Assembly: GCF_026212465.1 (NCBI RefSeq)
Contig: NC_080063.1
Coordinates: forward strand, 808,501 to 872,500
Length of the DNA: 64,000 bases
Source of the DNA: Amaranthus tricolor
Lineage: Eukaryota > Streptophyta > Magnoliopsida > Caryophyllales > Amaranthaceae
Direction: 5' to 3'
The notes under the pieces are model-generated. The model worked only from the letters and a program-made list of their open reading frames with translations, searched no databases and was not told the DNA's origin. Shown here piece by piece: positions 1-64,000 of the stretch. Numbering within the stretch: position 1 is the stretch's first letter; each line of letters opens with the position of its first letter. The position numbers and the translations under genes were made by a program.

Positions 1-214
1 CGAAAGAACGATGAAGAATGAACAAGGATCAATGATTAATAAAGAATGAACGATGAAAAATGAACAAGGATCAATGATCAATGAAGAATCAACGATGAAG
101 AATGAACAAGGATCAATGATCAATGAAGAATGAACGATGAAGAATGAACAAGGATCAATGATCAATGAAGAAAGAACGATGAAGAATGAACAAGGATCAA
201 TGATCAGTGACGAA

Positions 215-3200
215 TGAACGATGAAGAATGAACAAGGATCAATGATCAATGAAGAATGAAGATTGAACGATGATGAATGAACAAGGATCAATGATCAATG
301 AAGAATGAATGATGAAGAATGAACAAGGATCAATGGTCAATGACGAATGAACGATGAAGAATGAACAAGGATCAATGATAAATGATTAATGAACGATGAA
401 GAATGAACAAGGATGATGAAGAATGAACGATGAAGAATGAACAAGGATTAATGGTCAATGATGAATGAACGATGAATAATGAACAAGGATCAATGATCAA
501 TGAAGAATGAACGATGAAGAATGAATAAGGATGAATGATTAATGAAGAATGAACAATGAAAAATGAACAATGATCAATGATCAATGATTAATGAACGATG
601 AAGAATGCACAAGGATGAATGATCAATGAAGAATGAACGATGAAGAATGAACAAGGATCAATGTTAATTGAAGAATGAACGATGTAGAATGAACAAGGAT
701 CAATGATCAATGAAGAATGAAAGATGAAGAATGAACAAGGATTAATGGTCAATGACGAAAGAACGATGAAGAATGAACAAGGATCAATGATTAATAAAGA
801 ATGAACGATGAAAAATGAACAAGGATCAATGATCAATGAAGAATGAACGATGAAGAATGAACAAGGATCAATGATCAATGAAGAATGAACGATGAAGAAT
901 GAACAAGGATCAATGATCAATGAAGAAAGAACGATGAAGAATGAACAAGGATCAATGATCAGTGACGAATGAACGATGAAGAATGAACAAGGATCAATGA
1001 TCAATGAAGAATGAAGATTGAACGATGAAGAATGAACAAGGATCAATGATCAATGAAGAATGAACGATGAAGAATGAACAAGGATCAATGGTCAATGACG
1101 AATGAACGATGAAGAATGAACAAGGATCAATGATCAATGATTAATGAACGATGAAGAATGCACAAGGATGAATGATCAATGAAGAATGAACGATGAAGAA
1201 TGAACAAGGATCAATGTTAATTGAAGAATGAACGATGTAGAATGAACAAGGATCAATGATCAATGAAGAATAAATGATGAAGAATGAACAAGGATCAATG
1301 GTCAATGACGAATGAACGATGAAGAATGAACAAGGATCAATGATCAATGAAGAATGAACGATGAAGAATGAACAAGGATCAATGATCAATGAAGAATGAA
1401 AGATGAAGAATGAACAAGGATTAATGGTCAATGACGAAAGAACGATGAAGAATGAACAAGGATCAATGATTAATAAAGAATGAACGATGAAAAATGAACA
1501 AGGATCAATGATCAATGAAGAATGAACGATGAAGAATGAACAAGGATCAATGATCAATGAAGAATGAACGATGAAGAATGAACAAGGATCAATGATCAAT
1601 GAAGAAAGAACGATGAAGAATGAACAAGGATCAATGATCAGTGACGAATGAACGATGAAGAATGAACAAGGATCAATGATCAATGAAGAATGAAGATTGA
1701 ACGATGAAGAATGAACAAGGATCAATGATCAATGAAGAATGAACGATGAAGAATGAACAAGGATCAATGGTCAATGACGAATGAACGATGAAGAATGAAC
1801 AAGGATCAATGATCAATGAAGAATGAACGATGAAGAATGAACAAGGATCAATGATCAATGAAGAATGAACGATGAAGAATGAACAAGGATCAATGATCAA
1901 TGAAGAAAGAACGATGAAGAATGAACAAGGATCAATGATCAGTGACGAATGAACGATGAAGAATGAACAAGGATCAATGATCAATGAAGAATGAAGATTG
2001 AACGATGAAGAATGAACAAGGATCAATGATCAATGAAGAATGAATGATGAAGAATGAACAAGGATCAATGGTCAATGACGAATGAACGATGAAGAATGAA
2101 CAAGGATTAATGGTCAATGATGAATGAACGATGAATAATGAACAAGGATCAATGATCAATGAAGAATGAACGATGAAGAATTAACAAGGATCAATGGTCA
2201 ATGACGAATGAACGATGAAGAATGAACAAGGATCAATGATCAATGATTAATGAACGATGAAGAATGCACAAGGATGAATGATCAATGAAGAATGAACGAT
2301 GAAGAATGAACAAGGATCAATGTTAATTGAAGAATGAACGATGAAGAATCAACAAGGATCAATGATCAATGAAGAATGAAGATTGAACGATGATGAATGA
2401 ACAAGGATCAATGATCAATGAAGAATGAATGATGAAGAATGAACAAGGATCAATGGTCAATGATGAATGAACGATGAAGAATGAACAAGGATCAATGATC
2501 AATGATTAATGAACGATGAAGAATGAACAAGGATGATGAAGAATGAACGATGAAGAATGAACAAGGATTAATGGTCAATGATGAATGAACGATGAATAAT
2601 GAACAAGGATCAATGATCAATGAAGAATGAACGATGAAGAATGAATAAGGATGAATGATTAATGAAGAATGAACAATGAAAAATGAACAATGATCAATGA
2701 TCAATGATTAATGAACGATGAAGAATGCACAAGGATGAATGATCAATGAAGAATGAACGATGAAGAATGAACAAGGATCAATGTTAATTGAAGAATGAAC
2801 GATGTAGAATGAACAAGGATCAATGATCAATGAAGAATGAAAGATGAAGAATGAACAAGGATTAATGGTCAATGACGAAAGAACGATGAAGAATGAACAA
2901 GGATCAATGATTAATAAAGAATGAACGATGAAAAATGAACAAGGATCAATGATCAATGAAGAATGAACGATGAAGAATGAACAAGGATCAATGATCAATG
3001 AAGAATGAACGATGAAGAATGAACAAGGATCAATGATCAATGAAGAAAGAACGATGAAGAATGAACAAGGATCAATGATCAGTGACGAATGAACGATGAA
3101 GAATGAACAAGGATCAATGATCAATGAAGAATGAAGATTGAACGATGAAGAATGAACAAGGATCAATGATCAATGAAGAATGAACGATGAAGAATGAACA

Positions 3201-4226
3201 AGGATCAATGGTCAATGACGAATGAACGATGAAGAATGAACAAGGATCAATGATCAATGATTAATGAACGATGAAGAATGCACAAGGATGAATGATCAAT
3301 GAAGAATGAACGATGAAGAATGAACAAGGATCAATGTTAATTGAAGAATGAACGATGTAGAATGAACAAGGATCAATGATCAATGAAGAATAAATGATGA
3401 AGAATGAACAAGGATCAATGGTCAATGACGAATGAACGATGAAGAATGAACAAGGATCAATGATCAATGAAGAATGAACGATGAAGAATGAACAAGGATC
3501 AATGATCAATGAAGAATGAAAGATGAAGAATGAACAAGGATTAATGGTCAATGACGAAAGAACGATGAAGAATGAACAAGGATCAATGATTAATAAAGAA
3601 TGAACGATGAAAAATGAACAAGGATCAATGATCAATGAAGAATGAACGATGAAGAATGAACAAGGATCAATGATCAATGAAGAATGAACGATGAAGAATG
3701 AACAAGGATCAATGATCAATGAAGAAAGAACGATGAAGAATGAACAAGGATCAATGATCAGTGACGAATGAACGATGAAGAATGAACAAGGATCAATGAT
3801 CAATGAAGAATGAAGATTGAACGATGAAGAATGAACAAGGATCAATGATCAATGAAGAATGAACGATGAAGAATGAACAAGGATCAATGGTCAATGACGA
3901 ATGAACGATGAAGAATGAACAAGGATCAATGATCAATGAAGAATGAACGATGAAGAATGAACAAGGATCAATGATCAATGAAGAATGAACGATGAAGAAT
4001 GAACAAGGATCAATGATCAATGAAGAAAGAACGATGAAGAATGAACAAGGATCAATGATCAGTGACGAATGAACGATGAAGAATGAACAAGGATCAATGA
4101 TCAATGAAGAATGAAGATTGAACGATGAAGAATGAACAAGGATCAATGATCAATGAAGAATGAATGATGAAGAATGAACAAGGATCAATGGTCAATGACG
4201 AATGAACGATGAAGAATGAACAAGGA
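215..4226 (+). repeat. 2,120-bp tandem duplication (215-2334 and 2335-4226)
   Basis: Positions from about 215 to 2106 match about 2335 to 4226 at a constant offset of 2,120 bp, with very few substitutions. An example is TGACGAATG near 341 against TGATGAATG near 2461. The order of variant monomers (34-bp monomer, GCACAAGG, GTTAATTG, AGTGACG, 49-bp monomer) is the same in both copies, so this is a duplicated block and not chance monomer similarity. The offset is 6 modulo 7, as expected for heptamer-based DNA holding one 34-bp monomer per unit. The edges are approximate, because neighbouring monomers are nearly identical. Confidence 0.85.
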
Positions 4227-4925
4227 TCAATGATCAATGATTAATGAATGATGAAGAATGAACAAGGATGATGAAGAATGAACGATGAAGAATGAACAAG
4301 GATTAATGGTCAATGATGAATGAACGATGAATAATGAACAAGGATCAATGATCAATGAAGAATGAACGATGAAGAATGAATAAGGATGAATGATTAATGA
4401 AGAATGAACAATGAAAAATGAACAAGGATCAATGATCAATGAAGAATGAACGATGAAGAATGAACAAGGATTAATGATCAATGAAGAATGAACGATGAAG
4501 AATGAATAAGGATCAATGATCAATGAAGAATAAATGATGAAGAATGAACAAGGATCAATGGTCAATGACGAATGAACGATGAAGAATGAACAAGGATCAA
4601 TGATCAATGAAGAATGAAGATTGAACGATGAAGAATGAACAAGGATCATTGATCAATGAAGAATGAACGATGAAGAATGAACAAGGATCAATGGTCAATG
4701 ACGAATGAACGATGAAGAATGAACAAGGATCAATGATCAATGATTAATGAACGATGAAGAATGAACAAGGATGAATGATCAATGAAGAATGAACGATGAA
4801 GAATGAACAAGGATTAATGGTCAATGATGAATGAACGATGAATAATGAACAATGATGAATGATCAATGAAGAATGAACGATGAAGAATGAACAAGGATCA
4901 ATTATTAATGAAGAATGAACGATGA

Positions 4926-4930
4926 AAAAT
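4926..4930. repeat. Target-site duplication, left side of LTR copy 1 (AAAAT)
   Basis: The five bases AAAAT precede the LTR and recur directly after it at 6170-6174. Removing the LTR and one AAAAT restores an uninterrupted monomer variant (GATGAAAAATGAAC), which is common elsewhere in the array. A 5-bp duplication is what Ty1/copia-type integrases leave. Confidence 0.9.
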
Positions 4931-5080
4931 TGTAGAAATACTAATGGATGATCGAATACAACAAGAGGGGGGGTGAATTGTTGTGTAGTAGGTTTAAGAT
5001 TTTTGCCTCTAATTTTTGCGGAATTATATTAAGTAAAGGACAAAACTTAAACTTAAAAACGAAAAGAATAATAAAAGAAG

Positions 5081-5143
5081 ACAAGGATTTTTACGTGGAA
5101 ACCTTCTCGGCCTAATAAGAAGGAAAAACCACGACCCCCCGGG
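5081..5143 (-). promoter_or_regulatory. Conserved U5-like block of LTR copy 1
   Basis: On the minus strand this reads GGGGGGTCGTGGTTTTTCC, then a short hairpin (6-bp arms CCTTCT/AGAAGG at 5102-5107 and 5118-5123, 10-nt loop), then GGTTTCCACGTAAAAATCC. A GTGGTTTTTCC...TTTCCACGTAAA block is familiar from the R-U5 region of plant copia-type LTRs, where it may serve RNA 3'-end formation. The motif is seen directly, the family link is from memory, and the function is inference. Confidence 0.55.
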
Positions 5144-5263
5144 ATTTCAAAATTCTCACTATGTTAAGGCAATCAATTACAATTACACATAACAATGTTT
5201 TGCTTCACTTGAAGCTTCTCAATACTCTAAACGCTTTACTCAAAGCTTCTCTACTTAGGCCCA

Positions 5264-5306
5264 CTTCTCTTCTCTTCTCTTGTCTTCTCTTCTCTTCTCT
5301 TCTCTC
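5264..5306. repeat. Pentanucleotide (TTCTC)n microsatellite inside LTR copy 1
   Basis: A pyrimidine tract built from about eight TTCTC/CTTCT units, with one interruption (TTGTC). On the LTR sense strand it is a GAGAA-rich purine tract downstream of the presumed transcription start, so it would lie in the transcribed leader. The second LTR copy has the same number of units. Confidence 0.85.
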
Positions 5307-5540
5307 GTTTCTATTCTCTATTCCCTTAGACTTCCCATAAGTCTAATTACAACAAAACACTCAAATACCCTTTACAAGGCCATTTCTCAAGAGGATAAGA
5401 ATTAAAATAATTACTTAAGAAAAATATAATAAATTAATTGGCATTGGAAAACTGAAAATATTTTTCTTAAGATGATCTCTCTTTAATGGACACTCTTGAA
5501 TCCTAAAAGGATTGATTTTTGATTCGAGCAAAGTCCCTTC

Positions 5541-5548
5541 TATTTATA
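5541..5548 (-). promoter_or_regulatory. TATA box of LTR copy 1
   Basis: The minus strand reads CTCTATAAATAGAAGGG here, a near-perfect plant TATA box and the only strong one in the element. Transcription would start about 30 bp downstream, near 5510-5516, and proceed towards lower coordinates, out of the LTR into the satellite and along its pyrimidine-rich strand. Activity is not known. Confidence 0.7.
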
Positions 5549-5772
5549 GAGGGAAATGCCAGCAGTTACCATAAGCATAACGTCCACTATCTCACACATA
5601 CCTCCACTACCCCCACATTCTCAAAACAAAAGGTGGTGGAATTATGAAAGTGTACGGCTGTTATTTGCTCAAGGAAAAATCAGTTTCCTTAATGCTAAAA
5701 ATAGCATAGGAGTTTAAAACATAAGATCCTAAAAAATAGGAGATCTAAATCTAATTAAGAAAAAGTCTTGGG

Positions 5773-5797
5773 CTATTTTTAGAAAACCTAAAAATAG
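5773..5797. repeat. Perfect inverted repeat in U3 of LTR copy 1
   Basis: CTATTTTTAG (5773-5782) and its exact reverse complement CTAAAAATAG (5788-5797) are separated by five bases. A related GCTAAAAATAGC lies near 5694-5705. The hairpin is about 230 bp upstream of the TATA box on the minus strand. A regulatory role is possible but unproven. Confidence 0.7.
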
Positions 5798-5924
5798 ATT
5801 TGCCAATTAACTTACTAATTAATTTAAGCAATTAAATTAATTCTAAACCATTACATCAACTTAAAAACAGAAAATAATTAATTCGCAATTTTTTCAGTCG
5901 ATGCTATTCTTCAGACCTGCTACG

Positions 5925-5996
5925 TAGGAACAGTGTACTGTCTCCAGCTTCAACTTTCGTCAGAACTTCAACTCTAGGAACAGCAGACTGTTTTCC
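5925..5996 (-). promoter_or_regulatory. U3 direct repeat of a dyad-like motif, LTR copy 1
   Basis: TAGGAACAGTGTACTGT (from 5925) and TAGGAACAGCAGACTGT (from 5975) are two diverged copies of one motif 50 bp apart. The first has a clear dyad (ACAGT-GT-ACTGT) and the second keeps its outer bases. They lie about 380-450 bp upstream of the TATA box on the minus strand. Repeated U3 boxes act as enhancers in some plant copia elements such as Tnt1; applying that here is inference. Confidence 0.45.
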
Positions 5997-6169
5997 AAAG
6001 CAATTGCCCAACTTCTTGGATATTTGAGACATGTACTTCTTCCACGAATCAAGTCATAGGCTTCATCAACGATTCACATTAAATCGGATATATACCTACA
6101 AAACAATCTCTAAAAATATGTTTGTTTATTTACAAGTGAAGTCATCATCAAAACCTTAAGAGGCCAACA

Positions 6170-6174
6170 AAAAT
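6170..6174. repeat. Target-site duplication, right side of LTR copy 1 (AAAAT)
   Basis: This is the partner of 4926-4930. The satellite resumes exactly where the monomer was broken (AAAATGAACAAGGATC), which fixes the LTR end at 6169. Confidence 0.9.
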
Positions 6175-9162
6175 GAACAAGGATCAATGATCAATGAAGA
6201 ATGAACGATGAAGAATGAACAAGGATCAATGATCAATGAAGAATGAACGATGAAGAATGAACAAGGATCAATGATCAATGAAGAAAGAACGATGAAAATG
6301 AACAAGGATCAATGATCAGTGACGAATGAACGATGAAGAATGAACAAGGATCAATGATCAATGAAGAATGAAGATTGAACGATGAAAAATGAACAAGGAT
6401 CAATGATCAATGAAGAATGAACGATGAAGAATGAACAAGGATCAATGGTCAATGACGAATGAACGATGAAGAATGCACAAGGATCAATGATCAATGATTA
6501 ATGAACGATGAAGAATGAACAAGGATGAATGATCAATGAAGAATGAACGATGAAGAATGAACAAGGATTAATGGACAATGATGAATGAACGATGAATAAT
6601 GAACAAGGATCAATGATCAATGAAGAATGAACGATGAAGAATGAACAAGGAACAATGATCAATGAAGAATGAACGATGAAGAATGAACAAGGATCAATGA
6701 TCAATGAAGAAAGAACGATGAAGAATGCACAAGGATCAATGATCAATGAAGAATGAACGATGATGAATGAACAAGGATCAATGATCAATGAAGAATGAAC
6801 GATGAAAAATGAACAAGGATTAATGGTCAATGACGAATGAACGATGAAGAATGAACAAGGATCAATGATCAATGAAGAATGAACGATGAAAAATGAACAA
6901 GGATCAATGATCAAAGAAGAATGAACGATGAAGAATGAACAAGGATCAATGATCAATCAAGAATGAACGATGAAGAATGAACAAGGATCAATGATCAATG
7001 AAGAAAAAACGATGAAGAATGAACAACGATCAATGATCAGTGACGAATGAACGATGAAGAATGAACAAGGATCAATGATTAATGAAGAATGAAGATTGAA
7101 CGATGAAGAATGAACAAGGATCAATGATCAATGAAGAATGAACGATGAAGAATGAACAAGGATCAATGGTCAATGACGAATGAACGATGAAGAATGAACA
7201 AGGATCAATGATCAATGATTAATGAACGATGAAGAATGCACAAGGATGAATGATCAATGAAGAATGAACGATGAAGAATGAACAAGGATCAATGTTAATT
7301 GAAGAATGAACGATGAAGAATGAACAAGTATCAATGATCAATGAAGAATAAATGATGAAGAATGAACAAGGATCAATGGTCAATGACGAATGAACGATGA
7401 AGAATGAACAAGGATCAATGATCAATGAAGAATGAACGATGAAGAATGAACAAGGATCAATGATCAATGAAGAATGAAAGATGAAGAATGAACAAGGATT
7501 AATGGTCAATGACGAAAGAACGATGAAGAATGAACAAGGATCAATGATTAATAAAGAATGAACGATGAAAAATGAACAAGGATCAATGATCAATGAAGAA
7601 TGAACGATGAAGAATGAACAAGGATCAATGATCAATGAAGAATGAATGATGAAGAATGAACAAGGATCAATGATCAATGAAGAAAGAATGATGAAGAATG
7701 AACAAGGATCAATGATCAGTGACGAATGAACGATGAAGAATGAACAAGGATCAATGATCAATGAAGAATGAAGATTGAACGATGAAGAATGAACAAGGAT
7801 CAATGATCAATGAAGAATGAATGATGAAGAATGAACAAGGATCAATGGTCAATGACGAATGAACGATGAAGAATGAACAAGGATCAATGATCAATGATTA
7901 ATGAACGATGAAGAATGAACAAGGATGATGAAGAATGAACGATGAAGAATGAACAAGGATTAATGGTCAATGATGAATGAACGATGAATAATGAACAAGG
8001 ATCAATGATCAATGAAGAATAAACGATGAAGAATGAATAAGGATGAATGATTAATGAAGAATGAACAATGAAAAATGAACAAGGATCAATGATCAATGAA
8101 GAATGAACGATGAAGAATGAACAAGGATCAATGATCAATGAAGAATGAAGATTGAACGATGAAAAATGAACAAGGATCAATGATCAATGAAGAATGAACG
8201 ATGAAGAATGAACAAGGATCAATGGTCAATGACGAATGAACGATGAAGAATGCACAAGGATCAATGATCAATGATTAATGAACGATGAAGAATGAACAAG
8301 GATGAATGATCAATGAAGAATGAACGATGAAGAATGAACAAGGATCAATGATCAATAAAGAATGAACGATGAACAATGAACAAGGATCAATGATCAGTGA
8401 CGAATGAACGATGAAGAATGAACAAGGATCAATGATCAATGAAGAATGAAGATTGAACGATGAAGAATGAACAAGGATCAATGATCAATGAAGAATGAAT
8501 GATGAAGAATGAACAAGGATCAATGGTCAATGATGAATGAACGATGAATAATGAACAAGGATCAATGATCAATGAACAATGAACGATGAACAATGAACAA
8601 GGAACAGTGATCAATGAAGAATGAACGATGAAGAATGAACAAGGATCAATGATCAATGACGAATGAACGATGAAGAATGAACAAGGATCAATGATCAATG
8701 AAGAAAGAACGATGAAGAATGCACAAGGATCAATGATCAATGAAGAATGAACGATGATGAATGAACAAGGATCAATGATCAATGAAGAATGAACGATGAA
8801 GAATGAACAAGGATCAATGATCAATGAAGAATGAACGATGAAGAATGAACAAGGAATAATGGTCAATGACGAATGAACGATGAAGAATGAACAAGGATCA
8901 ATGATCAATGAAGAATGAAAGATGAAGAATGAACAAGGAATAATGATCAATGAATAATGAACGATGAAGAATGAACAAGAATCAATCATCAATGACGAAT
9001 GAACGATGAAGAATGAACAAGGATCAATGATCAATGACGAATGAACGATGAAGAATGAACAAGGATCAATGATCAATGAAGAATGAACGATGAAGAATGA
9101 ACAAGGATCAATGGTCAATGACGAAGGAACGATGAAGAATAAACAAGGATCAATGATCAATG

Positions 9163-12100
9163 AAGAATGAACGATGAAGAATGAACAAGGATGAATGATC
9201 AATGAAGAATGAACGATGAAGCATGAACAAGGATCTATGATCAATGACGAATGAACGATGAAGAATGAACTAGTATCAATGATGAATGAACAATGAACGA
9301 TGATGAATGAACAACGATCAATGATCAATTAAGAATGAACGATGAAGAATGAACAAGGATCAATGATCAATGAAGAATGAACGATGAAGAATGAATAAGG
9401 ATCAATGATCAATGAAGATTGAACGATGAAGAATGAACAAGGATTAATGGTCAATGACGAATGAACGATGAAGAATGAACAAGGATCAATGATCAATGAA
9501 GAATTAACGATGAAGAATGAACAAGGATCAATGATCAATAAAGAATGAACGATGAAGAATGAAAAAGGATGAATGATCAATGAAGAATGAACGATGAAGA
9601 ATGAACAAGGATCAATGATCAATGAAGAAAGAACGATGAAGAATGAACAAGGATCAATGATCAGTGACGAATGAACGATGAAGAATGAACAAGGATCAAT
9701 GATCAATGAAGAATGAAGATTGAACGATGAAGAATGAACAAGGATCAATGATCAATGAAGAATGAATGATGAAGAATGAACAAGGATCAATGGTCAATGA
9801 CGAATGAACGATGAAGAATGAACAAGGATCAATGATCAATGATTAATGAACGATGAAGAATGAACAAGGATGATGAAGAATGAACGATGAAGAATGAACA
9901 AGGATTAATGGTCAATGATGAATGAACGATGAATAATGAACAAGGATCAATGATCAATGAAGAATGAACGATGAAGAATGAATAAGGATGAATGATTAAT
10001 GAAGAATGAACAATGAAAAATGAACAAGGATCAATGATCAATGATTAATGAACGATGAAGAATGCACAAGGATGAATGATCAATGAAGAATGAACGATGA
10101 AGAATGAACAAGGATCAATGTTAATTGAAGAATAAACGATGAAGAATGAACAAGGATCAATGATCAATGAAGAATAAATGATGAAGAACGAACAAGGATC
10201 AATGGTCAATGACGAATGAACGATGAAGAATGAACAAGGATCAATGATCAATGAAGAATGAACGATGAAGAATGAACAAGGATCAATGATCAATGAAGAA
10301 TGAAAGATGAAGAATGAACAAGGATTAATGGTCAATGACGAAAGAACGATGAAGAATGAACAAGGATCAATGATTAATAAAGAATGAACGATGAAAAATG
10401 AACAAGGATCAATGATCAATGAAGAATGAACGATGAAGAATGAACAAGGATCAATGATCAATGAAGAATGAACGATGAAGAATGAACAAGGATCAATGAT
10501 CAATGAAGAAAGAACGATGAAGAATGAACAAGGATCAATGATCAGTGACGATTGAACGATGAAGAATGAACAAGGATCAATGATCAATGAAGAATGAAGA
10601 TTGAACGATGAAGAATGAACAAGGATCAATGATCAATGAAGAATGAACGATGAAGAATTAACAAGGATCAATGGTCAATGACGAATGAACGATGAAGAAT
10701 GAACAAGGATCAATGATCAATGATTAATGAACGATGAAGAATGCACGAGGATGAATGATCAATGAAGAATGAACGATGAAGAATGAACAAGGATCAATGT
10801 TAATTGAAGAATGAACGAGGAAGAATGAACAAGGATCAATGATCAATGAAGAATAAATGATGAAGAATGAACAAGGTTCAATGGTCAATGACGAATGAAC
10901 GATGAAGAATGAACAAGGATCAATGATCAATGAAGAATGAACGATGAAGAATGAACAAGGATCAATGATCAATGAAGAATGAAAGATGAAGAATGAACAA
11001 GGATTAATGGTCAATGACGAAAGAACGATGAAGAATGAACAAGGATCAATGATTAATAAAGAATGAACGATGAAAAATGAACAAGGATCAATGATCAATG
11101 AAGAATGAACGATGAAGAATGAACAAGGATCAATGATCAATGAAGAATGAACGATGAAGAATGAACAAGGATCAATGATCAATGAAGAAAGAACGATGAA
11201 GAATGAACAAGGATCAATGATCAGTGACGAATGAACGATGAAGAATGAACAAGGATCAATGATCAATGAAGAATGAAGATTGAACGATGATGAATGAACA
11301 AGGATCAATGATCAATGAAGAATGAATGATGAAGAATGAACAAGGATCAATGGTCAATGAAGAATGAACGATGAAGAATGAACAGGGATGAATGATCAAT
11401 GAAGAATGAACGATGAAGCATGAACAAGGATCTATGATCAATGACGAATGAACGATGAAGAATGAACTAGTATCAATGATCAATGAACAATGAACGATGA
11501 TGAATGAACAACGATCAATGATCAATTAAGAATGAACGATGAAGAATGAACAAGGATCAATGATCAATGAAGAATGAACGATGAAGAATGAATAAGGATC
11601 AATGATCAATGAAGATTGAACGATGAAGAATGAATAAGGATCAATGATCAATGAAGATTGAACGATGAAGAATGAACAAGGATTAATGGTCAATGACGAA
11701 TGAACGATGAAGAATGAACAAGGATCAATGATCAATGAAGAATTAACGATGAAGAATGAACAAGGATCAATGATCAATAAAGAATGAACGATGAAGAATG
11801 AAAAAGGATCAATGATCAATGAAGAATGAACGATGAAGAATGAACAAGGATCAATGATCAATGAAGAAAGAACGATGAAGAATGAACAAGGATCAATGAT
11901 CAGTGACGAATGAACGATGAAGAATGAACAAGGATCAATGATCAATGAAGAATGAAGATTGAACGATGAAGAATGAACAAGGATCAATGATCAATGAAGA
12001 ATGAATGATGAAGAATGAACAAGGATCAATGGTCAATGACGAATGAACGATGAAGAATGAACAAGGATCAATGATCAATGATTAATGAACGATGAAGAAT

Positions 12101-13596
12101 GAACAAGGATGATGAAGAATGAACGATGAAGAATGAACAAGGATTAATGGTCAATGATGAATGAACGATGAATAATGAACAAGGATCAATGATCAATGAA
12201 GAATGAACGATGAAGAATGAATAAGGATGAATGATTAATGAAGAATGAACAATGAAAAATGAACAAGGATCAATGATCAATGATTAATGAACGATGAAGA
12301 ATGCACAAGGATGAATGATCAATGAAGAATGAACGATGAAGAATGAACAAGGATCAATGTTAATTGAAGAATAAACGATGAAGAATGAACAAGGATCAAT
12401 GATCAATGAAGAATAAATGATGAAGAACGAACAAGGATCAATGGTCAATGACGAATGAACGATGAAGAATGAACAAGGATCAATGATCAATGAAGAATGA
12501 ACGATGAAGAATGAACAAGGATCAATGATCAATGAAGAATGAAAGATGAAGAATGAACAAGGATTAATGGTCAATGACGAAAGAACGATGAAGAATGAAC
12601 AAGGATCAATGATTAATAAAGAATGAACGATGAAAAATGAACAAGGATCAATGATCAATGAAGAATGAACGATGAAGAATGAACAAGGATCAATGATCAA
12701 TGAAGAATGAACGATGAAGAATGAACAAGGATCAATGATCAATGAAGAAAGAACGATGAAGAATGAACAAGGATCAATGATCAGTGACGATTGAACGATG
12801 AAGAATGAACAAGGATCAATGATCAATGAAGAATGAAGATTGAACGATGAAGAATGAACAAGGATCAATGATCAATGAAGAATGAACGATGAAGAATTAA
12901 CAAGGATCAATGGTCAATGACGAATGAACGATGAAGAATGAACAAGGATCAATGATCAATGATTAATGAACGATGAAGAATGCACGAGGATGAATGATCA
13001 ATGAAGAATGAACGATGAAGAATGAACAAGGATCAATGTTAATTGAAGAATGAACGAGGAAGAATGAACAAGGATCAATGATCAATGAAGAATAAATGAT
13101 GAAGAATGAACAAGGTTCAATGGTCAATGACGAATGAACGATGAAGAATGAACAAGGATCAATGATCAATGAAGAATGAACGATGAAGAATGAACAAGGA
13201 TCAATGATCAATGAAGAATGAAAGATGAAGAATGAACAAGGATTAATGGTCAATGACGAAAGAACGATGAAGAATGAACAAGGATCAATGATTAATAAAG
13301 AATGAACGATGAAAAATGAACAAGGATCAATGATCAATGAAGAATGAACGATGAAGAATGAACAAGGATCAATGATCAATGAAGAATGAACGATGAAGAA
13401 TGAACAAGGATCAATGATCAATGAAGAAAGAACGATGAAGAATGAACAAGGATAAATGATCAGTGACGAATGAACGATGAAGAATGAACAAGGATCAATG
13501 ATCAATGAAGAATGAAGATTGAACGATGATGAATGAACAAGGATCAATGATCAATGAAGAATGAATGATGAAGAATGAACAAGGATCAATGGTCAA
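9163..13596 (+). repeat. 2.2-kb tandem duplication (9163-11359 and 11360-13596)
   Basis: The two halves align over their full length: at offset 2,197 near the left edge (9328 against 11525), and at offset 2,239 after a one-monomer (42-bp) expansion near 11.6 kb in the second copy. Shared landmarks are GAAGCATGAAC, AACTAGTATC, GAAGAATTAACG, the 34-bp monomer (9870 and 12107), GTGACGATTGAACG and GCACGAGG. Both offsets are 6 modulo 7, which matches one 34-bp monomer per unit. Confidence 0.85.
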
Positions 13597-16500
13597 TGAC
13601 GAATGAACGATGAAGAATGAACAAGGATCAATGATCAATGATTAATGAACGATGAAGAATGAACAAGGATGATGAAGAATGAACGATGAAGAATGAACAA
13701 GGATTAATGGTCAATGATGAATGAACGATGAATAATGAACAAGGATCAATGATCAATGAAGAATGAACGATGAAGAATGAATAAGGATGAATGATTAATG
13801 AAGAATGAACAATGAAAAATGAACAAGGATCAATGATCAATGATTAATGAACGATGAAGAATGCACAAGGATGAATGATCAATGAAGAATGAACGATGAA
13901 GAATGAACAAGGATCAATGTTAATTGAAGAATAAACGATGAAGAATGAACAAGGATCAATGATCAATGAAGAATAAATGATGAAGAATGAACAAGGATCA
14001 ATGGTCAATGACGAATGAACGATGAAGAATGAACAAGGATCAATGATCAATGAAGAATGAACGATGAAGAATGAACAAGGATCAATGATCAATGAAGAAT
14101 GAAAGATGAAGAATGAACAAGGATTAATGGTCAATGACGAAAGAACGATGAAGAATGAACAAGGATCAATGATTAATAAAGAATGAACGATGAAAAATGA
14201 ACAAGGATCAATGATCAATGAAGAATGAACGATGAAGAATGAACAAGGATCAATGATCAATGAAGAATGAACGATGAAGAATGAACAAGGATCAATGATC
14301 AATGAAGAAAGAACGATGAAGAATGAACAAGGATCAATGATCAGTGACGATTGAACGATGAAGAATGAACAAGGATCAATGATCAATGAAGAATGAAGAT
14401 TGAACGATGAAGAATGAACAAGGATCAATGATCAATGAAGAATGAACGATGAAGAATTAACAAGGATCAATGGTCAATGACGAATGAACGATGAAGAATG
14501 AACAAGGATCAATGATCAATGATTAATGAACGATGAAGAATGCACGAGGATGAATGATCAATGAAGAATGAACGATGAAGAATGAACAAGGATCAATGTT
14601 AATTGAAGAATGAACGAGGAAGAATGAACAAGGATCAATGATCAATGAAGAATAAATGATGAAGAATGAACAAGGTTCAATGGTCAATGACGAATGAACG
14701 ATGAAGAATGAACAAGGATCAATGATCAATGAAGAATGAACGATGAAGAATGAACAAGGATCAATGATCAATGAAGAATGAAAGATGAAGAATGAACAAG
14801 GATTAATGGTCAATGACGAAAGAACGATGAAGAATGAACAAGGATCAATGATTAATAAAGAATGAACGATGAAAAATGAACAAGGATCAATGATCAATGA
14901 AGAATGAACGATGAAGAATGAACAAGGATCAATGATCAATGAAGAATGAACGATGAAGAATGAACAAGGATCAATGATCAATGAAGAAAGAACGATGAAG
15001 AATGAACAAGGATAAATGATCAGTGACGAATGAACGATGAAGAATGAACAAGGATCAATGATCAATGAAGAATGAAGATTGAACGATGATGAATGAACAA
15101 GGATCAATGATCAATGAAGAATGAATGATGAAGAATGAACAAGGATCAATGGTCAATGACGAATGAACGATGAAGAATGAACAAGGATCAATGATCAATG
15201 ATTAATGAACGATGAAGAATGAACAAGGATGATGAAGAATGAACGATGAAGAATGAACAAGGATTAATGGTCAATGATGAATGAACGATGAATAATGAAC
15301 AAGGATCAATGATCAATGAAGAATGAACGATGAAGAATGAATAAGGATGAATGATTAATGAAGAATGAACAATGAAAAATGAACAAGGATCAATGATCAA
15401 TGATTAATGAACGATGAAGAATGCACAAGGATGAATGATCAATGAAGAATGAACGATGAAGAATGAACAAGGATCAATGTTAATTGAAGAATGAACGATG
15501 AAGAATGAACAAGGATCAATGATCAATGAAGAATAAATGATGAAGAATGAACAAGGATCAATGGTCAATGACGAATGAACGATGAAGAATGAACAAGGAT
15601 CAATGATCAATGAAGAATGAACGATGAAGAATGAAAAAGGATCAATGATCAATGAAGAATGAAAGATGAAGAATGAACAAGGATTAATGGTCAATGACGA
15701 AAGAACGATGAAGAATGAACAAGGATCAATGATTAATAAAGAATGAACGATGAAAAATGAACAAGGATCAATGATCAATGAAGAATGAACGATGAAGAAT
15801 GAACAAGGATCAATGATCAATGAAGAATGAACGATGAAGAATGAACAAGGATCAATGATCAATGAAGAAAGAACGATGAAGAATGAACAAGGATCAATGA
15901 TCAGTGACGAATGAACGATGAAGAATGAACAAGGATCAATGATCAATGAAGAATGAAGATTGAACGATGAAGAATGAACAAGGATCAATGATCAATGAAG
16001 AATGAACGATGAAGAATTAACAAGGATCAATGGTCAATGACGAATGAACGATGAAGAATGAACAAGGATCAATGATCAATGATTAATGAACGATGAAGAA
16101 TGCACAAGGATGAATGATCAATGAAGAATGAACGATGAAGAATGAACAAGGATCAATGTTAATTGAAGAATGAACGATGAAGAATGAACAAGGATCAATG
16201 ATCAATGAAGAATAAATGATGAAGAATGAACAAGGATCAATGGTAAATGACGAATGAACGATGAAGAATGAACAAGGATCAATGATCAATGAAGAATGAA
16301 CGATGAAGAATGAACAAGGATCAATCATCAATGAAGAATGAAAGATGAAGAATGAACAAGGATTAATGGTCAATGACGAAAGAACGATGAAGAATGAACA
16401 AGGATCAATGATTAATAAAGAATGAACGATGAAAAATGAACAAGGATCAATGATCAATGAAGAATCAACGATGAAGAATGAACAAGGATCAATGATCAAT

Positions 16501-16625
16501 GAAGAAAGAACGATGAAGAATGAACAAGGATCAATGATCAGTGACGAATGAACGATGAAGAATGAACAAGGATCAATGATCAATGAAGAATGAAGATTGA
16601 ACGATGATGAATGAACAAGGATCAA
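12068..16625 (+). repeat. 1,560-bp higher-order repeat, three consecutive copies
   Basis: The 34-bp-monomer landmark and all neighbouring variants recur at 12068, 13628 and 15188, exactly 1,560 bp apart. Each unit is two sub-modules, 881 bp (with the 34-bp monomer) and 679 bp (without it). The second and third units differ by only a few bases, for example GCACGAGG/GCACAAGG and GGTTCAATGG/GGATCAATGG. The third copy breaks down near 16.3-16.6 kb, where 42 bp are missing from its second sub-module. The same 1,560-bp unit recurs at 18994 and 24360. Confidence 0.85.
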
Positions 16626-19600
16626 TGATCAATGAAGAATGAATGATGAAGAATGAACAAGGATCAATGGTCAATGACGAATGAACGATGAAGAATGAAC
16701 AAGGATCAATGATCAATGAAGAATGAACGATGAAGAATGAACAAGGATCAATGATCAATGAAGAAAGAACGATGAAGAATGAACAAGGATCAATGATCAG
16801 TGACGAATGAACGATGAAGAATGAACAAGGATCAATGATCAATGAAGAATGAAGATTGAACGATGAAGAATGAACAAGGATCAATGATCAATGAAGAATG
16901 AACGATGAAGAATGAACAAGGATCAATGGTCAATGACGAATGAACGATGAAGAATGAACAAGGATCAATGATCAATGAAGAATGAACGATGAAGAATGAA
17001 CAAGGATCAATGATCAATGAAGAATGAACGATGAAGAATGAACAAGGATCAATGATCAATGAAGAAAGAACGATGAAGAATGAACAAGGATCAATGATCA
17101 GTGACGAATGAACGATGAAGAATGAACAAGGATCAATGATCAATGAAGAATGAAGATTGAACGATGAAGAATGAACAAGGATCAATGATCAATGAAGAAT
17201 GAATGATGAAGAATGAACAAGGATCAATGGTCAATGACGAATGAACGATGAAGAATGAACAAGGATTAATGGTCAATGATGAATGAACGATGAATAATGA
17301 ACAAGGATCAATGATCAATGAAGAATGAACGATGAAGAATTAACAAGGATCAATGGTCAATGACGAATGAACGATGAAGAATGAACAAGGATCAATGATC
17401 AATGATTAATGAACGATGAAGAATGCACAAGGATGAATGATCAATGAAGAATGAACGATGAAGAATGAACAAGGATCAATGTTAATTGAAGAATGAACGA
17501 TGAAGAATGAACAAGGATCAATGATCAATGAAGAATAAATGATGAAGAATGAACAAGGATCAATGGTAAATGACGAATGAACGATGAAGAATGAACAAGG
17601 ATCAATGATCAATGAAGAATGAACGATGAAGAATGAACAAGGATCAATCATCAATGAAGAATGAAAGATGAAGAATGAACAAGGATTAATGGTCAATGAC
17701 GAAAGAACGATGAAGAATGAACAAGGATCAATGATTAATAAAGAATGAACGATGAAAAATGAACAAGGATCAATGATCAATGAAGAATCAACGATGAAGA
17801 ATGAACAAGGATCAATGATCAATGAAGAATGAACGATGAAGAATGAACAAGGATCAATGATCAATGAAGAAAGAACGATGAAGAATGAACAAGGATCAAT
17901 GATCAGTGACGAATGAACGATGAAGAATGAACAAGGATCAATGATCAATGAAGAATGAAGATTGAACGATGATGAATGAACAAGGATCAATGATCAATGA
18001 AGAATGAATGATGAAGAATGAACAAGGATCAATGGTCAATGATGAATGAACGATGAAGAATGAACAAGGATCAATGATCAATGATTAATGAACGATGAAG
18101 AATGAACAAGGATGATGAAGAATGAACGATGAAGAATGAACAAGGATTAATGGTCAATGATGAATGAACGATGAATAATGAACAAGGATCAATGATCAAT
18201 GAAGAATGAACGATGAAGAATGAATAAGGATGAATGATTAATGAAGAATGAACAATGAAAAATGAACAATGATCAATGATCAATGATTAATGAACGATGA
18301 AGAATGCACAAGGATGAATGATCAATGAAGAATGAACGATGAAGAATGAACAAGGATCAATGTTAATTGAAGAATGAACGATGTAGAATGAACAAGGATC
18401 AATGATCAATGAAGAATGAAAGATGAAGAATGAACAAGGATTAATGGTCAATGACGAAAGAACGATGAAGAATGAACAAGGATCAATGATTAATAAAGAA
18501 TGAACGATGAAAAATGAACAAGGATCAATGATCAATGAAGAATGAACGATGAAGAATGAACAAGGATCAATGATCAATGAAGAATGAACGATGAAGAATG
18601 AACAAGGATCAATGATCAATGAAGAAAGAACGATGAAGAATGAACAAGGATCAATGATCAGTGACGAATGAACGATGAAGAATGAACAAGGATCAATGAT
18701 CAATAAAGAATGAACGATGAAGAATGAAAAAGGATCAATGATCAATGAAGAATGAACGATGAAGAATGAACAAGGATCAATGATCAATGAAGAAAGAACG
18801 ATGAAGAATGAACAAGGATCAATGATCAGTGACGAATGAACGATGAAGAATGAACAAGGATCAATGATCAATGAAGAATGAAGATTGAACGATGAAGAAT
18901 GAACAAGGATCAATGATCAATGAAGAATGAATGATGAAGAATGAACAAGGATCAATGGTCAATGACGAATGAACGATGAAGAATGAACAAGGATCAATGA
19001 TCAATGATTAATGAACGATGAAGAATGAACAAGGATGATGAAGAATGAACGATGAAGAATGAACAAGGATTAATGGTCAATGATGAATGAACGATGAATA
19101 ATGAACAAGGATCAATGATCAATGAAGAATGAACGATGAAGAATGAATAAGGATGAATGATTAATGAAGAATGAACAATGAAAAATGAACAAGGATCAAT
19201 GATCAATGATTAATGAACGATGAAGAATGCACAAGGATGAATGATCAATGAAGAATGAACGATGAAGAATGAACAAGGATCAATGTTAATTGAAGAATAA
19301 ACGATGAAGAATGAACAAGGATCAATGATCAATGAAGAATAAATGATGAAGAATGAACAAGGATCAATGGTCAATGACGAATGAACGATGAAGAATGAAC
19401 AAGGATCAATGATCAATGAAGAATGAACGATGAAGAATGAACAAGGATCAATGATCAATGAAGAATGAAAGATGAAGAATGAACAAGGATTAATGGTCAA
19501 TGACGAAAGAACGATGAAGAATGAACAAGGATCAATGATTAATAAAGAATGAACGATGAAAAATGAACAAGGATCAATGATCAATGAAGAATGAACGATG

Positions 19601-22600
19601 AAGAATGAACAAGGATCAATGATCAATGAAGAACGAACGATGAAGAATGAACAAGGATCAATGATCAATGAAGAAAGAACGATGAAGAATGAACAAGGAT
19701 CAATGATCAGTGACGATTGAACGATGAAGAATGAACAAGGATCAATGATCAATGAAGAATGAAGATTGAACGATGAAGAATGAACAAGGATCAATGATCA
19801 ATGAAGAATGAACGATGAAGAATTAACAAGGATCAATGGTCAATGACGAATGAACGATGAAGAATGAACAAGGATCAATGATCAATGATTAATGAACGAT
19901 GAAGAATGCACGAGGATGAATGATCAATGAAGAATGAACGATGAAGAATGAACAAGGATCAATGTTAATTGAAGAATGAACGAGGAAGAATGAACAAGGA
20001 TCAATGATCAATGAAGAATAAATGATGAAGAATGAACAAGGTTCAATGGTCAATGACGAATGAACGATGAAGAATGAACAAGGATCAATGATCAATGAAG
20101 AATGAACGATGAAGAATGAACAAGGATCAATGATCAATGAAGAATGAAAGATGAAGAATGAACAAGGATTAATGGTCAATGACGAAAGAACGATGAAGAA
20201 TGAACAAGGATCAATGATTAATAAAGAATGAACGATGAAAAATGAACAAGGATCAATGATCAATGAAGAATGAACGATGAAGAATGAACAAGGATCAATG
20301 ATCAATGAAGAATGAACGATGAAGAATGAACAAGGATCAATGATCAATGAAGAAAGAACGATGAAGAATGAACAAGGATCAATGATCAGTGACGAATGAA
20401 CGATGAAGAATGAACAAGGATCAATGATCAATGAAGAATGAAGATTGAACGATGATGAATGAACAAGGATCAATGATCAATGAAGAATGAATGATGAAGA
20501 ATGAACAAGGATCAATGGTCAATGACGAATGAACGATGAAGAATGAACAAGGATCAATGATCAATGATTAATGAACGATGAAGAATGAACAAGGATGATG
20601 AAGAATGAACGATGAAGAATGAACAAGGATTAATGGTCAATGATGAATGAACGATGAATAATGAACAAGGATCAATGATCAATGAAGAATGAACGATGAA
20701 GAATGAATAAGGATGAATGATTAATGAAGAATGAACAATGAAAAATGAACAAGGATCAATGATCAATGATTAATGAACGATGAAGAATGCACAAGGATGA
20801 ATGATCAATGAAGAATGAACGATGAAGAATGAACAAGGATCAATGTTAATTGAAGAATGAACGATGAAGAATGAACAAGGATCAATGATCAATGAAGAAT
20901 AAATGATGAAGAATGAACAAGGATCAATGGTCAATGACGAATGAACGATGAAGAATGAACAAGGATCAATGATCAATGAAGAATGAACGATGAAGAATGA
21001 AAAAGGATCAATGATCAATGAAGAATGAAAGATGAAGAATGAACAAGGATTAATGGTCAATGACGAAAGAACGATGAAGAATGAACAAGGATCAATGATT
21101 AATAAAGAATGAACGATGAAAAATGAACAAGGATCAATGATCAATGAAGAATGAACGATGAAGAATGAACAAGGATCAATGATCAATGAAGAATGAACGA
21201 TGAAGAATGAACAAGGATCAATGATCAATGAAGAAAGAACGATGAAGAATGAACAAGGATCAATGATCAGTGACGAATGAACGATGAAGAATGAACAAGG
21301 ATCAATGATCAATGAAGAATGAAGATTGAACGATGAAGAATGAACAAGGATCAATGATCAATGAAGAATGAACGATGAAGAATTAACAAGGATCAATGGT
21401 CAATGACGAATGAACGATGAAGAATGAACAAGGATCAATGATCAATGATTAATGAACGATGAAGAATGCACAAGGATGAATGATCAATGAAGAATGAACG
21501 ATGAAGAATGAACAAGGATCAATGTTAATTGAAGAATGAACGATGAAGAATGAACAAGGATCAATGATCAATGAAGAATAAATGATGAAGAATGAACAAG
21601 GATCAATGGTAAATGACGAATGAACGATGAAGAATGAACAAGGATCAATGATCAATGAAGAATGAACGATGAAGAATGAACAAGGATCAATCATCAATGA
21701 AGAATGAAAGATGAAGAATGAACAAGGATTAATGGTCAATGACGAAAGAACGATGAAGAATGAACAAGGATCAATGATTAATAAAGAATGAACGATGAAA
21801 AATGAACAAGGATCAATGATCAATGAAGAATCAACGATGAAGAATGAACAAGGATCAATGATCAATGAAGAAAGAACGATGAAGAATGAACAAGGATCAA
21901 TGATCAGTGACGAATGAACGATGAAGAATGAACAAGGATCAATGATCAATGAAGAATGAAGATTGAACGATGATGAATGAACAAGGATCAATGATCAATG
22001 AAGAATGAATGATGAAGAATGAACAAGGATCAATGGTCAATGACGAATGAACGATGAAGAATGAACAAGGATCAATGATCAATGAAGAATGAACGATGAA
22101 GAATGAACAAGGATCAATGATCAATGAAGAAAGAACGATGAAGAATGAACAAGGATCAATGATCAGTGACGAATGAACGATGAAGAATGAACAAGGATCA
22201 ATGATCAATGAAGAATGAAGATTGAACGATGAAGAATGAACAAGGATCAATGATCAATGAAGAATGAACGATGAAGAATGAACAAGGATCAATGGTCAAT
22301 GACGAATGAACGATGAAGAATGAACAAGGATCAATGATCAATGAAGAATGAACGATGAAGAATGAACAAGGATCAATGATCAATGAAGAATGAACGATGA
22401 AGAATGAACAAGGATCAATGATCAATGAAGAAAGAACGATGAAGAATGAACAAGGATCAATGATCAGTGACGAATGAACGATGAAGAATGAACAAGGATC
22501 AATGATCAATGAAGAATGAAGATTGAACGATGAAGAATGAACAAGGATCAATGATCAATGAAGAATGAATGATGAAGAATGAACAAGGATCAATGGTCAA

Positions 22601-25600
22601 TGACGAATGAACGATGAAGAATGAACAAGGATTAATGGTCAATGATGAATGAACGATGAATAATGAACAAGGATCAATGATCAATGAAGAATGAACGATG
22701 AAGAATTAACAAGGATCAATGGTCAATGACGAATGAACGATGAAGAATGAACAAGGATCAATGATCAATGATTAATGAACGATGAAGAATGCACAAGGAT
22801 GAATGATCAATGAAGAATGAACGATGAAGAATGAACAAGGATCAATGTTAATTGAAGAATGAACGATGAAGAATGAACAAGGATCAATGATCAATGAAGA
22901 ATAAATGATGAAGAATGAACAAGGATCAATGGTAAATGACGAATGAACGATGAAGAATGAACAAGGATCAATGATCAATGAAGAATGAACGATGAAGAAT
23001 GAACAAGGATCAATCATCAATGAAGAATGAAAGATGAAGAATGAACAAGGATTAATGGTCAATGACGAAAGAACGATGAAGAATGAACAAGGATCAATGA
23101 TTAATAAAGAATGAACGATGAAAAATGAACAAGGATCAATGATCAATGAAGAATCAACGATGAAGAATGAACAAGGATCAATGATCAATGAAGAATGAAC
23201 GATGAAGAATGAACAAGGATCAATGATCAATGAAGAAAGAACGATGAAGAATGAACAAGGATCAATGATCAGTGACGAATGAACGATGAAGAATGAACAA
23301 GGATCAATGATCAATGAAGAATGAAGATTGAACGATGATGAATGAACAAGGATCAATGATCAATGAAGAATGAATGATGAAGAATGAACAAGGATCAATG
23401 GTCAATGATGAATGAACGATGAAGAATGAACAAGGATCAATGATCAATGATTAATGAACGATGAAGAATGAACAAGGATGATGAAGAATGAACGATGAAG
23501 AATGAACAAGGATTAATGGTCAATGATGAATGAACGATGAATAATGAACAAGGATCAATGATCAATGAAGAATGAACGATGAAGAATGAATAAGGATGAA
23601 TGATTAATGAAGAATGAACAATGAAAAATGAACAATGATCAATGATCAATGATTAATGAACGATGAAGAATGCACAAGGATGAATGATCAATGAAGAATG
23701 AACGATGAAGAATGAACAAGGATCAATGTTAATTGAAGAATGAACGATGTAGAATGAACAAGGATCAATGATCAATGAAGAATGAAAGATGAAGAATGAA
23801 CAAGGATTAATGGTCAATGACGAAAGAACGATGAAGAATGAACAAGGATCAATGATTAATAAAGAATGAACGATGAAAAATGAACAAGGATCAATGATCA
23901 ATGAAGAATGAACGATGAAGAATGAACAAGGATCAATGATCAATGAAGAATGAACGATGAAGAATGAACAAGGATCAATGATCAATGAAGAAAGAACGAT
24001 GAAGAATGAACAAGGATCAATGATCAGTGACGAATGAACGATGAAGAATGAACAAGGATCAATGATCAATAAAGAATGAACGATGAAGAATGAAAAAGGA
24101 TCAATGATCAATGAAGAATGAACGATGAAGAATGAACAAGGATCAATGATCAATGAAGAAAGAACGATGAAGAATGAACAAGGATCAATGATCAGTGACG
24201 AATGAACGATGAAGAATGAACAAGGATCAATGATCAATGAAGAATGAAGATTGAACGATGAAGAATGAACAAGGATCAATGATCAATGAAGAATGAATGA
24301 TGAAGAATGAACAAGGATCAATGGTCAATGACGAATGAACGATGAAGAATGAACAAGGATCAATGATCAATGATTAATGAACGATGAAGAATGAACAAGG
24401 ATGATGAAGAATGAACGATGAAGAATGAACAAGGATTAATGGTCAATGATGAATGAACGATGAATAATGAACAAGGATCAATGATCAATGAAGAATGAAC
24501 GATGAAGAATGAATAAGGATGAATGATTAATGAAGAATGAACAATGAAAAATGAACAAGGATCAATGATCAATGATTAATGAACGATGAAGAATGCACAA
24601 GGATGAATGATCAATGAAGAATGAACGATGAAGAATGAACAAGGATCAATGTTAATTGAAGAATAAACGATGAAGAATGAACAAGGATCAATGATCAATG
24701 AAGAATAAATGATGAAGAATGAACAAGGATCAATGGTCAATGACGAATGAACGATGAAGAATGAACAAGGATCAATGATCAATGAAGAATGAACGATGAA
24801 GAATGAACAAGGATCAATGATCAATGAAGAATGAAAGATGAAGAATGAACAAGGATTAATGGTCAATGACGAAAGAACGATGAAGAATGAACAAGGATCA
24901 ATGATTAATAAAGAATGAACGATGAAAAATGAACAAGGATCAATGATCAATGAAGAATGAACGATGAAGAATGAACAAGGATCAATGATCAATGAAGAAT
25001 GAACGATGAAGAATGAACAAGGATCAATGATCAATGAAGAAAGAACGATGAAGAATGAACAAGGATCAATGATCAGTGACGATTGAACGATGAAGAATGA
25101 ACAAGGATCAATGATCAATGAAGAATGAAGATTGAACGATGAAGAATGAACAAGGATCAATGATCAATGAAGAATGAACGATGAAGAATTAACAAGGATC
25201 AATGGTCAATGACGAATGAACGATGAAGAATGAACAAGGATCAATGATCAATGATTAATGAACGATGAAGAATGCACGAGGATGAATGATCAATGAAGAA
25301 TGAACGATGAAGAATGAACAAGGATCAATGTTAATTGAAGAATGAACGAGGAAGAATGAACAAGGATCAATGATCAATGAAGAATAAATGATGAAGAATG
25401 AACAAGGTTCAATGGTCAATGACGAATGAACGATGAAGAATGAACAAGGATCAATGATCAATGAAGAATGAACGATGAAGAATGAACAAGGATCAATGAT
25501 CAATGAAGAATGAAAGATGAAGAATGAACAAGGATTAATGGTCAATGACGAAAGAACGATGAAGAATGAACAAGGATCAATGATTAATAAAGAATGAACG

Positions 25601-26730
25601 ATGAAAAATGAACAAGGATCAATGATCAATGAAGAATGAACGATGAAGAATGAACAAGGATCAATGATCAATGAAGAATGAACGATGAAGAATGAACAAG
25701 GATCAATGATCAATGAAGAAAGAACGATGAAGAATGAACAAGGATCAATGATCAGTGACGAATGAACGATGAAGAATGAACAAGGATCAATGATCAATGA
25801 AGAATGAAGATTGAACGATGATGAATGAACAAGGATCAATGATCAATGAAGAATGAATGATGAAGAATGAACAAGGATCAATGGTCAATGACGAATGAAC
25901 GATGAAGAATGAACAAGGATCAATGATCAATGATTAATGAACGATGAAGAATGAACAAGGATGATGAAGAATGAACGATGAAGAATGAACAAGGATTAAT
26001 GGTCAATGATGAATGAACGATGAATAATGAACAAGGATCAATGATCAATGAAGAATGAACGATGAAGAATGAATAAGGATGAATGATTAATGAAGAATGA
26101 ACAATGAAAAATGAACAAGGATCAATGATCAATGATTAATGAACGATGAAGAATGCACAAGGATGAATGATCAATGAAGAATGAACGATGAAGAATGAAC
26201 AAGGATCAATGTTAATTGAAGAATGAACGATGAAGAATGAACAAGGATCAATGATCAATGAAGAATAAATGATGAAGAATGAACAAGGATCAATGGTCAA
26301 TGACGAATGAACGATGAAGAATGAACAAGGATCAATGATCAATGAAGAATGAACGATGAAGAATGAACAAGGATCAATGATCAATGAAGAATGAAAGATG
26401 AAGAATGAACAAGGATTAATGGTCAATGACGAAAGAACGATGAAGAATGAACAAGGATCAATGATTAATAAAGAATGAACGATGAAAAATGAACAAGGAT
26501 CAATGATCAATGAAGAATGAACGATGAAGAATGAACAAGGATCAATGATCAATGAAGAATGAACGATGAAGAATGAACAAGGATCAATGATCAATGAAGA
26601 AAGAACGATGAAGAATGAACAAGGATCAATGATCAGTGACGAATGAACGATGAAGAATGAACAAGGATCAATGATCAATGAAGAATGAAGATTGAACGAT
26701 GAAGAATGAACAAGGATCAATGATCAATGA
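13330..26730 (+). repeat. 5,366-bp higher-order repeat, about 2.5 tandem copies
   Basis: From about 13.33 to 21.36 kb, every landmark reappears 5,366 bp to the right (13628 to 18994, 15188 to 20554, 16083 to 21449, 17406 to 22772, 18287 to 23653, 19889 to 25255), and again at +10,732 (13628 to 24360, 15188 to 25920). Copies are about 13.33-18.69, 18.70-24.06 and 24.06-26.73 kb, the last partial. Single-base differences are rare, such as AAGAACGAACG near 19631. The unit holds three 34-bp monomers, and 5,366 is 4 modulo 7, as that count predicts. Very recent amplification of a multi-kilobase block is the simplest reading. Confidence 0.88.
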
Positions 26731-27601
26731 AGAATGAATGATGAAGAATGAACAAGGATCAATGGTCAATGACGAATGAACGATGAAGAATGAACAAGGA
26801 TCAATGATCAATGATTAATGAACGATGAAGAATGAACAAGGATGATGAAGAATGAACGATGAAGAATGAACAAGGATTAATGGTCAATGATGAATGAACG
26901 ATGAATAATGAACAAGGATCAATGATCAATGAAGAATGAACGATGAAGAATGAATAAGGATGAATGATTAATGAAGAATGAACAATGAAAAATGAACAAG
27001 GATCAATGATCAATGATTAATGAACGATGAAGAATGCACAAGGATGAATGATCAATGAAGAATGAACGATGAAGAATGAACAAGGATCAATGTTAATTGA
27101 AGAATAAACGATGAAGAATGAACAAGGATCAATGATCAATGAAGAATAAATGATGAAGAATGAACAAGGATCAATGGTCAATGACGAATGAACGATGAAG
27201 AATGAACAAGGATCAATGATCAATGAAGAATGAACGATGAAGAATGAACAAGGATCAATGATCAATGAAGAATGAAAGATGAAGAATGAACAAGGATTAA
27301 TGGTCAATGACGAAAGAACGATGAAGAATGAACAAGGATCAATGATTAATAAAGAATGAACGATGAAAAATGAACAAGGATCAATGATCAATGAAGAATG
27401 AACGATGAAGAATGAACAAGGATCAATGATCAATGAAGAATGAACGATGAAGAATGAACAAGGATCAATGATCAATGAAGAAAGAACGATGAAGAATGAA
27501 CAAGGATCAATGATCAGTGACGATTGAACGATGAAGAATGAACAAGGATCAATGATCAATGAAGAATGAAGATTGAACGATGAAGAATGAACAAGGATCA
27601 A
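25160..27601 (+). repeat. 881-bp module in tandem
   Basis: The block whose right edge is at 25839 recurs at 26720 and 27601, each 881 bp further on, and the 34-bp monomers at 25958 and 26838 have the same spacing. The 881-bp module is one of the two sub-modules of the 1,560-bp unit. 881 is 6 modulo 7, consistent with one 34-bp monomer. Confidence 0.75.
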
Positions 27602-30600
27602 TGATCAATGAAGAATGAACGATGAAGAATTAACAAGGATCAATGGTCAATGACGAATGAACGATGAAGAATGAACAAGGATCAATGATCAATGATTAAT
27701 GAACGATGAAGAATGCACGAGGATGAATGATCAATGAAGAATGAACGATGAAGAATGAACAAGGATCAATGTTAATTGAAGAATGAACGAGGAAGAATGA
27801 ACAAGGATCAATGATCAATGAAGAATAAATGATGAAGAATGAACAAGGTTCAATGGTCAATGACGAATGAACGATGAAGAATGAACAAGGATCAATGATC
27901 AATGAAGAATGAACGATGAAGAATGAACAAGGATCAATGATCAATGAAGAATGAAAGATGAAGAATGAACAAGGATTCATGGTCAATGACGAAAGAACGA
28001 TGAAGAATGAACAAGGATCAATGATTAATAAAGAATGAACGATGAAAAATGAACAAGGATCAATGATCAATGAAGAATGAACGATGAAGAATGAACAAGG
28101 ATCAATGATCAAATAAGAATGAACGATGAAGAATGAACAAGGATCAATGATCAATGAAGAAAGAACGATGAAGAATGAACAAGGATCAATGATCAGTGAC
28201 GAATGAACGATGAAGAATGAACAAGGATCAATGATCAATGAAGAATGAAGATTGAACGATGATGAATGAACAAGGATCAATGATCAATGAAGAATGAATG
28301 ATGAAGAATGAACAAGGATCAATGGTCAATGACGAATGAACGATGAAGAATGAACAAGGATCAATGATCAATGAAGAATGAACGATGAAGAATGAACAAG
28401 GATCAATGATCAATGAAGAAAGAACGATGAAGAATGAACAAGGATCAATGATCAGTGACGAATGAACGATGAAGAATGAACAAGGATCAATGATCAATGA
28501 AGAATGAAGATTGAACGATGAAGAATGAACAAGGATCAATGATCAATGAAGAATGAACGATGAAGAATTAACAAGGATCAATGGTCAATGACGAATGAAC
28601 GATGAAGAATGAACAAGGATCAATGATCAATGATTAATGAACGATGAAGAATGCACAAGGATGAATGATCAATGAAGAATGAACGATGAAGAATGAACAA
28701 GGATCAATGTTAATTGAAGAATGAACGATGAAGAATGAACAAGGATCAATGATCAATGAAGAATAAATGATGAAGAATGAACAAGGATCAATGGTAAATG
28801 ACGAATGAACGATGAAGAATGAACAAGGATCAATGATCAATGAAGAATGAACGATGAAGAATGAACAAGGATCAATCATCAATGAAGAATGAAAGATGAA
28901 GAATGAACAAGGATTAATGGTCAATGACGAAAGAACGATGAAGAATGAACAAGGATCAATGATTAATAAAGAATGAACGATGAAAAATGAACAAGGATCA
29001 ATGATCAATGAAGAATCAACGATGAAGAATGAACAAGGATCAATGATCAATGAAGAATGAACGATGAAGAATGAACAAGGATCAATGATCAATGAAGAAA
29101 GAACGATGAAGAATGAACAAGGATCAATGATCAGTGACGAATGAACGATGAAGAATGAACAAGAATCAATGATCAATGAAGAATGAAGATTGAACGATGA
29201 TGAATGAACAAGGATCAATGATCAATGAAGAATGAATGATGAAGAATGAACAAGGATCAATGGTCAATGACGAATGAACGATGAAGAATGAACAAGGATC
29301 AATGATCAATGATTAATGAACGATGAAGAATGAACAAGGATGATGAAGAATGAACGATGAAGAATGAACAAGGATTAATGGTCAATGATGAATGAACGAT
29401 GAATAATGAACAAGGATCAATGATCAATGAAGAATGAACGATGAAGAATGAATAAGGATGAATGATTAATGAAGAATGAACAATGAAAAATGAACAATGA
29501 TCAATGATCAATGATTAATGAACGATGAAGAATGCACAAGGATGAATGATCAATGAAGAATGAACGATGAAGAATGAACAAGGATCAATGTTAATTGAAG
29601 AATGAACGATGTAGAATGAACAAGGATCAATGATCAATGAAGAATGAAAGATGAAGAATGAACAAGGATTAATGGTCAATGACGAAAGAACGATGAAGAA
29701 TGAACAAGGATCAATGATTAATAAAGAATGAACGATGAAAAATGAACAAGGATCAATGATCAATGAAGAATGAACGATGAAGAATGAACAAGGATCAATG
29801 ATCAATGAAGAATGAACGATGAAGAATGAACAAGGATCAATGATCAATGAAGAAAGAACGATGAAGAATGAACAAGGATCAATGATCAGTGACGAATGAA
29901 CGATGAAGAATGAACAAGGATCAATAATCAATGAAGAATGAAGATTGAACGATGAAGAATGAACAAGGATCAATGATCAATGAAGAATGAACGATGAAGA
30001 ATGAACAAGGATCAATGGTCAATGACGAATGAACGATGAAGAATGAACAAGGATCAATGATCAATGATTAATGAACGATGAAGAATGCACAAGGATGAAT
30101 GATCAATGAAGAATGAACGATGAAGAATGAACAAGGATCAATGTTAATTGAAGAATGAACGATGTAGAATGAACAAGGATCAATGATCAATGAAGAATAA
30201 ATGATGAAGAATGAACAAGGATCAATGGTCAATGACGAATGAACGATGAAGAATGAACAAGGATCAATGATCAATGAAGAATGAACGATGAAGAATGAAC
30301 AAGGATCAATGATCAATGAAGAATGAAAGATGAAGAATGAACAAGGATTAATGGTCAATGACGAAAGAACGATGAAGAATGAACAAGGATCAATGATTAA
30401 TAAAGAATGAACGATGAAAAATGAACAAGGATCAATGATCAATGAAGAATGAACGATGAAGAATGAACAAGGATCAATGATCAATGAAGAATGAACGATG
30501 AAGAATGAACAAGGATCAATGATCAATGAAGAAAGAACGATGAAGAATGAACAAGGATCAATGATCAGTGACGAATGAACGATGAAGAATGAACAAGGAT

Positions 30601-31202
30601 CAATGATCAATGAAGAATGAAGATTGAACGATGAAGAATGAACAAGGATCAATGATCAATGAAGAATGAACGATGAAGAATGAACAAGGATCAATGGTCA
30701 ATGACGAATGAACGATGAAGAATGAACAAGGATCAATGATCAATGAAGAATGAACGATGAAGAATGAACAAGGATCAATGATCAATGAAGAATGAACGAT
30801 GAAGAATGAACAAGGATCAATGATCAATGAAGAAAGAACGATGAAGAATGAACAAGGATCAATGATCAGTGACGAATGAACGATGAAGAATGAACAAGGA
30901 TCAATGATCAATGAAGAATGAAGATTGAACGATGAAGAATGAACAAGGATCAATGATCAATGAAGAATGAATGATGAAGAATGAACAAGGATCAATGGTC
31001 AATGACGAATGAACGATGAAGAATGAACAAGGATTAATGGTCAATGATGAATGAACGATGAATAATGAACAAGGATCAATGATCAATGAAGAATGAACGA
31101 TGAAGAATTAACAAGGATCAATGGTCAATGACGAATGAACGATGAAGAATGAACAAGGATCAATGATCAATGATTAATGAACGATGAAGAATGCACAAGG
31201 AT

Positions 31203-33447
31203 GAATGATCAATGAAGAATGAACGATGAAGAATGAACAAGGATCAATGTTAATTGAAGAATGAACGATGAAGAATGAACAAGGATCAATGATCAATGAA
31301 GAATAAATGATGAAGAATGAACAAGGATCAATGGTAAATGACGAATGAACGATGAAGAATGAACAAGGATCAATGATCAATGAAGAATGAACGATGAAGA
31401 ATGAACAAGGATCAATCATCAATGAAGAATGAAAGATGAAGAATGAACAAGGATTAATGGTCAATGACGAAAGAACGATGAAGAATGAACAAGGATCAAT
31501 GATCAATGAAGAATGAACGATGAAGAATGAACAAGGATCAATGGTCAATGACGAATGAACGATGAAGAATGAACAAGGATCAATGATCAATGATTAATGA
31601 ACGATGAAGAATGCACAAGGATGAATGATCAATGAAGAATGAACGATGAAGAATGAACAAGGATCAATGTTAATTGAAGAATGAACGATGTAGAATGAAC
31701 AAGGATCAATGATCAATGAAGAATAAATGATGAAGAATGAACAAGGATCAATGGTCAATGACGAATGAACGATGAAGAATGAACAAGGATCAATGATCAA
31801 TGAAGAATGAACGATGAAGAATGAACAAGGATCAATGATCAATGAAGAATGAAAGATGAAGAATGAACAAGGATTAATGGTCAATGACGAAAGAACGATG
31901 AAGAATGAACAAGGATCAATGATTAATAAAGAATGAACGATGAAAAATGAACAAGGATCAATGATCAATGAAGAATGAACGATGAAGAATGAACAAGGAT
32001 CAATGATCAATGAAGAATGAACGATGAAGAATGAACAAGGATCAATGATCAATGAAGAAAGAACGATGAAGAATGAACAAGGATCAATGATCAGTGACGA
32101 ATGAACGATGAAGAATGAACAAGGATCAATGATCAATGAAGAATGAAGATTGAACGATGAAGAATGAACAAGGATCAATGATCAATGAAGAATGAACGAT
32201 GAAGAATGAACAAGGATCAATGGTCAATGACGAATGAACGATGAAGAATGAACAAGGATCAATGATCAATGAAGAATGAACGATGAAGAATGAACAAGGA
32301 TCAATGATCAATGAAGAATGAACGATGAAGAATGAACAAGGATCAATGTTAATTGAAGAATGAACGATGAAGAATGAACAAGGATCAATGATCAATGAAG
32401 AATAAATGATGAAGAATGAACAAGGATCAATGGTAAATGACGAATGAACGATGAAGAATGAACAAGGATCAATGATCAATGAAGAATGAACGATGAAGAA
32501 TGAACAAGGATCAATCATCAATGAAGAATGAAAGATGAAGAATGAACAAGGATTAATGGTCAATGACGAAAGAACGATGAAGAATGAACAAGGATCAATG
32601 ATCAATGAAGAATGAACGATGAAGAATGAACAAGGATCAATGGTCAATGACGAATGAACGATGAAGAATGAACAAGGATCAATGATCAATGATTAATGAA
32701 CGATGAAGAATGCACAAGGATGAATGATCAATGAAGAATGAACGATGAAGAATGAACAAGGATCAATGTTAATTGAAGAATGAACGATGTAGAATGAACA
32801 AGGATCAATGATCAATGAAGAATGAAAGATGAAGAATGAACAAGGATCAATGGTCAATGACGAATGAACGATGAAGAATGAACAAGGATCAATGATCAAT
32901 GAAGAATGAACGATGAAGAATGAACAAGGATCAATGATCAATGAAGAATGAAAGATGAAGAATGAACAAGGATTAATGGTCAATGACGAAAGAACGATGA
33001 AGAATGAACAAGGATCAATGATTAATAAAGAATGAACGATGAAAAATGAACAAGGATCAATGATCAATGAAGAATGAACGATGAAGAATGAACAAGGATC
33101 AATGATCAATGAAGAATGAACGATGAAGAATGAACAAGGATCAATGATCAATGAAGAAAGAACGATGAAGAATGAACAAGGATCAATGATCAGTGACGAA
33201 TGAACGATGAAGAATGAACAAGGATCAATGATCAATGAAGAATGAAGATTGAACGATGAAGAATGAACAAGGATCAATGATCAATGAAGAATGAACGATG
33301 AAGAATGAACAAGGATCAATGGTCAATGACGAATGAACGATGAAGAATGAACAAGGATCAATGATCAATGAAGAATGAACGATGAAGAATGAACAAGGAT
33401 CAATGATCAATGAAGAATGAACGATGAAGAATGAACAAGGATCAATG
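31203..33447 (+). repeat. 1,099-bp tandem duplication
   Basis: Landmarks at 31203-32348 recur at 32302-33447 at an offset of 1,099 bp (157 heptamers, no 34-bp monomer). These include GTTAATTGAAG, GGTAAATGACG, TCAATCATCAATG and GATGTAGAATG. It lies inside the 3,045-bp stretch (about 31291-34335) that is present in the second super-unit copy and absent from the first. Confidence 0.8.
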
Positions 33448-36400
33448 ATCAATGAAGAAAGAACGATGAAGAATGAACAAGGATCAATGATCAGTGACGA
33501 ATGAACGATGAAGAATGAACAAGGATCAATGATCAATGAAGAATGAAGATTGAACGATGAAGAATGAACAAGGATCAATGATCAATGAAGAATGAATGAT
33601 GAAGAATGAACAAGGATCAATGGTCAATGACGAATGAACGATGAAGAATGAACAAGGATTAATGGTCAATGATGAATGAACGATGAATAATGAACAAGGA
33701 TCAATGATCAATGAAGAATGAACGATGAAGAATTAACAAGGATCAATGGTCAATGACGAATGAACGATGAAGAATGAACAAGGATCAATGATCAATGATT
33801 AATGAACGATGAAGAATGCACAAGGATGAATGATCAATGAAGAATGAACGATGAAGAATGAACAAGGATCAATGTTAATTGAAGAATGAACGATGAAGAA
33901 TGAACAAGGATCAATGATCAATGAAGAATAAATGATGAAGAATGAACAAGGATCAATGGTAAATGACGAATGAACGATGAAGAATGAACAAGGATCAATG
34001 ATCAATGAAGAATGAACGATGAAGAATGAACAAGGATCAATCATAACTGAAGAATGAAAGATGAAGAATGAACAAGGATTAATGGTCAATGACGAAAGAA
34101 CGATGAAGAATGAACAAGGATCAATGATTAATAAAGAATGAACGATGAAAAATGAACAAGGATCAATGATCAATGAAGAATCAACGATGAAGAATGAACA
34201 AGGATCAATGATCAATGAAGAATGAACGATGAAGAATGAACAAGGATCAATGATCAATGAAGAAAGAACGATGAAGAATGAACAAGGATCAATGATCAGT
34301 GACGAATGAACGATGAAGAATGAACAAGGATCAATGATCAATGAAGAATGAAGATTGAACGATGATGAATGAACAAGGATCAATGATCAATGAAGAATGA
34401 ATGATGAAGAATGAACAAGGATCAATGGTCAATGATGAATGAACGATGAAGAATGAACAAGGATCAATGATCAATGATTAATGAACGATGAAGAATGAAC
34501 AAGGATGATGAAGAATGAACGATGAAGAATGAACAAGGATTAATGGTCAATGATGAATGAACGATGAATAATGAACAAGGATCAATGATCAATGAAGAAT
34601 GAACGATGAAGAATGAATAAGGATGAATGATTAATGAAGAATGAACAATGAAAAATGAACAATGATCAATGATCAATGATTAATGAACGATGAAGAATGC
34701 ACAAGGATGAATGATCAATGAAGAATGAACGATGAAGAATGAACAAGGATCAATGTTAATTGAAGAATGAACGATGTAGAATGAACAAGGATCAATGATC
34801 AATGAAGAATGAAAGATGAAGAATGAACAAGGATTAATGGTCAATGACGAAAGAACGATGAAGAATGAACAAGGATCAATGATTAATAAAGAATGAACGA
34901 TGAAAAATGAACAAGGATCAATGATCAATGAAGAATGAACGATGAAGAATGAACAAGGATCAATGATCAATGAAGAATGAACGATGAAGAATGAACAAGG
35001 ATCAATGATCAATGAAGAAAGAATGATGAAGAATGAACAAGGATCAATGATCAGTGACGAATGAACGATGAAGAATGAACAAGGATCAATGATCAATGAA
35101 GAATGAAGATTGAACGATGAAGAATGAACAAGGATCAATGATCAATGAAGAATGAACGATGAAGAATGAACAAGGATCAATGGTCAATGACGAATGAACG
35201 ATGAAGAATGAACAAGGATCAATGATCAATGATTAATGAACGATGAAGAATGCACAAGGATGAATGATCAATGAAGAATGAACGATGAAGAATGAACAAG
35301 GATCAATGTTAATTGAAGAATGAACGATGTAGAATGAACAAGGATCAATGATCAATGAAGAATAAATGATGAAGAATGAACAAGGATCAATGGTCAATGA
35401 CGAATGAACGATGAAGAATGAACAAGGATCAATGATCAATGAAGAAAGAACGATGAAGAATGAACAAGGATCAATGATCAGTGACGAATGAACGATGAAG
35501 AATGAACAAGGATCAATGATCAATGAAGAATGAAGATTAAACGATGAAGAATGAACAAGGATCAATGATCAATGAAGAATGAACGATGAAGAATGAACAA
35601 GGATCAATGGTCAATGACGAATGAACGATGAAGAATGAACAAGGATCAATGATCAATGAAGAATGAACGATGAAGAATGAACAAGGATCAATGATCAATG
35701 AAGAATGAACGATGAAGAATGAACAAGGATCAATGATCAATGAAGAAAGAACGATGAAGAATGAACAAGGATCAATGATCAGTGACGAATGAACGATGAA
35801 GAATGAACAAGGATCAATGATCAATGAAGAATGAAGATTGAACGATGAAGAATGAACAAGGATCAATGATCAATGAAGAATGAATGATGAAGAATGAACA
35901 AGGATCAATGGTCAATGACGAATGAACGATGAAGAATGAACAAGGATCAATGATCAATGATTAATGAATGATGAAGAATGAACAAGGATGATGAAGAATG
36001 AACGATGAAGAATGAACAAGGATTAATGGTCAATGATGAATGAACGATGAATAATGAACAAGGATCAATGATCAATGAAGAATGAACGATGAAGAATGAA
36101 TAAGGATGAATGATTAATGAAGAATGAACAATGAAAAATGAACAAGGATCAATGATCAATGAAGAATGAACGATGAAGAATGAACAAGGATTAATGATCA
36201 ATGAAGAATGAACGATGAAGAATGAATAAGGATCAATGATCAATGAAGAATAAATGATGAAGAATGAACAAGGATCAATGGTCAATGACGAATGAACGAT
36301 GAAGAATGAACAAGGATCAATGATCAATGAAGAATGAAGATTGAACGATGAAGAATGAACAAGGATCATTGATCAATGAAGAATGAACGATGAAGAATGA

Positions 36401-36645
36401 ACAAGGATCAATGGTCAATGACGAATGAACGATGAAGAATGAACAAGGATCAATGATCAATGATTAATGAACGATGAAGAATGAACAAGGATGAATGATC
36501 AATGAAGAATGAACGATGAAGAATGAACAAGGATTAATGGTCAATGATGAATGAACGATGAATAATGAACAAGGATCAATGATCAATGAAGAATGAACGA
36601 TGAAGAATGAACAAGGATCAATTATTAATGAAGAATGAACGATGA

Positions 36646-36650
36646 AAAAT
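36646..36650. repeat. Target-site duplication, left side of LTR copy 2 (AAAAT)
   Basis: The same AAAAT as at 4926-4930. It was duplicated together with the LTR and its satellite flanks, so it does not mark a second insertion. Confidence 0.88.
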
Positions 36651-37889
36651 TGTAGAAATACTAATGGATGATCGAATACAACAAGAGGGGGGGTGAATTG
36701 TTGTGTAGTAGGTTTAAGATTTTTGCCTCTAATTTTTGCGGAATTATATTAAGTAAAGGACAAAACTTAAACTTAAAAACGAAAAGAATAATAAAAGAAG
36801 ACAAGGATTTTTACGTGGAAACCTTCTCGGCCTAATAAGAAGGAAAAACCACGACCCCCCGGGATTTCAAAATTCTCACTATGTTAAGGCAATCAATTAC
36901 AATTACACATAACAATGTTTTGCTTCACTTGAAGCTTCTCAATACTCTAAACGCTTTACTCAAAGCTTCTCTACTTAGGCCCACTTCTCTTCTCTTCTCT
37001 TGTCTTCTCTTCTCTTCTCTTCTCTCGTTTCTATTCTCTATTCCCTTAGACTTCCCATAAGTCTAATTACAACAAAACACTCAAATACCCTTTACAAGGC
37101 CATTTCTCAAGAGGATAAGAATTAAAATAATTACTTAAGAAAAATATAATAAATTAATTGGCATTGGAAAACTGAAAATATTTTTCTTAAGATGATCTCT
37201 CTTTAATGGACACTCTTGAATCCTAAAAGGATTGATTTTTGATTCGAGCAAAGTCCCTTCTATTTATAGAGGGAAATGCCAGCAGTTACCATAAGCATAA
37301 CGTCCACTATCTCACACATACCTCCACTACCCCCACATTCTCAAAACAAAAGGTGGTGGAATTATGAAAGTGTACGGCTGTTATTTGCTCAAGGAAAAAT
37401 CAGTTTCCTTAATGCTAAAAATAGCATAGGAGTTTAAAACATAAGATCCTAAAAAATAGGAGATCTAAATCTAATTAAGAAAAAGTCTTGGGCTATTTTT
37501 AGAAAACCTAAAAATAGATTTGCCAATTAACTTACTAATTAATTTAAGCAATTAAATTAATTCTAAACCATTACATCAACTTAAAAACAGAAAATAATTA
37601 ATTCGCAATTTTTTCAGTCGATGCTATTCTTCAGACCTGCTACGTAGGAACAGTGTACTGTCTCCAGCTTCAACTTTCGTCAGAACTTCAACTCTAGGAA
37701 CAGCAGACTGTTTTCCAAAGCAATTGCCCAACTTCTTGGATATTTGAGACATGTACTTCTTCCACGAATCAAGTCATAGGCTTCATCAACGATTCACATT
37801 AAATCGGATATATACCTACAAAACAATCTCTAAAAATATGTTTGTTTATTTACAAGTGAAGTCATCATCAAAACCTTAAGAGGCCAACA
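36651..37889 (-). mobile_element. Solo LTR, copy 2 (duplicate of 4931-6169)
   Basis: I compared this segment line by line with 4931-6169 and found no difference over 1,239 bp. The flanking AAAAT repeats and the surrounding satellite variants match too, for several kilobases each way. It is therefore a passenger of the block duplication, not an independent transposition. Sub-features sit at the same offset of 31,720: TATA box 37261-37268, U5-like block 36801-36863, TTCTC microsatellite 36984-37026, U3 hairpin 37493-37517, U3 repeated motif 37645-37716. Confidence 0.88.
37261..37268 (-). promoter_or_regulatory. TATA box of LTR copy 2
   Basis: Identical to 5541-5548: TATAAATA on the minus strand. 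If active it would drive transcription leftwards into the family I satellite. Confidence 0.7.
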
Positions 37890-37894
37890 AAAAT
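37890..37894. repeat. Target-site duplication, right side of LTR copy 2 (AAAAT)
   Basis: The copy of 6170-6174 at offset 31,720. The satellite monomer resumes directly after it. Confidence 0.88.
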
Positions 37895-40800
37895 GAACAA
37901 GGATCAATGATCAATGAAGAATGAACGATGAAGAATGAACAAGGATCAATGATCAATGAAGAATGAACGATGAAGAATGAACAAGGATCAATGATCAATG
38001 AAGAAAGAACGATGAAAATGAACAAGGATCAATGATCAGTGACGAATGAACGATGAAGAATGAACAAGGATCAATGATCAATGAAGAATGAAGATTGAAC
38101 GATGAAAAATGAACAAGGATCAATGATCAATGAAGAATGAACGATGAAGAATGAACAAGGATCAATGGTCAATGACGAATGAACGATGAAGAATGCACAA
38201 GGATCAATGATCAATGATTAATGAACGATGAAGAATGAACAAGGATGAATGATCAATGAAGAATGAACGATGAAGAATGAACAAGGATTAATGGACAATG
38301 ATGAATGAACGATGAATAATGAACAAGGATCAATGATCAATGAAGAATGAACGATGAAGAATGAACAAGGAACAATGATCAATGAAGAATGAACGATGAA
38401 GAATGAACAAGGATCAATGATCAATGAAGAAAGAACGATGAAGAATGCACAAGGATCAATGATCAATGAAGAATGAACGATGATGAATGAACAAGGATCA
38501 ATGATCAATGAAGAATGAACGATGAAAAATGAACAAGGATTAATGGTCAATGACGAATGAACGATGAAGAATGAACAAGGATCAATGATCAATGAAGAAT
38601 GAACGATGAAAAATGAACAAGGATCAATGATCAAAGAAGAATGAACGATGAAGAATGAACAAGGATCAATGATCAATCAAGAATGAACGATGAAGAATGA
38701 ACAAGGATCAATGATCAATGAAGAAAAAACGATGAAGAATGAACAACGATCAATGATCAGTGACGAATGAACGATGAAGAATGAACAAGGATCAATGATT
38801 AATGAAGAATGAAGATTGAACGATGAAGAATGAACAAGGATCAATGATCAATGAAGAATGAACGATGAAGAATGAACAAGGATCAATGGTCAATGACGAA
38901 TGAACGATGAAGAATGAACAAGGATCAATGATCAATGATTAATGAACGATGAAGAATGCACAAGGATGAATGATCAATGAAGAATGAACGATGAAGAATG
39001 AACAAGGATCAATGTTAATTGAAGAATGAACGATGAAGAATGAACAAGTATCAATGATCAATGAAGAATAAATGATGAAGAATGAACAAGGATCAATGGT
39101 CAATGACGAATGAACGATGAAGAATGAACAAGGATCAATGATCAATGAAGAATGAACGATGAAGAATGAACAAGGATCAATGATCAATGAAGAATGAAAG
39201 ATGAAGAATGAACAAGGATTAATGGTCAATGACGAAAGAACGATGAAGAATGAACAAGGATCAATGATTAATAAAGAATGAACGATGAAAAATGAACAAG
39301 GATCAATGATCAATGAAGAATGAACGATGAAGAATGAACAAGGATCAATGATCAATGAAGAATGAATGATGAAGAATGAACAAGGATCAATGATCAATGA
39401 AGAAAGAACGATGAAGAATGAACAAGGATCAATGATCAGTGACGAATGAACGATGAAGAATGAACAAGGATCAATGATCAATGAAGAATGAAGATTGAAC
39501 GATGAAGAATGAACAAGGATCAATGATCAATGAAGAATGAATGATGAAGAATGAACAAGGATCAATGGTCAATGACGAATGAACGATGAAGAATGAACAA
39601 GGATCAATGATCAATGATTAATGAACGATGATGAATGAACAAGGATGATGAAGAATGAACGATGAAGAATGAACAAGGATTAATGGTCAATGATGAATGA
39701 ACGATGAATAATGAACAAGGATCAATGATCAATGAAGAATAAACGATGAAGAATGAATAAGGATGAATGATTAATGAAGAATGAACAATGAAAAATGAAC
39801 AAGGATCAATGATCAATGAAGAATGAACGATGAAGAATGAACAAGGATCAATGATCAATGAAGAATGAAGATTGAACGATGAAAAATGAACAAGGATCAA
39901 TGATCAATGAAGAATGAACGATGAAGAATTAACAAGGATCAATGGTCAATGACGAATGAACGATGAAGAATGCACAAGGATCAATGATCAATGATTAATG
40001 AACGATGAAGAATGAACAAGGATGAATGATCAATGAAGAATGAACGATGAAGAATGAACAAGGATCAATGATCAATGAAGAATGAACGATGAACAATGAA
40101 CAAGGATCAATGATCAGTGACGAATGAACGATGAAGAATGAACAAGGATCAATGATCAATAAAGAATGAAGATTGAACGATGAAGAATGAACAAGGATCA
40201 ATGATCAATGAAGAATGAATGATGAAGAATGAACAAGGATCAATGGTCAATGATGAATGAACGATGAATAATGAACAAGGATCAATGATCAATGAAGAAT
40301 GAACGATGAACAATGAACAAGGAACAGTGATCAATGAAGAATGAACGATGAAGAATGAACAAGGATCAATGATCAATGACGAATGAACGATGAAGAATGA
40401 ACAAGGATCAATGATCAATGAAGAAAGAACGATGAAGAATGCACAAGGATCAATGATCAATGAAGAATGAACGATGATGAATGAACAAGGATCAATGATC
40501 AATGAAGAATGAACGATGAAGAATGAACAAGGATCAATGATCAATGAAGAATGAACGATGAAGAATGAACAAGGAATAATGGTCAATGACGAATGAACGA
40601 TGAAGAATGAATAAGGATCAATGATCAATGAAGAATGAAAGATGAAGAATGAACAAGGAATAATGATCAATGAATAATGAACGATGAAGAATGAACAAGA
40701 ATCAATCATCAATGACGAATGAACGATGAAGAATGAACAAGGATCAATGATCAATGACGAATGAACGATGAAGAATGAACAAGGATCAATGATCAATGAA

Positions 40801-41179
40801 GAATGAACGATGAAGAATGAACAAGGATCAATGGTCAATGACGAAGGAACGATGAAGAATAAACAAGGATCAATGATCAATGAAGAATGAACGATGAAGA
40901 ATGAACAAGGATGAATGATCAATGAAGAATGAACGATGAAGCATGAACAAGGATCTATGATCAATGACGAATGAACGATGAAGAATGAACTAGTATCAAT
41001 GATCAATGAACAATGAACGATGATGAATGAACAACGATCAATGATCAATTAAGAATGAACGATGAAGAATGAACAAGGATCAATGATCAATGAAGAATGA
41101 ACGATGAAGAATGAATAAGGATCAATGATCAATGAAGATTGAACGATGAAGAATGAACAAGGATTAATGGTCAATGACG

Positions 41180-44100
41180 AATGAACGATGAAGAATGAAC
41201 AAGGATCAATGATCAATGAAGAATTAACGATGAAGAATGAACAAGGATCAATGATCAATAAAGAATGAACGATGAAGAATGAAAAAGGATCAATGATCAA
41301 TGAAGAATGAACGATGAAGAATGAACAAGGATCAATGATCAATGAACAATTAACAATGAAGAATGAACAAGAATTAATGATCAATGAAGAATGAACGATG
41401 AAGAATGAACAAGGATCAATGTTAATTGAAGAATGAACGATGAAGAATGTACAAGGATCAATGATTAATGAAGAATAAATGATGAAGAATGAACAAGGAT
41501 CAATGGTCAATGACGAATGAACGATGAAGAATGAACAAGGATCAAAGATCAATGAAGAATGAACGATGAAGAATGAACAAGGATCAATGATCAATGAAGA
41601 ATGAACGATGAAGAATGAACAAGGATTAATGGTCAATGACGAATGAACGATGAAGAATGAACAAGGATCAATGATCAATGAAGAATGAACGATGTAAAAT
41701 GAACAAGGATCAATGATCAAAGAAGAATGAACGATGAAGAATGAACAAGGATCAATGATTAATGAAGAATGAACGATGAAGAGTGAACAAGGATCAATGA
41801 TCAATGAAGAAAGAACGATGAAGAATGAACAACGATCAATGATCAATGACGAATGAACGACGAAGAATGAACAAGGATCAATTATCAATGAAGAATGAAG
41901 ATTGAACGATGAAGAATGAACAAGGTTCAATGATCAATGAAGAATGAACGATGAAGAATGAACAAGGATCAATGGTCAATGACGAATGAACGATGAAGAA
42001 TAAACAAGGATCAATGATCAATGATTAATGAACGATGAAGAATGAACAAAGATGAATGATCAATGAAGAATGAACGATGAAGAATGAACAAGGATTAATG
42101 GTCAATGATGAATGAACGATGAATAATGAACAAGGATCAATGATCATTGAAGAATGAACGATGAAGAATGAACAAGGAACAATGATCAATGAAGAATGAA
42201 CGATGAAGAATGAACAAGGATCAATGATCAATGACGAATGAACGATGATGAATGAACAAGGATCAATGATCAATGAAGAATAAACGATGAAGAATGAACA
42301 AGGATCAATGATCAATGAAGAATGAACGATGAAGAATGAACAAGGATTAATGGTCAATGACGAATGAACGATGAAGAATGTACAAGGATCAATGATCAAT
42401 GAAGAATGAACGATGAAGAATGAACAAGGATCAATGATCAATGAACAATGAACGATGACGAATGAACAAGGATCAATGATCAATGACGAATGAACGATGA
42501 AGAATGAACAAGGATCAATGATCAATGAAGAATGAACGATGAAGAATGCACAAGGATCAATGATCAATGAAGAATTAACAAGGATCAATGATCAATGACG
42601 AATGAACGATGAAGAATGAACAAGGATCAATTATCAATGAAGAATGAACGATGAAGAATGAACAAGGATCAATGGTCAATGACGAAGGAACGATGAATAT
42701 TAAAAAAGGATCAATGATCAATAAAGAATGAACGATGAAGAATGAACAAGGATGAATGATCAATGAAGAATGAACGATGAAGCATGAACAAGGATCTATG
42801 ATCAATAACGAATGAACGATGAAGAATGAACTAGGATCAATGATCAATGAACAATGAACGATGATGAATGAACAACGATCAATGATCAATGAAGAATGAA
42901 CGATGAAGAATGAACAAGGATCAATGATCAATGACGAATGAGCGATGAAGAATGAACAAGGATCAATGATCAATGAAGAAGGAACGATGAAGAATGAACA
43001 AGGATCAATGATCAGTGACGAATGAACGATGAAGAATGAACAAGGATCAATGATCACTGAAGAATGAACGATGAAGAATGAACAAGGATCAATGATCAAT
43101 GAAGAATGAACGATGAAGAATGAACAAGGATTAATGGTCAATGACGAATGAACGATGAAGAATGAACAAGGATCAATGATCAATGAAGACTGAACGATGA
43201 AGAATGAACAAGGATCAATGATCAACGAAGAATGAACGATGAAGAATGAACAAGGATCAATGATAATTGAAGAATGAACGATGAAGAATGAACAAGGATC
43301 AATGATCAATGAAGAATAAATGATGAAGAATTAACAAGGATCAATGGTCACTGACGAATGAACGATGAAGAATGAACAAGGATCAATGATCAATGAAGAA
43401 TGAACGATGAAGAATGAACAAGGATCAATGATCAATGAAGAATGAACGATGAAGAATGAACAAGGATTAATGGTCAATGACGAATGAACGATGAAGAATG
43501 AAAAAGGATCAATGATCAATGAAGAATGAACGATGAAAAATGAACAAGGATCAATGATCAATGAAGAATGAACGATGAAGAATGAACAAGGATCAATGAT
43601 CAATGAAGACTGAACGATGAAGAATGAACAAGGATCAATGATCAATGAAGAATGAATATTTGAACGATGAAGAATGAACAAGGATCAATGATCAATGAAG
43701 AATGAACGATGAAGAATGAACAAGTATCAATGGTCAATGACGAATGAACGATGAAGAATGAACAAGGATCAATGATCAATGATTAATGAACGATGAAGAA
43801 TGAACAAGGATGAATGATCAATGAAGAATGAACGATGAAGAATGAACAAGGATTAATGGTCAATGACGAATGAACGATGAATAATGAAGAAGGATCAATG
43901 ATCAATGAAGAATGAACGATGAAGAATGAACAAGGATCAATGATCAATGAAGAATGAACGATGGAGAATGAACAAGGATCAATGATCAATGAAGAATGAA
44001 CGATGAAGAATGAACAAGGATCAATGATCAATGAAGAATGAACGATGAAGAATGAACAAGGATCAATGATAATTGAAGAATGAACGATGAAGAATGAACA

Positions 44101-47100
44101 AGGATCAATGATCAATGAAGAATAAATGATGAAGAATTAACAAGAATCAATGGTCAATGACGAATGAACGATGAAGAATGAACAAGGATCAATGATCAAT
44201 GAACAATGAACGATGAAGAATGAACAAGGATCAATGATCAATGAAGAATGAACGATGAAGAATGAACAAGGATCAATGATCAATGAAGAATGAACGATGA
44301 AGAATGAACAAGGATCAATGATCAATGAAGACTGAACGATGAAGAATGAACAAAGGATCAATGATCAATGAAGAATGAACGATGAAGAATGAACAAGGAT
44401 CAATGATCAGTGACGAATGAACAATGAAGAATGAACAAGGATCAATGATCAATGAAGAATGAAGATTGAACGATGAAGAATGAACAAGGATCAATGATCA
44501 ATGAAGAATGAACGATGAAGAATGAACAAGGACCAATGGTCAATGACGAATGAACGATGAATAATGAACAAGGATCAATGATCAATGAAGAATGAACGAT
44601 GAAGAATGAACAAGGAACAATGATCAATGAAGAATGAACGATGAAGAATGAACAAGGATCAATGATCAATGACGAATGAACGATGAAGAATGAACAAGGA
44701 TCAATGATCAATGAAGAATGAACGATGAAGAATGAACAAGGATTAATGGTCAATGACGAATGAACGATGAAGAATGAACAAGGATCAATGATCAATGAAG
44801 AATTAACGATGAAGAATGAACAAGGATCAATGATCAATGAAGAATGAACGATGAAGAATGAACAAGGATCAATGATCAATGAAGAATGAACGATGAAGAA
44901 TGAAAAAGGATCAATGATCAGTGACGAATGAACGATGAAGAATGAACAAGCATCAATGATCAATGAAGAATGAAGATTGAACGATGATGAATGAACAAGG
45001 ATCAATGATCAATAAAGAATAAACGATGAAGAATGAACAAGGATCAATGGTCAATGACGAATGAACGATGAAGAATGAACAAGGATCAATGATCAATGAA
45101 GAATGAACGATGAAGAATGAACAAGGATCAATGATCAATGAAGAATGAACGATGAAGAATGAACAAGGATTAATGGTCAATGATGAATGAACGATGAAGA
45201 ATGAACAAGGATCAATGATCAATGATTAATGAACGATGAAGAATGAACAAGGATGAATGATCAATGAAGAATGAACGATGAAGAATGAACAAGGATTAAA
45301 GGTCAATGACGAATGAACGATGAAGAATGAAAAAGGATCAAAGATCAATGAAGAATGAACGATGAAAAATGAACAAGGATCAATGATCAATGAAGAATGA
45401 ACGATGAAGAATGAACAAGGATCAATGATCAATGAAGACTGAACGATGCAGAATGAACAAGGATCACTGATCAGTGAAGAATGAACGAAGAAGAATGAAC
45501 AAGGATCAATGATCAGTGACGAATGAACGATGAAGAATGAACAAGGATCAATGATCAATGAAGAATTAACGATGAAGAATGAACAAGGATCAATGATCAA
45601 TAAAGAATGAACGATGAAGAATGAAAAAGGATCAATGATCAATGAAGAATGAACGATGAAGAATGAACAAGGATCAATGATCAATGAACAATTAACAATG
45701 AAGAATGAACAAGAATTAATGATCAATGAAGAATGAACGATGAAGAATGAACAAGGATCAATGTTAATTGAAGAATGAACGATGAAGAATGTACAAGGAT
45801 CAATGATTAATGAAGAATAAATGATGAAGAATGAACAAGGATCAATGGTCAATGACGAATGAACGATGAAGAATGAACAAGCATCAAAGATCAATGAAGA
45901 ATGAACGATGAAGAATGAACAAGGATCAATGATCAATGAAGAATGAACGATGAAGAATGAACAAGGATTAATGGTCAATGACGAATGAACGATGAAGAAT
46001 GAACAAGGATCAATGATCAATGAAGAATGAACGATGAAAAATGAACAAGGATCAATGATCAAAGAAGAATGAACGATGAAGAATGAACAAGGATCAATGA
46101 TTAATGAAGAATGAACGATGAAGAGTGAACAAGGATCAATGATCAATGAAGAAAGAACGATGAAGAATGAACAACGATCAATGATCAGTGACGAATGAAC
46201 GACGAAGAATGAACAAGGATCAATTATCAATGAAGAATGAAGATTGAACGATGAAGAATGAACAAGGTTCAATAATCAATGAAGAATGAACGATGAAGAA
46301 TGAACAAGGATCAATGGTCAATGACGAATGAACGATGAAGAATAAACAAGGATCAATGATCAATGATTAATGAACGATGAAGAATGAACAAGGATGAATG
46401 ATCAATGAAGAATGAACGATGAAGAATGAACAAGGATTAATGGTCAATGATGAATGAACGATGAATAATGAACAAGGATCAATGATCATTGAAGAATGAA
46501 CGATGAAGAATGAACAAGGAACAATGATCAATGAAGAATGAACGATGAAGAATGAACAAGGATCAATGATCAATGACGAATGAACGATGATGAATGAACA
46601 AGGATCAATGATCAATGAAGAATAAACGATGAAGAATGAACAAGGATCAATGATCAATGAAGAATGAACGATGAAGAATGAACAAGGATTAATGGTCAAT
46701 GACGAATGAACGATGAAGAATGTACAAGGATCAATGATCAATGAAGAATGAACGATGAAGAATGAACAAGGATCAATGATCAATGAACAATGAACGATGA
46801 CGAATGAACAAGGATCAATGATCAATGACGAATGAACGATGAAGAATGAACAAGGATCAATGATCAATGAAGAATGAACGATGAAGAATGCACAAGGATC
46901 AATGATCAATGAAGAATTAACAAGGATCAATGATCAATGACGAATGAACGATGAAGAATGAACAAGGATCAATTATCAATGAAGAATGAACGATGAAGAA
47001 TGAACAAGGATCAATGGTCAATGACGAAGGAACGATGAATATTAAAAAAGGATCAATGATCAATGAAGAATGAACGATGAAGAATGAACAAGGATGAATG

Positions 47101-49970
47101 ATCAATGAAGAATGAACGATGAAGCATGAACAAGGATCTATGATCAATAACGAATGAACGATGAAGAATGAACTAGGATCAATGATCAATGAACAATGAA
47201 CGATGATGAATGAACAACGATCAATGGTCAATGAAGAATGAACGATGAAGAATGAACAAGGATCAATGATCAATGACGAATGAGCGATGAAGAATGAACA
47301 AGGATCAATGATCAATGAAGAAGGAACGATGAAGAATGAACAAGGATCAATGATCAGTGACGAATGAACGATGAAGAATGAACAAGGATCAATGATCACT
47401 GAAGAATGAACGATGAAGAATGAACAAGGATCAATGATCAATGAAGAATGAACGATGAAGAATGAACAAGGATTAATGGTCAATGACGAATGAACGATGA
47501 AGAATGAACAAGGATCAATGATCAATGAAGACTGAACGATGAAGAATGAACAAGGATCAATGATCAACGAAGAATGAACGATGAAGAATGAACAAGGATC
47601 AATGATAATTGAAGAATGAACGATGAAGAATGAACAAGGATCAATGATCAATGAAGAATAAATGATGAAGAATTAACAAGGATCAATGGTCACTGACGAA
47701 TGAACGATGAAGAATGAACAAGGATCAATGATCAATGAAGAATGAACGATGAAGAATGAACAAGGATCAATGATCAATGAAGAATGAACGATGAAGAATG
47801 AACAAGGATTAATGGTCAATGACGAATGAACGATGAAGAATGAAAAAGGATCAATGATCAATGAAGAATGAACGATGAAAAATGAACAAGGATCAATGAT
47901 CAATGAAGAATGAACGATGAAGAATGAACAAGGATCAATGATCAATGAAGACTGAACGATGAAGAATGAACAAGGATCAATGATCAATGAAGAATGAACG
48001 ATGAAGAATGAACAAGGATCAATGATCAGTGACGAATGAACGATGAAGAATGAACAAGGATCAATAATCAATGAAGAATGAAGATTGAACGATGAAGAAT
48101 GAACAAGGATCAATGATCAATGAAGAATGAACGATGAAGAATGAACAAGTATCAATGGTCAATGACGAATGAACGATGAAGAATGAACAAGGATCAATGA
48201 TCAATGATTAATGAACGATGAAGAATGAACAAGGATGAATGATCAATGAAGAATGAACGATGAAGAATGAACAAGGATTAATGGTCAATGACGAATGAAC
48301 GATGAATAATGAAGAAGGATCAATGATCAATGAAGAATGAACGATGAAGAATGAACAAGGATCAATGATCAATGAAGAATGAACGATGGAGAATGAACAA
48401 GGATCAATGATCAATGAAGAATGAACGATGAAGAATGAACAAGGATCAATGATCAATGAAGAATGAACGATGAAGAATGAACAAGGATCAATGATAATTG
48501 AAGAATGAACGATGAAGAATGAACAAGGATCAATGATCAATGAAGAATAAATGATGAAGAATTAACAAGGATCAATGGTCAATGACGAATGAACGATGAA
48601 GAATGAACAAGGATCAATGATCAATGAAGAATGAACGATGAAGAATGAACAAGGATCAATGATCAATGAAGAATGAACGATGAAGAATGAACAAGGATCA
48701 ATGATCAATGAAGAATGAACGATGAAGAATGAACAAGGATCAATGATCAATGAAGACTGAACGATGAAGAATGAACAAAGGATCAATGATCAATGAAGAA
48801 TGAACGATGAAGAATGAACAAGGATCAATGATCAGTGACGAATGAACGATGAAGAATGAACAAGGATCAATGATCAATGAAGAATGAAGATTGAACGATG
48901 AAGAATGAACAAGGATCAATGATCAATGAAGAATGAACGATGAAGAATGAACAAGGACCAATGGTCAATGACAAATGAACGATGAATAATGAACAAGGAT
49001 CAATGATCAATGAAGAATGAACGATGAAGAATGAACAAGGAACAATGATCAATGAAGAATGAACGATGAAGAATGAACAAGGATCAATGATCAATGACGA
49101 ATGAACGATGAAGACTGAACAAGGATCAATGATCAATGAAGAATGAACGATGAAGAATGAACAAGGATTAATGGTCAATGACGAATGAACGATGAAGAAT
49201 GAACAAGGATCAATGATCAATGAAGAATTAACGATGAAGAATGAACAAGGATCAATGATCAATGAAGAATGAACGATGAAGAATGAACAAGGATCAATGA
49301 TCAATGAAGAATGAACGATGAAGAATGAAAAAGGATCAATGATCAGTGACGAATGAACGATGAAGAATGAACAAGCATCAATGATCAATGAAGAATGAAG
49401 ATTGAACGATGATGAATGAACAAGGATCAATGATCAATAAAGAATAAACGATGAAGAATGAACAAGGATCAATGGTCAATGACGAATAAACGATGAAGAA
49501 TGAACAAGGATCAATGATCAATGAAGAATGAACGATGAAGAATGAACAAGGATCAATGATCAATGAAGAATGAACGATGAAGAATGAACAAGGATTAATG
49601 GTCAATGACGAATGAACGATGAAGAATGAACAAGGATCAATGATCAATGATTAATGAACGATGAAGAATGAACAAGGATGAATGATCAATGAAGAATGAA
49701 CGATGAAGAATGAACAAGGATTAAAGGTCAATGACGAATGAACGATGAAGAATGAAAAAGGATCAATGATCAATGAAGAATGAACGATGAAAAATGAACA
49801 AGGATCAATGATCAATGAAGAATGAACGATGAAGAATGAACAAGGATCAATGATCAATGAAGACTGAACGATGAAGAATGAACAAGGATCACTGATCAAT
49901 GAAGAATGAACGAAGAAGAATGAACAAGGATCAATGATCAGTGACGAATGAACGATGAAGAATGAACACG
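41180..49970 (+). repeat. 4.3-4.4 kb tandem duplication, family II
   Basis: About 41180-45521 matches 45522-49970. The offset is 4,342 bp on the left part (41930 to 46272, 42588 to 46930) and 4,425 bp right of 43.66 kb (44115 to 48540, 45005 to 49430). The 83-bp step is a deletion in the first copy. Landmarks include AATTAACAATGAAG, GAATGTACAAGG, AAGAGTGAAC, the 28-bp monomer, GGAACGATGAATATT and the 43-bp monomer. Confidence 0.85.
43657..43660. other. Deletion junction with 4-bp filler (TATT)
   Basis: The first copy of the 4.3-kb duplication reads GAATGAATATTTGAACG here. The second copy (48000-48090) has about 83 bp more and ordinary monomer sequence on both sides. TATT is foreign to the monomer at this place, so the site looks like an end-joining scar with a short filler. 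Confidence 0.6.
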
Positions 49971-50142
49971 GATCAATAATCAATGAAGAATGAAGATTGA
50001 ACGATGAAGAATGAACAAGGATAAATGATCAATGAAGAATGAACGATGAAGAATGAACAAGTATCAATGGTCAATGACGAATGAACGATGAAGAATGAAC
50101 AAGGATCAATGATCAATGATTAATGAACGATGAAGAATGAAC

Positions 50143-50254
50143 AAGGATGAATGATCAATGAAGAATGAACGATGAAGAATGAACGATGAAGAATGAACAA
50201 GGATGAATGATCAATGAAGAATGAACGATGAAGAATGAACGATGAAGAATGAAC
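50143..50254 (+). repeat. Two consecutive 56-bp (eight-heptamer) monomers
   Basis: Each has an extra GATGAAG-AATGAAC pair relative to the 42-bp unit. The two run 50143-50198 and 50199-50254, followed by a normal monomer starting AAGGATT. With the 28-, 35- and 49-bp monomers seen elsewhere, they form a ladder of heptamer multiples. Confidence 0.85.
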
Positions 50255-53200
50255 AAGGATTAATGGTCAATGACGAATGAACGATGAAGAATGAACAAGG
50301 ATCAATGATCAATGAAGAATGAACGATGGAGAATGAACAAGGATCAATGATCAATGAAGAATGAACGATGAAGAATGAACAAGGATCAATGATCAATGAA
50401 GAATGAACGATGAAGAATGAACAAGGATCAATGATAATTGAAGAATGAACGATGAAGAATGAACAAGGATCAATGATCAATGAAGAATAAATGATGAAGA
50501 ATTAACAAGGATCAATGGTCAATGACGAATGAACGATGAAGAATGAACAAGGATCAATGATCAATGAAGAATGAACAATGAAGAATGAACAAGGATCAAT
50601 GATCAATGAAGAATGAACGATGAAGAATGAACAAGGATTAGTGGACAATGACGAATGAACGATGAAGAATGAAAAAGGATCAATGATCAATGAAGAATGA
50701 ACGATGAAAAATGAACAAGGATCAATGATCAATGAAGAATGAACGATGAAGAATGAACAAGGATCAATGATCAATGAAGAATGAACGATGAAGAATGAAC
50801 AAGGATTAGTGGACAATGACGAATGAACGATGAAGAATGAAAAAGGATCAATGATCAATGAAGAATGAACGATGAAAAATGAACAAGGATCAATGATCAA
50901 TGAAGAATGAACGATGAAGAATGAACAAGGATCAATGATCAATGAAGACTGAACGATGAAGAATGAACAAAGGATCAATGATCAATGAAGAATGAACGAT
51001 GAAGAATGAACAAGGATCAATGATCAATGAAGAATGAAGATTGAACAATGAAGAATGAACAAGGATAAATGATCAATGAAGAATGAACGATGAAGAATGA
51101 ACAAGGACCAATGGTCAATGACGAATGAACGATGAATAATGAACAAGGATCAATGATCAATGAAGAATGAACGATGAAGAATGAACAAGGAACAATGATC
51201 AATGAAGAATGAACGATGAAGAATGAACAAGGATCAATGATCAATGACGAATGAACGATGAAGAATGAACAAGGATCAATGATCAATGAAGAATGAACGA
51301 TGAAGAATGAACAAGGATTAATGTTCAATGACGAATGAACGATGAAGAATGAACAAGGATCAATGATCAATGAAGAATTAACGATGAAGAATTAACAAGG
51401 ATCAATGATCAATGAAGAATGAACGATGAAGAATGAACAAGGATCAATGATCAATGAAGAATGAACGATGAAGAATGAAAAAGGATCAATGATCAGTGAC
51501 GAATGAACGATGAAGAATGAACAAGCATCAATGATCAATGAAGAATGAAGATTGAACGATGATGAATGAACAAGGATCAATGATCAATAAAGAATAAACT
51601 ATGAAGAATGAACAAGGATCAATGGTCAATGACGAATGAACGATGAAGAATGAACAAGGATCAATGATCAATGAAGAATGAACGATGAAGAATGAACAAG
51701 GATCAATGATCAATGAAGAATGAACGATGAAGAATGAACAAGGATTAATGGTCAATGACGAATGAACGATGAAGAATGAACAAGGATCAATGATCAATGA
51801 TTAATGAACGATGAAGAATGAACAAGGATGAATGATCAATGAAGAATGAACGATGAAGAATGAACAAGGATTAAAGGTCAATGACGAATGAACGATGAAG
51901 AATGAAAAAGGATCAATGATCAATGAAGAATGAACGATGAAAAATGAACAAGGATCAATGATCAATGAAGAATGAACGATGAAGAATGAACAAGGATCAA
52001 TGATCAATGAAGACTGAACGATGAAGAATGAACAAGGATCACTGATAAATGAAGAATGAACGAAGAAGAATGAACAAGGATCAATGATCAGTGACGAATG
52101 AACGATGAAGAATGAACAAGGATCAATAATCAATGAAGAATGAAGATTGAACGATGAAGAATGAACAAGGATGAATGATCAATGAAGAATGAACAATGAA
52201 GAATGAACAAGTATCAATGGTCAATGACGAATGAACGATGAAGAATGAACAAGGATCAATGATCAATGATTAATGAACGATGAAGAATGAACAAGGATGA
52301 ATGATCAATGAAGAATGAACGATGAAGAATGAACAAGGATTAATGGTCAATGACGAATGAACGAAGAATAATGAAGAAGGATCAATGATCAATGAAGAAT
52401 GAACGATGAAGAATGAACAAGGATCAATGATCAATGAAGAATGAACGATGGAGAATGAACAAGGATCAATGATCAATGAAGAATGAACGATGAAGAATGA
52501 ACAAGGATCAATGATCAATGAAGAATGAACGATGAAGAATGAACAAGGATCAATGATAATTGAAGAATGAACGATGAAGAATGAACAAGGATCAATGATC
52601 AATGAAGAATAAATGATGAAGAATTAACAAGGATCAATGGTCAATGACGAATGAACGATGAAGAATGAACAAGGATCAATGATCAATGAAGAATGAACGA
52701 TGAAGAATGAACAAGGATCAATGATCAATGAAGAATGAACGATGAAGAATGAACAAGGATTAATGGACAATGACGAATGAACGATGAAGAATGAAAAAGG
52801 ATCAATGATCAATGAAGAATGAACGATGAAAAATGAACAAGGATCAATGATCAATGAAGAATGAACGATGAAGAATGAACAAGGATCAATGATCAATGAA
52901 GACTGAACGATGAAGAATGAACAAAGGATCAATGATCAATGAAGAATGAACGATGAAGAATGAACAAGGATCAATGATCAGTGACGAATGAACGATGAAG
53001 AATGAACAAGGATCAATGATCAATGAAGAATGAAGATTGAACAATGAAGAATGAACAAGGATCAATGATCAATGAAGAATGAACGATGAAGAATGAACAA
53101 GGACCAATGGTCAATGACGAATGAACGATGAATAATGAACAAGGATCAATGATCAATGAAGAATGAACGATGAAGAATGAACAAGGAACAATGATCAATG

Positions 53201-56200
53201 AAGAATGAACGATGAAGAATGAACAAGGATCAATGATCAATGACGAATGAACGATGAAGAATGAACAAGGATCAATGATCAATGAAGAATGAACGATGAA
53301 GAATGAACAAGGATTAATGGTCAATGACGAATGAACGATGAAGAATGAACAAGGATCAATGATCAATAAAGAATTAACGATGAAGAATGAACAAGGATCA
53401 ATGATCAATGAAGAATGAACGATGAAGAATGAACAAGGATCAATGATCAATGAAGAATGAACGATGAAGAATGAAAAAGGATCAATGATCAGTGACGAAT
53501 GAACGATGAAGAATGAACAAGCATCAATGATCAATGAAGAATGAAGATTGAACGATGATGAATGAACAAGGATCAATGATCAATAAAGAATAAACGATGA
53601 AGAATGAACAAGGATCAATGGTCAATGACGAATGAACGATGAAGAATGAACAAGGATCAATGATCAATGAAGAATGAACGATGAAGAATGAACAAGGATC
53701 AATGATCAATGAAGAATGAACGATGAAGAATGAACAAGGATTAATGGTCAATGACGAATGAACGATGAAGAATGAACAATGATCAATGATCAATGATTAA
53801 TGAACGATGAAGAATGAACAAGGATGAATGATCAATGAAGAATGAACGATGAAGAATGAACAAGGATTAAAGGTCAATGACGAATGAACGATGAAGAATG
53901 AAAAAGGATCAATGATCAATGAAGAATGAACGATGAAAAATGAACAAGGATCAATGATCAATGAAGAATGAACGATGAAGAATGAACAAGGATCAATGAT
54001 CAATGAAGACTGAACGATGAATAATGAACAAGGATCACTGATAAATGAAGAATGAACGAAGAAGAATGAACAAGGATCAATGATCAGTGACGAATGAACG
54101 ATGAAGAATGAACAAGGATCAATAATCAATGAAGAATGAAGATTGAACGATGAAGAATGAACAAGGATCAATGATCAATGAAGAATGAACGATGAAGAAT
54201 GAACAAGTATCAATGGTCAATGACGAATGAACGATGAAGAATGAACAAGGATCAATGATCAATGATTAATGAACGATGAAGAATGAACAAGGATGAATGA
54301 TCAATGAAGAATGAACGATGAAGAATGAACAAGGATTAATGGTCAATGACGAATGAACGATGAATAATAAAGAAGGATCAATGATCAATGAAGAATGAAC
54401 GATGAAGAATGAACAAGCATGAATGATCAATGAAGAATGAACGATGGAGAATGAACAAGGATCAATGATCAATGAAGAATGATCGATGAAGAATGAACAA
54501 GGATCAATGATCAATGAAGAATGAACGATGAAGAATGAACAAGGATCAATGATAATTGAAGAATGAACGATGAAGAATGAACAAGGATCAATGATCAATG
54601 AAGAATAAATGATGAAGAATTAACAAGGATCAATGGTCAATGACGAATGAACGATGAAGAATGAACAAGGATCAATGATCAATGAAGAATGAACGATGAA
54701 GAATGAACAAGGATCAATGATCAATGAAGAATGAACGATGAAGAATGAACAAGAATTAATGGACAATGACGAATGAACGATGAAGAATGAAAAAGGATCA
54801 ATGATCAATGAAGAATGAACGATGAAAAATGAACAAGGATCAATGATCAATGAAGAATGAACGATGAAGAATGAACAAGGATCAATGATCAATGAAGACT
54901 GAACGATGAAGAATGAACAAAGGATCAATGATCAATGAAGAATGAACGATGAAGAATGAACAAGGATCAATGATCAGTGACGAATGAACGATGAAGAATG
55001 AACAAGGATCAATGATCAATGAAGAATGAAGATTGAACAATGAAGAATGAACAAGGATCAATGATCAATGAAGAATGAACGATAAAGAATGAACAAGGAC
55101 CAATGGTCAATGACGAATGAACGATGAATAATGAACAAGGATCAATGATCAATGAAGAATGAACGATGAAGAATGAACAAGGAACAATGATCAATGAAGA
55201 ATGAACGATGAAGAATGAACAAGGATCAATGATCAATGACGAATGAACGATGAAGAATGAACAAGGATCAATGATCAATGAAGAATGAACGATGAAGAAT
55301 GAACAAGGATTAATGGTCAATGACGAATGAACGATGAAGAATGAACAAGGATCAATGATCAATGAAGAATTAACGATGAAGAATGAACAAGGATCAATGA
55401 TCAATGAAGAATGAACGATGAAGAATGAACAAGGATCAATGATCAATGAAGAATGAACGATGAAGAATGAAAAAGGATCAATGATCAGTGACGAATGAAC
55501 GATGAAGAATGAACAAGCATCAATGATCAATGAAGAATGAAGATTGAACGATGATGAATGAACAAGGATCAATGATCAATAAAGAATAAACGATGAAGAA
55601 TGAACAAGGATCAATGGTCAATGACGAATGAACGATGAAGAATGAACAAGGATCAATGATCAATGAAGAATGAACGATGAAGAATGAACAAGGATCAATG
55701 ATCTATGAAGAATGAACGATGAAGAATGAACAAGGATTAATGGTCAATGACGAATGAACGATGAAGAATGAACAAGGATCAATGATCAATGATTAATGAA
55801 CGATGAAGAATGAACAAGGATGAATGATCAATGAAGAATGAACGATGAAGAATGAACAAGGATTAAAGGTCAATGACGAATGAACGATGAAGAATGAAAA
55901 AGGATCAATGATCAATGAAGAATGAACGATGAAAAATGAACAAGGATCAATGATCAATGAAGAATGAACGATGAAGAATGAACAAGGATCAATGATCAAT
56001 GAAGACTGAACGATGAAGAATGAACAAGGATCACTGATAAATGAAGAATGAACGAAGAAGAATGAACAAGGATCAATGATCAGTGACGAATGAACGATGA
56101 AGAATGAACAAGGATCAATAATCAATGAAGAATGAAGATTGAACGATGAAGAATGAACAAGGATCAATGATCAATGAAGAATGAACGAAGAAGAATGAAC

Positions 56201-59200
56201 AAGTATCAATGGTCAATGACGAATGAACGATGAAGAATGAACAAGGATCAATGATCAATGATTAATGAACGATGAAGAATGAACAAGGATGAATGATCAA
56301 TGAAGAATGAACGATGAAGAATGAACAAGGATTAATGGTCAATGACGAATGAACGATGAATAATGAAGAAGGATCAATGATCAATGAAGAATGAATGATG
56401 AAGAATGAACAAGGATCAATGATCAATGAAGAATGAACGATGGAGAATGAACAAGGATCAATGATCAATGAAGAATGAACGATGAAGAATGAACAAGGAT
56501 CAATGATCAATGAAGAATGAACGATGAAGAATGAACAAGGATCAATGATAATTGAAGAATGAACGATGAAGAATGAACAAGGATCAATGATCAATGAAGA
56601 ATAAATGATGAAGAATTAACAAGGATCAATGGTCAATGACGAATGAACGATGAAGAATGAACAAGGATCAATGATCAATGAAGAATGAACGATGAAGAAT
56701 GAACAAGGATCAATGATCAATGAAGAATGAACGATGAAGAATGAAAAAGGATCAATGATCAGTGACGAATGAACGATGAAGAATGAACAAGCATCAATGA
56801 TCAATGAAGAATGAAGATTGAACGATGATGAATGAACAAGGATCAATGATCAATAAAGAATAAACGATGAAGAATGAACAAGGATCAATGGTCAATGACG
56901 AATGAACGATGAAGAATGAACAAGGATCAATGATCAATGAAGAATGAACGATGAAGAATGAACAAGGATCAATGATCAATGAAGAATGAACGATGAAGAA
57001 TGAACAAGGATTAATGGTCAATGACGAATGAACGATGAAGAATGAACAAGGATCAATGATCAATGATTAATGAACGATGAAGAATGAACAAGGATGAATG
57101 ATCAATGAAGAATGAACGATGAAGAATGAACAAGGATTAAAGGTCAATGACGAATGAACGATGAAGAATGAAAAAGGATCAATGATCAATGAAGAATGAA
57201 CGATGAAAAATGAACAAGGATCAATGATCAATGAAGACTGAACGATGAAGAATGAACAAGGATCACTGATAAATGAAGAATGAACGAAGAAGAATGAACA
57301 AGGATCAATGATCAGTGACGAATGAACGATGAAGAATGAACAAGGATCAATAATCAATGAAGAATGAAGATTGAACGATGAAGAATGAACAAGGATCAAT
57401 GATCAATGAAGAATGAACGAAGAAGAATGAACAAGTATCAATGGTCAATGACGAATGAACGATGAAGAATGAACAAGGATCAATGATCAATGATTAATGA
57501 ACGATGAAGAATGAACAAGGATGAATGATCAATGAAGAATGAACGATGAAGAATGAACAAGGATTAATGGTCAATGACGAATGAACGATGAATAATGAAG
57601 AAGGATCAATGATCAATGAAGAATGAACGATGAAGAATGAACAAGGATCAATGATCAATGAAGAATGAACGATGGAGAATGAACAAGGATCAATGATCAA
57701 TGAAGAATGAACGATGAAGAATGAACAAGGATCAATGATCAATGAAGAATGAACGATGAAGAATGAACAAGGATCAATGATAATTGAAGAATGAACGATG
57801 AAGAATGAACAAGGATCAATGATCAATGAAGAATAAATGATGAAGAATTAACAAGGATCAATGGTCAATGACGAATGAACGATGAAGAATGAACAAGGAT
57901 CAATGATCAATGAAGAATGAACGATGAAGAATGAACAAGGATCAATGATCAATGAAGAATGAACGATGAAGAATGAACAAGGATTAATGGACAATGACGA
58001 ATGAACGATGAAGAATGAAAAAGGATCAATGATCAATGAAGAATGAACGATGAAAATTGAACAAGGATCAATGATCAATGAAGAATGAACGATGAAGAAT
58101 GAACAAGGATCAATGATCAATGAAGACTGAACGATGAAGAATGAACAAAGGATCAATGATCAATGAAGAATGAACGATGAAGAATGAACAAGGATCAATG
58201 ATCAGTGACGAATGAACGATGAAGAATGAACAAGGATCAATGATCAATGAAGAATGAAGATTGAACAATGAAGAATGAACAAGGATCAATGATCAATGAA
58301 GAATGAACGATGAAGAATGAACAAGGACCAATGGTCAATGACGAATGAACGATGAATAATGAACAAGGATCAATGATCAATGAAGAATGAACGATGAAGA
58401 ATGAACAAGGAACAATGATCAATGAAGAATGAACGATGAAGAATGAACAAGGATCAATGATCAATGACGAATGAACGATGAAGAATGAACAAGGATCAAT
58501 GATCAATGAAGAATGAACGATGAAGAATGAACAAGGATTAATGGTCAATGACGAATGAACGATGAAGAATGAACAAGGATCAATGATCAATGAAGAATTA
58601 ACGATGAAGAATGAACAAGGATCAATGATCAATGAAGAATGAACGATGAAGAATGAACAAGGATCAATGATCAATGAAGAATGAACGATGAAGAATGAAA
58701 AAGGATCAATGATCAGTGACGAATGAACGATGAAGAATGAACAAGCATCAATGATCAATGAAGAATGAAGATTGAACGATGATGAATGAACAAGGATCAA
58801 TGATCAATAAAGAATAAACGATGAAGAATGAACAAGGATCAATGGTCAATGACGAATGAACGATGAAGAATGAACAAGGATCAATGATCAATGAAGAATG
58901 AACGATGAAGAATGAACAAGGATCAATGATCAATGAAGAATGAACGATGAAGAATGAACAAGGATTAATGGTCAATGACGAATGAACGATGAAGAATGAA
59001 CAAGGATCAATGATCAATGATTAATGAACGATGAAGAATGAACAAGGATGAATGATCAATGAAGAATGAACGATGAAGAATGAACAAGGATTAAAGGTCA
59101 ATGACGAATGAACGATGAAGAATGAAAAAGGATCAATGATCAATGAAGAATGAACGATGAAAAATGAACAAGGATCAATGAACAATGAAGAATGAACGAT

Positions 59201-59787
59201 GAAGAATGAACAAGGATCAATGATCAATGAAGACTGAACGATGAAGAATGAACAAGGATCACTGATCAATGAAGAATGAACGAAGAAGAATGAACAAGGA
59301 TCAATGATCAGTGACGAATGAACGATGAAGAATGGACAAGGATCAATAATCAATGAAGAATGAAGATTGAACGATGAAGAATGAACAAGGATCAATGATC
59401 AATGAAGAATGAACGATGAAGAATGAACAAGTATCAATGGTCAATGACGAATGAACGATGAAGAATGAACAAGGATCAATATTCAATGATTAATGAACGA
59501 TGAAGAATGAACAAGGATGAATGATCAATGAAGAATGAACGATGAAGAATGAACAAGGATTAATGGTCAATGACGAATGAACGATGAATAATGAAGAAGG
59601 ATCAATGATCAATGAAGAATGAACGATGAAGAATGAACAAGGATCAATGATCAATGAAGAATGAACGATGGAGAATGAACAAGGATCAATGATCAATGAA
59701 GAATGAACGATGAAGAATGAACAAGGATCAATGATCAATGAAGAATGAACGATGAAGAATGAACAAGGATCAATGATAATTGAAGAT
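50211..59787 (+). repeat. 1,996-bp higher-order repeat, family II, about five copies
   Basis: Unit landmarks recur at 50211, 52270, 54266, 56262, 57494 and 59490. The spacing is 2,059, 1,996, 1,996, 1,232 and 1,996 bp. The first unit carries extra monomers around 50.8 kb (a duplicated block with GGATTAGTGGAC), the fourth has lost 764 bp, and the last is cut off by the inversion at 59787. Related but less regular units lie at 43783-45545 and 48208-50210. The full unit contains one 43-bp monomer (CAAAGGATC) and is 1 modulo 7. The 1,232-bp unit lacks that monomer and is 0 modulo 7. Confidence 0.87.
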
Positions 59788-59795
59788 AAAATCTT
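59783..59795. other. Inversion junction of the satellite array
   Basis: Left of here monomers run in the purine-rich orientation, and right of here they run as the reverse complement. The junction is a small perfect inverted repeat, AAGAT (59783-59787), AAA, ATCTT (59791-59795). The left partner is a GATAATTGAAGA variant monomer, and the right partner starts within an ATCTTTGTTCATTC variant. The right arm is not an exact mirror of the left, which argues against a simple hairpin-read artefact. Confidence 0.85.
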
Positions 59796-62700
59796 TGTTC
59801 ATTCTTCATCGTTCATTCTTCATTGATCATTGATCCTTGTTCATTCTTCATCGTTCATTCGTCATTGACCATTAATCTTTGTACATTCTTCATCGTTCAT
59901 TCTTCATTGATCATTGATCCTTGTTCATTCTTCATCGTTCATTCTTCATTGATCATTGATCCTTGTTCATTCTTCATCTTTCATTCGTCATTGACCATTG
60001 ATCCTTGTTCATTCTTCATCGTTCATTCTTCATTGATCATTGATCCTTGTTCATTCTTCATCGTTCATTCGTCATTGACCATTAATCCTTGTACATTCTT
60101 CATCGTTCATTCTTCATTGATCATTGATCCTTGTTCATTCTTCATCCTTCATTCGTCATTGACCATTGATCCTTGTTCATTCTTCATCGTTCATGCTTCA
60201 TTGATCATTGATCCTTGTTCATTCTTCATCGTTCATTCGTCATTGACCATTAATCCTTGTACATTCTTCATCGTTCATTCTTAATTGATCATTGATCCTT
60301 GTTCATTCTTCATCGTTCATTCGTCATTGACCATTAATCTTTGTACATTCTTAATCGTTCATTCTTCATTGATCATTGATCGTTGTTCATTCTTCATCTT
60401 TCATTCGTCATTGACCATTGATCCTTGTTCATTCTTCATCGTTCATTCTTCATTGATCATTGATCCTTGTTCATTCTTCATCGTTCATTCTTCATTGATC
60501 ATTGATCCTTGTTCATTCTTCATCGTTCATTCGTCATTGACCATTGATCCTTGTTTATTCTTCATCGTTCATTCTTCATTGATCATTGATCCTTGATCAT
60601 TTTTCATCTTTCATTCGTCATTGATCAATGATCCTTGTTCATTCTTCATCGTTCATTCGTCATTGATCATTGATCCTTGTTCATTCTTCATCGTTCATTC
60701 TTCATTGATCATTGATCCTTGTTCATTCTTCATCGTTCATTCGTCATTGACCATTGATCCTTGTTTATTCTTCATCGTTCATTCTTCATTGATCATTGAT
60801 CCTTGTTCATTTTTCATCGTTCATTCGTCATTGATCATTGATCCTTGTTCATTCTTCATCGTTCATTCGTCATTGATCATAGATCCTTGTTCATTATTCA
60901 TTGATCATTGATCCTTGTTCATTCTTCATCGTTCATTCGTCATTGAGCATTGATCCTTGTTCATTCTTCATCGTTCAATCGTCATTGACCATTAATCCTT
61001 GTTCATTCTTCATCGTTCATTCATCATTGATCCTTGTTCATTATTCATTGATCATTGATCCTTGTTCATTCTTCATCGTTCATTCTTCATTGATCATTGA
61101 TCCTTGTTCATTCTTCATCGTTCATTCGTCATTGACCATTAATCTTTGTACATTCTTCATCGTTCATTCTTCATTGATCATTGATCCTTGTTCATTCTTC
61201 ATCGTTCATTCTTCATTGATCATTGATCCTTGTTCATTCTTCATCTTTCATTCGTCATTGACCATTGATCCTTGTTCATTCTTCATCGTTCATTCTTCAT
61301 TGATCATTGATCCTTGTTCATTCTTCATCGTTCATTCGTCATTGACCATTAATCCTTGTACATTCTTCATCGTTCATTCTTCATTGATCATTGATCCTTG
61401 TTCATTCTTCATCGTTCATTCGTCATTGACCATTAATCTTTGTACATTCTTCATCGTTCATTCTTCATTGATCATTGATCCTTGTTCATTCTTCATCGTT
61501 CATTCTTCATTTGTTCATCGTTCATTCTTCATTGATCATTGATCCTTGTTCATTCTTCATCGTTCATTCTTCATTGATCATTGATCCTTGTTCATTCTTC
61601 ATCGTTCATTCGTCATTGACCATTAATCCTTGTTCATTCTTCATCGTTCATTCTTCATTGATCATTGATCCTTGTTCATTCTTCATCGTTCATTCGTCAT
61701 TGACCATTAATCCTTGTTCATTCTTCATCGTTTATTCTTCATTGATCATTGATCCTTGTTCATTCTTCATTGTTCATTCGTCAATGATCATTGATCCTTG
61801 TACATTCTTCATCGTTCATTCATCATTGATCATTGATCCTTGTTCATTATTCATTGATCATTGATTCTTGTTCATTCTTCATCGTTCATTCGTCATTGAC
61901 CATTGATCCTTGTTCATTCTTCATCGTTCATTCGTCATAGACCATTAATCCTTGTTCATTCTTCATCGTTCATGCTTTATTGATCATTGATCCTTGTTCT
62001 TTCTTCATCGTTCATTCGTCATTGATCATTGATCCTTGTTCATTCTTCATCGTTCATTCTTCATTGATCATTGATCCTTGTTCATTCTTCATCGTTCATT
62101 CGCCATTGACCATTAATCCTTGTACATTCTTCATCGTTCATTCTTCATTGATCATTAATCCTTGTTCATTCTTCATCGTTCATTCTTCATTGATCATTGA
62201 TCCTTGTTCATTCTTCATCGTTCATTCTTCATTGATCATTGATCCTTGTTCATTCTTCATCGTTCATTCTTCAATGATCATTGATCCTTGTTCATTCTTC
62301 ATCGTTCATTCTTCATTGATCATTGATCCTTGTTCATTCTTCATCGTTCATTCGTCATTGACCATTGATCCTCTTTTATTCTTCATCGTTCATTCTTCAT
62401 TTATCAATGATCCTTGTTCATTTTTCATCGTTCATTCGTCATTGATCATTGATCCTTGTTCATTCTTCATCGTTCATTCGTCATTGATCATTGATCCTTG
62501 TTCATTATTCATTGATCATTGATCCTTGTTCATTCTTCATCGTTCATTCGTCATTGACCAATGATCCTTGTTCATTCTTCATCGTTCAATCGTCATTGAC
62601 CATTAATCCTTGTTCATTCTTCATCGTTCATTCATCATTGATCATTGATCCTTGTTCATTCTTCTACATTCATTCGTCATTGATCATTGATCCTTGTTCA

Positions 62701-64000
62701 TTATTCATTGATCATTGATCCTTGTTCATTCTTCATCGTTCATTCGTCATTGACCATTGATCCTTGTTCATTCTTCATAGTTCATTCGTCATTGACCATT
62801 AATCCTTATTCATTCTTCATCGTTCATTCTTCATTGATCATTGATCCTTGTTCATTCTTCATCGTTCATTCGTCATTGACCATTAATCCTTGTTCATTCT
62901 TCATCGTTCATTCTTCATTGATCATTGATCCTTGTTCATTCTTCATCGTTCATTCTTCATTGATCATTGATCCTTGTTCATTCTTCATCGTTCATTCTTC
63001 ATTGATCATTGATCCTTGTTCATTCTTCATCGTTCATTCGTCATTGACCATTGATCCTTGTTTATTCTTCATCGTTCATTCTTCATTGATCATCGATCCT
63101 TGATCATTTTTCATCTTTCATTCGTCATTGATCAATGATCCTTGTTCATTCTTCATCGTTCATTCGTCATTGATCATTGATCCTTGTTCATTCTTCATCG
63201 TTCATTCTTCATTGATCATTGATCCTTGTTCATTCTTCATCGTTCATTCGTCATTGACCATTGATCCTTGTTTATTCTTCATCGTTCATTCTTCATTGAT
63301 CATTGATCCTTGTTCATTTTTCATCGTTCATTCGTCATTGATCATTGATCCTTGTTCATTCTTCATCGTTCATTCGTCATTGATCATTGATCCTTGTTCA
63401 TTATTCATTGATCATTGATCCTTGTTCATTCTTCATCGTTCATTCGTCATTGAGCATTGATCCTTGTTCATTCTTCATCGTTCAATCGTCATTGACCATT
63501 AATCCTTGTTCATTCTTCATCGTTCATTCATCATTGATCCTTGTTCATTATTCATTGATCATTGATCCTTGTTCATTCTTCATCGTTCATTCTTCATTGA
63601 TCATTGATCCTTGTTCATTCTTCATCGTTCATTCGTCATTGACCATTAATCTTTGTACATTCTTCATCGTTCATTCTTCATTGATCATTGATCCTTGTTC
63701 ATTCTTCATCGTTCATTCTTCATTGATCATTGATCCTTGTTCATTCTTCATCTTTCATTCGTCATTGACCATTGATCCTTGTTCATTCTTCATCGTTCAT
63801 TCTTCATTGATCATTGATCCTTGTTCATTCTTCATCGTTCATTCGTCATTGACCATTAATCCTTGTACATTCTTCATCGTTCATTCTTCATTGATCATTG
63901 ATCCTTGTTCATTCTTCATCGTTCATTCGTCATTGACCATTAATCTTTGTACATTCTTCATCGTTCATTCTTCATTGATCATTGATCCTTGTTCATTCTT
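59791..64000 (-). repeat. 42-bp satellite array, reverse orientation (family III)
   Basis: The same six-heptamer monomer, now with its purine-rich strand on minus, continues past the right edge; no gene is present. The variant set differs from the + arms. It is rich in TTGTACATTC, GACCATTAATC and TTGTTTATTC, and in 28-bp monomers (GTTCATTATTCATTGATC, near 60888, 61032, 61843, 62501, 62699, 63389 and 63547). There is a 35-bp monomer near 61020 and one single-T insertion (CTTCATTTGTTCATCG, near 61510). I did not see the 34-bp, 43-bp or AAGATTGAACG monomers here. The GTACATTC and TTTATTC variants have relatives at 41.4-47 kb and near 9.1 kb. Confidence 0.96.
60430..64000 (-). repeat. 2,507-bp duplication in the reverse arm
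   Basis: Positions from about 60430 to 61492 match about 62937 to 63999 at a constant offset of 2,507 bp (60596 to 63103, 60911 to 63418). One difference seen is GATCATTGATCC near 60588 against GATCATCGATCC near 63095. The second copy runs off the window, so the unit may continue. 2,507 is 1 modulo 7, which the single extra T near 61510 explains. Confidence 0.85.

Follow-up and report, generated by a model that had tools for sequence, protein, structure and literature searches.

A hierarchical 42-bp satellite in Amaranthus tricolor, in which a pervasive-looking 7-bp register may stem largely from a few amplified junctions

The 64,000-bp window of Amaranthus tricolor DNA analysed here consists of two arms of one satellite family in opposite orientation. 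The larger, on the plus strand (1..59787; TRF and HMM), is a long head-to-tail run of a single monomer, as expected of tandem-array satellite DNA: TRF reports a 42-bp period across 2-59786 with 87% matches, and HMM cutting yields 1,355 units, exactly 42 bp in 1,242 cases. Its consensus is GAATGAA CGATGAA GAATGAA CAAGGAT CAATGAT CAATGAA, its A+T content about 67%, its identity at lag 42 0.866, and 84% of its 120-mers have another exact copy. The smaller arm (59788..64000, minus strand) was recognized by TRF and by the HMM on the reverse complement.

The plus arm is interrupted by two solo LTRs (no strand assigned), one 1,239 bp long with TG...CA ends at 4931..6169, flanked by the target duplication AAAAT at 4926-4930 and 6170-6174, the other at 36651..37889 inside a duplication of 6,014 bp at lag 31,720. 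The two are identical (0/1,239 differences), and each has a 5-bp duplication (AAAAT). Target duplications of 5 bp are more usual for copia or gypsy elements.

That the monomer consists of six related heptamers, as had been proposed from the sequence, is borne out: mean identity at lags that are multiples of 7 is 0.75 versus 0.37 in shuffles, a value matched by 16 of 3000 approximate dinucleotide shuffles (23 when the other periods tried are counted), with maxima of consensus lag identity at 7, 14 and 21. Internal periodicity is thus above chance, as in hierarchical, oligomer-derived satellites. Coding was considered as a cause of the register and rejected: 49-bp monomers would shift any frame, and there are six closed stop-to-stop frames of at least 250 aa, the longest 349 aa.

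Above the monomer, the array is organized in multi-monomer blocks more alike than adjoining monomers, that is, in higher-order repeats (HORs). There are 179 fixed-lag blocks, and the 70 listed have 98.6-99.9% identity, as against 0.866 at lag 42; one example, at lag 5,366, covers 8,322 bp with 19 differences. All 11 HOR lengths quoted earlier were recovered as fixed-lag duplications with a phase difference of 0 modulo 42. The further argument that these lengths agree modulo 7 with a list of register exceptions is circular bookkeeping as a test, because the stretch separating two equal phases is by necessity as long as the intervening monomers added together. The size differences among near-identical blocks (42, 84, 126 bp and more) are mainly those of whole monomers and blocks, so the original denial of a 42-bp register is wrong as far as exchange between blocks is concerned. 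Where adjoining blocks diverge by no more than 1.5%, the lag changes by 42 bp at 5 places (two of these being copies at lag 5,366) and by 126 bp at 19, and scans with 250-bp and 180-bp segments gave no change smaller than 42 bp; in a control, 17 of 24 planted small deletions were recovered. A looser scan with 130-bp segments added two links of 7 bp, both to 43056, whose partners (33247, 30622) carry 49-bp monomers.

Departures from the 42-bp phase were located with a cyclic 42-state HMM that assigns the same penalty to all jump sizes, applied to 1-59787 after both LTRs had been taken out together with one target duplication apiece. It found 113 out-of-phase sites (+7 at 81, -8 at 19, +1 at 6, -1, +14 and -14 at two each, and +8 at one), of which 85 are multiples of 7. 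The list was unchanged at jump probabilities of 1e-6, 1e-4, 1e-3 and 1e-2; at 5e-2 the +8 site splits into two jumps. As a control, four arrays were simulated with indel sizes drawn uniformly; of the 445 jumps recovered from them, 46 fell at 0 modulo 7 (truth 47/449, with 7/449 not recovered exactly), so the HMM itself does not produce a 7-bp bias. A 7-state HMM gave 28 off-register sites (21, 6 and 1), matching in number and size the exceptions of the original list, and the accompanying arithmetic is correct: AAGGATC stands at 24 and at 59765, and the exceptions sum to 3 modulo 7. Among the proposed monomer sizes, 28, 49 and 56 bp are present alongside 42 bp, and no 35-bp monomer was found, either with five anchors or by HMM cutting.

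The 113 sites are not evidence of 113 independent events. By common sequence they collapse to seven junction types, and all 81 of the +7 sites (49-bp monomers, from 261 to 59365) share one and are counted once. The others are a -8 type (34-bp monomers, 19 copies from 417 to 39649), a +1 insertion (43-bp monomers, six copies from 44352 to 58147), a 1-bp deletion (41-bp monomer, 6293..6297, with a copy at 38013-38017), a -14 type (28-bp monomer, 42567, with a copy at 46909), two adjacent 56-bp monomers (+14 each, 50142..50295), and a scar of end-joining type at 43653..43663, all on the plus strand. This last site had been read as a 49-bp monomer plus 1 bp; that reading was set aside on comparison with a copy lying some 4.3 kb further downstream (lag 4,342 to 4,425), relative to which 86 bp are missing and 3 bp (TAT) are extra, a net change of -83. 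Three of the seven types are multiples of 7 (1/7 expected, P = 0.065) and the other four are not; the original claim of indels arising generally by whole heptamers is not supported. The inverted arm contributes eight out-of-phase sites of three types (-14 at five, -21 at two, -20 at one). With both arms pooled, five of ten junction types are multiples of 7, again versus 1/7 expected (P = 0.008): multiples of 7 are over-represented among distinct junctions, so sub-monomer indels are indeed biased by the heptads. The counts behind the proposed 7-bp register are thus correct, but what was concluded from them for the most part is not.

The bias can be explained by homology, because long internal homologies lie only at heptamer multiples. 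In the consensus, from which homology lengths were taken rather than from local variants, every sub-monomer homology of at least 4 bp is offset by a multiple of 7 (18.0 of 18.0 distinct junctions); the two longest, 13 bp each, are where the +14 and -14 types lie. Consensus homology amounts to 1 bp in the -8 and -20 types and to none in the -1 type. Among the multiples of 7, the -21 type has only 1 bp, and the +7 type uses 6 bp though 9 bp is available.

The block scan is blind to events with heavily changed centres, such as that at 50142, and flank tests were therefore run on loci of all ten types, an event being called young where it is in the minority among near-identical contexts (a majority rule, with no tree). 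With 60-bp flanks, five events look young: the -1 deletion at 6293 (2 contexts with, 49 without), the +1 insertion at 44352 (5 with, 33 without), the -20 type (7 undeleted contexts, with 5 at 120-bp flanks and none at 80), the 43657 scar (34 contexts differing by +83 and 37 by -8, neither a multiple of 7; 48 and 3 with 120-bp flanks), and the event at 50142..50295, whose net size is +28 relative to 4 related contexts and -14 relative to 23, both of them multiples of 7. Four of these five are not multiples of 7, or four of six if the -14 type is added from its 80-bp flanks (2 contexts with, and 2, 10 and 15 without, the latter two groups longer by one and two further monomers). The sample is small: ten junction types, of which five or six could be dated.

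Our preferred reading, to which we give a probability of roughly 0.83, is that this is a hierarchical satellite whose live unit is now the monomer together with blocks of monomers. An ancient founding array of a heptamer (about CAATGAA) would have diverged and become fixed as a six-heptamer, 42-bp monomer; the monomer array would then have grown, and would still be turned over, as whole monomers and multi-monomer blocks (679, 881, 1,560 and 5,366 bp, and longer) are duplicated and deleted, with long homology keeping pairing in the 42-bp register. Sub-monomer indels would be infrequent: some would come from ectopic pairing at the longest internal homologies, all of them at heptamer multiples, and the rest would be ordinary changes, 1-bp or by end joining, whose size is free. 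The 7-bp rhythm would look pervasive because amplified blocks carried a handful of old changes to tens of copies. The heptad structure, the junction types, the homology lengths in the consensus and the block duplications are observed directly, whereas the order of the stages, the ages of the events and the recombination or repair pathways are inferred. A more tentative extension, which we think possible though doubtful, is that low-rate ectopic exchange continues at the two 13-bp homologies (+14 and -14, which may have arisen separately in each arm), the heptad being kept as a secondary mutation register set by homology long after the 42-bp monomer became the unit of exchange.

The original prediction went further, taking the heptamer as the live unit, with slippage or exchange still adding and removing single heptamers and the 42-bp monomer only a familiar multiple. 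We consider this improbable. The excess of multiples of 7 among sites and among junction types is in its favor, as are, out of the five or six events that look young, the one or two of heptamer-multiple size (50142, and -14 at 80-bp flanks), but 81 of the 85 heptamer-multiple sites are a single type, most young-looking events are of other sizes, no 35-bp monomer was found, and the block differences are mainly whole monomers. The frequent independent gains and losses of short units that characterize minisatellite or microsatellite slippage are thus not what is found. Less probable still is a partial assembly artefact, through reads that were collapsed, expanded or misjoined: the extreme repetitiveness of the array, in which duplicated blocks reach 99.8% identity, and the abrupt inverted junction at 59787 speak for it, but the arms differ (49-bp monomers occur in the plus arm and none were found by HMM in 59788..64000, and the longest exact stretch common to both is 172 bp), which means that simple fold-back of a read does not account for the inversion, and 16 substitutions are scattered over the duplicated 6,014 bp. 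Selection on spacing (phased protein binding or helical phasing) that purges out-of-register indels is just as improbable: out-of-register types are few (five of ten), but the -8 and +1 variants have been amplified rather than purged, homology alone predicts a bias, and seven bp is not a helical turn.

Maize CentC monomers are longer than 42 bp. The excerpted description of CentC, with HORs arising by adjacent duplication, whole-monomer loss through homology-mediated recombination, and microhomology repair (PMC4806543), resembles our picture of the Amaranthus array in all three respects and differs in making no mention of heptad substructure. A short-oligomer origin is shared, as far as the excerpted accounts go, by the centromeric satellites of mouse, tilapia and sparids, in which a longer monomer arose from a nonamer by cycles of duplication and divergence (PMC5615363); the 234-bp unit of the mouse major satellite is made of four 58-60 bp repeats (PMC8122249, in part). 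The Amaranthus satellite, by comparison, has a 7-bp founder and a 42-bp monomer. Its sequence is presumably unrelated to the nonamer-derived satellites. Human HSat1A (SAR) has the same unit length, but is described in the excerpted source as alternating 17-bp and 25-bp parts with 77% A+T (PMC9909926), an identity rejected here, since the Amaranthus unit peaks at 7, 14 and 21 and has a lag-17 identity of 0.48. Cen-42 of Larimichthys crocea, compared by its partial description only, is likewise a 42-bp repeat with LTR insertions, centromeric and with a 168-bp HOR; its LTRs are ERV1 (PMC12631908), whereas the Amaranthus solo LTR has a 5-bp target duplication. The “42 bp” in the excerpts of PMC3290532 is an ATAC microsatellite and no match, and those of PMC5895790 mention no 42-bp repeat. 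A 42-bp heptad satellite was not among the literature matches listed, from a search with most subscription journals outside it, and exact-pattern scans of viral_contigs and genome_contigs for this array gave 0 matches.

In satellites with higher-order structure, then, indels need to be counted as distinct junctions rather than as copies: here, 113 sites reduce to seven types. The array also shows how a mutation register could be set by nothing more than the length of homology. In other respects it agrees with what is known of satellite growth from short oligomers.

The 42-bp satellite runs in a single orientation (plus) over 1-59787 and inverted (minus) over 59788-64000. The switch falls at a small inverted repeat, AAGAT-AAA-ATCTT (59783-59795); the arms are unlike each other in variants and indel types, and the inverted arm has its own 2,507-bp period (identity 91%). 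The consensus monomer, GAATGAA CGATGAA GAATGAA CAAGGAT CAATGAT CAATGAA, compared circularly with itself, has a mean identity of 0.75 over lags 7, 14 and 21, against 0.37 (sd 0.09) for shuffles; this was matched by 16 of 3000 approximate dinucleotide shuffles, or 23 counting other periods tried. Over 1-59787, LTRs included, identity is 0.87 at lag 42, about 0.69 at 7, 14, 28 and 35, and 0.64 at 21. Two identical 1,239-bp solo LTRs (4931-6169 and 36651-37889), each with a 5-bp AAAAT duplication, break the satellite; both contain a CTTCT microsatellite (5264-5305, 36984-37025).

The original prediction was that this array keeps a 7-bp register with few, listed exceptions, the heptamer being its live unit of mutation. 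An HMM with an identical penalty for all jump sizes finds 113 out-of-phase sites relative to the 42-mer: +7 (81), -8 (19), +1 (6), -1 (2), +14 (2), -14 (2) and +8 (1), stable across jump settings from 1e-6 to 1e-2. Simulated arrays with uniform indels give flat output (46/445 at 0 mod 7), with 7 of 449 true indels missed as exact calls. The predicted counts are borne out apart from a 35-bp monomer, the sole listed item missing: none was found. The 28 off-register sites called by a 7-state HMM agree in number and size with the listed exceptions.

Site counts, though, are not counts of separate events. All 81 +7 sites have one junction in common (GATTGAA in 80, GATTAAA in one), and the 19 34-mers are a single sequence in four neighbor contexts, one holding 15 of them. 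The -14 and -1 pairs are spaced at known block lags (4,342 and 31,720 bp), so each is read as a single copied event; the +14 pair is two 56-mers side by side. Within 1-59787 this leaves seven junction types, three of them multiples of 7 and four not (P = 0.065 at 1/7). Adding the three types of the inverted arm (-14, -21, -20) gives 5/10 (P = 0.008), or 4/9 if the -14 of the two arms is one event (P = 0.029): a moderate bias toward heptamer units, not a rule.

Sequence homology can account for such a bias: when exact homology was scored at every possible consensus junction, over all sub-monomer shifts, junctions with at least 4 bp were exclusively at multiples of 7 (18.0/18.0). The maximum, 13 bp, occurs at two junctions only, those of the +14 and -14 types; the +7 type has 6 bp, and the off-register -8, -20 and -1 types have 1, 1 and 0 bp. 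The -21 type, with only 1 bp, fits the homology account poorly. The same argument favors lag 42 far more.

Young-looking indels were taken as those in the minority among near-identical contexts (60-bp flanks, at most one mismatch each), with loci of each type tested and polarity set by majority, without a tree. Five events qualify, four of them off multiples of 7: -1 (2 contexts with, 49 without), +1 (5 and 33), -20 in the inverted arm (1 and 7; contexts without it number 0 at 80-bp and 5 at 120-bp flanks), the adjacent 56-mers at 50142-50295 (1 with; 4 contexts shorter by 28, 23 longer by 14), and the scar at 43653-43663 (1 with; 34 contexts longer by 83, 37 shorter by 8). At this scar 86 bp are missing and replaced by TAT, a change that resembles end joining. 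The plus-arm -14 has 2 contexts with it and one undeleted (longer by 98) at 60-bp flanks, and at 80-bp flanks 2 with it and 2, 10 and 15 without (longer by 14, 56 and 98); counting it in makes 4/6. The +7 at 1016, present in 58 contexts and absent from 4, and the -8, present in 16 and absent from 2, are majority states; for the -21 and inverted-arm -14, no undeleted context of simple size appeared at any flank length tried.

The lengths of 11 multi-monomer blocks (HORs) had also been offered as agreeing with the register modulo 7. All 11 are real, and each pairs equal 42-phases (1,189/1,189 segment pairs), but high-identity blocks necessarily pair equal phases, and adding up the odd monomers within a block fixes its length modulo 7. 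Such agreement is a check on the list of exceptions and tests no mechanism.

Near-identical blocks at fixed lag number 179 (longest 8,322 bp, identity 99.8%); pairs of segments spanning 1,000 bp or more, a redundant set, hold 1,603 mismatches over 199,383 aligned bases. Where blocks adjoin, the lag shifts seen at sizes of 420 bp or less comprise 42 (5 places, of which two are copies), 84 (2), 126 (19), 210 (1), 252 (1), 378 (6) and 420 (7), and, off multiples of 42, 83 (1, the 43657 scar), 91 (2), 133 (2), 202 (12), 217 (19) and 385 (1). These places are interdependent, since blocks are copied from one another. Changes of 91, 133, 217 and 385 are read as blocks with one 49-mer, and 202 as a block with one 34-mer. 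The main scan, which recovered 17 of 24 planted small deletions, saw no change below 42 bp; a looser one with 130-bp segments gave two links of 7 bp. The lag-31,720 duplicate (3613-9626 vs 35333-41346) has 16 differences, every one of them within its 4,775 bp of satellite; that the 1,239-bp LTR has none would happen by chance with an estimated probability of about 0.016, and satellite segments may be gaining differences by conversion from other copies. Because 34-mers are confined to the left (417-39649) and 43-mers to the right (44352-58147), the array seems to split into two HOR domains that meet somewhere near 40-43 kb.

A two-stage history is the probable one: a heptamer array gave rise to the 42-mer, and the 42-mer array in turn to the HORs. 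Maize CentC is reported to show the loss of whole monomers, duplication of adjacent ones and repair by microhomology (PMC4806543). Satellites derived from a nonamer grew by the same route, according to their published description (PMC5615363), whereas the founder in Amaranthus tricolor would be a heptamer; on this analysis the array fits what is known of satellite growth from a short oligomer.
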